Assembly: GCA_011033025.1 (NCBI GenBank) | Contig: WFMF01000010.1 | Location: forward strand, 372,001 to 436,000 | Source: Beroe forskalii | Taxonomy: Eukaryota > Ctenophora > Nuda > Beroida > Beroidae | Length of the DNA stretch: 64,000 nt | Direction: 5' to 3' | Shown: positions 1-64,000 of the stretch, one piece after another | Layout: every line of letters starts with the position of its first letter | How positions within the stretch are numbered: position 1 is the first letter of the stretch | Translations under genes and position numbers: made by a program | Notes under the pieces: generated by a model | Seen by the model: the letters and a program-made list of their open reading frames with translations, nothing else | Told to the model about the DNA's origin: nothing | Databases searched by the model: none

Positions 1-55
1 CCTACAGCTACATCCTGTCATCCTACCCGCCTTCAAATAAATACATTCGTTACAG

Positions 56-2909
56 GACAAACCGAAGTTTCCTGTTTTGTCGTCAGAGGAGCGGGCCTAT
101 CGAACAAGTCTTGATGCTGTCACCAACATCATCACGTGCAGGATGAAACAACGCGGACCCACCTCTTTGGATCCGAGTTAGTCCTGCCTACGGGGTCCTT
201 TCCGAAACAGTCTGAAGTCAAAAAACAGACTTAGATCAAAATATTCCCGTCCTAATTTGTAATTTACTTTTTATTTAATTAGGTTTTCTGACTTCACTTC
301 CACTTCGTAATGGATCCCCAGGTCCATATTACACTCTGTGTCCTGAAAGCATTATTTATCCTAACATGAACTTATAAACCAACAGTAAACACTGGTTCAT
401 TCTGGCACCACTCTAGCTGTAAATCAGTTCACCTTGAAATCAGTTCATGCTGCTACCAGTTCACCTTGAAATCAGTTCATGCTGCTACCAGTTCACCTTG
501 AAATCAGTTCATACTGCTACCAGTTCACCTTGAAATCAGTTCATGCTACCAGTTCACCTTGAAATCAGTTCATACTGCTACCAGTTCACCTTGAAATCAG
601 TTCATACTGCTACCAGTTCACCTTGAAATCAGTTCATGCTGCTACCAGTTCACCTTGAAATCAGTTCATGCTGCTACCAGTTCACCTTGAAATCAGTTCA
701 TGCTGCTACCAGTTCACCTTGAAATCAGTTCATGCTGCTACCAGTTCACCTTGAAATCAGTTCATACTGCTACCAGTTCACCTTGAAATCAGTTCATACT
801 GCTACCAGTTCACCTTGAAATCAGTTCATGCTGCTACCAGTTCACCTTGAAATCAGTTCATGCTGCTACCAGTTCACCCGGTGACATCGGTTCGTCCAGT
901 CACCTGTACATCCTGACACCAGTTTAAACTACCTTACCAAATAAATTGTCATGGAACAATAATTCTGGGGATCGAAATCACCATTTTATCTTGACATCAT
1001 GTCAGCCTGTCGGAGATAGGCCGACCTGGTTTCACGACAGGCTGTCGCCAAAGTTTTCACATTCCCTTTCAGGTCTCAGCGCTAGAATGTCGCAGTTGGA
1101 AGTAACTCCTAGCTTTTACATTCCCTTTCAGGTCTCAGCGCTAGAATGTCGCAGTTGGAAGTAAATCCTAGCTTTCACATTCCCTTTCAGGTCTCAGCGC
1201 TAGAATGTCGCAGCTTGGGGTAACACCTAGCTTTCACATTCCCTTTCAGGTCTCAGCGCTAGAATGTCGCAGTTGAGAGTAACTGTAGCTTTTACATTCC
1301 CTTTCAGGTCTCAGTGCTAGAATGTCGCAGTTGGAAGTAACTCCTAGCTTTTACAGTCCCTTTCAGGTCTCAGTGCTAGAATGTCGCAGTTGGAAGTAAC
1401 TCCTAGCTTTTACATTCCCTTTCAGGTCTCAGCGCCCGAATGTCGCAGTTGGAAGTAACTGTAGCTTTTACATTTCCTTTCAGGTCTCAGCGCAAGAATG
1501 TCGCAGTTGGGGGTGACACCTAGCTTTTACAGTCCCTTTCAGGTCTCAGCGCTAGAATGTCGCAGTTGGAAGTAACTCCTAGCTTTTACATTCCCTTTCA
1601 GGTCTCAGCGCAAGAATGTCGCAGTTGGAAGTAACTCCTAGCTTTTACATTCCCTTTCAGGTCTAAGCGCTAGAATGTCGCAGTTGAGAGTAACTGTAGC
1701 TTTTACATTCCCTTTCAGGTCTCAGCGCTAGAATGTCGCAGTTGGAAGTAACTGTAACTAGTAACTTTTACAGGTCTCAGCGCAAGAATGTCGCAGTTGG
1801 GGGTGACAGAAGGCTACCAAGGCTCGGGAGCAGCTGCTTTCCAACAGCAACAGCAAAAGATTCCCATGTACCAGGTACATTTTAATTCTAAATTAATAAT
1901 TGATTAATTGATTGATTTTAATTCTAATTGATTTTAATTCTAATTGATTTTAATTCTAATTGATTTTAATTCTAATTGATTTCATTATTTAATTATGATT
2001 TAATCCTAATTGATTTTATCTGGCACTACATGTAAACTATAATACTCATAAAACTATAAAGCTCATGAAACGTTTTCCCTTGTGGACACCACTGTGTGCG
2101 CAGTGTGCACAACGTGCGCAGTGTGCACAACGTGCGCACAGTATACACAACGTGTGCACGGTGTGCGCAGTGTGCACAACGTGCGCACAGTATACACAAC
2201 GTGTGCACGGTGTGCGCAGTGTGCACAACGTGCGCAGTGTGGACATCGTGCGCAGTGTGCACGGTGTGCGCAGTGTGCACTGTAAGCGCATTGTACACAA
2301 CATGCGCAGTGTACACAACGTGCACAGTATGGATTGTTGTATGGATTATTGCATTTAGATTTTATTTTCTGTTTCAAAGCTCTTGTGCAAAGTACTCCGC
2401 CGAGGGTGCTCTACTGTATTTTTACCCTGAATTTCCCTACTTTCATATCCCGCAGGGTAACTATAGCTATACCCTGATTTCTCTACTTTCATATTCCGCA
2501 GGGTAACTATAACTATACCCTGATTTCCCTACTTTCATATTCCGCAGGGTAACTATAACTATACCCTGATTTTCCTACTTTCATATTCCGCAGGGTAACT
2601 ATAACTATACCCTGATTTCCCTACTTTCATATTCCACAGGGTAACTATAACTATACCCTGATTTCCCTACTTTCATATTCCGCAGGGTAACTATAACTAT
2701 ACCCTGATTTCCTACTTTCATATTCCGCAGGGTAACTATAACTATACCCTGATTTCCCTACTTTCATATTCCGCAGGGTAACTATAACTATACCCTGATT
2801 TCCCTACTTTCATATTCCGCAGGGTAACTATAACGGGAACTATGAGATTGCGCAGAACACCAACCTGTACAATGTGGAATTAGGCGAGATTCTTGGCATA
2901 GGTTGGTGA
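56..2909 (+). CDS. C-terminal three exons of an unrecognised Gln-rich protein
   Basis: Three exons join in frame: 56-176 (acceptor TTACAG, donor GTTAGT, ends phase 1), 1774-1874 (two leading bases, ends phase 0) and 2823-2909 (stop TGA at 2907). The first opens DKPKFPVLSSEERAYR and is charged and probably helical. The second holds an Ala/Gln run (GAAAFQQQQQ). The third is Asn/Tyr-rich (GNYNGNYEIAQN) and ends ILGIGW. The phases fit only in this combination, which is the main support. The 5' part lies outside the window. I do not recognise the family. Both introns are filled with minisatellites, and the acceptors of the second and third exons are the last units of arrays. It could in principle be the 3' end of a gene unrelated to the downstream YTHDC2-like gene, which starts about 2.9 kb later on the same strand. 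Confidence 0.6.
420..880 (+). repeat. 32-bp minisatellite in intron
   Basis: About 14 near-identical copies of a unit beginning ACCAGTTCACCTTGAAATC, varying mainly as CATGCTGCT versus CATACTGCT. One copy lacks three bases. It lies in the first intron of the Gln-rich gene. I see no exon copy inside this unit. Confidence 0.9.
1055..1773 (+). repeat. 59-bp minisatellite made of a splice acceptor plus exon start
   Basis: About 13 units. Each contains the pyrimidine-rich intron tail CATTCCCTTTCAG followed by GTCTCAGCGC and AATGTCGCAGTTGG, which are the acceptor and first codons of the real exon at 1774. Only the last copy continues into the open frame of the exon. Confidence 0.85.
1912..1990 (+). 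repeat. 16-bp AT-rich tandem repeat
   Basis: About five copies of TTTTAATTCTAATTGA in the second intron of the Gln-rich gene. Confidence 0.8.
2088..2330 (+). repeat. Alternating purine-pyrimidine repeat (TGTGCGCA type)
   Basis: Degenerate repeats of GTGCGCAGTGTGCACAACGT and close variants over about 240 bp. Most of the tract is a strict purine/pyrimidine alternation rich in CG, TG and CA steps. Long open frames on both strands here follow from the repeat and are not genes. Confidence 0.85.
2420..2822 (+). repeat. 46-bp minisatellite made of a splice acceptor plus exon start
   Basis: About nine units of CTACTTTCATATTCCGCAG followed by GGTAACTATAAC and TATACCCTGATTT. The acceptor and the GGTAACTATAAC codons are those of the final exon at 2823, whose own copy is the last unit. 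Confidence 0.88.
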
Positions 2910-3195
2910 ATGGTGGAGGAATGTTGTTGTCATGGTTACGTATAATACTGTTACCATGGTTCTAGGTTATTTTGTCAGTTTCCACGTTTTGTCGTTTTTA
3001 ATGGGGTTTCAAAGGTTTTGAACGTCTCATACCCGGCCAAGTACGGTCCATAATTGGGCTTAATTGGGCAAGAAAAAATACCCATTTCATCCAATTATGT
3101 CTAAAGTTACCCTGTTTTTGGGAATTGGACAAAATTTCGTTGCCCAAAATCGACTTGCCCCCTCTCCAAGAAACGGATGAAGTGTATTTTACAGG

Positions 3196-3201
3196 AATAA
3201 A
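3196..3201 (+). promoter_or_regulatory. Candidate polyadenylation signal AATAAA
   Basis: AATAAA about 290 bp after the TGA of the Gln-rich gene. A position match only; no transcript evidence. Confidence 0.3.
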
Positions 3202-3879
3202 ACTCGTTTCTGAATGCTTCAAAAATGAAAAAAATCAAAGATAATAATATGATATCTATTAAAATTGGATTATAAACGAATTTCTATTAATTATCGCAAA
3301 AGAAATGAATCTTGAAAAGTCAAAATTGGTCGATGGATCCTTAATTATGACCGTGCAGAGTGCACGACCGCATTTTTATCGTGTTTACTGTTCTATAGAA
3401 TCAGCCGCCTTCCCCATATACCTTAGTACACCAGCAGCTTAGTGCTATTGTGTCGACCACTACACACGCACAATTTTTCCGTCAATCCAGAAGGACATCT
3501 GACAATAAACACGGCAAGTTATTTTTGCATTCATCGCTCTTTTTCTATCCTCACATTTGACAACGACTACCGTTTCTTCTTCGTCATGGAGACTGCCTTT
3601 TTCCCACTGTCCATCTACGGCGTCCTGTGGTACATCTTTTTGGTGTTGGCAACGACTCTTTACGCAGCTCAATTGTTTAAGACTGGGACACCCCGTCTTA
3701 TTTTCGGATGACGAACTGTGGGATAATCAATCAAACTATAATCAAACTAAAATTTCAATCAAACTTAAATTTTATTGTTATCGACACAATCAATCTATAT
3801 GCAATATATATCCCTTACATCACTACATAGAGCTTAGTTATATATTAATATATCTATGTATGTTTGAATTAGGAGGCCT

Positions 3880-5236
3880 GGTACCTTAGGAGGTGTATTT
3901 ATGTGGAGTATAATTTTGGTGTTTACAAATTTGGTAGGGTGCAATTTGGGGATCTTTCTCAAGAAATTTCTCTATTCAAGAAATTTACTCATCATACCTG
4001 ATCATGATAAGGACAGACCAGATACACATAGACAACAGGAAGGAAGCTTGTGTCTTGCCAACCATATCTTGGGAATTTATTATCTACAAATTCACGGAAT
4101 CTGGCATAGCAACAATAGAAACATGTGCCACAAGGGCCCGTATGCAATGTAAGTCATTCACAAGCTAGCGACTCACAAGCTAGTGAGCTGTGCGGGACTT
4201 ACATGGTATACGGGCCAAGATAATTTAAGAATCTAGGAATATTATGCGAGATCCAACAATCTTGTTCAGATCAGAGAAGGGGCTTCGGCCGATTACCATT
4301 AAAAATAGTGCTCTGCAAGCGGAGAAGGGCTTGGGAGCCATAAAATATTCAGTATTCTTTTTTGTATAATTTTCACCTCAGAGGTGACAACGAAACTAAG
4401 ACCTGTAATCATCTGGTCCTGTACGCACCAGCTTTGGTCACACGATACTCCGTCGCGTTTTGCCTCGAAGGCCTACCGACAAGTGCGCACATAAGAATCT
4501 ATTTCTTACGGTCTAACAGGGTGGCCTGTCAATGATTTGAGCTGAGTGAGCACTTCAGATGCTGAAAACGACAACTGCGCACATTGTAGCACAGCCAAGT
4601 CAGAATCTAATCGAAACTACAACAAACGAGAAGTGAGCCCAATTCACAGAATAGCTTAGACTGAAACCAGGCGTTGAGGATCATAATTCAAGCTTTCGAG
4701 TATCACAAGAGCATGGTTCGCAGTACACAATATGGAGACTGGAGACTCAACAAAAACATAAATCCTCTTTATGAAACACTGGCAAAGTTCCATTGAGATA
4801 AGAGTTTGAGATAAGAGTTTAGCGCAGGAAAGAATCACTGAATCAGTAGTCATGGGAACGGACACAGAGTGATCACGGGGTACTGAATCTGAACCTCTAT
4901 TGGTCATATTCAGTTAGAGACGGCACCTCGTGAACCACGTCCCGGACTGAAAGCTTCACTCAGAGACTCAAAATTCCTGTACCAAATTAGCACCTCATAT
5001 CATGTTATCGTTCAATGATCATATTTTAGCGTGAATGAATTAGAAATATCTGGAGAAAATAGAGGGTCGCTATAGTCCCACCTTAGGAGGTGTATTTATG
5101 TGGAGTAAAATTTTGATGTTTACAAATTTGGTAGGTTGTAATTTGGGGATCTTTCTGTCATGGTGGGTAAAAATATGGGGATTTTTCCGAAAAATCCCCA
5201 AATTAAAACCTTTATAAATACACTTCCTAAGGTACC
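3880..5236. mobile_element. Putative terminal-inverted-repeat element, non-autonomous
   Basis: The left tip GGTACCTTAGGAGGTGTATTTAT at 3880 matches the reverse complement of the right tip ending at 5236 with one mismatch in 23 bases. No transposase frame is visible inside. The left-end sequence (AGGTGTATTTATGTGGAG and on) occurs again near 5081, so the interval may be two nested or tandem copies of a short element. The inner 1 kb shows no gene that I can support. Confidence 0.5.
5081..5236. mobile_element. Short MITE-like inverted repeat
   Basis: CCTTAGGAGGTGTATTTAT at the left mirrors ATAAATACACTTCCTAAGG at the right across about 155 bp. The inside is also partly self-complementary (ATGGGGATTTTTCCGAAAAATCCCC). 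Confidence 0.5.
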
Positions 5237-5763
5237 TTTCTGTCATGGTGGATTGGTAAAAACAACTTGGAAACCCTTTTGTCCCACAAGAAAATCCCCA
5301 AATTTAAAAATTGTAATGATAGTTCTAAAAATAACTAAAGGTACCTGATTAAAGCCATCCGATGATCAATTGGACCATCGATATGATGAATCCTGCGATT
5401 GGTAGGAACTAACAACTTGTGAAACCCTTTTTATTGTCAGGACCACAAGTGAAAGGGGTACAACAATCGGAAAACCCACGCCTATTTATATTGTTATTAT
5501 AAATTTTTAGGAACTTATATGAAACCTAATTGGCCTTTATTGAACCGGCAAAAACGACTTTGAGATTTTTGTCCAAAGGGCCGGTTAAAGTGGGGCCGGT
5601 CAAATTGGGGGCCACTTGATTTAGGTTAAATGAAACTCTAATGTTTCGGCCTATTTAGTGTTAAATTCACGGGAACGTCATTATATAATGCATGACACGT
5701 CATATTGTGATACATCACGTGATACGTCACGTGATATTTCAAGTCACGTGACCTGCTTCCCAG

Positions 5764-8065
5764 GAGAACAGACAGATATCCAGGACAGCAGCATGGAAGT
5801 GTGGCTGCACGAGAACATGGACGGAGCGATGGAGGCGTGTATAGAGAAGTTCAGCGAGACATCCTTCACCCACATGATGGGGTATGATGTTTTTCATGTT
5901 TACATTTAGAACTTTCTATACTTTATGTTAACTTTATGTATGGTAAATTGAGCGATCCGTATTGGCCCATGTCACGCCATTATCACGCCCCTATCATGCC
6001 AGTATCGCGTATTTGGTCATGATGGGGTAATGGGCATGTAATGACGACGGCGTATTAGTTTACCCACAGGCCTAGTTGACATTGGCCAATCAGCGTAAGA
6101 GTTGACTGCAAACTCAGTCGCTGATTAGTCGATGTCTTGTCGTCTGTCGATTTCAGGATCTTATGGGTAAACTAATAATATGCCGTCGAGTTAGTTTTGG
6201 AATTCGGTCATTTGGCGTATGACTGGTTTGTGTCAGGGGAGAGACGAGAGAGAAATCAAAAATTAAGCGTAAGGCCAATTTTCCAGTTTGGCCAAATGAC
6301 ATAGATGTTTAAACTTTATACTGCTATTTATTGAGAAATCACTCCATTTGCAGGTATGTTCTGCTTTTCACTGAGAAATCTCTCCAATTGCAGGTATATT
6401 GTGAGTGAAGCTGTGGGCGTGGATTACCAACATACCGCCACCTTTATGACAGCCCTCATGGTAAGAGAATTGAAGCCTCACCAACAAAGCTCACCAATTA
6501 AAAACTGTACATTTTGTTCCGTCTCCGTTAGTCTTTTTTGGCATTAAGGACTCAGGAAGGATGGTTGATTGATTCCTACTTTATTACCGGAGACAGAGAT
6601 TTGCAATCAGTCACCCTTAGCTCAGTGGCGCTGGCCGGGATTCGAACTCAGGATCTTTCGATCCTGTGCCCAAATCGATACCACTACACCACTGACCCAT
6701 TGACTGATTTCTTCATTGTCGTAGAGTTGCAATCAGTCCTCTTCTCTTTCTGTGTTTAACTAGTCAGTAGTAAATTTAAAACTAATTAGGTATCATTAAA
6801 GCGCTTTATCGTTATTAATCTCATCACATTAATCAATCTCAAATTACTAAATTATTATAGCATTGAGAGAAGACGACAGTTAGCCTGTAACAAGTTTAGG
6901 TCGCCACTGCACAATCTAAAGTTTGTCAACCTCAATTAATAGCCTTTTGCTTGTCATGCATAATATATCTTCAAATTGGAAGAAAAGCGTTCACTCAGCA
7001 TCTTCCTCAGATTGCAGCAAGTAAAGGCTCACTGGAGTCTGTTGAGAAACTCCTTAATCTGGGGGCTGACCCTAACGTTTCTGATCTGAGGGGACACTCA
7101 ACCTACAAACACGCCGAACCACACCCCAGTGTGAGTACCGACCATAGCACCACATTCAAGCAAATATCACTTACCACGCCCATCACTTACCACACTCATC
7201 ACTTACAACGCTCATCACTTACCACACTCATCACTTACCACACTCATCACTTACCACGCTCATCACTTACCACTCTCATCACTTATCATGCTCATCGCTC
7301 ACCACACTCATCGCTCACCACACTCATCACTTACCACAATCATCACTTACCACACTCATCACTTACCACGCTCATCACTTACAACGCTCATCACTTACCA
7401 CTCTCATCACTTACCACGCTCATCACTTACCACACTCATCACTTACCACACTCATCGCTCACCACACTCATCACTTACAACGCTCATCACTTACCACACT
7501 CATCACTTATCACTCTCATCACTTACCACGCTCATCACTTACCACTCTCATCACTTACCACACTCATCACTTATCACACTCATCACTTACCACACTCATC
7601 ACTTACCACGCTCATCAAACTTCACTTGCACTCTCATCACTTATCATGCTCATCGCTCACTTACCACACTCATCACTTACCACACTCATCACTTACCACT
7701 CTCATCACTTACCACGCTCGTCACTTACCAAACTCATCACTTACCACACTCATCACTTACCACACTCATCACTTGCCACTCTTATCACTTACCACGCTCA
7801 TTACTTACCAATCGCATCACTTACCGCACTATTCACATACAACACTCATCACTTACTACACTCATCACTTACCACACTCATCACTTACCACGCTCATCAC
7901 TTACCACACTCATCACTTACCACGCTCATCACTTACCACGCTCAGGTGACGAAGTTGCTGAAGGAGTTCAATACCAACTTCATCACTAAAAAGTTTGACA
8001 ATACGACAGAAACGCAGCTGATTTCCAACAAGGAGGAGAGGGGTATCCTCGAAACGTATTACAAG
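5764..8065 (+). CDS. YTHDC2: YTHDC2-like exons: region before and within the ankyrin insert
   Basis: Exons 5764-5881, 6394-6460, 7011-7130 and 7946-8065 join at phases 2, 0, 0 and 0. They read [13 protein letters not shown], then [16 protein letters not shown] and [20 protein letters not shown], which is an ankyrin repeat ([21 protein letters not shown]), then [12 protein letters not shown]. The order and spacing match the ankyrin insert that separates the two RecA domains of YTHDC2. The exon at 7946 uses an acceptor that is the last unit of a 16-bp intronic array. Confidence 0.85.
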
Positions 8066-11000
8066 GTGATTAATACTAATTTTAAAAATCGTTTAAATTA
8101 GTTAAAAATTAGTTAATCAAAAATTAGTTAAAAATTCGTATAAATTAGTTAAAATATTCGTGGTCATATGAATTGCCAGCTTTTCTTTGGACCCGAAAAA
8201 CGATTGGCACTCACTATAAAATTGGGCTCACTATGAAATGGGAATCTTGGTAAGCTAATACGCCGTCTATATATTTGTAGCTTACCTTGGCTGATTAATG
8301 TATTTACTAATCTATTCCCAACAGAGGTTCTTGAACCAATTTTGTTGTACTAAATAAAACCCTTTTTTCCGGGCCGAATTTGAAAACATTTTACTCACCC
8401 AGATTTCTCCAAATGTGATCTATTTCATTACGAGTTTTAGGTATGGAACTCTGTCCACGTTCGTGACTTTTTCTCGTTGTAATACTCTTTGTGTCAACAT
8501 TTTAATCAGCAACATTAAATATTAATTATATATTTTCATTTCGGACCATAGACCAGTAATCTCAAGTCATGAAGTATAATCCGTCGTTCGTATCAAGGAT
8601 CGAATGTGGAAGTTGATAAGTTTGCTCCAATGAAGCAATAATGCTCGGCCATCATGGCTTGATTGCCAGAAAGTAGAAATCTACACTATTCTAAACTCAA
8701 GGAAAATGCGCCACCTTTTCAGATCGTCGACAGTACGAAGGCAGATCTGGATCTTATTTTCTACCTGATTTCTCTGATTCTGGAGTGCCAGCAGCCGGAT
8801 GGTTCGGTACTGGTGTTCCTCCCATCCTACGACGACATTATCAGACTCAGGTATAGAAGAAACTTTACAAGTTTACTACACTATTCTATAAATAAAATTT
8901 GAAAAAGTCAGATTTGGCGTTCAAAAATGAGCAGTTGATTCATTCACAAAGCAGATTCATTCACAAAGCAGATTCTGTGTGTCAATTAGAAAGCGTGTTC
9001 ATGCAGATGCACGATACGCTGACTAAATAACTTTCCTAAACTCGTCTTGACACCTTGCGTTGAATATTATTTTTTGAGTTTTTACTTCTATTCCAACAGC
9101 CGTACGGCCATTGACAGGAATCGAAGGACTCAAGTGTTATCAAGCCACTAAGCCAGTGACGGTTAAGGAAGTGTAATCACTCGCACGAGAATTCGCTGCA
9201 ATGGACAGCTCCTTATTTTACCCTCCCGCACAGTTTCCTATACCGTGTCAGGTGCATAGGCTTGAGATACCTAGGTATCTTTCACCATTAGCTGAGTGGG
9301 AATGGCAAGGAATCGAACCCGGAATCTTTCGATCACGAGCCAGACTTGAAACCATTACACCAACTGCTTTCTTTGTCAGGTCGATGCTGATGCATGACCA
9401 GAACATGCTACATAAGATACACATCTTCATGCTCCACTCCTCAATGCAGCCGTTCGAACAGAGGAAGGTTTTCAGGAAGTCTCCTTATGGCATCCGAAAG
9501 GTGATCCTGTCAACCTCCAGATGTCTATCTCACTGTCGTTAAACTTCAAATGTGTGGAAGATTATAGTCCGAGTTTCTAGCTCAATTATTGCTGAAAATC
9601 TAATTTTAGGTCGGTACTCAAATAATAGGCTTGGATGCATTTTTGGGAGGGCAAACCATTTGTTTACATTCTAAAAATAGCTCAAATATCTGGCAAGATT
9701 CCAAATGCCCATATTATCAGGTGATTCCTGTCAACCAGTATTGCTGAGACAGCGCTGACAGTTGATGATGTTATGTTTGTAATCGACTCAGGGAGGATTG
9801 AGGAAAGAATATATGATCCTAAAGCAGATTTGAAATCAGGTCTTTAGATATTATGGAAGAATTTTTTGATATATAACTCCAAGATTACTATAATTCTACT
9901 CTGCTTTGGAACATTTTTGATTATTTTTGGTGGTAATTTTGTGGTAATTTTTAATTCCTTTTCGTGTTTTAAACCTTTCGATAATTATTTCAATTTCCAA
10001 ATTTTCAGAATCCAGCTGATCCATTCCATGTAAATGCATGATTAAAACTGGATATGCACGTACAGACTCTTGTCTCAGATTTGAACAAGTTTGTCACGAA
10101 GTGGATTTCCAAGAAAAGTGCCAACTACAGGCGGAGTCGTGCTGGAAGAGTCAACCCAGGAGTTTGCTATCATTTGTTCAGCAACGAAAGGTTCAAGACT
10201 TAGGGTGTAGCTCGTTAATGATTCTAACCTAATTTTAAAGGTACTCTGTAGTGGGTTTTACTTAGCAGGGGTCGAAATAAGTAAAAATAATAAGTTAGAT
10301 ACCATGAATTTTGACGACATGCCAAGTGACCTAAGTTGTTTCACAGTTTCGAAAACCACTCGTTTGTAGCAGTTCCGCAACAAAACTTATCCAAATATAT
10401 AGCAGTTGTAGTATAATGTAACTAAATAACTCTACAGGTTCAAGACGTTGGAGGAGGTGTCTTCCCCCGAGTTATTCCGTGTATCTCTCTCCGAGATTGC
10501 TCTCAACACCAAGGTTATTGAGTAGTAGTAACCATGGTTACTGATATGTACTGAGTAGTAGTAACCAAGGTTACTGATATTAAATTTACTGCTATTATCT
10601 GGGTAGATTTCAATATTCCTCTGATTCCCGCCCTGTTGAGAAGATTTCCATATAGTCTTGTTTCACGCGAACTTGTTTCATGGAACTCAGGATTAGTTTT
10701 CATGACAGTATTTTAAATGATCGACATCATTAAATGATCAGTTCTGAAATTCACTAATTAAACTAACGTAAAACCACCATATCAAGGTGTTGGCACCTCA
10801 CAACATGCCTGTAGCCGAGTTCCTCAGTAAAAGCATTGAGCCGCCTGACATGCCTGCCCTCAAGAAGGTTTGTGGTCTTCTTCTTCTTTTGAATTTGCCT
10901 TAATGGCAACTCGCCCAGAACATCTTAATTAAAACGCACATTATTAGGCAACACCAAATTAAGCATTTTTCATAGCTATTTAGCTTATTATTTATCATAT

Positions 11001-14000
11001 CAATTTTGACGTTACACCAAATTAAGCATTTTTTGCGGCCTTCTTCTTCTTTTCTGCTTACTTAATTTCATGTACTAAGGTAGTCACAGCATCAGTGCTG
11101 TGTCTCTGTCGCCGGGTCCCCAGAGGCAAACTCCTGTTAGCTCAACCCCAGAGACTCCCTGTATATAACAATAATCATACTTACTTATCATAGAACTGCA
11201 ACTAGACACGGGAGTCTAATGTCAGTTGCTACCTGGAGCGATGCAAACTCGGAGAGTAGACAGGAACCAACGCTCAGGCCAAACCCATTTGTTCTGTTTT
11301 CCCCTTCAGATAAATCCTGTGTGGGATGTCAGAACTTTCCAAATTAACCTTAGACGGTCACTTGTGGTATTAAAAGTTTGCGCAATGACCACTAGCTCAA
11401 TGCATCTTATTAAACGCCCTCTAAATGCAATAAAGATAATGCGCAACATAAATCCGCCGATTACGTCATCTTTTGAAGCGCTCGGCATGTGTTTGGTGAC
11501 GTCATACGGCCGGCGGATTGCTTATATACGCGAAGTACCCTCTTGCCCCTCTCATATCACATTGCTGTCAGGCTATCGCCGAGCTGACTCGTCAAGAAGC
11601 CCTGACTCCTTGGGAGGAGCTGACGACAGTGGGGAAGCACCTGGCGGAGCTACCCATCGACGCTCATCTGGGCAAGGTGGGTAGGCAGCCTTCTATCCCT
11701 CACCCTCACCATTCCATCCCTCACCCCTCACCCTTCCATCCCTCATCCTCACCTTCCATCCCTCACACTTCCATCCCTCATCCTCACCTTCCATCCCTCA
11801 TCCCCACCTTCCATCCCTCATCCTCACCTTCCATCCCTATCCTCACCCTTCCATCCCTCATCCCTCACCTTCCATCCCTCACACTTCCATCCCTCACCCT
11901 TCCATCCCTCGCCCTTCCATCCATCATCCTCACTCTTCCATCCCTCATCCTCACCTTCCATCCCTATCCTCACCCTTCCATCCCTATCCTCACCCTTCCA
12001 TCCCTCATCCCTCACCCTCCCATCCTGTTAATTCCTGTTTAATTTCTGTTAATTCCTGTTTAATTCCATGATTTTCGAAAGTTCCTGGTATTTTAAAATC
12101 TTCTCGTATTATCTAACGTTTTCAACTTCCTGCTGTCTAGGTGGTGCTCTACTCCGTCATTCTGAAGTGCCTGGATCCCGTGCTGACCATCGTGTGCTCC
12201 CTCGCCTACACCGACCCTTTCACCCAGCCCTCCGAGCAGCATGTCAAAGTGTCCGGTAAGAAAATGTCAAAGTGTCCGGTAAAAACATGTCAAATTTTCC
12301 GGTAAAACATGTCAAAGTGTCCGGTAAAAACGTGTCAAAGTGTCCGACGCAATGATGTCCGGTAAAACATGTTTTTTGTACATCGAGCAAACGCGCCCCC
12401 AAAGTGTCCGTTAAAACATGTCAAAGTGTCCGGTAAAAACCTGTCAAAGTGTCCGGTAAAAACCTGTCAAAGTGTCCGGTAAAAACCTGTCAAAGTGTCC
12501 GGTAAAAACATGTCAAAGTGTCCGGCAAAAGCACAACGCGCACGAAAAAGGCGGGACATCACGGTTAGATTATTCTCTTCGAAGAGAATTCAATCGCAAT
12601 AGATCAATCTAAAACTGTGCCAAATGATTTGTTGTCAACTTCTACGGTTTTTGCTGCAAAAGGGGGGTGCCGACTTATGACCAACCCTGTATTATCTCAA
12701 ATTTTGTACTTTCGACGTTTTGAAATCATGCCTTCAAATCATGCTTTGGGTCAGTTTATTTCTAATATATCTAATTCTTTACCTTATCCTCAGCCTCCAA
12801 GCAAGACGGAGGTTTTCTCTCAGTTCACAGAGTGATCACCTGAGTTCACTCAAAGCTTTTCTTGGTACGTGATTTTCAGTATTCAATCATTCATCAAATT
12901 TTGTCGGGATAGCTTGAAGCCTCCAGCTATGTAAATTATATAAGGCACCACAGTATCCCTTTTTTCATCCTCACAATTTTCTATCACGTTTTTTTATTCG
13001 ATAATCAATCCTCCAATTTGATGGACCAAATATTTTTTCACGTCCCTTACACAGAACAATTATCTTCAATCGTGACGTGTCCTTTTCTGGCAGGGTGGCA
13101 GAAAGCCCGGGCTAATGGCTGGGAACATCAGTTCTGTGAGAAGAATTTCCTGTCTCTAGCTAAGTTGGAGATGATAGAGGGTCTGAGAGCCCAAATCATA
13201 GCACAGCTACGCTCCATGGGATTCATCCGTCAGAAGGGGGGTGTGGACATCAGGAACCTCAACGATAACAGTGATAAGTGGTGAGTTGCCTTAGCGATAA
13301 CAGTTATAAATGGTGAGTTGCCTTAGCGATTACCTATTCTAAGTGATATTCTAAGTACTCTCATGGTTCTAAAATATATTCTAAGTGAATTACACAAAAC
13401 TCAGGTACATCGTGAAAGCGTGTCTGGTTGGAGGTCTCTACCCCCGGTCTATATACTTATATACACCTCAGGTACATCGTGAAAGCGTGTCTGGTTGGAG
13501 GTCTGTACCCCCGGTCTATATACTTACATACACCTCAGGTACATCGTTAAAGCGTGTCTGGTGGGTGGTCTCTACCCCCGGTCTATATACTTATATACAC
13601 CTCAGGTACATCGTTAAAGCGTGTCTGGTGGGTGGTCTCTACCCCCGGTCTATATACTCATATACACCTCAGGTACATCGTAAAAGCGTGTCTGGTGGGT
13701 GGTCTCTACCCCCGGTCTATATACTTATATACACCTCAGGTACATCGTGAAAGCGTGTCTGGTTGGAGGTCTGTACCCCCAGTCTATATACTTATATACA
13801 CCTCAGGTACATCGTGAAAGCGTGTCTGGTTGGTGGTCTGTACCCCCGGTCTATATACTTATATACACCTCAGGTACATCGTGAAAGCGTGTCTGGTTGG
13901 TGGTCTGTACCCCCAGTCTATATACTTATATACACCTCAGGTACATCGTGAAAGCGTGTCTGGTTGGTGGTCTGTACCCCCGGTCTATATACTTATATAC

Positions 14001-17000
14001 ACCCCAGGTACATCGTGAAAGCTTGTCTGGTGGGTGGTCTCTACCCCCGGTCTATATACTTATATACACCTCAGGTACATCGTGAAAGCATGCCTGGTGG
14101 GAGGTCTCTACCCCCGGTCTATATACTTATATACACCTCAGGTACATCGTGAAAGCGTGTCTGGTTGGTGGTCTCTACCCCCGGTCTATATACTTACATA
14201 CACCTCAGGTACATCGTGAAAGCGTGTCTGGTGGGAGGTCTCTACCCCCGGTCTATATACTTATATACACCTCAGGTACATCGTGAAAGCGTGTCTGTGG
14301 GTGGTCTGTCTCTATATACTTATATACACCCCAGGTACATCGTGAAAGCATGCCTGGTGGGAGGTCTCTACCCCCGGTCTATATACTTATTTACACCCCA
14401 GGTACATCGTGAAAGCATGCCTGGTGGGAGGTCTCTACCCCCGGTCTATATACTTATTTACACCTCAGGTACATCGTGAAAGCGTGTCTGGAGGGAGGTC
14501 TCTACCCCCGGTCTATATACTTATATACACCTCAGGTACATCGTGAAAGCATGCCTGGTGGGAGGTCTCTACCCCCGGTCTATATACTTATATACACCTC
14601 AGGTACATCGTGAAAGCGTGTCTGGTGGGTGGTCTGTACCCCCGGTCTATATACTTATATACACCTCAGGTACATCGTGAAAGCGTGTCTGGTGGGTGGT
14701 CTCTACCCCCGGTCTATATACTTATATACACCCCAGGTACATCGTGAAAGCATGTCTGGTTGAGGTCTCTACCCCTAGTCTATATACTTATATACACCTC
14801 AGTACATCGTGAAGGTCTCTACCCCCGGTCTATTTGTATACACTTCAGGTTGGAGGTCTGTCTGTACCCCCGGTCTATATACTTATATACACCCTCAGGT
14901 ACATCGTGAAAGCGTGTCTGGTGGGTGGTCTGTACCCCGGTCTATATACTTATATACACCTCAGGTACATCGTGAAAGCATGTCTGGTGGGTGTCTGTAC
15001 CCCCGGTCTATATACTTATTTACACCTCAGGTACATCGTGAAAGCATGTCTGGTGGTGGTCTGTACTTATATACACCATCTCGTTCGTGTATATCTGGTT
15101 ATATACTATATACACCTCAGGTACCCCCCGGTCTATATACTTATATACACCTCAGGTACATCGTGTGGTCTACCCCGGTCTATATACTTATATACACCTC
15201 AGGTACATCGTGAAAGCATGTCTGGTGGGAGGTCGCTTATACTTATATACACCTCAGGTACATCGTGAAAGGCTATGGTCTGTACCCCCGGTCTATATAC
15301 TTATACACCCCAGGTACATCGTGAAAGCATGTCTGGTGGGTGGTCTGTACCCCCGGTCTATATACTTACTATATACACCTCAGGTACATCGTGAAAGCGT
15401 GTCTGGTGGGTGGTCTCTACCCCCGGTCTATATACTTATGATACCCTCAGGTACATCGTGAAAGCATGTCTGGTGGTGGTGGTCTGTACCCCCGGTCTAT
15501 ATACTATTATATACACCTCAGGTACATCGTGAAAGCGTGTCTGTCTGGTGGTTGAGGTCTGTACCCCGGTCTATACTATAATGCATATATACACCTCAGG
15601 TGTACATCGTGAAAGCATGTCTGGTGGGTGGTCTGTACCCCCGGTCTATATACTTATATAATTTACATCGTGAAAGCCTGGTTGGTGGTCTGTACCCCGG
15701 TCTATACTATACACCTCAGGTACATCGAAAGCGTGTCTGGTGGGTGGTCTGTACCCCCGGTCTATATACTTATATACACCTCAGGTACATCGTGAAAGCA
15801 TGTCTGGTTGGTGGTCTGTACCCCCGGTCTATATACTTATATACACCTCAGGTACATCGTGAAAGCGTGTCTGGTGGGTGGTCTGTACCCCCGGTCTATA
15901 TACTTATATACACCTCAGGTACATCGTGAAAGCGTGTCTGGTGGTGGTCTGTACCCCCGGTCTATATACTTATATACACCTCAGGTACATCGTGAAAGCA
16001 TGTCTGGTGGGTGGTCTGTACCCCCGGTCTATATACTTATATACACCTCAGGTACATCGTGAAAGCGTGTCTGGTGGGTGGTCTGTACCCCCGGTCTATA
16101 TACTTATATACACCTCAGGTACATCGTGAAAGCGTGTCTGGTGGGAGGTCTCTACCCCCGGTCTATATACTTATATACACCCCAGGTACATCGTGAAAGC
16201 ATGTCTGGTGGGTGGTCTGTACCCCCGGTCTATATACTTATATACACCTCAGGTACATCGTGAAAGCGTGTCTGGTGGGAGGTCTCAACCCCCGGTCTAT
16301 ATACTTATATACACCTCAGGTACATCGTGAAAGCATGTCTGGTGGGTGGTCTGTACCCCCGGTCTATATACTTATATACACCTCAGGTACATCGTGAAAG
16401 CATGTCTGGTTGGAGGTCTCTACCCCCGGTCTATATACTTATATACACTTCAGGTACATCGTGAAAGCGTGTCTGGTGGGAGTTCTGTACCCCCGGTCTA
16501 TATACTTATATACACTTCAGGTACATCGTGAAAGCATGTCTAGTGGGAGGTCTCTACCCCCGGTCTATATACTTATATACACCTCAGGTACATCGTGAAA
16601 GCATGTCTAGTGGGAGGTCTCTACCCCCGGTCTATATGGGCAAATCCACGAAAACGAGGAAAAATTTTGAAATTTGAAATCATCAGTCCAGCAAAAAGCT
16701 TTGACTTCAAATGAAAGCTAAGACTTTCCTCTAAATGATGCAAAAAACCGCATCAAAAAATATTGAAAGACCTCGACGATTTGCGCGATTGAGTAGGGCT
16801 ACTTTTGGACAATGTTCAGCCCTCAATTAATGGCATTTTGAATTATCATAAAGAATGCTTATATTTGTAATCAAGGGAATAATTTTTGCTCCATAGTGGA
16901 CTTTTGATCTAGTTTGATTCATATTTTAATATGAATAATCGCTTTCTCTAACTATTTTGAAGTGACGTTCAAACTCTTTGGGGACAATTGATGTGTGCGT

Positions 17001-20000
17001 TACGTAACAAAATGATGCAAAAGTTTTGTAAAGCCTTAATTCATTTCCATTTATGCCGAAAACTCATTTTCAGCTGTTTTGGATACTTTTGGTCGTCATG
17101 GCACATGTGTGAAAGCTTAGACTGATCAAATTTAGACAATATGGCCTTGTGCGTTACGTAACGTTACGTAATGCACAAAACTTTTCCAATTAATTTTCAA
17201 TGAAAGAAACTGCAAGAAATATCCATTTCTAATCAGAAAATTCTGTAATAACTTACAGATAAGGAATGTAAAGTAAATTTCAACTTAGAAAAGAATTACA
17301 AAGAAAAATTTAGTATTTAGTCATTCAATCCACATACATTAGAAAATCAAAGCATAAATCGATAAATTTTCTTTTCTAGAACCTAAATGCTATCAAAAAT
17401 GTATTCAGGGGTATAAGATATCAATGCCCTTGAGGAATTGTGCTTTTAATGGCCTCAAAAAGTGATTTTCTCAAAAAATTTGCCACTTTTGTGACACATG
17501 AAAAAACATCTTTTTCTACTAGCAAATTCGAAAATCGTTGAATTTGGCCCTCTCACGATAGGAATCGGCCATTATTCATCTTATAAAGTTGCTGGGTGAT
17601 ACCAAGAGTGATCTTAACCCTGTCAGAAATGAAATATTCTGAGTATGACAGTAAAATCATAGAAAATTGATCCAATTTTTGCTACACTTTTGATGGCCTA
17701 ATATGGGACTGAAATTGATGAACCACCAAGATTTTTTAGATTGAGGACCTTGATTGCTCCTGCATCTAATTGAGGCCTTACTATGTCAATAGAACAGTAT
17801 AAAATAGGTCTATTCACAGTGAGGAAAATTTGTGCATTACGTAACAGGCATTTTGTGCATTACGTAACAAATTATGTGAGCCTGGTAAAAGAAAATGGGG
17901 TGCATCAACCAATAAAAGCATTGTTAAACTTAAAGTTTATATATTCTTCTATCATTAGAAACTAGTGTGAACTCCCATTCGCTCACATGGAACTGACTTT
18001 TTTGTGATCAAATTCTGTCAATTGATTTTATTTGATCCAGTCCTGTGCGTTACGCGTAACATTTTTTGATGGCTTGTGTAAAATTTTCTGTGCAACAATT
18101 CTCATTCAAAACATCAAATAGGCTCAATGAATGTTTGAAGTTTGTCTCTAAAGCAAGGAATAGTGCTGTGATGACTTCAATTTGGCTGCCTTGACCTTTG
18201 AATCCTCAAAATTGAGTAAAAAGTGTGCGTTACGTAACGTGGATTTGGACATATACTTATATACACCTCAGGTACATCGTGAAAGCGTGTCTGGTGGGTG
18301 GTCTGTACCCCCGGTCTATATACTTATATACACCTCAGGTACATCGTTAAAGCGTGTCTGGTGGGTGGTCTGTACCCCCGGTCTATATACTTATATACAC
18401 CTCAGGTACATCGTTAAAGCGTGTCTGGTTGGAGGTCTGTACCCCCGGTCTATATACTTATATACACCTCAGGTACATCGTGAAAGCGTGTCTGGTGGGT
18501 GGTCTGTACCCCGGTCTATACTTATATACACCTCAGGGTACATCGTAGCGTGTCTGTGGGTGGTCTGTACCCCGGTCTATATACTTATATACACCTCAGG
18601 TACATCGTGAAAGCGTGTCTGGTTGGTGGTCTGTACCCCCGGTCTATATACTTATATACACCCCAGGTACATCGTGAAAGCATGTCTGGTGGGTGGTCTG
18701 TACCCCCGGTCTATATACTTATATACACCTCAGGTACATCGTTAAAGCGTGTCTGGTTGGAGGTCTGTACCCCCGGTCTATATACTTATATACACCTCAG
18801 GTACATCGTGAAAGCGTGTCTGGTGGGTGGTCTGTACCCCCGGTCTATATACTTATATACACCTCAGGTACATCGTGAAAGCGTGTCTGGTGGGTGGTCT
18901 GTACCCCCGGTCTATATACTTATATACACCTCAGGTACATCGTTAAAGCGTGTCTGGTTGGAGGTCTGTACCCCCGGTCTATATACTTATATACACCTCA
19001 GGTACATCGTGAAAGCGTGTCTGGTGGGTGGTCTGTACCCCCGGTCTATATACTTATATACACCTCAGGTACATCGTGAAAGCATGTCTAGTGGGAGGTC
19101 TGTACCCCCAGTCTATATAGTGAACTATATACACCTCAGGTACATCGTGAAAGCATGTCTGGTGGGTGGTCTGTACCCCCGGTTTATATACTTACATACA
19201 CCTCAGGTACATCGTGAAAGCATGTTCAGGGTGGTCTGTACCCGGTTTATATACACCTCAGGTACATCGTGAAAGCGTGTCTGGTGGGAGGTCTCTACCC
19301 CCGGTCTATATACTTATATACACCTCAGGTACATCGTAAAAGCGTGTCTGGTGGGTGGTCTGTACCCCCGGTCTATATACTTACATACACCTCAGGTACA
19401 TCGTAAAAGCATGTCTGGTGGGTGGTCTGTACCCCCGGTCTATATACTTATATACACCTCAGGTACATCGTGAAAGCATGTCTGGTTGGTGGTCTGTACC
19501 CCTGGTCTATACTTATATACACCCCAGGTACATCGTTACGTCTGGTTTGGAGGTCTCACTCCCCGGCCCATATACTATATATTACCTCAGGTACATCGGT
19601 AGAAAGCATACCTTATTATGGTCTGTACCCCGGTCTATATACTTATATACACCTCTAGTGAGTGCCTGGTGGGAGGTCTGTACCCCGGTCTATATATACT
19701 TATATACACCTCAGGTACATCGAAAGCGGCTGTCTGTTGAGGTCTGTACCCCGGTCTAAAGCGTGTACATCTGGTTGGAGGTCTGTACCCCAGTCTATAT
19801 ACTTATATACACCTCAGGTACATCGTGAAAGTGTGTCTGGTTGGAGGTTTGTACTCTATATACTTCCTATATACACCTCAGGTACATCGTGAAAGGTGTC
19901 TGGTTGAGGTCTGTACCCCTGGTCTATATACACCTGCAATCGTTAAAGCATGTCTGGTGGGTGGTGGAACTATATACACAGGTACATTGAAAGTGTTCTG

Positions 20001-23000
20001 TAACGTCTATATAATACACCACATCGTAAAGCGTGTCTGGGTGGTCTGTACCCCCGGTTAGCAAGGGTAGACCGGGAAAGCAGCACGATATACTTCTTTC
20101 TTTTCAACGACAGTTAATACTATTTTTCCCAAGTAAGTCACTGGAGGGTAATATTAAGGGTTTCAATAGGCTTCTTTCTTTCAACGAGTTAATACTATTT
20201 TTTTCCCACACCTTTTTGATCATTCAAAAATGAACATCAAGGTAATTTCAAAAAATCTAACGTTAATTTCAACTTTTAGTGGACTTCATATTATGTCCTG
20301 CACTCTTGCCTCTTTAGGTAGCCTGAGCAAGAGCGAATCACAGAACGACAATGTGGAACTACTGGCCAGTGATTGGCTTGTCTACGATGAGATTCTTCCT
20401 GACTCCAACGGAAAGGTCAGAAATCAGTTCCAGGGCTCACGATCGAGATTCTGGCGAAAAATTGATGTTTTGCGTCAAATTAGATTGAGTTTGATTAATC
20501 TTATTTTATTCAATTATAATAGTTGGTTTTAGGTCATTTGGCCTAACTGGAAATTTGGCCGAATGCCTTAACTCACACAATTTTGAATTTAAATCTCTAC
20601 CCTGACCCTAACGAGTGTTAGGCCAAAAGTCCAATTAGGCCAAATGACCAGTTAGGCCAAATGACCGAGTACCCTTTCATCCCAGAGCTCGCTGCGGTGC
20701 TGCACGGTCGTGTCTGCCCTCACTGTCGCACTCTTTGCCGGTAGTTCGGGCTCTCTCGAGGACACCGATTTGGAAGAGGAGACAGGTTTCAGTGAACCAC
20801 CAACCTTTCCTTTTCCATCCAAAATTTTACAACTTTTTATTTCCATCTTTTTATCTTTATGTTAGTTTTCCCACCTTTTTCTATCGCTTATTTATCCTCA
20901 TTTATTTTTCCTCATTTTTACTTCCACTTTCTTATCTTCATTTTAATTTTTCCTACCTTTCGACCTTTTTAATTCCAAGCTTTTATTCCCATCTTTTTAT
21001 TTCCATCCTTTATTTCATACCATTAAACCTCCACCTTTTCATGTAGAATTTAATATTGAGTAGAATATAATTTGTGATCGTTCTTTTTTATTATCAACAA
21101 AGCACAGTTAAGTACAGAAGTGCTTCAATCTGATAAATCCATCTCAGTAATGTAAGAAAATAAGGTACAAAAGATCATGGTAATGGTGAAGTGGTGAGTG
21201 GGATATCCGCTGTAAATCTCGAAATTATTAATGAAAGTTTTCGTTTGAACCAATAGTTGAGCTGACTATCTTAAGTTCCTAGTTAATTGTATTCAACCAA
21301 AAGTTGAGCTGATTATCCCAAGTTCCTAGTTAATAACACCCTGGAGTTGGATGACTGGATCTCCATCGACCTGCCGGACATTGACGGTGCCCTCTCGATT
21401 AAGCAACTCCGTCTCAAGTTCCATGCCCTTTTCCAGCGCAGACTTAAGACTCCCTTCTCCCAACTTACACAGGTTTTAACAAGTTCAACTAATTTTTTAG
21501 GTGTTTTTTGCGTAACTGATAATAAAAGGTGGAACCATCCATAACCAGCCAACCTCTCCCGAAAACACCACCAAAACCGCCCAATAAGGCTCCGAAACAT
21601 TGAAACAAGGCCAAAACCACCTGAAATTGAAAACATTATTTTGCCGAAAATGGGTATTTTCGGGGCTGGGTTGGGTTGTTTCGGGTTGTTCCACCTTTTA
21701 GTATCAACGATGTTTTTTGTGGAATATAGATCTGTATTTTAGAAAGTTGATTTGTATTTCAAAATGTTGAAATAACATCTCCCTGTACAGAAATTCTATG
21801 CATGCCCCCCTAGGATGACTGGCCACAATTTTGAAACATTTTTGGGCACCGCTGCTCGTATTTATTCACGTTCACTAGACACATTTCAGGTTGACACTTC
21901 CATACTGCGGTGCATTGTTTCCATACTGAAGCAGGAAGAAGAACCTATGAACCTAACCCAACCCACTGGTATTGCTCAGAGACCATTCAGGTTACATTTC
22001 TGTGATTTCTTTCATGTGTGTTTACTTTTCATGTGATTGTCCTAGATTATAAAATTATTGGATTATTCGCAGATATTTCCTTTGTTTTGAAAATATAATG
22101 ATCCCCAGATTCTAACCCCTTGTTTCAGGCCCTACGATCACGCGTACCACACCAGATATCATATGCCCCACGTCATATCCCCAGCTATTGCTTTTGATGA
22201 TATAGTCGAGGTGAGTTGTAAGGTTTTTTCCATAACTTGTTTCTATTCAAATTATTTAACTTATTTAACTTTATATTTAACTTGTTTCTATTTAACTATC
22301 ATAACCTGCTTATTACTGAAGTATTTAACCCCGCGTACGAGAAATAGGCGGGTAGGATGACGTCATTATCATAATATCATGATGTAGTGAGTTGATGACG
22401 TTGAACCGCCTATTTATCGTGGGCGGCATATAATTGTAACCCGCTTGCTTGGTATCTTTTCTGCTTCCTTTCTGTAAGTTAACGTTGAAAACTTACGACC
22501 ATCTCAGACTCAATGCTAAGCACAAGGCTATATTCGTTAATTGTCACAGTTCAGAATAGGGAGTTAATGGTCCAACACACACCAGGTGCAGCAGCAATGG
22601 CAGATCAAGAACCCGCGTGGTTACCCTGACAACCACATGTTGTACGACAAGGCAGTGGCTTCCACTGGATACCCTGCTAACAGTAAGTAAATTAAAATTT
22701 GTTGAAATTCGTTGAAATTTGTTAAAAACAAATTCGTTGAAATTTTTTAAAATTTGTTGAAAATTGTTAAAAACAAATAAGTCAATTTAAAATAAACTTC
22801 AAAGAGATATCAGATAACTTCAATTCTGTTTATCAACACAATCAATGTTGTACAATTTGGGTGTTCCCATACTCAATTTATCGTTTTCTTCATCGATCGA
22901 TGAAAAAAACGTGTTTTCAATCAATCAATTAATCACTTATTTTACACCAAGCTTTAGCCAGTATCCCATGTGATGAAAGTACATGCATCGATCGATGAAG

Positions 23001-24467
23001 GGGTTTATAAATGCGCGAATTTTCCATTGCGCGCTATTTATTACTTTTCATAGAGCTTCTGTCGAAAATACAGTCTTTTTACGCTCTTTTTATAAGAGTT
23101 AGTCAGTACCCCATTCAGGAAGTGGTGGTTCCCTCTACCAGGGGGAAGCCATGACGCCCTCCTACCACCCCACTGCCTACCCGCTCGAGGAACAGTTCTA
23201 CAACCAGGTACTACAGAATCCAAATATATCTGCTGTTTTTCTCAAATAAGCTGAAAAATAAAAGGGGGCAAAACTTTTTGCGCACAGACATATAATTGAC
23301 ATTTCTGTACGCAAACTTGAGCCGCGCACATATATTTAAAAGACGCGCGAGCTTCAGCTCGAATTGCTCCTGTAACCTTTCTTTCGCAGCAACAAGCACA
23401 GCAGCAGCAGCAAGCGGTTACAGGAGCCAGGGGAGTTACCGGGGTGGAACAATACAGCAGTCAGCAGTACGGCAAGCCTCCCCTTCCGGGGGCACCGCAG
23501 AATGCCAAGTGAGTGAGGGGCACCGCAGAATGCTAAGTGAGTGAAGGGCACCACAGACTGCCAAGTGAGTGAGGGGCACCACAGAATGCCAAGTGAGTAA
23601 GGGGCACCGCAGAATGCTGAGTGGGTACTATGGCAGAATGCCAAGAGCCGAGTGAGGGGGCACCGCAGAATGCTGAGTGAGTGTTCTATGGCAGAATGCC
23701 AAGTGAGTGAGGGGCACCGCAGAATGCTAAGTGAGTGAGGGGCACCGCAGAATGCCAAGTGAGTGTTCCTAGGCAGAGTGCCAAGTGAGTGAGGGGCACC
23801 ACAGAATGCCAAGTTAGTGAGGGGCATCAAAGAATGCCAAGTGAGTGAGGGGCACCACAGAATGCCAAGTGAGTAAGGGGCACCGCAGAATGCTGAGTGA
23901 GTGTTCTATGGCAGAATGCCAAGTGAGTGAGGGGCACCGCAGAATGCTGAGTGAGTGTTCTATGGCAGAATGCCAAGTGAGTGAGGGGCACCGCAGAATG
24001 CTAAGTGAGTGAGGGGCACCGCAGAATGCCAAGTGAGTGTTCCTAGGCAGAGTGCCAAGTGAGTGAGGGGCACCACAGAATGCCAAGTTAGTGAGGGGCA
24101 TCAAAGAATGCCAAGTGAGTCAGGGGCACCGCACAATGCCAAGTGAGTGAGGGGCACCGCAGTATGCCAAGTGAGTGAGGGGCACCGCAGAATGCCAAGT
24201 GAGTGAGGGGCACCGCACAATGCCAAGTGAGTGAGGGCACCGCAGAATTCAATCTAAGGTTCTTTTTGTCGCTAGATCCAATTGATTCTGACAGTTTCCT
24301 CCAGGTATTTCATCATGAAGTGCGGTAACCAGCGGAGCATTGAGGACTCCGTCCAAAGCGGATTCTGGGAAACATCGGCTGTAACGGAGAAGAAGTTGAA
24401 CCACGCGTACGCCCTCTGCAAGAATGTGTTCCTGGTGTTCAGTGTACAGACTAGTGGGCATTTCCAG
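5764..24467 (+). CDS. YTHDC2: YTHDC2-like 3'-5' RNA helicase, m6A reader (ankyrin insert to first YTH exon)
   Basis: Twenty-three exons follow the order of YTHDC2: ankyrin insert, RecA2, HA2, OB-like region, linker and YTH. Exons: 5764-5881, 6394-6460, 7011-7130, 7946-8065, 8723-8850, 9380-9500, 9721-9839, 10079-10190, 10438-10513, 10787-10867, 11572-11676, 12141-12255, 12802-12864, 13094-13280, the array exon (first unit 13405, last unit near 20040), 20318-20415, 20686-20785, 21330-21472, 21890-21990, 22129-22210, 22586-22682, 23119-23207, 23390-23508, then the YTH exon 24305-24467. All listed junction phases agree except at 9721 and around the array exon. YTHDC2 is known to bind m6A RNA and unwind it with 3'-5' polarity, acting in the cytoplasm and in germ-cell meiosis. 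The combination of an ankyrin insert in a DEAH helicase with a YTH domain makes the assignment firm. The RecA1 half (Walker A, DEAH) and the rest of the YTH domain were not found here. Confidence 0.88.
6045..6188. mobile_element. MITE-like inverted repeat of about 145 bp
   Basis: CGACGGCGTATTAGTTTACCCA at the left is mirrored by TGGGTAAACTAATAATATGCCGTCG at the right with a short insertion. Located in a YTHDC2-like intron; no coding capacity. Confidence 0.55.
6206..6300. mobile_element. Diverged copy of the GGTCATTTGGCC MITE family
   Basis: Begins GGTCATTTGGC and ends GGCCAAATGAC, with the GGGGAGAGA core and AATCAAAAATT seen in the copy at 56898. More clearly preserved copies lie at 20532-20666 and 56898-57016. 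Confidence 0.5.
6536..6700 (-). mobile_element. tRNA-derived SINE (fragment)
   Basis: Read on the - strand it carries a tRNA-like head: TCAGTGGTGTAGTGG (A-box-like) and GAGTTCGAATCCCGGCC (B-box consensus). The anticodon-stem region (GGATCGAAAGATCC) resembles that of the SINE at 9071. The arms do not fold into a normal tRNA and a non-tRNA tail follows, so it is not a tRNA gene. Confidence 0.6.
7140..7945 (+). repeat. 16-bp minisatellite (ACTTACCACACTCATC)
   Basis: About 50 copies in one YTHDC2-like intron, with variants CGCTCATC, CTCTCATC and GCTCACC. The last unit reads ACTTACCACGCTCAG and supplies the acceptor of the exon at 7946 by a single T to G difference. Open frames of several hundred codons here are products of the repeat. 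Confidence 0.95.
8723..10513 (+). CDS. YTHDC2: YTHDC2-like exons: RecA2 (helicase C-terminal) domain
   Basis: Exons 8723-8850, 9380-9500, 9721-9839, 10079-10190 and 10438-10513. The first holds motif IV ([11 protein letters not shown]), the second IFMLHSSM and GIRK. The third holds motif V ([19 protein letters not shown]), the fourth [20 protein letters not shown] and CYHLFS, and the fifth [13 protein letters not shown]. The RecA2 core moves along RNA with ATP hydrolysis. Two oddities: the exon at 9721 has one extra T (GTGATTCCTGTC where GTGATCCTGTC is expected), which breaks the frame; and motif VI, usually QRxGRxGR, reads YRRSRAGR. The extra base may be a sequencing error. Confidence 0.85.
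9071..9366 (-). mobile_element. tRNA-derived SINE, full-length copy
   Basis: On the - strand a tRNA-like head (AGTTGGTGTAATGGTTTCAAG and GGGTTCGATTCC, A and B boxes) is followed by a body shared with the copy at 60938: GGAAACTGTGCGGGAGGGT, TTGCAGCGAA, GATTACACTTCCTTAACCGT, and the tail GTTGGAATAGAAGTAAAA. It ends about 14 bp before the acceptor of the exon at 9380, so its head nearly abuts the pyrimidine tract. Confidence 0.8.
10787..13280 (+). CDS. YTHDC2: YTHDC2-like exons: HA2 / winged-helix and ratchet region
   Basis: Exons 10787-10867, 11572-11676, 12141-12255, 12802-12864 and 13094-13280 join at consistent phases. They read [39 protein letters not shown] and [17 protein letters not shown] with YTDPF, then [40 protein letters not shown] and the C-terminal [14 protein letters not shown]. 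The DHL..LKAF, W..A...GW and FC..NFLS signatures are typical of the HA2 domain of DEAH/RHA helicases. The acceptor of exon 12802 is CCTCCAAG; an upstream CCTCAG would put the exon out of frame. Confidence 0.87.
11690..12015 (+). repeat. CATCCCTCACCCTTC minisatellite in intron
   Basis: Degenerate units of TTCCATCCCTCATCCTCACC (about 20 bp, also 12-bp subunits) starting a few bases after the donor at 11677. The tract is strongly pyrimidine-biased on the + strand. Confidence 0.9.
12235..12535 (+). repeat. 23-bp minisatellite made of an exon end plus splice donor
   Basis: The exon ends CATGTCAAAGTGTCCG followed by donor GTAAGA at 12256. The intron then repeats TGTCAAAGTGTCCGGTAAAA about ten times, so each unit carries the last exon codons and a GTAAAA donor-like site. 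Confidence 0.88.
13387..16637 (+). repeat. 67-bp minisatellite made of a splice acceptor plus YTHDC2 exon start (left part)
   Basis: About 48 units. Each is a 25-bp intron tail (GTCTATATACTTATATACAC then CTCAG) followed by 42 bp of exon start coding [14 protein letters not shown], a segment of the helicase after HA2. The exon part is 14 codons and phase-matched to the upstream exon ending ...KW (phase 2). Units 14.8-15.7 kb carry many small indels. Open frames of 60-140 codons throughout are repeat products. Confidence 0.93.
16638..18250. mobile_element. Non-autonomous TIR DNA transposon inserted in the 67-bp array
   Basis: The ends are GGGCAAATCCACG (left) and CGTGGATTTGGAC (right), inverted repeats matching at 11 of 13 positions. 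The array sequence TCTATATACTT is split as TCTATAT / ATATACTT, giving a 4-bp ATAT target duplication at 16634-16637 and 18251-18254. The interior has no transposase frame but repeats TGTGCGTTACGTAAC or close variants at least six times (near 16990, 17150, 17830, 17855, 18040, 18220), like subterminal transposase-binding motifs. Confidence 0.7.
18251..20050 (+). repeat. 67-bp minisatellite made of a splice acceptor plus YTHDC2 exon start (right part)
   Basis: About 27 further units of the array at 13387, continuing in register after the transposon. From about 19.5 kb the units become ragged. The final unit lacks the six bases TCAGGT that form the acceptor, then runs on into the unique exon sequence near 20060. 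Confidence 0.92.
20030..20785 (+). CDS. YTHDC2: YTHDC2-like exons: OB-fold region
   Basis: The last array unit continues past GGLYP as [14 protein letters not shown], matching the DEAH-family pattern YPN-A-DR-ST, so the real exon is this array-terminal copy. The next in-frame piece is unclear: FFPSKS, resembling FHPSSV of the OB region, occurs near 20130 in another frame, and a second similar stretch follows at 20166. Then come exon 20318-20415 ([19 protein letters not shown]) and exon 20686-20785 ([19 protein letters not shown]). The frame breaks around 20050-20180 could be sequence errors in the ragged repeat end. Confidence 0.65.
20532..20666. mobile_element. MITE, GGTCATTTGGCC family
   Basis: Ends GGTCATTTGGCCTAACTGG and its inverse CCAGTTAGGCCAAATGACC, with an inner second pair (TTTGGCC / GGCCAAA). 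It ends 19 bp before the exon at 20686, so the acceptor tract abuts the element. Confidence 0.7.
21330..23508 (+). CDS. YTHDC2: YTHDC2-like exons: post-OB helical segment and low-complexity linker
   Basis: Exon 21330-21472 ([34 protein letters not shown]) and exon 21890-21990 ([27 protein letters not shown]) match the conserved helical stretch between OB and YTH in YTHDC2. Exons 22129-22210, 22586-22682, 23119-23207 and 23390-23508 are Tyr/Pro/Gln-rich linker with little conservation; the last starts [12 protein letters not shown] and ends GAPQNAK. Phases 0, 2, 0, 1, 0, 2 join throughout. Confidence 0.75.
23490..24245 (+). repeat. 28-bp minisatellite made of an exon end plus splice donor
   Basis: The exon ends GGGGCACCGCAGAATGCCAA followed by donor GTGAGT at 23509. 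About 26 further units of GGCACCGCAGAATGCCAAGT then GAGTGAG fill the intron, so each carries the exon's last seven codons and a full GTGAGT donor. A 250-bp block of units (about 23.59-23.83) recurs at 23.87-24.11 as a higher-order repeat. Confidence 0.92.
24305..24467 (+). CDS. YTHDC2: YTHDC2-like exon: N-terminal half of the YTH domain
   Basis: The 54 residues start [20 protein letters not shown] and end [14 protein letters not shown], the hallmark start of YTH domains (YF-MK--N, GFW-T, N-A-----V-LVFS---S--F-G). The Trp in SGFW corresponds to the first aromatic-cage residue that holds m6A. The other cage residues would be on the following exon, which I could not find before the end of the window. 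The exon enters at phase 2 (completing Lys) and ends at phase 0 with donor GTGAGG. Confidence 0.9.
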
Positions 24468-24774
24468 GTGAGGAGGAAGCTGTGACTGTTTTCAGACAGT
24501 TTTTCAGGGGAATTATGAGTCGCTGAACACTCAGCAGGTGTTGGAATCTCAAATTTTGTCCCTCATTTAATGTGCCCACACAAGAAATTGGCGGTTGGGG
24601 TGATTTCATCACAATAGTAATAGTTATTTACAAAAGTGTGAAACTGTTGTTATGACCTGTACACACGGCACCCTACTCCTAATACATTTGAGTGTTTTCG
24701 GATAAGGGATGTCAAAGATGGAGGATGTAAAGGGATTGTGGGATGCGGATGGGGACGTCAAGGAAAAAAGGGGT

Positions 24775-25545
24775 TTTAAAGGTAGAGTGGTGTCAAGGAC
24801 TGTGGAGTGGTGTCAAGGCTAATGAGTGGTGTCAAGGATTGTAGAGTGGTGCCAAGGACTGTGGAGTGGTGTCAAAGACTGTGGAGTGGTGTCAAGGACT
24901 GTGGAGTGGTGTCAAGGATAAGGAGTGGTGTCAAGGATAAGGAGTGGTGTCAAGGATAATGAGTGATGTCAAGGATAAGAAGTGATGTCGTAAAGATGGG
25001 CGATTGAGCGTCAAGGATTGTGAGGTGATAACAAGTGATGTCAAGGATTGTAGAGTGGTGTCAAGGACTTGGAGGGTGTCATGATACAGAATGGTGTCAA
25101 GTTATTAGAAATAATTAAGCGACCTGGGAGTGGTCAAGGATAATGAGTGGTGTCAAGGATAAAGAGTGGTGTCAAAGATTGTAGAGTGGTGTCAAGGACT
25201 GTGGAGTGGTGTCAAGGATAAGGAGTGGTGTCAAGGATAAAGAGTGGTGTCAAGAATAAAGAGTGGTGTCAAGGACTGTGGAGTGGTGTCAAGGATAAGA
25301 AGTGGTGTCAAGGATAATGAATGGTGTCAAGGATTGCAGAGTGGTGTCAAGGACTGTTGAGTGGTGTCAAGGATAATGAGTGGTGTCAAGGATTGTAGAG
25401 TGGTGTCAAGGACTGTGGAGTGGTGTCAAGGATAAGGAGTGGTGTCAAGGATAATGGGTGGTGACAAAGATAAGGAGTGATGTCAAGCACTTTGGAGTGG
25501 TGTCAAGGATAAAGAGTGATGTCAAGGATAAAGAGTGGTAATTTT
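24775..25545 (+). repeat. About 20-bp minisatellite (GAGTGGTGTCAAGGATAA)
   Basis: About 35 units of GAGTGGTGTCAAGGACTGTG or GGATAAG type, with a ragged stretch near 25.0-25.13 kb. It follows the YTH exon and separates the good copy of that exon from a degraded second copy. Confidence 0.92.
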
Positions 25546-25549
25546 TACG

Positions 25550-26690
25550 CAACGGCCCGCGCACGAAAAGACGAAAAATTTGTTAACTGCCCCTGTAACC
25601 TTCCTTATTCCGAACAAGCACAGCAGCACACAAGGGTTACAGGGGCCCCGGGGGAGTTACGGGGTGGAACAAACAGCAGTCAGCGGCGTTTCCCGGGGCC
25701 CCCGCAGAATGAAGTGGGGGGCCCCGCAGAATCCCAAAGTGAGTGGGGGGCCCCGCAGAATGCCGGAGTGAGGGACCGCGCCCCCGCAGAACCCAAGTGG
25801 GGGCACCGCAGAGGGGTTAGTGGGGGGATAAAAGAAGTCGGGAGGGGGGCCCCCGCAGAATGCAAAGTTTTCAATGGCAGAATGCCGGAGTGGGGGACCA
25901 GAATGCTGTGAGTTTTCCCTAGGCAGAATGCCAAGGATGGACTGCAAATGCAAGTGAGTGGGGGGCACCCAGAATGCCAAGTGAGTGAGGGCACTCAGAA
26001 TGCCGGAGTGAGGGCACCGGGAAGTGAGTGGGGGCCCCGCAGAATGCTTGAGTGTTCCCTGGCAGAATGCCGGAGTGAGGGGCACTGCAGAATGCGGAGT
26101 GGGGGGCCCGCAGAATGCCAAGTGAGTGGGGCACGCAGAATGCCGAGTGAGTGGGGGCACCGCAGAATGCCAAGTGGTGGAGCCCCCAAATCCCAAATTG
26201 AGGGGGGGCACTGAGAATGCCAAGTGAGTGGGGGGCACCGCAGAACCCGGAGGAGGGGCCCCGCAGAATGCTGGGGAGGCCCCAGGCAGAATCCCGGGGA
26301 GGAGGGACGCAGAATGCAAGTGAGTGGGGGGCACCCGGGCCCAAGTGAGTGGGGGGCACCGCAGAATGGGAGTGAGGGGCACCGCAGAATGCCGTGGGGT
26401 TTGTTGGGCATTTTGTCAAAAAATTTTTTGTGAGTTGGGGCATGAAAGGGTGTCATAATAGCCCGAAAAGGGGCGCCTTTTAATTTTTTTGTTCTTTCCA
26501 CTAGATTGATTCTAATTTCTCCCAGGTATTTCATCATGAAGTGCGGTAACCAGCAAGCATTGAGGACTGTCCAAAGCGGGTTCGGGGAAAACATCAGCTG
26601 TAACGGAAAAGTTGAACCACCGACCCCTTTGCAAGAATGTGTTCCGGTGTTCAGTGTCCAAAAATTTTTCAGTGATAAGACATTGTCTCA
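25550..26690 (+). pseudogene. Degraded second copy of the last two YTHDC2-like exons and their array
   Basis: The order of 23.27-24.47 kb is repeated: Gln exon start (GAACAAGCACAGCAGCA near 25608), the CCGCAGAATGCC array, then a YTH exon at 26526 (GTATTTCATCATGAAGTGCG). Relative to the first copy there are many one- and two-base losses and G/C homopolymer expansions, so the YTH frame breaks after MKCGNQ. Either a decayed tandem duplicate or a poorly corrected alternative haplotype placed in tandem. Confidence 0.75.
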
Positions 26691-27665
26691 GGTACGCGTG
26701 CACTAAGGAGGGTGTGATAAGACATTGTCTCAGGTACGCGTGCACTAAGGAAGGGTGTGATAAGACATTGTCTCAGGTACGCGTGCACTAAGGAGGTGTG
26801 ATAAGACATTGTCTCAGGTACGCGTGCACTAAGGAGGGTGTGATAAGACATTGTCTCAGGTACGTGTGCACTAAGGAGGGGTGTGATAAGACATTGTCTC
26901 AGGTACGCGTGCACTAAGGAGGGTGTGATAAGACATTGTCTCAGGTACGCGTGCACTAAGGAGGGTTGTGATAAGACATTGTCTCAGGTACGCGTGCACT
27001 AAGGAGGGGTGTGATAAGACATTGTCTCAGGTACGCGTGCACTAAGGAGGGTGTGATAAGACATTGTCTCAGGTACGTGCACTAAGGAGGGTGTGATAAG
27101 ACATTGTCTCAGGTACGCGTGCACTAAGGAGGGTGTGATAAGACATTGTCTCAGGTACGCGTGCAGGAGGGGGTGTGATAAGACATTGTCTCAGGTACGT
27201 GCACTAAGGAGGGTGTGATAAGACATTGTCTCAGGTACGCGTGCACTAAGGAAGGTGTGATAAGACATTGTCTCAGGTACGCGTGCACTAAGGAGGGGTG
27301 ATAAGACATTGTCTCAGGTACGCGTGCACTAAGGAGGGGTGATAAGACATTGTCTCAGGTACGCGTGCACTAAGGAGGGTGTGATAAGACATTGTCTCAG
27401 GTACGTGCACTAGGAGGTGTGATAAGACATTGTCTCAGGTACGCGTGCACTAAGGAGGGGTGATAAGACATTGTCTCAGGTACGCGTGCACTAAGGAGGG
27501 TGTGATAAGACATTGTCTCAGGTACGCGTGCACTAAGGAGGGGTGTGATAAGACATTGTCTCAGTACGCGTGCACTAAGGAGGGGTGTGATAAGACATTG
27601 TCTCAGGTACGCGTGCACTAAGGAGGTGTGATAAGACATTGTCTCAGGTACGCGTGCACTAAGGA
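26665..27665 (+). repeat. About 39-bp minisatellite (GATAAGACATTGTCTCAGGT...)
   Basis: About 25 units of GATAAGACATTGTCTCAG, GTACGCGTGCACTAAGGAGG and GTGT. CTCAG/GTACGCG looks like a splice acceptor or an exon end before GT. The array begins exactly at the end of the degraded YTH exon copy. Confidence 0.93.
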
Positions 27666-30255
27666 GGGGTGTGGTAAGACATCGCCACTTCACCTGAGTA
27701 AGAGTTGGTGTGATAAGACATCGCCACTTCACCTGAGTAAGAGTTGGTGTGATAAGACATCGCCACTTCACCTGGAGTAAGAGTGGAGTTGGTGTGGTAA
27801 GACATCGCCACTTCACCTGAGTAAGAGTTGGTGTGATAAGACATCGCCACTTCACCTGAGTAAGAGTGGAGTTGGTGTGGTAAGACATCGCCACTTCACC
27901 TGAGTAAGAGTTGGTGTGGTAAGACATCGCCACTTCACCTGAGTAAGAGTGGAGTTGGTGTGGTAAGACATCGCCACTTCACCTGAGTAAGAGTTGGTGT
28001 GGTAAGACATCGCCACTTCACCTGAGTAAGAGTTGGTGTGATAAGACATCGCCACTTCACCTGAGTAAGAGTTGGTGTGATAAGACATCGCCACTTCACC
28101 TGAGTAAGAGTTGGTGTGATAAGACATCGCCACTTCACCTGAGTAAGAGTTGGTATGATAAGACATCGCCACTTCACCTGAGTAAGAGTTGGTGTGGTAA
28201 GACATCGCCACTTCACCTGAGTAAGAGTTGGTGTGGTAAGACATCGCCACACTTCACCTGAGTAAGAGTTGGTGTGATAAGACATCGCCACTTCACCTGA
28301 GTAAGAGTTGGTGTGATAAGACATCGCCACTTCACCTGAGTAAGAGTTGGTATGATAAGACATCGCCACTTCACCTGAGTAAGAGTTGGTGTGGTAAGAC
28401 ATCGCCACTTCACCTGAGTAAGAGTTGGTGTGGTAAGACATCGCCACTTCACCTGAGTAAGAGTTGGTATGATAAGACATCGCCACTTCACCTGAGTAAG
28501 AGTTGGTGTGATAAGACATCGCCACTTCACCTGAGTAAGAGTTGGTATAATAAGACATCGCCCCTTAACCTGAGTAAGAGTTGGCACCTGAGTAAGAGTT
28601 GGTGTGATAAGACATCGCCACTTCACCTGAGTAAGAGTTGGTGTGATAAGACATCGCCACTTCACCTGAGTAAGAGTTGGTGTGATAAGACATCGCCACT
28701 TCACCTGAGTAAGAGTTGGTGTGGTAAGACATCGCCACTTCACCTGAGTAAGAGTTGGTGTGGTAAGACATCGCCACTTCACCTGAGTAAGAGTTGGTGT
28801 GATAAGACATCGCCACTTCACCTGAGTAAGAGTTGGTGTGATAAGACATCGCCACTTCACCTGAGTAAGAGTTGGTGTGATAAGACATCGCCACTTCACC
28901 TGAGTAAGAGTTGGTATGATAAGACATCGCCACTTCACCTGAGTAAGAGTTGGTGTGGTAAGACATCGCCACTTCACCTGAGTAAGAGTTGGTGTGGTAA
29001 GACATCGCCACTTCACCTGAGTAAGAGTTGGTGTGATAAGACATCGCCACTTCACCTGAGTAAGAGTTGGTAAGACATCGCCACTTCACCTGATAAGACA
29101 TCGCCCTTAACCTGAGTAAGAGTTGGTGTGGTAAGACATCGCCACTTCACCTGAGTAAGAGTTGGTGTGATAAGACATCGCCACTTCACCTGAGTAAGAG
29201 TTGGTGTGATAAGACATCGCCACTTCACCTGAGTAAGAGTGGAGTTGGTGTGATAAGACATCGCCACTTCACCTGAGTAAGAGTTGGTGTGATAAGACAT
29301 CGCCACTTCACCTGAGTAAGAGTTGGTATAAATAATAAGACATCGCCCCTTAAACCTGAGTAAGAGTTGGTGGTAAGACATCGCCACTTCACCTGAGTAA
29401 GAGTTGGTGTGATAAGACATCGCCACTTCACCTGAGTAAGAGTTGGACGTGATAAGACATCGCAACTTCACCTGAGTAAGAGTTGGTGTGATAAGACATC
29501 GCCACTTCACCTGAGTAAGAGTTGGTATAATAAGACATCGCCCCTTAACCTGAGTAAGAGTTGGTGTGGTAAGACATCGCCACTTCACCTGAGTAAGAGT
29601 TGGTGTGATAAGACATCGCCACTTCACCTGAGTAAGAGTTGGTGTGATAAGACATCGCCACTTCACCTGAGTAAGAGTTGGTGTGATAAGACATCGCCAC
29701 TTCACCTGAGTGAGTGGTGTGATAAGACACCGAGTAAGAGTTGGTGTGATAAGACATCGCCACTTCACCTGAGTAAGAGTTGGTTGGTGTGATAAGACAT
29801 CGCAACTTCACCTGAGTGTTGGTGATAAGACATCGCCACTTCACCTGAGTAAGAGTTGGTGTGATAAGACATCGCAACTTCACCTGAGTAAGAGTTGGTG
29901 TGATAAGACATCGCCACTTCACCTGAGTAAGAGTTGGTGTGATAAGACATCGCCACTTCACCTGAGTAAGAGTTGAGTTGGTGTGGTAAGACATCGCCAC
30001 TTCACCTGAGTAAGAGTTGGTGTGATAAGACATCGCCACTTCACCTGAGTAAGAGTTGGTGTGGTAAGACATCGCCACTTCACCTGAGTAAGAGTTGGTG
30101 TGGTAAGACATCGCCACTTCACCTGAGTAAGAGTGGAGTTGGTGTGGTAAGACATCGCCACTTCACCTGAGTAAGAGTTGGTGTGGTAAGACATCGCCAC
30201 TTCACCTGAGTAAGAGTGGAATTGGTGTGATAAGACATCGCCACTTCACCTGAGT
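27665..30255 (+). repeat. 39-bp minisatellite (GATAAGACATCGCCACTTCACC...)
   Basis: About 66 units of GATAAGACATCGCCACTTCA then CCTGAGTAAGAGTTGGTGT. Variants are GGTAAGACAT, TGGAGTTGG insertions and ragged units near 29.3-29.8 kb. It follows the previous array with no spacer and shares GATAAGACAT with it. CCTGAGTAAGAG resembles a donor. Frames of 60-280 codons on both strands are repeat products. Confidence 0.95.
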
Positions 30256-30920
30256 CATAACATCGACATTATCACCATGACATCTCAATATTTATTTATT
30301 AAGAGAGGGGGGTAATTTCAGTTCTGACAAGACAAAACACTGACAGACTTCTGGAGAATCTCTGACAGAACAGAGAGTAGGGGATTAAGGAATCAGAATT
30401 GAGATGCTTAAATGCAAACTTCAAAGGTAGGTATATTATTATCGCTATAATATTGAATAGGAATTTGGAGAACATTATCTAGCCGCCTGCTTCCCACTTC
30501 ACCCGCGCGACAAGGCGTTGCTAGAATTAATTCTCCTGTCTGGCTTGCTGATTGATTCATGCACTCGATCTATGATTACATTAATCAAAGGTTTATGAAA
30601 CATAATTAAATCTATGCGGACTAAACTGACTTTATTTGGGAGCTATGATTTGGACAATGCAGGAATTTTGAAATGAAAGGTTCCGTACTTCCTCAAATCA
30701 TTTGCAGAAACTTTTCCTTAGAGGTAATGAGCTGAAGCTCGAGAGATTGGAGTGAGTCACGCCCATTCTCCAGAATAGTATTTATTCGGGTCTATGAATT
30801 TAGCTTGAATTGAGTGGTTGCAACTGCAAGGATCAAACTTCTTTTTCTTACGCGACGGAAAATTAACATTTAACAATTCTGTAGAAAGTTGTTTAAGGGG
30901 GGGTTCAAGCCAAATTTTTG

Positions 30921-31570
30921 GGAAAACACGTTTCTGAGATAACGGTTGACCCAAAGAGTATACCCGTGGGCCAACTTTTGGCCAGGTTTGGTACCCCCAG
31001 ACCCACTGGCGCCGCCGCGCCATGCCCAAATATGGGCACAAAATGGGCATATTTTTCAAAAGCAACTTGGGCGGGATCTGAGGTGTGCAATCGATAGATA
31101 ATGGTCCCCTGAGTTACCATAAAAATTTGAAGTCGATATCTCAAAAATGGCTGAGTTAAGGCCGAAAAACGTATGCCCATATATGGGCATACGCGCGTCG
31201 CGCAAGGCAATTCTGGCCCAATTAAGTTGGTTTCATTCAAAAATATTGACATTTGCCCAAGTTATGGGCCAGAATTGCCTTGCGCGACGTGCGTATGCCC
31301 ATATATGGGCATACGTTTTTCGGCCATAACTCAGCCATTTTTGAGATATCGACTTCAAATTTTTATGGTAACTCAGGGGACCATTATCTATCGATTGCAC
31401 ACCTCAGATCCCGCCCAAGTTGCTTTTTGGAAAAATATGCCCATTTTGTGCCCATATTTGGGCATGGCGCCACGGCGGCGCCAGTGGGTCTGGGGGTACC
31501 AAACCTGGCCAAAAAGTTGGCCCACGGGGTATACTTTTGGGTCAACCGTTATCTCAGAAACGTGTTTTCC
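30921..31570. mobile_element. Large foldback element with about 300-bp inverted arms
   Basis: Left arm 30921-31219 and right arm 31266-31570 are near-perfect reverse complements, for example GGAAAACACGTTTCTGAGAT against ATCTCAGAAACGTGTTTTCC. A 46-base loop separates them. Each arm contains the palindrome CGTATGCCCATATATGGGCA (24 bp in full). A run of 16 A follows the right arm. Similar translations appear on both strands because of the symmetry; I see no transposase motif. Confidence 0.85.
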
Positions 31571-31589
31571 AAAAAAAAAAAAAAAAACA

Positions 31590-34160
31590 CAACGAGGCAA
31601 CAGTCTTTATACCATAGGACTGGTGCTGTAGGAGCAAGTCTGCTCTGACTCCTCTCTTTTCCCTGCCAAACGCTGCATTCAAATGCACCACGAACACGCC
31701 ACTCTTTCTGTCTGAAGGAGGAGAGTGTGAGAGACGAGAGAGGGAAGGGGATCATAGAGGAGGGATTAGGGTGGGATGAGGGAGAGAACTGAAAACAGGA
31801 TGGACATTGGACGGAAGGGAAAAAGGAAAGAAACACCAGAATGGAATAAGAATAAACGAATAAAACTTTAGAATTTATATTTATTTGCTGACAGAGATAG
31901 TTAACCTGATGAGAAGACGAAGTATTGATCAGGATACTGTGTAGCCTCGTTACCCACATCTTCACACTGTGAAACATCCTTATTGCAATGGAATAACCAC
32001 CTGAGAGAGACATGGTACTGTTAGAGAGGTTACTAAACCATTCTGCAGTAGCTACCTCTAACCATGTTCCTGTCTGTTGGTGCAAAGCATTTGGTAGAGT
32101 GGAGAGCAATGTGAAATTTTGTGCAATTATTGCAGGAAAATTCGAATAATAATATTTATGTACGCCACCACCCTTACCCATGTGTGTGTTTATACAGTGC
32201 ACATGGATCGATCGATAATGACGCGAAAATTTTGACAGAAATTCCAGGAAAAATCAATTTCTCGCACTGTCAAATGTGCATCTTAATCAATCCTCTCATC
32301 GATCGATGCATGTGTACAGATCTGGGTTACCCTTTTGTAACATAACGTATTGCACCGTTTATCTATTGCACCCTCTTACTCTCTTACAACATGACGTATT
32401 GATGTACCTGTCTTGAAGTATTGAACCCTGTACCTATTGTACGTGTTGTACCTGTCTTGCGGGGGGTTCCTGATGACGAGGTTAGTCACGTGACCACTCC
32501 TAACAGGAACTCTGAACTCCCTCCACCCGTCCCGCACCACCACTGAGAGGGGGCATCAGAGATTACCATCAGTTTGAAGGTTTTAGGGATAGAACTTCAG
32601 ATATCAGAGATTAAGGGAGGGGGATAGAACTTCACATATCAGAGATTATTAAGCGGTTAGAAATATCCAAAATCTATCAATTCAACAAGAGCTCTTACTA
32701 ATAAACTTACTTAGTAAGTTAATAAACAAAGCTGCCCACGCGATAAATGCAGGTTTGCCCTTCAAAATTTGAAGTTCGTGATTTTATAATCTTTATGTTG
32801 CCACGTATATTTTCTGTACATGGCATATACCCAAACTCTGAGAAATTACACATGCTGCATTTGGTGAGGGGTGCCTCAGTGAACTGCAGTTGCTTATGAG
32901 TTATGAAGCTGCTGCTAGTTGCTAAAAGAATTTTAATATGATACGGGACTCGAGGCCACCAAGAGAGCATGTAACGTTGCTGACAGCAATATCACACAGA
33001 AAATAGTGGTTTAATCAATTCACCGGTGAATAAGTCATGCCACCCTCAGTGACCTTCAAATTTGAGCTTACAACCCTGTTAAACCGGTGTGTAATGTCTC
33101 AAGACAGGGAGTTTAAACAGCACCCTGATAGAATATGGGCCTTGAAGCAGTACCAAGTATCAAGTACTCAAGTTCTCAAGACCCTAATGATAACTGTGTT
33201 TAGGTAAAGCCGGATATCAGGGTGTGAGCTGTGCAGGCATCGACCGAGGACTCGATCTCGGTCAAAAATCACTCGTGAACTAATGAACTACTTATACCCA
33301 ACTCTCCATTGTAACACGTACCAAATACACGTCAGACGGAGTCTTTGTGACACTCACTGCAGTAAATGCCTCCCCAGGTAATAATTTAGAGCTGTCAGTC
33401 ATAAAATTAAGAGGCAGAGGTTAGTCAGTTAGTCGAGGCGATTGTACCCTTTCATTTTATTCCATCTCAAGACCACGGATTTCTTAGTTTCTCAGTGCTT
33501 AAATTGTATCATCCCTGTTGTAATTAATTCTGGTTTAACTAACTCCGGTGTAATAAACTCTGGTGTAACTCTCTCTGAAATATAAACTCTATTTTAGGGA
33601 TTATAGTTCATGTATTCGCTCATAAGTCGATGCAAGAGCATTTTATAGTTCGAGACATGCCATTAATTTGCCACTTTAACATTGCCTAAATGCCCTGGCT
33701 ATTTGTACAGTTATTGGGGTAATGCGAGACATTACCAACTTGCAGTATTATACAGTGGGCGGGAGACTCTGTGACGTAAGAGATAAAAGTTATTTTATTT
33801 TGGTTGGACAGCAAATACTTATTTGCTGCTTTCCTAAATTACCTTATTCCCACTATAGGCACTGGAGATGATGTGTAAAAGCGAGAGATATCTGCGAATT
33901 CAATTCCGAAAATCAGCATTTCATTCTTGTCAGAGCGATCGGGAATTCGGGAAGAAAATCGATCAGAGAAATGTCTCACAATCACCGCTAATTTTGACAT
34001 CTTTAATTCGCCCAATTTTTCTAATTCCCTGCTTTAGATCCCATCCCAGGAAACTGACATACTGCATATCCTAGTATCCTGTCTCAGAGAAGCAGTTAGA
34101 CAGTTGGTTACGCATCAAGCAATCTGGCAGTTAAAGCACCAATATTTAGTGGCAAAATTG
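31590..34160. other. Non-coding stretch, no supportable gene
   Basis: Unique AT-rich sequence. A short inverted repeat around GATCGATCGAT lies at 32197-32318 (GTGCACATGGATCGATCGAT against ATCGATCGATGCATGTGTAC), probably a small mobile element. The - strand frame of 217 codons at 31549-32202 has no recognisable domain and begins inside the foldback element. I see no further YTH exon here. Confidence 0.4.
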
Positions 34161-34164
34161 GCAT

Positions 34165-34835
34165 TATCACCCTATTAAACCACCCCATAAACCACCCCAT
34201 AAACCACCCCTTAAACCACCCCATAGACCACCCCATTAACCACCCCATAAACCATTCCATAAATCACTCCATAAACCACCCCATAAACCACCCCATAAAC
34301 TACCCCATAGAGCACCCCATAAACCACCCCATTAACCACCCCATAAACCACCCCATTAACCACCCCATAAACCACCCCATTAACCACCCCATAAACCACC
34401 CCATACACCACCGCATAAACCACCCCATTAACCACCCCATTAACCACCCATAAACCACCCCATAAACCACCCCATAAACCACTCCATAAACCACCCCATA
34501 AACCATCCCATAAACCACCCCATAAACCGCCCCATAAACCACTCCATAAACCACCCCATAAACTACCCAATAAACCACTCCATAAACCACCCCATAAACC
34601 ACCTCATGAACCACCCCATAAACCACCCCATAAACTACCCAATAAACCACTCCATAAACCACCCCATAAACCACCCCATAAACCACCCCATAAACTACCC
34701 AATAAACCACTCCATAAACCACCCCATTAACCACCCCATAAACCACCCCATGAACCACCCCTATAAACCACCCCATAAACCACCCCATAAACCACCCTAT
34801 AAACCACCCTATAAACCACCCCATTACCCACGGAA
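34165..34835 (+). repeat. 12-bp satellite (ATAAACCACCCC)
   Basis: About 55 units of CATAAACCACCC with variants ATTAACC, ATAGACC and ACTCCATAAACC. The complementary strand reads GGGGTGGTTTAT, a G-rich repeat. Open frames on both strands arise because 12 is divisible by 3 and the unit lacks stops in those frames. Confidence 0.95.
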
Positions 34836-35089
34836 ACTTCTAACTCCTGGCTCTTAATATACGGGTGCAATGTAACCACATGTAGCCATATAACCACTTG
34901 GTAGTGATATAGTGTTTACAAACCCCTGGCATTTGACCCACATGGTAATAAACCCTCAGGCTGACACGAAACACTCCCATCGGACTACTTATCACTTGTC
35001 AGCTGTGGCATATCAGCGGGTTTACACATGACCACAGACCAGGTAGGGCAACAAATCCTTTCTCAGACGTCATCACCTGCTACCATTGG

Positions 35090-35310
35090 TAATTTGCTAC
35101 CGGGTATTTTATAGCTTGCTACCAGGTATTTTATAACTTGGTACCGGGTATTTTATAACTTGCTACCGGGTATTTTATAACTTGCTATCGGGTATTTTAT
35201 AACTTGCGACCGGGTATTTTATAACTTGCAACCAGGTATTTTATAACTTGCTACCGGGTATTTTATAACTTGCTACCGGGTATTTTATAACCTGTTCTCG
35301 GGTATTTCAT
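35090..35310 (+). repeat. About 22-bp tandem repeat (ACTTGCTACCGGGTATTTTAT)
   Basis: About nine copies with variation at CTACCGGG / CGACCGGG / CTATCGGG / CAACCAGG. Confidence 0.88.
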
Positions 35311-35319
35311 CCACTAAAA

Positions 35320-37419
35320 GTTAAATACCCTGCATCCGGCATGTCGGGGAGGCTAATAATATTTTAAATCGTGTATTGTACACTTTGTACTACATAAAAC
35401 TACCACGGTGGTCACGTACCCTTGGTCAGTGGTCACGTACCCTTGGTAACTGTGACGCGTTACCAGGGTTACACGTAATCTTGGTAACTGTCTACATGGT
35501 AACATACTGTGAGTTGTGACGCATCACCTTGGTTACACACATGGCAACAGCCAAAATAGGAACCACATTTTGAAGCCCATACAGCCACTTCTAACATCTC
35601 ATTTTGAATTCATTGCTGGTTGCAGGAAAGTTAAGACATTTTCACGAATTTCAAGCAGGCCACCCTCTCACTGAATTCAATTTGTCAAATGGTGAAACGG
35701 GAATAGAATTGAGCGAACTCTCACATTAAAGTATTAATGGTGTAGACACACACGAAGTTTTCTCAATTTCCGTGAGCCACATTTGCAGCATATGTTAATC
35801 CATATCGCTCGAAGTCAGTGATATGACAGAGATCCTAGACAGATTAAGTAAACTGTAACGAAATAACACCTCACGTTGAGACTTGACAGCTGCGCAGATA
35901 CCGTGCGAGGCTGTTTGATGATCTACCTACGTCTAAGAGAGAGGATCTTTGTTATGAATAGGTGTTAAACATTATGTAATGCTCTCCAGGCTTTAAATAG
36001 TGCTCGGACTCCGGGAGTTGTCGACAACAACGACAAGCCGTCGAACACTATACGCTTATAGATTACATCATTGTGTGGGTTTTGGTAGGAATTTACAAAC
36101 TAGACGGCACTCAGCCCCGCTGGGTTAGCTATGTAATTAGCACCTGGTTAGCCCACCTAGCCTGCTAGTAATAGATTATACCGTCAGACTGCGCAGTGCC
36201 CTCCCAGTGTACGACTGTACTACGTGTTCACCTGAATAACCCATTATTTTGTTGCTGGTCATTGAGTATGCCATCTCACATAACTCACCGTCTCATATTC
36301 TGTAAAATACAGAGATAGCGCTCAAAGAGTCGAAGTTAATTAACAGTGGGATATTGCTGTCAAGAGAAGGGAACCTCCCTCACGGTAAATACATAGTCAA
36401 ATAGCTACAACAATCAGGCGTATAATCATGTAAACATTAGACTATTTCCATGTTTGGATTTGAGAGCATATTGATCACTGATCACCGCATGCGTGAAGGG
36501 TAATGAATGAGTTGCCACCGAACCATGACAAGAAAACTGCTTTTAATAAATCGTCAAGTGAAAATGTGACTTTTGAGGACGGACTTTCATTCAATTTTAT
36601 CAATTTTCTAGCAAAATGAAATAGAGTAAAATAGCTTTGGGAAAAATAGGTTTGGGAAAAAAATTGAAATTTTTACGAGAGATAGAGGTTAGCTTTTCAT
36701 TTGAGTCGTCTCAACGAGGTGATCATTTTAATACTTTCCGTTTGTCAAAATGAGTGAAAAAGGACCAAAAAAAACGTGGCACTATTGGCCGTTTTTTCGC
36801 ATAATTTTGGGCCCAAATGGTCAAATAAGATCTAATTCACTTCTAAATTCGTTTGTCCATAAAATCTGATGCAAATGATAGGCAAAACAAGTATATGACC
36901 CATTTTTGCTTCAAGGCCTCACTTGGACGATTTTGCACTTAGCATCTGGAAGTCTGGACTCAAAACCATAGTCAAACTGTTGGTAGTTTGGTACATGGCC
37001 ATTGGCCAACTCATATCACAAAATCAAGTTTTCGAAAATATGAGGGGTAAACCACCAGTTTACGCTTAGCGGGTCAGACAACGTCTGAAGTAAATATGAT
37101 CACCGAGTATTGAAATCTGATACGATTGAAGATAATAACATCAGAACATTACTTCATTACTTGTTGTTAGATTCTGAATGTTGATTTTCGCTTTTGCAGT
37201 AAATATATTATTATATTTTAAAATAAAAGACTGCCCAGTTCCACAACACGAACAATCACAACGAGCAGACTGACTTTTAAATGCAAAGTACTTTCAATAT
37301 TAATCATCAGTGCAAAAGTCATTGAGTAACCTTAAATTGTTAGGTTTGAAATTTTTTTACAGTACAGTAGATTAATAAATATCGCTTGTTATTCGTCACT
37401 CTCATATTTAACCTATCAG
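35320..37419. other. Intergenic region upstream of the GPCR
   Basis: No gene visible. A ragged direct repeat of GGTCACGTACCCTTGGTAAC type occurs at 35410-35550. CTTTAAATAG near 35992 is TATA-like. CCTATCAG directly before the GPCR start codon could be an acceptor, so a 5' untranslated exon may lie here. Confidence 0.3.
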
Positions 37420-38502
37420 ATGGATACACCATACTACAACTCCACCCTCGGAGAGGTCCCTTACAACTCCACCCTCGGAGAGGTCCCTTACAACTCCACC
37501 CTCGGAGAGGTCCCTTACAACTCAACCCTCGGAGAGGTCCCTGAGAGCACATCCCGTATCTTCCTCCTGGTTTACCTGTCCTTGGTCTGCATGTCCACGC
37601 TCCTAGGAGACTCCATCATTCTAGTAGCGTCCCTCAAGTACCAAGCTCTCCAACTCCACAAAACCCTGGTGGTCCTTATCCAGTACATCGCTGTTAACGA
37701 CATCCTTGTGGTTATCTTCACTGGGTTGCCGGGCATTGCAGCCCTAGCTGCAGACAGGTGGGTGGTAGGTCCTAGCATGTGTGGAGCGAGTCTCTTCGTG
37801 TACGCGAGCAGTGCCGCCTTCGTCTCGGAGCTGATCAGTGCGCTAGCCCTGGCTAAGCTGCTGATAGTGAAGTACCCACTGAGAGCTATCAACTTCTCAG
37901 AGGGGTCAGGTCACGTGATAGCGGTGGTTCTGTGGGTCTACAGCTGCGTGTTCCCCACCATAGCCATCGGCAAGGATCCTACAGGCGTGTACTACACACC
38001 CAATCTCTACAACTGCGACTACTTGTGGAAGAAACCCCCCTGGACTAACACTACGATCAACGCGTACAGCGGCAGCATAGGCTGCTCCCTCATCCTCTTC
38101 ACCTCAGTCACTGTGCTGAGCAGTATCCTACTGATAATCGCTGCAAGGAGTGTTTCCAGGAGGATGCCAGGGGGGCTCCAATGGCAGGGTGTCCTAGTAG
38201 TCCTCCTGACAGCTGCTCTGCATCTCATTGTCAGTGTCCCCACTGGGGTCTACTACCTGGCCTTCCAGACGAATATCCTGTCTCCGGATGGTCTGGACCT
38301 GCTGTACAGGTGTGCGTGGTTCACCTCCCTGCTCGGGGCCATGTCCAACTTCTACATCTTCACTCTCACACTGTCAAGCTTTAGGAGGTTTCTGAGATCC
38401 GGAATCAGGGTGGTAAGAGTGTCGGTGTCGAGCGGGTTTAGCAGTGATCATACGACACGCAGCGAGAGGAGATCACTTCTCAATCAGAACACTGCCAATT
38501 AG
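37420..38502 (+). CDS. Orphan rhodopsin-like (class A) GPCR, single exon
   Basis: The 360-residue frame has seven hydrophobic segments at about 47-71, 82-108, 120-147, 165-183, 216-241, 257-281 and 296-318. C121 at the top of TM3 and C199 in the second extracellular loop form the expected disulfide pair. TM2 carries AVND (LAxxD-like) and TM6 carries SVPTGVYY with the conserved Pro. The DRY motif at the end of TM3 is replaced by AKL in front of LIVKYPLRA, and NPxxY in TM7 reads NFYIF. The N-terminus is four nearly identical 9-residue repeats YNSTLGEVP, each with an N-glycosylation site. The short basic tail ends LLNQNTAN. A plasma-membrane receptor with unknown ligand. Lack of introns is common for such receptors in early-branching animals. 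Confidence 0.85.
   Translation: MDTPYYNSTLGEVPYNSTLGEVPYNSTLGEVPYNSTLGEVPESTSRIFLLVYLSLVCMSTLLGDSIILVASLKYQALQLHKTLVVLIQYIAVNDILVVIFTGLPGIAALAADRWVVGPSMCGASLFVYASSAAFVSELISALALAKLLIVKYPLRAINFSEGSGHVIAVVLWVYSCVFPTIAIGKDPTGVYYTPNLYNCDYLWKKPPWTNTTINAYSGSIGCSLILFTSVTVLSSILLIIAARSVSRRMPGGLQWQGVLVVLLTAALHLIVSVPTGVYYLAFQTNILSPDGLDLLYRCAWFTSLLGAMSNFYIFTLTLSSFRRFLRSGIRVVRVSVSSGFSSDHTTRSERRSLLNQNTAN
37433..37541 (+). repeat. 27-bp coding tandem repeat in the GPCR N-terminus (x4)
   Basis: Four in-frame copies of TACAACTCCACCCTCGGAGA plus GGTCCCT, differing at one silent third position (TCC/TCA). The repeat multiplies the NST glycosylation sequon. Near identity implies recent or homogenised duplication. 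Confidence 0.93.
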
Positions 38503-39240
38503 AACGCTGCTCAATTAGAACACTGCTCAATTAGAACACTGCTCAATAAGAGCACTGCTCAATCAGAGCACTGCTCAATTAGATCACTGCTCAATAAGTG
38601 CACTGCTCAATTAGGACACTGCTCAATTAGAACACTGCTCAATCAGAACACTGCTCAATAAGAGCACTGCTCAATTAGAACACTGCTCCATCAGAACACT
38701 GCTCAAGTGCTAAATTAGAACACTGCTCAATTAGAACACTGCTCAATTAGGACACTGCTCAATTAGAACACTGCTCAATTAGAACACTGCTCAATTAGAA
38801 CACTGCTCAATTAGAACACTGCTCAATCAGAACACTGCTCAATTAGAACACTGCTCAATTAGAACACTGCTCAATTAGAACACTGCTCAATTCGAACATT
38901 GCTCAATTAGAACACTGATCAATAAGAGCACTGCTCAATTAGAACACTAATCAATCAGAACACTGCTCAATTAGCAAACCGTTAAATTAGAACACTGTTA
39001 GATTAGAACACTGCTCAATCAGAACACTTCTCAATTAGAACATTGTTAAATTAGAACAGTGTTAAATTAGAACACTGCTCAGTTAGATCACTGCTCAATT
39101 GGCACACTTTTCAACCAGAACAACACTCAGTTAGAACACTGCTCAATTAGAACACTGTTCAATTAGAACAATGCTCAATTAGAACATTGCTCAATTAGAA
39201 CACTGATCAATTAGAACAGTGCTCAAGTGCCCAATTTAAA
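38486..39240 (+). repeat. 16-bp array derived from the GPCR stop codon region
   Basis: The coding end CTCAATCAGAACACTGCCAA with stop TAG runs straight into about 45 units of AACACTGCTCAATTAG. The unit is the last five or so codons plus the stop. Variants include AATCAGAACACT and AATAAGAGCACT. It would form most of the 3' untranslated region. Confidence 0.9.
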
Positions 39241-39829
39241 CACCGCTCGATTAGGAAGGACACAGATGATTGCTGAACTAGATCACTTCATTATTTTACA
39301 GAAGTGTGGTAATTTTGTATATTCGCATGATAATTCTATATATTTTTGGGAAAATGTTAAATAGAACTTTAATCTTTTAATGTAAAATTGGCTTTGAATC
39401 TTTGCTGTTGCCAAACTTTCTGAAATTCAGAGTCCAGACGCATGTATTTTAAAAACTGGTGTGAGAGTTATTTCCGTTTGATTCCTTAATCTCTCACTTT
39501 TGGTGCTTAGCTTAGGTGAGAGGCTGGGCCGAACTCGTGTTGTCAGAACCTTCCTAAAGAAAGAACTAGCTTTTTGATCTGATGGGAAACGTTGAAACCG
39601 CTGAAATTCGAAAATATCATCGATGAGTATTTACAGGGAAATTTTTCGAATACTGTACAACTTTGTTCCCACAGAGGCACTGTCCATATGAGAACTTACA
39701 GTCGCCCCGGTCGGCAAATGAGAGTAAATGAGATTTATTGCTATAATTATGCTGCATAAACACTTGGTTAGAAGGTATGCCATTATGATGCAAAATTCCT
39801 AGCAGTTGATTGAATGGAATGAATGTTGT

Positions 39830-40530
39830 GATTACCTTCCGACGATGATAGGAAGTGGAATGGAGGGGAGGAGGATGGTAGGAAGTGGGATGGAGGTATG
39901 TAGGGGAGGAGGATGTTGGGAGGAGGTAGGAAGTGGGATGGAGGGGAGGAGGATGGTAGGTGAAGGGGATGGCTGAGACGATGAAGCTCCAAGGGGGACA
40001 GGCAGCACCAGCGAGATAAGGTACTCGAGAGGGTTCCACAGAGGATAAGGTGTCCTGCATGCCCTGTTGGTCCGAGTCTCAATGAAGTGGGATACATAGG
40101 AAGCAGCGAGTGGGTGTGGCCTGGCTTCCAGGAGTACTTTTGACCAGTAGCTCCACAGCTTAGGTTACACACCCGAGCTCATGCACGAATGCGATGAGCC
40201 CTTCCCATCTTCAGAAACTGTCCAGGAGGGTTATGAGAAGTTATTTTCCCTGTGGATGAAGCTCCATGGGGGGACAGGCAGTACCAGCGAGATAGGGCAC
40301 TGTAGAGGGTTCCACAGAGGATAAGGTGTCCTGCATGCCCTGTTGGTTCGAGTCTCAATGAAGTGGGATACATAGGAAGCAGCGAGTGGGTGTGGCCTGG
40401 CTTCCAGGAGTACTTTTGACCAGTAGCTCCACAGCTTAGGTTACACACCCGAGCTCATGCACGTATGCAATGAGCCCTTCCCATCTTCAGAAACTGTCCA
40501 GGAGGGTTATGAGAAGTTCTTTCTCCCCGT
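39830..40530 (-). repeat. GGAGGAGGATGGTAGG repeats and a 275-bp tandem duplication
   Basis: 39.84-39.96 kb is a purine-rich repeat (GGTAGGAAGTGGGATGGAGG). About 275 bp starting GATGAAGCTCCA at 39977 recur at 40254 with few differences (GGGTTCCACAGAGGATAAGG in both). It lies 3' of the - strand retroelement remnant below and may be its 3' end. Confidence 0.75.
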
Positions 40531-40869
40531 GGATGAATGTGTTGTCCAACACAATGGGGTGATATAGGGATCGAATGAAGTATTCGATATAGAACGTCAG
40601 GGGTTTAGTGGGTAGATGGTGCAATCTAGGTGCTCAGTGGCCCTATGCGTCCTAAATTGCTTTCCAGAGCTCACATAGGGAACCCTGGATCCATCTACTT
40701 ATATACATCTGGAAATACATCTTACAATGAAAGCAACTATGATTGTATGTACAATGAGTCTGTCTTAACTTACAACCTTGGCTGGTTGTATCCATTCTTT
40801 ATTCTCTCTGTTCAGCCAGATAAAGTAGCTTGCTCTTATTGCTATGATAGAGAGCTCTTTTCTGATAAC

Positions 40870-41948
40870 TTAACATTGTTTTGTGGTAAGTCTCACAAAA
40901 CGAAACAGAGCCATGGAGCTGGTGTTGACGAATCCTCGAGCTCCTACTTCTACAGTGAAGAGGTTTGTGTTCCAACCTTTTTCTTTGGACCTTCTGACTA
41001 GATCTTCGTATTTTGTTGACTTCTTTATTTTCCAGTCTGCGATGTTATCCTCGAAGGGGGAGGTAAGTTCCACAAACAGGCAAGATTTCCTATCTAGGCT
41101 GTATATGCAGATGTCAGGGCGAAGTGGACTGCATGCAATCTCTGGTGGTATTTGATATTGCTCGTTTCTCTTATCACAGAGGAACTTCCAATCTTGAGCA
41201 TCCCCCCACCATTGACCATTTCTCTGAGGAAGTTTCTTCTTTCTTGGTATGGGCTTACCAGCTGCCACAAATGAATCGTTGAGGCTTGGGATCTTCTTCG
41301 TTCCTTCTTCGTTTCTTCTTTCTTCTTTTCTCTTCTTACTAGTCTTTAGCCATTTGAGAATGGATCCGAGTAAGCTGTCGTGTCTCCAGGAAATACGCCC
41401 TTGCTGTAGTGCTACCTTACAGCTACAGAGTATGTGGACTTGGGAGCAGTATTTCCATCCACAGAGATGACACCTAGCTTCTGCAGTCTTTTTCCATCTC
41501 CTCAAGTTCATTGGGTCAGGGAGGGTCCCCTGGATCGAGTTCAGCAGGAAGGAGAGCATGGACGATGAAAAGCTGTAGAGGAGTTCTTTCCACTTCAGAT
41601 CCAGGTTGATGAGTTCATCCCATTCTGTCCATTTGCTCTGGGATGCTAGTTGGAGGATCTTTCCGATTTTCTCATCATTGGTGAGGTCTTTGGCTTTTGA
41701 TTGATCTTCTTCTCTTTATCAAGGCCTCTCCTATCTCCTTTCATCCGCACGTTGACCATGAACTTCTTTTCGAAGTCTATCTCTTCAACTGCAGCTTTGA
41801 GCTTCTTGCTGGGGTTCCATCCATCTTGATCCATGTGATCATCTCTTTTCCTTTTTGCTGTTCTTCTAACGAGGGGGTCTCGTGACGTAGCCGTTGTAAG
41901 CTGGGAGTTCAGGCAGTTACTGAGAAACATACAATATGATGGTATCAA
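40870..41948 (-). pseudogene. Retroelement remnant: zinc-knuckle plus PD-(D/E)xK-like C-terminal region
   Basis: The - strand frame at 40870-41559 reads LLNSIQGTLPDPMNLRRW, CHLCGWKYCSQVHILCSC (Cx2C...HxxxxC knuckle), GRISWRHDSLL, then RPDICIYS and FVELTSPFEDNI with KKSTKYEDL. The PD...ELT...K array resembles the nuclease-like domain at the C-terminus of certain animal retroelement polyproteins. The frame extends upstream through SQSKWTEWDELINLDLKW until about 41690, where it shifts relative to a Lys-rich frame at 41646-41948. No reverse transcriptase motifs are visible, so this is a truncated, frameshifted copy. Confidence 0.6.
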
Positions 41949-42209
41949 ATTCCCGCGAAATGAACTTTGCGTAATTTAACTCAGCAGCGCAGCAGACGAT
42001 TTCGTGAAGCAGTCGCTAAAATACGCAGTAAAAACGTAAGTGCAGCGCAAAGAGCTCAACCAATTGCTTTCGCGGCCTACAAACATTGAGTGGCAATTTT
42101 CAGTCCAAAATCTTGAATTTGTCATGAAGCCTGCCGGCCCAGCAGGCCTCACCACCAATTTTTAAACCCTTCCTTGCTCTGAATTACCATTCAGCACGTG
42201 CGAACTCCC

Positions 42210-42222
42210 GTTGCTAGGCGAC
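42210..42222 (+). promoter_or_regulatory. X-box-like RFX site
   Basis: GTTGCTAGGCGAC fits the RFX X-box consensus RYYNYY-N(1-3)-RRNRAC at every position. It lies 103 bp before the start codon of the membrane-protein gene at 42325, within the usual distance for RFX-driven ciliary promoters. A single short match, so this is suggestive only. Confidence 0.35.
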
Positions 42223-42324
42223 GTAAATTTCAAAAGTGTACAATCCGCCCACGCGGTCTCAATTCTCGTTACAATACACATCTTACGTTGCTTATTTCTA
42301 CGTTCATCACAAATATTTGCGAAA

Positions 42325-43163
42325 ATGATGTCTGCAATCGAAATCCTGACGGTGGCAGAACTTCTTCTGCTAACGTCAATGGTAGTGATACTGACATACG
42401 TCAGTATCACATTGCGAAGAATCCTCGTGACTCTTCGTCAGAAGCCCAAAGAGGAGAAGAGTGGAGAAGATGGCTCGATGAAGATTGGCCATGATAAGGA
42501 CGCCCACAAGCTGAAGAAAATGTTCAAAAGGATGGAGGAAGCCGAACAAGCGGACATGGGGGACCTGGAAACACCATTCCAGACCCTGATCCTAAGCGAC
42601 ACGGAGCTATCAGGGACAGGGAGCCAAGAGTTGCTGAAAGAGGCAACTTTCAGCCTCCCACCGTTTGAGTTCAATGACTTCGTCATTGAAGTGCCAGACG
42701 ACTTGGTGAGTTCAATTCGTAATCATATTATAATAATACAGTAAGTCAAAGCGGCATATTCATCATGCCCGATGCCTCCTCGATCAATTCGAAATTTTGA
42801 GTATTACATAACAAATCTAACTTCGGACACACTCGAAATCAAAGGTCGCCATTTACATCAACCTCTTTTTACAGGAACCGGGCGAAGTATTGGACGATGC
42901 TTCGGTGGCCGATTCCGTGTCAACGATGGGGACAAGGAGGCTCTTTATGGTAAGCCAAAATGCTAATGATTTCTTTTTCACTTTTCAGTATGATCAACAC
43001 TCATGAGTACTCAACAGTTTTTGGTTCATATTGATTTTGGCCTTTTCAGAGGTTCCAAGTTACAAATTCAACAGGTTTCCCTAATGAACCTTACTTTCAG
43101 GAGGACAGCGAGGAAGATGCTACAACGCCTCGGACAGCTGATTGGATAGCCTTCTTCCCCTAA
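42325..43163 (+). CDS. Small single-pass membrane protein, family not recognised
   Basis: Three exons, 42325-42705, 42875-42949 and 43101-43163, join at phase 0 with good GT-AG sites and end in TAA at 43161, giving about 172 residues. The N-terminus starts MMSAIEILTVAELLLLTSMV and continues hydrophobic to about residue 30, followed by RRILVTLRQKPKEEK, a signal-anchor with a basic cytoplasmic flank. The rest is acidic and low in hydrophobic residues (MFKRMEEAEQADMGDLETPF, DFVIEVPDD), ending TPRTADWIAFFP. The start was chosen at the first ATG of GAAAATGATG; the frame is open further upstream, but the first Met there would be at 42211 inside the X-box-like site. No known domain is recognised. 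Confidence 0.6.
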
Positions 43164-43189
43164 TCAGAAGTGTCACCAACCAAGATCTC

Positions 43190-43570
43190 AGATTTTATTT
43201 AACAACATTGCAATTTTATTTATCACCATCACAGTAATTTTATCTACCTTTCAAGCAATTTTAATTTACCAACATTGATATTTTATTCACTATTTCAGTA
43301 TTTTATTCACCACTTTAAGTAACTTTATTCACCATTTCAGTAACTTTAATTTACCAGTATAATCATTTTAATCGCCATTTCAGTATTTTATTCACCACTT
43401 TGAGTAACTTTAGTTTAACAATTCTGTAATTCTAATCACCACTATTTGTAATTTTAATTATCAGATTTCAGAATTTTTAACAGTATTTGCCGACTTTGTT
43501 TAACTAACTTTTTTTTAACAATTCTGTTATTCTAATCACCACTATTTTTAATTTTAATTACTGTGATATA
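43190..43570 (+). repeat. Degenerate AT-rich repeat in the probable 3' UTR
   Basis: Loose units of CAGTAATTTTATTCACCATTT type, about 21-40 bp, following the stop codon at 43163. Confidence 0.6.
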
Positions 43571-43994
43571 GCTAAATCTTTAATTAGTTGATTCTATATT
43601 CTTATCATATTTTTGACGTGATTAAAGTTTATTTCATTTAATTTGCAGATTTCTAAATCTTCTCCAAAATCAGCTATAAACTTGAATTACGTTGATTAGT
43701 AGGGGTGACAATATTGAATTGAAGTGCTGAGTTATAAGTTGGTTAAGTGATATTTCGGCGGAATACTTCATTTCTTTGACCAGCGTTGGGTTTTCTATCT
43801 TCCTCATTGGACTTTCAGCTGCGAATGTCGAAAATCTCAAACTATTCCCTTGAATCTCAGTATTAACCGGACCCGATGAAAGGGGGTTAAAAATTTAAAA
43901 AGGGTACCTAAAAGGGGGTGAAAATGGAAAATATTGATACAAGATATTTGTTCTTACAGAATCGTGTCCAAAACATCTTTAATATAAAATAAAT

Positions 43995-44215
43995 TGAGTG
44001 TATGGGATTCGTGTCGGCGTGTGTGTGGGACTCTGTGTCGGCATCATACATTAGAATGGAAAAACCGTGTGTATGGGCACTGTGTCGATGTGTGTATGGG
44101 ATTCGTGTCGGCGTGTGTGTGGGACTCTGTGTCGGCATCATAGATTAGAATGGAAAAACCGTGTGTATGGGCACTGTGTCGATGTGTGTACGGGTTTGTG
44201 TCGGCATGCACGTGC
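43995..44215 (+). repeat. About 110-bp tandem duplication with TGTG-rich unit
   Basis: GGGATTCGTGTCGGCGTGTG then TGTGGGACTCTGTGTCGGCA then ATTAGAATGGAAAAACC occurs twice in tandem, with a partial third copy. Confidence 0.75.
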
Positions 44216-44603
44216 AGATAGGGAAAAGTGCTTGCGTTGCTATGGTAATATGAGAAGTGTGTGCATTTCATTTCTTGCTTTGGTGATTTTGTTATGCTAC
44301 TCCCCTGGAGCGCATAACTTTGGTTTTGGTTTGAATTTTTCGATGCAGTGAAATTTTTTCATAAGTTTGAATTGCATTGGTTGAAAATTGCGAACGAGGT
44401 GCCCAACGGGCCTGCTAGTTATTCAATAGTTCGAAGCCTTCGACGCCGTCGCATCATAAAGCTTTTTAAGACCCATGAAAAGTTAAAGAGCCGAAGGTTT
44501 ATAAGTAAACGATTATTTATCAGAGGTTTATACTTTGATGGCATTTAAATAAGAATAACCTGAAGCAAATGCTGGCTTAGCGCCAAGGAAGTTGACTGAC
44601 GCT

Positions 44604-44738
44604 ATGTCCCTGATTCTGCTAACGTCTGCAGTGATTTGGAGTGTGCTTCTATCAATCATGTCAAACAGCGTGAGGCAGACTTTCTGGGGAACGCATATTT
44701 ATACATTTATAACTTTATATCTTAGGGTAAGAACTTGA
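44604..44738 (+). CDS. Possible signal-peptide exon (weak)
   Basis: A 44-codon frame starts MSLILLTSAVIWSVLLSIMS, which looks like a signal peptide or membrane anchor. CTTAGG/GTAAGA at 44726 could be a donor at phase 0. No downstream partner exon could be assigned, though the modular extracellular gene starting at or before 52432 lacks a visible first exon. It may be chance. Confidence 0.2.
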   Translation: MSLILLTSAVIWSVLLSIMSNSVRQTFWGTHIYTFITLYLRVRT

Positions 44739-45689
44739 AAAGTTTGTCAGAAGCAGTCAATATTGTGATAGTAGACATTATAACTCATATTTTAGTTTGG
44801 AACTTGAATCCTCCTTGATAACGATCGCGATTTACAGGCTCATGAGTCATGAAATCCGGGTTGATCTAAAGAGCATTTAAGGTATTATATATTTGAATTT
44901 AAGAATGATAGGAATGGGAATGAGAAGAAATGTCATGTAAACCTTAACGAGCTGCTTGCACCAAACCATCTGGAGGTGGTCAGGGGACACCCCCACATTA
45001 GGAATGCAGGTAGATAACACGTTGATAACACTGCTGTTACTCCTGCCTCCTGGGGGTGGAGGGGAGTGATCATATCTAAAAAACATGCTCAGATTATCAC
45101 GTGATAGAGTACTATATAGGTATCTATCCTTTGGTTTCACTGATCTAGCCGTTGATAGCGATTTAGTTAGAAAAAAGAAAATCCAACCGATTCTTTTTCA
45201 GAGTATTCCAGCTTTCTAGGCATTGGATACTTTGATAATGCGGATTAAATAAAACTCGGCCACTTCCTAAGTACCAACTAACCGTGCAGTACTGTTTGAT
45301 GTGGTTGCACCATTGTATCGCGGATACCGCTTCCAATGGAGATAAACACTTTATCCTCGAATAGCTGTGGCGTCTTCGCAACGTAACTATTCCAATCACC
45401 GTAAAAAACGTTCCAAGATTAAGTGAAAAAGAATACGCAATACACATAATATGATCCATTCTATAGTCCTAAATGTTATTAATATCCTGTCTGAAACAGA
45501 AGCGCTCTTGCTATGTGATGTAACAGGCCAGGGGCCAGTTATTGCATGTTAACATGTCTTTCAGCAATATTCTTTCGAAGGAAGGTTTTGATTCTAACTT
45601 ATTCATTCATCTTTTTTTAGTGTGTGTACGTGTGTTATTGTAAAATATTTTGGAGATCAATAAAAATATTCTTTTACTAACAATATTCT

Positions 45690-48600
45690 TTTACTAATGG
45701 ACCCTCCGGAGAATGGGGCCCTCCGGAGAATTGGCCCTCCGGAGAATGGGCCTCCGGAGAATGGGCCCTCCGGAGAATGGGGCCCTCCGGAGAATGGGCC
45801 CTCCGGAGAATGGGCCCTCCGGAGAATGGGCCCTCCGGAGAATGGGCCCTCCGGAGAATGGACCCTCGGAGAATGGGGCCCTCCGGAGAATGGGCCTCCG
45901 AAAATGGCCTCCGGAGAATGGGCCCTCCGGAAAAAGTGACACATTGGTATGTGAGACAGTAATTCTAAAAAGTGGTGTCAACGACACGTAGGATCGCTGA
46001 CGAAGTGACGTAGCGGAATGCAGGCTGACGTAAAGTGGTGTCAACGAAACCTTTATAAGTGGCTGCACAGTGCAATAGTCTCACTTCCGTTTGGTGTCAC
46101 TGGAAGAAAGTAAGTAAAAGTAAGTATAAAAAATAAAAAGTGTGTAAAAGTAAATGGTCCGTAAATAAGGACCCTCCGGAGAATGGGATCCTCCAGAGAA
46201 TGGACCCTCCGGAGAATGGGCCCTCCGGAGAATGGGCCCTTCGGAGAATGGGGCCCTCCGGAGAATGGGCCCTCCGGAGAATGGGCCCTCCGGAGAATGG
46301 GCCCTCCGGAGAATGGGCCCTCCGGAGAATAGGGCCCTCGGAGAATGGGCCCTCCGGAGAATGGGCCCTCCGGAGAATGGGCCCTCCGGAGAATGGGCCC
46401 TCCGGAGAATGGGGCCCTCCGGAGAATGGGCCCTCCGGAGAATGGGCCCTCCGGAGAATGGACCCTCCGGAGAATGGGGCCTCCGGAGAATGGGCCCTCC
46501 GGAAAATACGCCCTCCGGAGAATGGGCCCTCCGGAAAAGTGACACATTGGTATGTGAGACAGTAATTCTAAAAAGTGGTGTCAACGACACGTAGGATCGC
46601 TGACGAAGTGACGTAGCGGAATGCAGGCTGACGTAAAGTGGTGTCAACGAAACCTTTATAAGTGGCTGAGAATGCATAGTCCGGAGAATGGGCCTCCGAA
46701 AATACTGAAGAATGGGTAAAATAAAAAGTGTGTAAAAAAATTAAAAAGTCCGTAAAGGAGAATGGTCCTGGAGAATGGGACCTCCGAGGATCGCTGAGAA
46801 CGGGGCCCCCTGGAGAATGGGCCTCCGGAGAATGGGCCCTCCGGAGACCTGGGCCTGGGGGACTCCGGGGGCCTCCGAATGGTCCCTGGAAGGCCCTCCG
46901 GTAAAAGGGCTCTGAGAATGGGGCCTCCGGAGAATGGGCCTAGGCCTGGGGTATCCTCCGGAGAATGGGCCTCCGAGAATGGGCCCTCCGGAGAATGGAC
47001 CTCTGGAGAATGGGGCCCTCTGGAGAATGGACCCGAGAATGGGAGAATGGAGCCCGGAGAATGGGGCTGGGGCCCTCCGAGAATGGAGAATGGGGCCTCC
47101 GGAGAATGGGCCTCAGAGAATGGGGTTGGGGGAGAATGGGCCTCCGAGAATGGGCCTCCGGAGAATGGGCGGAATGCAGAATGGCCCTCCGGAGAATGGA
47201 CCTCTGAGAATGGGCCTCCGGAGAATGGGGCCTCCGAGAATGGGCCTCCGGAGAATGGGCCCTCCGGAGAATGGGCCCTCCTAGAGAATGGGCCTCCTGG
47301 TATGTGAGGGACTTAGGAGAATGGGGCCTTGGACACGTGGGCCTCCGGAGAAGTGGGGGCCCTCCAGAGACGTAAATCCCAGAGAACGAAACCTCCAGAA
47401 ATGGGCCCTCAGTAGAATGGGCGCCTGGAGAATGGGTCCCGGAAGAATGGGCCCTCCGAGGATGGGCCTCCGGAGAGTGTAAAAGGAAATGGTCCGGAAG
47501 GGCCTCCGGAGAATGGAGAAGACCCTCCGGAGAATGGGGCCTCCGGAGAATGGGCCCTCTGGAGAATGGAACCTCCGAATGGAGTAAGGGGGCCTCTGGA
47601 GAAAAGGGTGTAAGGACAATGGTCCGGAGAATGGGCCTCCGAATGGGCCCTCCGGAGAATGGGCCTCCGGAGAATGGGCCCTCCGGAGAATGGGCCTCCG
47701 AGAATGGGGCCCTCCGAGAATGGGGCCCTCCGGAGAATGGGCCTCCGGAGAATGGGGCCCTCCGAGAATGGGGCCCTCCGGAGAATGGGGGAAAGCCTGG
47801 GGAATGGGGCCCCGGAAAGTGACACATTGGTATGTGAGACAGTAATTTTAAAAGTGGTGTCAACGACACGTAGGATCGCTGACGAAGTGACGAAGGGGAA
47901 TGCAGGCTGACGTAAAGTGGTGTCAACGAAACCTTTATAAGTGGCTGCACAGTGCAATAGTCTCACTTCCGTTTGGTGCCACCGAGAAAGTAAGTAAAAG
48001 TAAGTATAAAAATTAAAAGTGTGTAAAAATAAATGGTCCGTAACAAGGACCCTCCGGAGAATGGGCCCTCCGGAGAATGGGCCCTCCGGAGAATGGGCCT
48101 CCGGAGAATGGGCCCTCCGGAGAATGGGCCCTCCGGAGAATGGGCCTCCGGGGAATGGGGCCTCCGGAGAATGGGCCCTCCGGAGAATGGGCCCTCCGGA
48201 GAATGGGCCCTCCGAGAATGGACCTCCGGAGAATGGGCCTCCGAAGAATGGGCCTGAGAATGGGCCTCCGAGAATGGGCCTCCGGAGAATGGGCCCCTGG
48301 AGAATGGGCCCTCCGGAGAATGGGCCCTCCGGAGAATGGGCCCTCCGGAGAATGGGCCCTCCGGAGAATGGGCCCTGGAGAATGGACTCCGGAGAATGGG
48401 GCCTCGGAATGGGCCTGAGAATGGACCTGGAGAATGGGCCCTCCGGAGAATGGGCCCTCCTGGAGAATGGGCCCTCCGGGGAATGGGGCCTGGGAGAATG
48501 GGGTCTCCGGAGAATGGGCCCGGAGAATGGATCCACCTGAGAAATGGGCCTGGGGAATGGGAGAATTGGCCCCGGAGAATGGGCCTCCTGAGAATGGCCC

Positions 48601-51575
48601 TCCGGGAGAATGGGCCCTGGAGAATGGGCCCTCCGAGAATAGGCCCTCCGGAGAATGGGCCCTCCGGAGAATGGGCCCTCCGGAGAATGGGCCTCCGGAG
48701 AATGGGGGCCCTCCGGGAGAGAATGGGCCTCCGGAGAATGGGGGCCCTCCGGAGAATGGGCCCTCCGGAGAATGGGGCCTCCGGAGAATGGCCCTCCGAC
48801 GAATGGGACCTCCGAGAATGGGGCCTCTGGAGAATGGGCCTCCGGAGAATGGGCCTCCGGAGAATGGGCCCTCCGGAGAATGGGCCCTCCGGAGAATGGG
48901 CCCTCCGGAGAATGGGCCTCCGAGAATGGACCATCTGGAGAATGGGGGCCTCCGGAGAATGGGCCCTGGGCCTCCGAGAATGGCCCCGCCTCCGTGATGG
49001 GCCTCCGAAAATACGCCCTTCGGAGAATGGGCCCTCCGGAAAGAATGGCCCTCGTGAGACAGTAATTTAAAAGTGGTGTCAACGACAATGGGATCGCTGG
49101 AGAATGGACGCGGGAATGCAGGCTGACGTAAAAGTGGTGTCAACGAAACCTTTATATGGCTGCACAGTGCAATAGTCTCACTTCCGTTTGGTGTCACCGG
49201 GAAGACCCAGAGTAAAAAGTAAGTATAAAAATCCAAAAGTGTGTAAAAGTAAATGGTTCGTAAGAATGGACCTCCGGGAGAATGGGATCCTCCAGAGAGA
49301 ATGGGCCTCCGGAGAATGGGCCTCCGGGAGAATGGGCCCTCCGGAGAATGGGCCCTCCGGAGAATGGGCCCTCCGGAAAATGGGCCCTCCGGAGAATGGG
49401 CCCTCCGGAGAATGGGCCCTCCAGAGAAAGGGGGCCTCTGAGAATGGGGTCACTGGAAGAAGGTAAGTAAAAGTAAGTATAAAAATAAAAATGTGGGTAA
49501 AAATAAATGGTCCGTAAATAAGGACCCTCCGGAGGATGGGCCCTCCGGAGAATGGGCCCTCCGGAGAATGGGGCCCTCCGGAGAATGGGCCCTCCGGAGA
49601 CTGGGCCCTCCGGAGAGTGGGGCCTCCGGAGAATGGGCCCTCTGGAGAATGGGCCCTCTCCGGAGAATGTACCCTCCGGAGAATGGGCACTCCGGAGAAT
49701 GGGCCCTCCGAAGAATGGGCCCTCCGAAGAATGGGCCCTCCGGAAAATGGGCCCTCCGGAGAATGGGCCCACCGGAGAATGGAACCTCCGGGGAATGGAC
49801 CCTCCGGAGAATGGACCCTCCGGAGAATGGAGCCCTCCGGAGAATGGGCCCTCCGGAGGATGGGCCCTCCGGAGAATTGGCCCTCCGGAGAATGGACCCT
49901 CCGGAGAATGGACCCTCCGGAGAATGGGCCCTCCGGAGAATGGGCCCACCGGAGAATGGACCCTCCGGGGAATGGACCCTCCCGAGAATGGTTTCTCCGG
50001 AGAATGGGCCCTCCGGAGAATGGGGCCCACCAGAAAATGGGCCCACCGGAGAATGGGCCCTCCGGAGAATGGGCCCTCCGGAGAATGGACCCTCCGGAGA
50101 ATGGGCCCTCCGGAGAATGGGTCCTCCGGAGAATGGGCCCGGAGAATGACCTCCGAGAATGAACCCTCCGGAGAATGGGCCCTCCGGAGAATGGACCCTC
50201 CGGAGAATGGGCCTCCGGAGAATGGGGCCTCCGGAGAATGGTCGGGAGAATGGGGCCTCCGGAGACTGGGCCTCCGGAGAGTGGGGGCCTCCGGGAGAAT
50301 GGGGCCTCCGAGAATGGGCCTCCGGAGAATGTACCCTCGGAGAATGGACCTCCGGAGAATGGACCTCCGGAGAATGGGCCGGGAGAATGGGGCCTCCGGA
50401 GAATTGGGACCTCCGGAGAATGAACCTCCGGAGAATGAACCTCCGGAGAATGGGCCCTCCTGGAGAATGGGCCCTCGGAGAATGGACCTCCGGAGAATGG
50501 GCCCTCCGGAGAATGGGGCCCTCCGGAGAATGGGCCTCCGGAGAATGGGGCCTCCGGAGACTGGGGCCTCCGAGAGTGGGCCTCCGGAGAATGGGCCTCC
50601 GGAGAATGGGCCCTGGGCCCTCCGGAGAATGTACCCTTCGAGAATGGACCTCCGGAGAATGGACCCTCCGAGAAGTGGGCCCTCCGGAGAATGGGCCCTC
50701 CGGAGAATGGGCCCACCGGAGAATGGACCCTCCGGGGAATGGGCCCTCCGGAGAATGGGCCTTCCGGAGAATGGGGCCCTCCGGAGACTGGGCCCTCCGG
50801 AGAGTGGGGCCTCCGGAGAATGGGCCCTCCGGAGAATGGGCCCTCTCCGGAGAATGTACCCTCCGGAGAATGGACCCTCCGGAGAATGGACCCTCCGGAG
50901 AATGGGCCCTCCGGAGAATGGGCCCTCCGGAGAATGGGCCCACCGGAGAATGGACCCTCCGGGGAATGGACCCTCCCGAGAATGGTTCCTCTGGAGAATG
51001 GGCCCTCCGGAGAATGGGCCCACCGGAGAATGGGGCCCACCGGAAAATGGGCCCTCCGGAGAATGGGCCCTCCGGAGAATGGGCCCTCCGGAGAATGGAC
51101 CCTCCGGAGAATGGACCCTCCGGAGAATGGGCCCTCCGGAGAATGGGTCCTCCGGAGAATTGGCCCACCGGAGAATGAACCCTCCGGAGAATGAACCCTC
51201 CGGAGAATGGGCCCTCCGGAGAATGGACCCTCCGGAGAATGGGCCCTCCGGAGAATGAGGTCCTCCGGAGAATGGGGCCCTCCGGAGAATGGGGCCTCCG
51301 GAGAATGAGCCCTCCGGAGAATGGGCCCTCCGGAAAATGGGCCCTCCGGAAAAAGGGCCCTCCGGAGAATGGCCCCTCCGGAGAATGGGCCCTCTGGAGA
51401 ATGGGCCCTCCGGAGAATGGGCCTCCGGAGAATGGGGCCCTCCAGAGAATGGACCTCCAGAGAATGGACCTCCAGAGAATGGGCCCTCCGTAGAATGGGC
51501 TCTCCGGAGAATGGGTCTTCCGGAGAAAGGGCCCTCCGGAGAATAGGCCCTCCGGAGAATGGGGCCCTCCGGAGA
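45690..51575. repeat. 16-bp GGGCCCTCCGGAGAAT satellite with higher-order structure
   Basis: More than 250 copies of GGGCCCTCCGGAGAAT, in which GGGCCC and TCCGGA are both palindromes. Blocks are separated by a non-repeated tail of about 200 bp (GTGACACATTGGTATGTGAG ... GACGTAAAGTGGTGTCAACG ... CCTTTATAAGTGGCTGCACA ... CACTTCCGTTTGGTGTCAC) at 45936, 46540, 47816, 49045 and 51567, with a partial copy near 49450. Region 46.7-49.1 kb has ragged units. Because 16 is not divisible by 3 and the unit has no stop, frames up to 816 codons open on both strands; none is a gene. Confidence 0.95.
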
Positions 51576-51739
51576 AGTGACACATCGGTATGTGAGACAT
51601 TAATTCTAAAAAGTGGTGTCAACGACACGTAGGATCGCTGACGAAGTGACGTAGCGGAATTTAGGCTGACTTAAAGTGGTGTCAACGAAACCTTTATAAG
51701 TGGCTGCACAGTGCAATAGTCTCACTTCTGTTTGGTGTC

Positions 51740-52100
51740 ACTTCGTCAAGGAAGGTGTGGTAGGAGTAGAAGGAGCCGTCAAGGGTAAAGTAATTAAGTA
51801 AAAGGGTCAATAATCAAAAAAAGGGTACAGTAATTGAGAAAAACTGAAATGATGAAAAACTGACCAACCCTTCGACTTCCTTCTCCTACCGCGCCTTCCT
51901 GGACGAGTGATGACCAGCCCCTCCTACTCCCAACACGCCTTCCTTGCCGAGTGATGACCAGCCCCTCCTACTCCCAACACGCGTTCCTTGACGAGTGATG
52001 ACTAGCCCCTCCTACTCCAACCACGCCTTTCTTAACGAGTGATGAACAGTCCCTCCTATCCCTACATCTCCTTCATTGACGAGTGATGGGCAATGACCAA
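51740..52100. repeat. About 42-bp tandem repeat (CCAGCCCCTCCTACTCCCAA)
   Basis: Five diverged units of GAGTGATGACCAGCCCCTCC followed by TACTCCCAACACGCCTTCCT. An inverted copy (GGAAGGTGTGGTAGGAGTAG) lies just upstream at about 51750. Confidence 0.7.
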
Positions 52101-52431
52101 CCTCCCCTGACATTCAGACTATCAATTTGAATCATCAGTGATGCTGTATATCTAGCAGTGACGGGTCTGTCAGAAGAATTTAGCCAAATTCTCTGTCCCA
52201 TGAGTTAGGCTGCTGTGAAACGAATCACTTAGATAGTCTGAAGATCAGACCTGGAACACCAGAAGGAGCCGTCAAGGGCACAGTTGCAAAGTAATTAGAG
52301 GAAGTTGTTAAATTTTATGAGGTACCGCTGATAACGAGGCCACAAATTACTTAACCCCCCCTTATAATCAGAAATACTCACGCCCCAAACATAGTGAAAT
52401 TTACCTTCATTCTCATGTCGGTATGTTTCAG

Positions 52432-55400
52432 GAGGATCAGCTTTACGAGACAGTGTGCGAGGCTGAAGGAAACTCTGTGATAGTTGTAGGGCAGGCAGGG
52501 AAACCTCTGACTATCTGCGAGCTTCAGGTCTTCGGTTATCGTGAGTAGCGATCCAGGGTATTATTAAAGCCTTTCGTTTGACATCAGCCCAATACTTGGA
52601 TAAGAGATACTTACTGAATAATGTGTTTTCATCTACAGAAGTTATCCCTGCTGAAATAGTTAGCATTATTCAACGATTTCTCCCAAATTCACCCCCCCCC
52701 CCTTCTGCAGCCCAGGAATGTGCCGCTGACCATAACCTCGTCTTTCCCACCCATCTTTGACCCCCTCTCTCTTCAGCCCAGGAATGTACCGCTGACCACT
52801 ACCTCGTCTTTCCCACCCGTCTTTGACCCCCCTCTCTCTCTTCAGCCCAGGAATGTACCGCTGACCACTACCTCGTCTTTCCCACCTGCCTTTCACCCCC
52901 TCTCTCACTTCAGCCCAGGAATGTACCGCTGACCACTACCTCGTCTTTCCCACCCGTCTTTCACCCCCCCTCTCTCACTTCAGCCCAGGAATGTGCCGCT
53001 GACCACTACCTCGTCTTTCCCACCCGTCTCTGTGCCCCCTGTAGTGCGGGGTATGTCAGTCAGGTGTACTCGTGTAGTGAAGGGATAGACTGCAATACTG
53101 ACACTGGCTACTCCTCTCACATCTACAAGTGCAGTACCACCGCTGATATTGAGTGGGGTGAGTACTGAGTAGCTTTGCGAACATTGTCTTCTATTTCGTT
53201 ATTACGAACATATTGACGAAAACCGTCCGGCACCGGTTTACTCGGTTATATTATGTTTGTCTGACACCAGTTTACTTAAGTACTTAGTACTTAAGTACTA
53301 AGACATATTATAAGACATACATAGTCTAAGTACTTAAGTACTTAGACATATTATTCTGGTTGACTGACACCAGTTTACTCAGAAATAATCTGTATGTCTG
53401 ACACCATTAAATGTTGCAATATTAATCGACAGATCATAATTTCTGAAGTTTTTGGGGGATTCTGAGCAACTTGCTGACTGCTGTTGTCCTCTAATCTAGT
53501 TACAAAGTCTAATTCGCAGAAAACCGAACAATGCGGTAGGATGTTACACTTGCTGCACACTGCACACGTACAATGATACGGTAACTCTTGAGTTGGTCAT
53601 GGCGTGAAAAGTGATGGTTGCTAGTATTACAACAAGAGGCACATATTTAGGTAGAATACCAGTGCAAGGTAGAAGTCCTCTGACCGCCCCTCGGCAGAAG
53701 TCCATGTTCATAAACAGAGGACCAATGGACCATGGTGCCATATAATAGGCCGAAAAATATGTCAAAAAGGGTGGCCAAAGATCATAAACTACCTCATAGT
53801 AGATGAGGGAAAGATAGTTCCCGAACGAAAATATTCCGAGGTGTAGCTCATGACCTATGATCACCCATGGATCGGTTGTTACCGAAAATTGCCAAAATCG
53901 GCTGACGCCTCGTGTGATAATTTTCGATAAACTGAGTAAGTCTAAGTTAACTTAGGGAGGGCATCACGGCTACCAGGGTGTGGCCAGGGGGAAAGCGACA
54001 CAGGCGGCTGCCTCCCCTTTTGGACAGACAACGTGAAAATTTGGTTAAGATGAGAGCTTGGATCCTAGCAAAATAACATTTTGACAAGTTTTAAATGTAA
54101 CCCGCCACATCCTCTACAAAAATCTAGCTACGCCCCTGACTGATACCGCCCGGAAGATTGCATTATTCTGTCAACCTTTGCATTTCATAAAAACCCATTC
54201 AAGGTCTTTAAAGTTTAATTGCCCTTCCAAGCTGTATTTTCAGTAAGCTTAAAAAGCGGAAAAAGATGTCATTTGATAAAGCACAAAGATGCAAGATTTG
54301 ATTGCTTAACACGTATATCACTGTGTGGCTCGCGCGGCGCGTACACACACCTATGCGGGCTTAGGAAAAGGTTTGAGTGTATCAAATTCAAATATTCAGA
54401 TTGACCTCGACTTTCGGTCGCATTTCGAACTCATAGGAGCGCGGCGTATCGTGCGCAGCTCACTGGCTGTTGATGACTCACAGTGAGCCGCGCACGTAGA
54501 AGTTCGACACGTCCCTGTTATTAAGTTATTATTCGATTAATTAATAATTATTTAATCCGAATGACGTCAAGGATCTTAATTTTTCAAGCGTAATCTGTGT
54601 TTGGTATTATAATTCCTACCGTTTAATCGCAGTTTCTCTATAGTAACGGTTTGAAATAAATCAGGAGCGTGCAGCAGTTCAACTTCACTTAACGTGAGTA
54701 CACACGGCCTCTGGGTGTTAGGCTAGCCCTCAGAGAATCTTAGAATAATGTTATCATCCACCAAAAGACTTACCTTCAAATGAAAACATGCATATTACAT
54801 CAGTTAGATTTTGCATGGCGTTGAATAATGCCACTTGAACTGTTTGGATTTCCCTTGGATTTCCCTTGGATTTCCCTTATCTTACGGGAGAGAGCGTTTC
54901 AACTCTCAGCATTTCAAAATTAAACATTCTCTGTGAATTAAGGCAGTCTTACCGTCTCAATTTGCTGTTATGGTGAAATGGTGAATATTCATTGTTTTTG
55001 ATGCTAGTTGCTTTTGAATTTGCGCTTGCATAGTAAAATCTGAAAAATCCCATCCCTCAAAATATGACCTAGCGAAAGATGTTAATTATCTCTTTTGTCT
55101 TTGATGGAGGCGTAGTCTATCTTCCCTGACGACAAAGAAACGTTCTAAACTTTACAACACCACTCAATGCAATCAAATTCAAGAATTAGGCTTATGTGGT
55201 GCAATTATGATGAGACTTGTCAGTTTCTTCTAAATGATCTCTGGACGTGTGGATCATCGCCAGTCTCATTTGGGTTTCAAGAAGTCTTCCCTCAGGACAA
55301 AGAACCGTGGCTTTTCCTGCTTAAAAAAGCCAATTCTCATAAGAAATGCTAATTCTCATAAAAATGCTAATTGGTTGCATGACGTCATCAGTTCACTATT

Positions 55401-58400
55401 GGAGACCCAATTCATGACGTCACTGTACCTGAACTCCCCTAGTTTACATCTGCTACTTCACTGCTCCCTGCCCTAATTGCGGCTTCCTCATTATGTTGAT
55501 AATTGCAGTCATCGTGCAACTAATTGCTCTCAAAGTGCCACGAATTGCGCGTATTGTTGCATGAATGCATGACCGTCCAATGTTGCTATGAAATATACCG
55601 TGCTTCACTACGGAAGCTCAATTTCGACCAAGCTACTGAGGAATTCGTTTGAACCTGTTGAAAGCTTCTGATATCGTAAAATGAAGACTGCTTTTATCTT
55701 ATTGGTGATGGTGCCCTGTTGTTTAATTACACTGAGTCATTCGGAACCTGTTAGAGGTGAAAAAATCCTGTCCGACATTGCAGTTGAAGTTACCGGAGGA
55801 TTGGGACCAAGGGATGGTTACTCTTCAGCTGCATACTGTCCTGCTGACTACGTTACAATCAAATGTAAAATGATAAAGGAGAGTAGCGGTTTAAACTCTG
55901 ACGGATGTAATATAAATGATAGAAGGTGCTTGGCAGTCGTAGGAAGTTCTGATAATGGTCTTTGGGTATGTTCTTATGTTATTTTGGCACTTCCATACTG
56001 CAGTATGTAGATAAAAATACTAAGTTTACCTAGTCCCTCCAAATAACAAACATGAAAGCATGAACAGGATGCTTTCATACACGAGTACAGTTGTAGGACT
56101 GGCTGAGATCATTTTCACTTAACTTCTCTTTGATTGTTCATCAGACACATTTCCATCCGTGTTTAGCGGAAATTATTCCTTCAGGCTCAATCTGTTTGCT
56201 TCAAAAAATCAGAAAATACCTTCGTGGCTAGACATCTGGAAGAATCCGGTGATGCGCCCACCGATATCAAGATACAATGCACGGGTGATGAAGTGATGGT
56301 GACATGTGTAGCCTACTCAGATACCACATTAGAGCGTAGTGTAGGAATTGGAAACGTCAATAGGAATGATGCACAAGTCTCTATTGACAGTGGGACTAAC
56401 TCCTGCTGGATTCGGTGCAAATACCGAGATTGTACCTTGTCCGCAATGTGTCTGTCTACAAAAATAAAAAGTAAGAATTAGGAAATATTCTATTATCTCT
56501 TTCAACTCTAACAATCTAACACAGTTTCATGGCTCGCCAAGCCGCACACGCCTGGAGAAAACTGCATATGAGAGGTAAAATAAGGACATTTCCATTGACA
56601 TTTTCCAACTCGATACACAGTATTTTTCTCACAGCTTCTAAATACTTGAATAAACAGATAAGAACACCTGCTATGCCTTCACCTCTGACGACATGCAGAA
56701 GATTCGGAACGGTCTTACAGAAGAGGAAGTGTGTGAAAGCCGGCACCCCTGGAACGAGTTCAAGGCGGATTTGCACTGGAATCTGGAGTGTATAGGCTGC
56801 TCCTGCTGCACTTTCTCAGAACCGAGTAAAGGACAATTTATTGTTCTGATTTGTGATAAACACAAAATTGTGAAATACATGGACAATTACGGTATTCGGT
56901 CATTTGGCCTAACTGGACATTTGGCCTAACACTGGCTAGGGTTAGGGGAGAGAGATAAATTCAAAATTGTGCGAGTTTTAGACGTTAGGCCAAATGTCCA
57001 GTTAGGCCAAATGACCTAGAACCCGTATCGTGCCTATCGGGTCCACATTGCGACACTTCCCTGGGTGCAGCCTCAGGGATGTATCTCGTGTCCACCCGCA
57101 GCCCAGATTGGGCGAGGGTACCAATATGGACTGATCAGGCAATTTTATGTATTATAGAACACTGACGATTTCATGCGGGTCTATAATATATAGACACTTG
57201 CCTGATCGGGTCCATATAGGTTTAGACTCTCGCCCTACGGGCTCGGGCCAAAACTGGATACATCCCTCGGGCTAACGCCTTCTGGAAGTATCCCAAAATG
57301 GACCCGATAGGCGCGTGTCTATGTATTTTATAGACACCGATGAAAACTTCGGAGGGTTCTATAAATATACTAAAACTAAATCGACACTTGTAAGTGTAAC
57401 CTCAATAGTGGTGTGTGAGAGGTAGGTCTTAGTATGATGTGGTCGTGAGTTGAATGAAGTAGTAATTTCCATATTATCATATTGATAATATTGATATCAT
57501 CGATAATGGGTATATGGGACATGGCACAAAAAACCTGAGAAATTGATCAATTATTCAGATGTAAATTATCACTTTCCATTAACTCAGATATCGCATAATC
57601 ATCCCATTATGTGCATTCCCAGAAAGCCAAAATAACACTGGATGTTAGAATTACGGTGACAGTTTTAACCTATTATATGAGCACGCTTTAAATTTGCGTG
57701 GCGTACAGACATGTTATTTCTATGTCTATATGCCGCCAAATTTTAAGCCGCGCGCTCAAAAGTCGCGCAAACTGCAGTTCGAACTGTCACTGTGAGTATC
57801 AATAAGGAAAAGATTGATGATCATCGTGTCGGTAGAGTCAACGGCCGGATGGGGGAGTGGTAATGGAAACGTGATGCTCGAGGCAAGGGAACGCTAGGAT
57901 CTAAGCGCCACAGTTGGATATCGTGGCCAAGTGATCTCATTGCTTATCTCATCTCAAAGACGAATGAGATCCTCTGGAAAACGACAAGTGAGCGTATCAC
58001 AGTGAGATATGAACTGGTGAAGTCTCACTCGTCATCGAATAGTTGAAGAAGAAAAGACAGAAGAAGGGACACGTTTGTTTTTGTCCCTCCTAATACCTAC
58101 TGCGTTTAAATTCGTTTCTGTGCGTTTGTTTCAATAAGAGGCACATAGAAATGCGTTTATTGTGTGAGTGAGGCGTCCATTTCTACTAGCAATGAACGCA
58201 AGGATAGAGAATATACACGATGCACAAATTGAATTTGCGTTTAATATCTTTGTAGGATGTTACCCTACCCTACCCCGAGCGCGCAACGTTCTACATTTGG
58301 AGTTGGACGGTCACATTTGCGCTCTCGCTAGATAGCCATCCAGTCAAAAGAAATAGACGGGCAACGTCCGTCGATTAATCTCTAAGAATTCGTTCATTTT

Positions 58401-61400
58401 CTTTAGAATCGTACCTATTATATTGTGTACTTTTTATTTTTGTACCGTTGCGGCCACCTTGTTGAAAAGGGGCCTTTTAAGTAAACGGTGTCAGACAAAC
58501 AGATTATGTCTCATTAAGCTGGTGTCAGTCAAACAGAATATGTCTGAGCAAACTGGTGTCAGTCAAACAGAATATGTCTGAGTAAACTGGTGTCAGACAA
58601 ACAGAATATGTCAGAGTAAACTGGTGTCAGACAAACAGAATATGTCAGAGTCAACTGGTGCCAAACAAACAGAATATGTCTGAGTAAACTGGTGTCAGTC
58701 ATTCAGACATTCAGACAAACAGATCTTGTCAGAGTAAACTGGTGTCAGTCAAACAGAATATGTCTGAGTAAACTGGTGTCAGTCAAACAGAATATGTCTG
58801 AGTAAACTGGTGTCAGTCATTCAGACATTCAGACAAACAGAATATGTCAGAGTAAACTGGTGTCAGTCAAACAGAATATGTCTGAGTAAACTGGTGTCAG
58901 TAATTCAGACATTCAGACAAACAGATCATGTCAGAGTAAACTGGTGTCAGTCAAACAGAATATGTCTGAGTAAACTGGTGTCAGTCATTCAGACATTCAG
59001 ACAAACAGATCATGTCAGAGTAAACTGGTGTCAGTCAAACAGAATATGTCTGAGTAAACTGGTGTCAGTCATTCAGACATTCAGATCTTGTCAGAGTAAA
59101 CTGGTGTCAGTCAAACAGAATATGTCTGAGTAAACTGGTGTCAGTCAAACAGAATATGTCTGAGTAAACTGGTGTCAGTCATTCAGACATTCAGACAAAC
59201 AGATCATGTCAGAGTAAACTGGTGTCAGTCAAACGGAATATGTCTGAGTAAACTGGTGTCAGTCATTCAGACATTCAGACAAACAGATCATGTCAGAGTA
59301 AACTGTTGCCAAACAAACATATTATGTCTGAGTAAACTGACGTCAGACAAACAGATTATGTCAGAGTAAACTGGTGTCCGACAAACAGATTATGTCTGGG
59401 TAAACTGACGTCAGTTTTGTTGAAAACCCACGGTGGGGTACCCGTAAGGGCTTTGAAACAATATTATATATTGCTGTATAGCGTCACATCTTTGACATGA
59501 ACCCGTTAAAATTAATATCGAGAAGATAAGACACATCTGAGTTGATGATTGTGGTTTGTTAATTTCACATCACTTTCCTCAGAACCAGAAGACGTGTCCC
59601 TCCCGTTTATCAAGGTAGGAGTTGCCGTTACTACCAGTAATCCGGACAGCCAGATAACCGACGAGATATCCATACCTCTCCTTCCCTCCACCTACAACTT
59701 CCCCGCCTCTGGGGCTGTTGATGACGACCTCACTTCGTTCGTCCGGACCAGGAACCCCGCTGAGAGCACTCCAGAGATCACTTTGGATCTCGGGGGCACG
59801 TATTATGTGGCGTTCGTTAAGCTGTACCTTCCTCACTTCACGTCAGGGTTCTTCAGCCCAGACCCGCTCAGCATATGCCTTCAATCCCTGGATGCTTTCA
59901 ATGTTAGTTCTCTTGATAGTAATGAATTAAAGATAGGGAGAGATTTAGAACCTAAAGCACCATAAAAACATGATTTTTGTTGCATTTCGTCTCTTTACGA
60001 ATCCGTAATGAATCAAAGATTCACGAGTCTGAAAAGCTTCTTAAATGCTTATTTTGTAAAATGTAAAAAAGTTCTCTAATCACATTAAGAGGGGTGGGGC
60101 TTAAGTCATCAGTTATTTTCTTACATCAGTTGTTTTCATACATCAGTTATTTTCTTACATCAGTTATTTTCTAACATCGGTAACTTTCTCACAGTCGTGT
60201 CTGAACCAAGAATCGGGTACACGATTGGAATACAAAGCAAGCGACGATTCTGATTGGGAATTGCTAGCTGAAATGGACTTCACAGGACACCATTCTCAAG
60301 CTGAAAGAACGTATTCTTACGATATTTATGGGGAAGTTTCGGCATTTCGCTTTATAAACTGGTATCCTAATGGGGTCATTAGGCTCAGTGAGGTCCTCGT
60401 TGCAACGATAGGTAAACATTTCGCTTTTATTCAGGCTTGAACGATTAGCTTGCTAAAAAGTTTCTCTTTTGTTGACTAACTTTTAGGAGTCTGCATTCAA
60501 AAATAACCTAACACAACAGGAATTCTTGGTGCTTTGCATCGAATAACAAACTAATTCTCAATTAATTCTAAACTGATAAAAACTAATTCTAAACCAATAA
60601 AACCCTTTGGGGTTTTCAAACAGAACGGAACTGCACGGGTAACTACTATCTGGTAAAGCCGTTTAACTACTGTAACCCTTGCTCTGACGGAACGTACAGT
60701 TACGGGGGGCATTCGGAGACTTGTAGCAGCGACAGATCAACAGTCCATCCCTTGCCCTGGAGATGTGAGTTATAACAGCTCTTTTTTTCATTACTTCATG
60801 TTATCCAACCTATAGAGTCCTGTAATTCAGAGTCGATATATTTAATGTAAGAATGTTGTAGAGAGGGTGACAAATCCCTCCAATGTCCTCATCGGTTGTG
60901 TTACTCCACTAATATGGGAAATAATATGTCCATTTTTTTTTATTTCGAAGGTTTTACTTCTATTCCAACAGCTGTAACAGCCAATGACAGGAATCGAAGG
61001 ATTCAAGTAATCAAGCCAGTGACGGTTAAGGAAGTGTAATCCATACTTTCGTCGCCCGAGACTTCGCTGCAATGGGCAGCTCCTCATTTAACCCTCCCGC
61101 ACAGTTTCCTGTACGCTCGGCTGAGTGAACCGTGTGGCTGCTTAGGTGAGAGTTCTCACCCTTAGCACGGAAGGCAAGGCCGGGAATTGAACTACCAACC
61201 TCGCGATTGAAAGTCAGACGCCCTAACCACTGCGCTACCTGGCCACTAAAAACACTTTCTGCGACGCGATGTCATTATATGAGGCCCTCTATTTCCAATC
61301 CTATCCCTCAGTTTCTCACTACAAATCGTTGGAAAACAGTGACATTGTCTCTGCTGCTGCAGTTTACCTAGCCAGTGGAGACTCTGATGGTTATCTGGCT

Positions 61401-63705
61401 GTAGATGACGATATGACCACTTTCACCTACATAGGTTGTATGAATTATGATGAGAGGAGTTACTGATCGTGTCATTGTCAATGTCGTAAATTCGAATACA
61501 ATTTCAACCATTTCAGCAATTTTAATTTAATTTAATTCTAATCCATCACCTATTATAACAGCTCCGTTTTTCCCCGATAGAATCAGGAGACAGTTCTCCA
61601 GCCTCGTTTTCCTACCGGATCTCAAGCGGTGACTATTTCATCCATGAGGTGGTGGTCTTCCTCCTGTTTAGAGAAGACTGGTTCTACTTCCCTGACCACC
61701 CCTGCCTCGTGTCAACCAGTGCTTACCAGGTAAAGTGAAGTGGTTACACCTAGGTCATTTGCTCTTAACTTTATTAAAAGAAGATAATGACTATTAAAAT
61801 TTATATATGCTGACTTATTCCACAATTTGTTACCCCATTTCTCTAAATTATGACTCTGAACGTATAAAAACGCTTTTTAATATCCACCCCTCTTCTTTAG
61901 GCCTGCAAAGACGCTGAATCCGGCACTGAGGTAGTTGTTCTGGACGCTGAGGGCGCTGAAGTAGGGAAGTGTGGAGAGATCACCACTAACTACGGAGAGG
62001 AGATGGGAGACCAGACGTACCGGGTACAGTGTGACATGGAGGGCAGGGAGGTCGTCTTACGGCACAGTGAGGGAGTCATCAGACTCATCGCCTTCTACAT
62101 CACTACTCTGGGTAGGGAAACTCATCGCCTTCTACATCACTACTATAGGTAGAGGGTCAGGACGGAATTTCGACACCCTCGAAAAGTTCGACAACCTAAA
62201 AGTTAGACATTCTCTCTGCTTGTCGAACTTCCGGGCGTCAACAGACTGAATGTTAGGTCCCATCATCGCATGGTAGGACTATGCAAATATACAATATGGT
62301 CGAAATCTTGTAGATGTCGTGAACAATCCTCCAGGTGACCAGCCGACAAATAACAGTTTTACACTATATTGTACTTTACATTCAATAATCAATAGGTTGT
62401 TAAATCCCACAGCCTAGGTTTAAAAGGGTTTTTAACTGATTCTTGGCATTTCAGAGCGGTTTGTTACTGATTCCTGGCATTTCAGAGCGGTTTTTAAACT
62501 GATTCTTGGCATCAGAGCAGTTTTACTGATTCTTGGCATTTCAGAGCGGTTTGTTACTGATTCTTGGCATTTCAGAGCTGTTTTAACTGATTCTTGGCAT
62601 TTCAGAGCGGTTTTCAACTGATTCTTGGCATTTCAGAGCTGTTTTAACTGGTTCTTTGCATTTCAGAGCTGGAGTTTTAACTGATTCCTGGCATTTCAGA
62701 GCTGGAGTTTACTGATTCTTGGCATTTCGGAGCGGTTTGTTACTGATTCCTGGCATTTCAGAGCGGGATTGCAGCGGTAACCACTTCCTGAGGAAGCCCG
62801 GTAACTTGTGCACACCGTGTGAGTCCCGCCTCTACAGCTACGGTGGGAAGTCGGAGGAATGCGTTGCAGATAGGACCCTGATCACACCCACGCCATGGAG
62901 TAATGTATTGTTGGATATTTGTTGTTTTTGACTAATGCTGAATAATAAATTCAGTATCATAAAATTGTTGATTTTAAGAAATTAAAGTATCAAGCTCTTT
63001 AAAAAACGTTTCAAATAGCATGTGCTAATCGTCTTCAGTGAGATAATAAGTTTGTTCGTCCCCACAGGGCCCGGGTCTGTGTCAGGAACCCTCAAATCGC
63101 TGTCTGCCTCCCAGCACCCTGCTGCAGACAACATGGCAACAAGAGCTCTGGATCTAGACCTCTCCACCTTCGCTCTTATCTCTGGTGCAGGGGCGTGGCT
63201 TAGAGTTGACTTGGGAGAGACTGTGCACGTGGGGGATGTTACGGTGTACCTCATGTTCTTCACCGACTGGTTTTACTACCCTGACGACCCTTGTTTGCTC
63301 TCCCTCGATCATTACAAGGTGGGTGGGGAGGCTTCTTCACTGCTAGTGGAATCTCAAACTCAAAGTTACTGCGACAAAGCTGTTAGTAGGGAATGGTATT
63401 TCATCAGCTCTTTTCTTTAATTTCACCGATGTAGAAGGTGTACATAGTAAGATATTGATAGATTACATCCTGTAATATCAACTCCGTATATTCTCTGTAG
63501 GGGTGTAAAGACGAGGAAACAGGGATGGTGATAGAACTCTACGACTCCGATGAGAACCTTGTAAAGACCTGTGGCAGTCTGGTAACTTCCTATGACTTGA
63601 CTCTGGAGGGACAGACCTACACTTTCCAATGTCAAGCTGTGGGGGAGTTTCTCATGCTCAGAAACCCTGTCATACGAGTTCTGGAGATTTCCGTGGTTTC
63701 TTCAG
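52432..63705 (+). CDS. Modular extracellular gene: galactose-binding-like domains alternating with GCC2/GCC3-like Cys modules (partial)
   Basis: Exons 52432-52540, 52984-53157, 56658-56825, 59583-59902, 60195-60411, 60624-60764, 61312-61434, 61581-61729, 61901-62111, 62762-62899, 63068-63318 and 63501-63705 join at consistent phases; modules are bounded by symmetric phase-1 introns. Galactose-binding/fucolectin-like parts show AVDDDLTSF, ITLDLGGTYYVAFVKLYLP, WLRVDLGETVHVGDVTVYL and CELQVFG. Cys modules read NCTGNYYLVKPFNYCNPCSD with GTYSYGGHSETC, and DCSGNHFLRKPGNLCTPCES with LYSYGGKSEEC. This looks like a secreted or cell-surface glycan-binding or adhesion protein. The 5' end (signal peptide and first half of the first domain) and 3' end are missing; the 5.9-kb satellite lies directly upstream. 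Confidence 0.75.
52701..52983 (+). repeat. About 68-bp minisatellite made of a splice acceptor plus exon start
   Basis: Acceptor-exon units start at 52711, 52777, 52846 and 52914, and the real one at 52984 (spacings 66, 69, 68, 70). Each has the pyrimidine tract CCCTCTCTCACTTCAG, then CCCAGGAATGTGCCGCTGAC and CACTACCTCGTCTTTCCCAC. Only the last continues as CTGTGCCCCCTGTAGTGCGG, the Cys-module exon. Confidence 0.92.
53215..53410 (-). repeat. Inverted copies of the ACTGGTGTCAGACAAACAG minisatellite
   Basis: Three to four copies of TGTCTGACACCAGTTTACT, the reverse complement of the unit that fills 58485-59420, mixed with AAGTACTTAAGTACTTAGAC repeats. Located in the intron after the first Cys-module exon. 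Confidence 0.75.
53420..55670. other. Intronic region of the modular gene, no supportable exon
   Basis: Mostly unique AT-rich DNA. A hydrophobic - strand frame of 106 codons at 53544-53864 has no recognisable domain. CRE-like TGACGTCA and GACGTCA motifs occur near 54563 and 55381-55418. The region separates the modular gene's exon at 52984 from the nested gene at 55681. Confidence 0.3.
55681..56481 (+). CDS. Nested gene: small secreted Cys-rich protein with two related modules
   Basis: Exons 55681-55965 and 56185-56481 (phase 0 junction, TAG stop) give 193 residues. The start MKTAFILLVMVPCCLITLSH is a clear signal peptide. The first module reads YCPADYVTIKCKM, CNINDRRCLAVVG and GLWAQSVC; the second QCTGDEVMVTCVAY, SCWIRCKY and CTLSAMC. 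The paired C...C...C...C spacing suggests a duplicated Cys-rich unit faintly like the C-terminal Cys-rich modules of PCSK9-type proteins; this is tentative. The gene lies on the same strand inside the intron 53158-56657 of the modular gene. An AAAA/GTAAGA donor just before the stop leaves open a longer spliced form. Confidence 0.6.
56898..57016. mobile_element. MITE, GGTCATTTGGCC family (best-preserved copy)
   Basis: Arms GGTCATTTGGCCTAACTGGA and TCCAGTTAGGCCAAATGACC are perfect inverse matches, followed inward by a second TTTGGCCTAAC / GTTAGGCCAAA pair. Total about 119 bp; no coding capacity. Confidence 0.8.
57029..57314. mobile_element. Foldback MITE with nested inverted repeats
   Basis: Outer arms CGTGCCTATCGGGTCCACAT and the inverse ATGGACCCGATAGGCGCG. 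GGGATGTATC is matched by GATACATCCC, and CTGATCAGGCAA pairs with TTGCCTGATC further in. Confidence 0.7.
57320..58480. other. Intronic DNA without a visible exon
   Basis: AT-rich unique sequence. Around 57.66-57.79 kb a GC-rich patch (GCCGCGCGCTCAAAAGTCGC) resembles the patch at 23.27-23.36 kb, so both may be copies of a further repeat family. Confidence 0.3.
58485..59420 (+). repeat. 34-bp minisatellite (GTAAACTGGTGTCAGTCAAACAG)
   Basis: About 27 units of AAACAGAATATGTCTGAGTA plus AACTGGTGTCAGTC, some with an extra ATTCAGACATTCAGAC segment, forming a partly regular higher-order pattern. It lies in the intron before exon 59583. Confidence 0.93.
60105..60190 (+). repeat. About 18-bp repeat at a splice acceptor (CATCAGTTATTTTCTTA)
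   Basis: Four to five units of ACATCAGTTATTTTCT run into the tract AACTTTCTCACAG used as the acceptor of exon 60195. Confidence 0.75.
60938..61247 (-). mobile_element. tRNA-derived SINE, full-length copy
   Basis: On the - strand: a tRNA-like head (GGTAGCGCAGTGGTTAGGGC, GGTAGTTCAATTCCC), a body shared with the copy at 9071 (GGAAACTGTGCGGGAGGGTT, GATTACACTTCCTTAACCGT), the tail GTTGGAATAGAAGTAAAACC, and a terminal A-run. The head differs in sequence from that at 9071 while the body and tail match, so two tRNA heads share one body. Confidence 0.82.
62425..62761 (+). repeat. About 29-bp minisatellite made of a splice acceptor plus exon start
   Basis: About eleven units of ACTGATTCTTGGCATTTCAG followed by AGCGGTTTT or AGCTGGAGTTTT. 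The last one, GGCATTTCAG/AGCGGGATTG, is the acceptor and first codons of the Cys-module exon at 62762. Confidence 0.9.
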
Positions 63706-64000
63706 GTTTTATGTTGTTTCTACCAGAGTTCTGGAGATTTCCGTGGTTTCTTCAGGTTTTCTGTTGTTTCTACAGGTTTTTCTGTTGTTTCTTCAGGTTT
63801 TCTGTTGTTCCTATTTTCTGTTGTTCCTATTTTCTCTTGTTTCTACATGTTTTTCTGTTTTTTCTTCTACCGGTTTTCAGGTTTACTGTTGTTTCGTCAG
63901 GTTTCTTTTGTTTCTTCAGGTTTTCTGTTGTTTCTACAGGTTTTCTGTTGTTTCTTCAGGTTTTCTGTTGTTTCTTCAGGTTTTCTGTTGTTTATACAGG
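63700..64000 (+). repeat. About 19-bp repeat (TTTCTTCAGGTTTTCTGTTG) after a splice donor
   Basis: The exon end GTTCTGGAGATTTCCGTGGT with TTCTTCAG/GTTTTATG is duplicated once at 63729. About twelve shorter TTCTTCAGGTTTTCTGTTG units then run to the end of the window. Confidence 0.88.

Follow-up and report, generated by a model that had tools for sequence, protein, structure and literature searches.

Minisatellite arrays across coding-exon boundaries in a 64-kb stretch of the Beroe forskalii genome

Tandem arrays whose repeat unit includes both sides of a coding-exon boundary are over-represented in the window, the whole 64,000-nucleotide stretch of Beroe forskalii DNA analysed here: 10 of its 56 tandem-repeat clusters span an exon edge, where about three would be expected. 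The best explanation, to which we give a probability of roughly 0.7, is that these arrays are exon-boundary minisatellites of the lancelet 'mirage' type, which arose by tandem duplication and unequal exchange of the ordinary sort in a genome rich in minisatellites, and were kept where splicing removes the extra copies or where these fall outside coding sequence.

Exon models comprise 26 exons of a YTHDC2-like gene (picked by eye, with limits set by script) and 15 exons of other genes (by eye and script), 41 in total. The YTHDC2-like model contains YTH, HA2_C, Helicase_C and Ank domains above the Pfam cut-off and OB_NTP_bind slightly below it, and 386 residues of its helicase part align with DHX36 (E 2.8e-84). 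This alignment passes E14/E15 and E16/E17 without extra repeats, in a typed model that has an X inserted at E16/E17 and the opening residues of E17 borrowed from array copies. A Pfam search of raw translations (stops as X), which covered two of the six frames of the first 13.4 kb, gave no match, Rfam gave none at the gathering threshold, ARAGORN found no tRNA, and scans of viral contigs for relatives found none. Tandem repeats were called with TRF; pieces were joined manually for 12240-12530, 45696-51576, 63676-63993 and 13400-20060, the end of the last was moved manually from 19931 to 20060, and the unit length of four clusters was fixed manually ahead of the statistics.

The sequence-only reading had named seven arrays and four two-copy forms in which the unit holds a splice junction together with coding bases, and this anatomy is borne out; an eighth array, at the F9 donor, was missing from its list. 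Six of the 10 edge-spanning clusters are at acceptors and four at donors. Two weaker two-copy forms, at E20 and F6, are absent from the TRF rows and were aligned separately. The junction-spanning features, all on the plus strand, are as follows.

1055..1800, +, acceptor-type array of exon E1 (1774-1874), unit 59 bp, junction core found 13 times, about 34 nt exonic
2423..2834, +, acceptor-type array of exon E2 (2823-2901), unit 46 bp, 9 copies, 12 nt exonic
6321..6397, +, two-copy acceptor duplication of exon E4 (6394-6460), unit 40 bp, about 4 coding nt
12240..12530, +, donor-type array at the end of E14 (12141-12255), unit 23 bp, core found 11 times, 15 nt exonic
13263..13330, +, two-copy donor duplication at the end of E16 (13094-13280), unit 32 bp
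13400..20060, +, acceptor-type array of exon E17, unit 67 bp, junction core found 69 times
21248..21334, +, two-copy acceptor duplication of E20 (21330-21472), 36 of 40 bases align
23489..24248, +, donor-type array at the end of E25 (23390-23508), unit 28 bp, core found 25 times, 20 nt exonic
52708..53039, +, acceptor-type array of exon L2 (52984-53157), unit about 68 bp, 5 copies spaced 66 to 70 apart, about 46 nt exonic
62080..62160, +, two-copy donor duplication at the end of F6 (61901-62111), 25 of 25 exonic bases align
62427..62766, +, acceptor-type array of exon F7 (62762-62899), unit about 31 bp, core found 10 times, about 5 nt exonic
63676..63993, +, donor-type array of exon F9, core found 9 times

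The F9 array opens with a 50-bp unit (30 nt of exon and 20 nt of intron) and continues in units of about 20 bp. In the E20 form, five of the aligned bases are coding in the exon-attached copy, and in the F6 form the 20-nt junction core is found again within the 5 mismatches allowed. The coding part of the unit shrinks to about five bases in F7 and about four in E4. Most junction cores retain intact splice dinucleotides (69/69, 25/25, 13/13 and 9/11 among the arrays), counted on cores chosen for their similarity to the intact junction.

Clusters were scored as edge-spanning when they had at least 3 nt on either side of a model exon edge. When single units were placed at random in the collapsed window, with placement wholly within an exon forbidden, the expectation was 3.28 for all 56 clusters (p 0.00095) and 2.55 for the 31 clusters of score at least 100 (p 6.5e-5). 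When the gene models were shifted circularly, 2.93 were expected against nine observed (P 0.0027), the count being nine rather than 10 presumably because the kept 20-bp unit of the F9 array lies wholly in exon. By the same shifts, 16 of the 56 clusters span an edge or lie within 20 nt of one, compared with 8.15 expected. Units wholly within a model exon were rarer than under circular shifts, with one against 6.72 at a score of at least 50 (P 0.0063) and one against 3.39 at a score of at least 100 (P 0.11), the GPCR-like gene being left out of the model used for this count. The probabilities for the excess at exon edges are optimistic, since they come from a single window chosen for this pattern.

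A stop codon, the interior of a coding region and the neighborhoods of splice sites also bear arrays.

7166..7944, +, 16-bp array adjoining the acceptor of E6 (starts 7946), one base short of it, with no coding bases
60107..60193, +, 17-bp array, separated by one base from exon F2 (starts 60195)
38470..39226, +, 16-bp array over the stop codon of the intronless GPCR-like gene 37420-38502
37435..37542, +, in-frame coding array at the N-terminus of the GPCR-like gene, unit 27 bp (9 codons), 4 copies

The opening copies of the 38470..39226 array are the final codons and the stop codon of the GPCR-like gene, a coding edge that lacks a splice site. The stop-codon array and the in-frame array are in line with the favored explanation. 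A short segment that happened to straddle a coding-exon edge would be duplicated in tandem by ordinary repeat-generating events, and slippage, unequal crossing-over and gene conversion would then enlarge and rearrange the array. The duplications would survive because the copies sit on the intron side. In acceptor arrays the exon-adjacent copy would hold the real splice site, and in donor arrays the first copy would do so; with the real site in the exon-proximal copy, the remaining copies would be removed as intron. Units over a stop codon would survive because their copies fall outside the coding sequence, and a unit wholly within an exon would be expected to survive only if in frame. None of the assigned unit lengths of the 10 arrays is a multiple of three, so that splicing at the wrong copy would in most cases cause a frameshift; individual spacings between copies that are divisible by three occur in L2 (66, 69) and F7 (30, 33).

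The largest array, that of E17, carries a coding signature. Within its 67-bp unit, 43 nt encodes 14 residues of the exon, and the array is broken by a 1.6 kb insertion and is noisy in parts. In the part that comes from the exon, all six frequent variants are synonymous (based on 62 of 69 copies, the other seven being excluded for more than 4 gaps), and the variants present in at least 5 copies fall at the third codon position in 6/6 cases (hypergeometric p 0.0008). The codon test took in E1, E2, E14, E17, E25, L2 and F9. Its ratios of synonymous to nonsynonymous shared variants were 8:4 for E17, 4:2 for E1, 4:9 for E25, 0:1 for L2 and 1:1 for F9, and the E2 and E14 arrays had no shared variants within whole codons. 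Synonymous variants make up 17/34 in the true frame and 14/68 in the two wrong frames (p 0.0027; p 0.097 when E17 is removed). Growth of the E17 array in ordered layers was considered and rejected, as variant combinations are reticulate and neighbour similarity is weak (P 0.021).

The synonymous bias of the E17 variants suggests, mainly on the evidence of this one array, that exon and intronic copies exchange sequence. A tentative extension, which we consider somewhat improbable as a whole, is that an exon edge and its intronic array may form one exchanging repeat family, in which the selected exon-attached copy would feed the array, intronic copies would retain past synonymous states, and the array would return conversion tracts to the coding sequence. 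With one copy anchored by selection, the greater persistence of arrays at exon edges than in other parts of introns would also be accounted for. Against the favored explanation, part of the excess at exon edges is left over beyond a simple selection filter, the coding signature comes mainly from E17, and the exon-attached copy there has no AG in the assembly.

20020..20132, +, exon E17 as assembled, with an attached repeat copy that has small deletions and no AG

As written, the start of E17 is therefore not a usable acceptor.

In addition to the arrays, three mutually adjacent introns share a short word between their ends.

9501..9736, +, intron E8-E9, TCCTGTCAACC common to the intron start and the next exon start
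9825..10088, +, intron E9-E10, CAGATTTGAA ahead of the donor and at the acceptor
10189..10446, +, intron E10-E11, AGGTTCAAGAC at both ends

Words of 10-11 nt are thus common to both ends in 3/37 introns, compared with a rate of 0.0008 for mismatched ends. A BLAST search at E 1e-4 matched these three introns to nothing else in the window. Terminal repeats were rejected as a general intron feature, as 34/37 introns have no shared word of at least 9 nt between their ends.

The sequence-only reading held that ordinary minisatellites have no reason to start at splice sites and proposed that junctions may be hotspots, for instance through R-loop or spliceosome-linked replication slippage. Spelled out, this rival explanation makes junctions mutational hotspots, at which transcription-linked R-loops or splicing-coupled replication slippage would initiate tandem duplications. 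Over-representation at junctions, about threefold for edge-spanning arrays and twofold when those within 20 nt are included, did hold, in a single window chosen for the pattern. A mechanism specific to splicing found no support: donors and acceptors are affected alike, and arrays occur at a stop codon and inside the coding region of an intronless gene. A start of the units at splice sites is not supported either, as the fraction of the unit that is exonic, scored by hand, ranges from 0.10 to 0.71 with no difference from uniform (KS p 0.32). We regard this explanation as distinctly unlikely. Another account, which we judge rather doubtful without dismissing it, is a neutral filter alone, in which seeds are random, arrays are kept only at coding edges or in non-coding DNA, and the apparent excess comes from the choice of window. 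The features of the arrays fit such a filter, and the finding was selected after the fact; however, counts exceed the filter null separately in the YTHDC2 region (7 observed against 2.51, 2.8-fold) and in 52.3-64 kb (3 against 0.82, 3.7-fold). To explain the residual excess over a selection filter (10 against 2.55 to 3.28), one has to invoke a local bias in mutation of modest size, a longer survival of arrays that are anchored at an exon, or window choice.

Two further explanations are very improbable. An endonuclease or transposase acting on AGGT (proto-splice sites) would make both introns and arrays; the sequence-only reading had likewise raised an enzyme acting on AGGT sequences. This explanation could draw on the end words of the three adjacent introns and on the 12 of 26 YTHDC2-like exons that open with GT. 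However, the repeat of intron E9-E10 is out of register with the junctions, and AG|GT is no richer at array junctions (4/10) than at other exon edges (32/72; Fisher p 1.0), with E17 entered manually as AG|GT because its exon-attached copy is corrupt. Creation or inflation of the arrays by noisy long reads, at similarly long odds, would be in keeping with a gap-rich second copy of 23362-24448 at 25585-26660 (69.5% identical), with uneven spacing within parts of the 13.4-20.06 kb array, and with apparent frame-breaking indels at E9 and E17. Such an artefact is difficult to reconcile with regular arrays such as 2423-2834 (97% matches, no indels) and 12400-12530 (95%, no indels), and the arrays occur in differing sequence contexts, with no clear reason for artefacts to favor exon edges.

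Ordinary minisatellites have similar unit sizes, and their variants are homogenised and recombined. Unlike these, the units described here contain a functional exon edge, so that one copy stays under selection. A closer parallel is found in lancelet mirages (Canestro et al. 2002, NAR 30:2871, as cited by later mirage papers). The sequence-only reading had known of no described system, but the same pattern has been published under that name: in those papers, mirages are exon-intron boundaries duplicated in tandem, on the donor as well as the acceptor side, in Adh3, the globins BflGb6 and BflGb9, PGBD5 and troponin C, with units from 10-72 bp (Adh3) to 150-160 bp (globins), AG/GT signals kept in many but not all copies, and regular splicing reported for the genes (PMC3087553, PMC3902484). 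The Beroe arrays share units across the boundary with coding bases, involvement of 5' and 3' boundaries, and many copies with splice signals. They differ from the mirages of these accounts in their density (10 TRF clusters on 41 modelled exons), in reaching up to 69 cores per array, and in the coding signature of shared variants; regular splicing is reported in lancelets, and for the Beroe arrays normal splicing at the exon-proximal site is inferred. The pattern is thus already known in kind, and the new element is a hint of a coding-selection mark on some intronic copies.

In one model of intron gain, covered in the review PMC3443670, a new intron is made from exon when an AGGT segment undergoes tandem genomic duplication; it begins from the same raw event, a tandem duplication including a splice-like AG|GT. 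In contrast, existing introns here swell with copies of their own edge, and end words are common in three introns only. The same review cites intron gain in Daphnia in which the repair of double-strand breaks is associated with short direct repeats, and the three introns here resemble this in having short direct repeats at their ends.

If exon-edge arrays are this common in some genomes, gene annotation would be affected, with up to dozens of decoy splice sites per junction, and the arrays would bear on how splicing chooses the exon-proximal site among many alike, as well as on the growth of introns and the origin of new ones. Should exon and array truly exchange sequence, it would be possible to read past coding evolution from non-coding minisatellites, and these would also impose a mutational load on the exon.

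The window is animal DNA with a mean GC content of 0.446 (32 segments), and tandem arrays with a TRF score of at least 60 make up about 40% of its bases. Exons were delimited in the following genes, alongside one intronless frame:

1.77-24.47 kb, plus strand: YTHDC2-like gene, 26 exons (E1-E26)
37420-38502: intronless GPCR-like open frame; weak hits in the PDB, the best being chemerin-like receptor 1 (E 4.8e-6)
52.4-53.2 kb: exons L1-L2, resembling parts of F1-F9 by eye only
55.7-56.9 kb: exons M1-M4; no match in Pfam
59.6-64 kb: exons F1-F9; F5_F8_type_C_2 match above the Pfam cut-off

The helicase part of the YTHDC2-like model aligns with DHX36 across 386 residues (E 2.8e-84), and in Pfam YTH, HA2_C, Helicase_C and Ank score above the cut-off, with OB_NTP_bind just below. 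The YTH match covers the first 56 of 135 profile positions, the domain being incomplete in the model. The name YTHDC2 is presumed from this domain order. No N-terminal helicase half was detected by eye, or by Pfam in raw translations of two of the six frames of the first 13.4 kb. The GPCR-like frame has no Pfam family at E 0.01. With the 15 exons outside the YTHDC2-like gene, 82 exon edges were counted, including one start codon (M1) and an uncertain donor (M4). In the assembly, 12 of the 26 YTHDC2-like exons (1774-24467) begin with GT, versus none of the 15 others.

Several other features were recorded. The assembly is noisy in places: the segment 25585-26660 duplicates 23362-24448 (exons E25-E26 and their array) in degraded form, with 69.5% identity and 217 gap positions in 1190, and has the look of unpolished long-read sequence or a misassembly. 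On its 3' side, next to the E26 copy, lies a 42-bp array (26672-27682, 24 copies) whose unit contains the acceptor-like CTCAGGTACG; no downstream exon was seen by eye. The 67-bp E17 array is interrupted by a 1.6 kb insertion (16638-18250) with several GTTACGTAA words and 18-nt terminal inverted repeats (16633-16650 and 18238-18255, 89% complementary), probably a nested DNA transposon. A repeat present in inverted copies at 20525-20649 and 56898-57023 (87% alike over 126 positions) has TTGGCCTAACTGG-type inverted ends and is MITE-like. The near-palindromic block at 30960-31560, seen by eye, is a candidate fold-back element, and a 281-codon minus-strand frame at 40873-41715, whose zf-RVT hit falls short of the cut-off (E 0.0026), is perhaps a LINE-like remnant. 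An irregular 16-bp GC-rich repeat (CCCTCCGGAGAATGGG) extends over nearly 6 kb (45696-51576), and both of its strands contain long open frames.

TRF returned 128 rows, merged (some by hand) into 56 clusters, 10 of which span an exon edge, reaching at least 3 nt to each side. Named by the adjoining exon, these are the E1, E2, E4, E17, L2 and F7 acceptor arrays and the E14, E16, E25 and F9 donor arrays. They include all five acceptor and both donor arrays that the sequence-only reading had named; its four two-copy forms are also real, two being among the 10 clusters and two confirmed separately. The tenth cluster, a donor array at 63676-63993, had been missed. Two further arrays (7166-7944 and 60107-60193) end one base before an acceptor.

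Arrays at exon edges are approximately threefold in excess, in a single window that was itself picked for showing the pattern. When each array was collapsed to one unit and placed at random, with units wholly within an exon forbidden, 3.28 spanning clusters were expected versus 10 observed (p 0.00095). The corresponding values were 2.55 versus 10 for the 31 clusters scoring at least 100 (p 6.5e-5), 2.21 versus 8 for the 25 scoring at least 200 (p 0.00061), 2.51 versus 7 for 26 clusters of the YTHDC2 region (p 0.0081) and 0.82 versus 3 for 10 clusters at 52.3-64 kb (p 0.039). When the gene models were shifted circularly, 2.93 spanning arrays were expected versus 9 observed (P 0.0027); with arrays up to 20 nt from an edge counted as well, the values were 8.15 versus 16 (P 0.008). 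Units wholly within a model exon numbered 1 versus 6.72 expected at score 50 (P 0.0063) and 1 versus 3.39 at score 100 (P 0.11).

It had been proposed that arrays start at splice sites, or that an enzyme acts on AGGT. The hand-read exonic share of the unit (0.59, 0.26, 0.10, 0.65, 0.56, 0.66, 0.71, 0.68, 0.16 and 0.55) does not differ from uniform over these ten values (KS p 0.32), and there is thus no sign of arrays starting at splice sites. The enzyme likewise finds no support in the junctions, AG|GT occurring at 4 of 10 array junctions versus 32 of 72 other edges (p 1.0). At 38470-39226 the leading copies of an array comprise the final codons and the stop codon of the GPCR-like frame, and arrays therefore also occur at a coding edge without a splice site; a 27-bp unit (37435-37542) lies in frame within the same open frame. 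No assigned unit length is a multiple of three (0 of 10), although some copy spacings are (L2, 66 and 69; F7, 30 and 33).

Splice dinucleotides are intact in nearly all junction cores (20-nt stretches chosen by likeness to the intact junction): 13/13 for E1, 9/9 for E2, 2/2 for E4, 69/69 for E17, 5/5 for L2 and 9/10 for F7 at acceptors, and 9/11 for E14, 2/2 for E16, 25/25 for E25 and 9/9 for F9 at donors. The exon-attached E17 copy, which lacks its AG in the assembly, is outside the 69.

Nor is such a system undescribed, as had been thought. In lancelet globin genes, tandem repeats cross exon-intron boundaries, 5' and 3', and the same is noted for Adh3 of two Branchiostoma species, where the repeats, named mirages, are somatically unstable and have units of 10-72 bp; regular splicing seems undisturbed, and how such repeats originate is described as unclear (PMC3087553). 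PGBD5 and troponin C are further mirage genes (PMC3902484). Intron gain has been attributed to tandem duplication of AGGT segments or to break repair with direct repeats (PMC3443670); the part of PMC2632668 covered mentions tandem repeats and has no boundary arrays.

The array copies carry a coding signature, a post hoc observation resting mostly on the E17 array. All six E17 variants found in at least 5 copies (62 of 69 copies used) are synonymous and at third codon positions (hypergeometric p 0.0008 for the placement). In 45 exact-length copies, the ratio of synonymous to nonsynonymous changes is 7:1 for shared variants and 2:3 for singletons; with noisier copies added, these become 8:4 and 5:9. 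Shared variants are 4:2 in E1 (singletons 3:0), 4:9 in E25, 0:1 in L2 and 1:1 in F9; E2 and E14 have none in the codon test. The exon-attached copy was counted in every tested array except E17. Pooled over seven arrays, synonymous changes make up 17 of the 34 shared variants when these are read in the true frame, and 14 of 68 when they are read in the two wrong frames (p 0.0027; p 0.097 with E17 left out). Since the wrong-frame counts draw on the variants already used, the comparison serves as a control rather than as an independent test. The simplest interpretation is that shared variants went through the functional exon before spreading in the array, or that copies alternate as the exon. In E17 the variants combine in a reticulate pattern, consistent with conversion or unequal exchange. 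Among the matches listed from openly licensed PMC literature, no report of such a signature in boundary-repeat copies was found, in a search that queried synonymous change only narrowly and did not cover the 2002 lancelet source paper.

Three adjacent introns (E8-E9, E9-E10 and E10-E11; 9501-10437) have 10-11 nt words common to both ends, i.e. 3 of 37 introns, compared with a frequency of 0.0008 among mismatched ends (binomial p 3.9e-6, ignoring that the three are neighbours). Spliced E9/E10 coding sequence would hold a near-repeat (GATTTGAAATCA, GATTTGAACAAG) at the place where four residues are inserted compared with DHX36. To judge from the sequence, these words look like the outcome of duplication at junctions that is older or has another spacing. 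The end of E17 (20093-20127) is also repeated once in the next intron (20171-20202; 91% over 35 aligned positions), the copies lying ~78 bp apart with differing homopolymer lengths.

In the most likely origin of the arrays, tandem duplication at random places would be the first step, slippage and unequal exchange would expand the duplicated segment, and arrays would be retained where extra copies are harmless. The residual excess may come from the choice of window, from a mutation bias acting locally, or from arrays lasting longer when a selected copy anchors them, three sources that the data do not separate. Arrays at splice junctions would be tolerated only if the exon-proximal site wins, and exon definition would favour that site on both sides.
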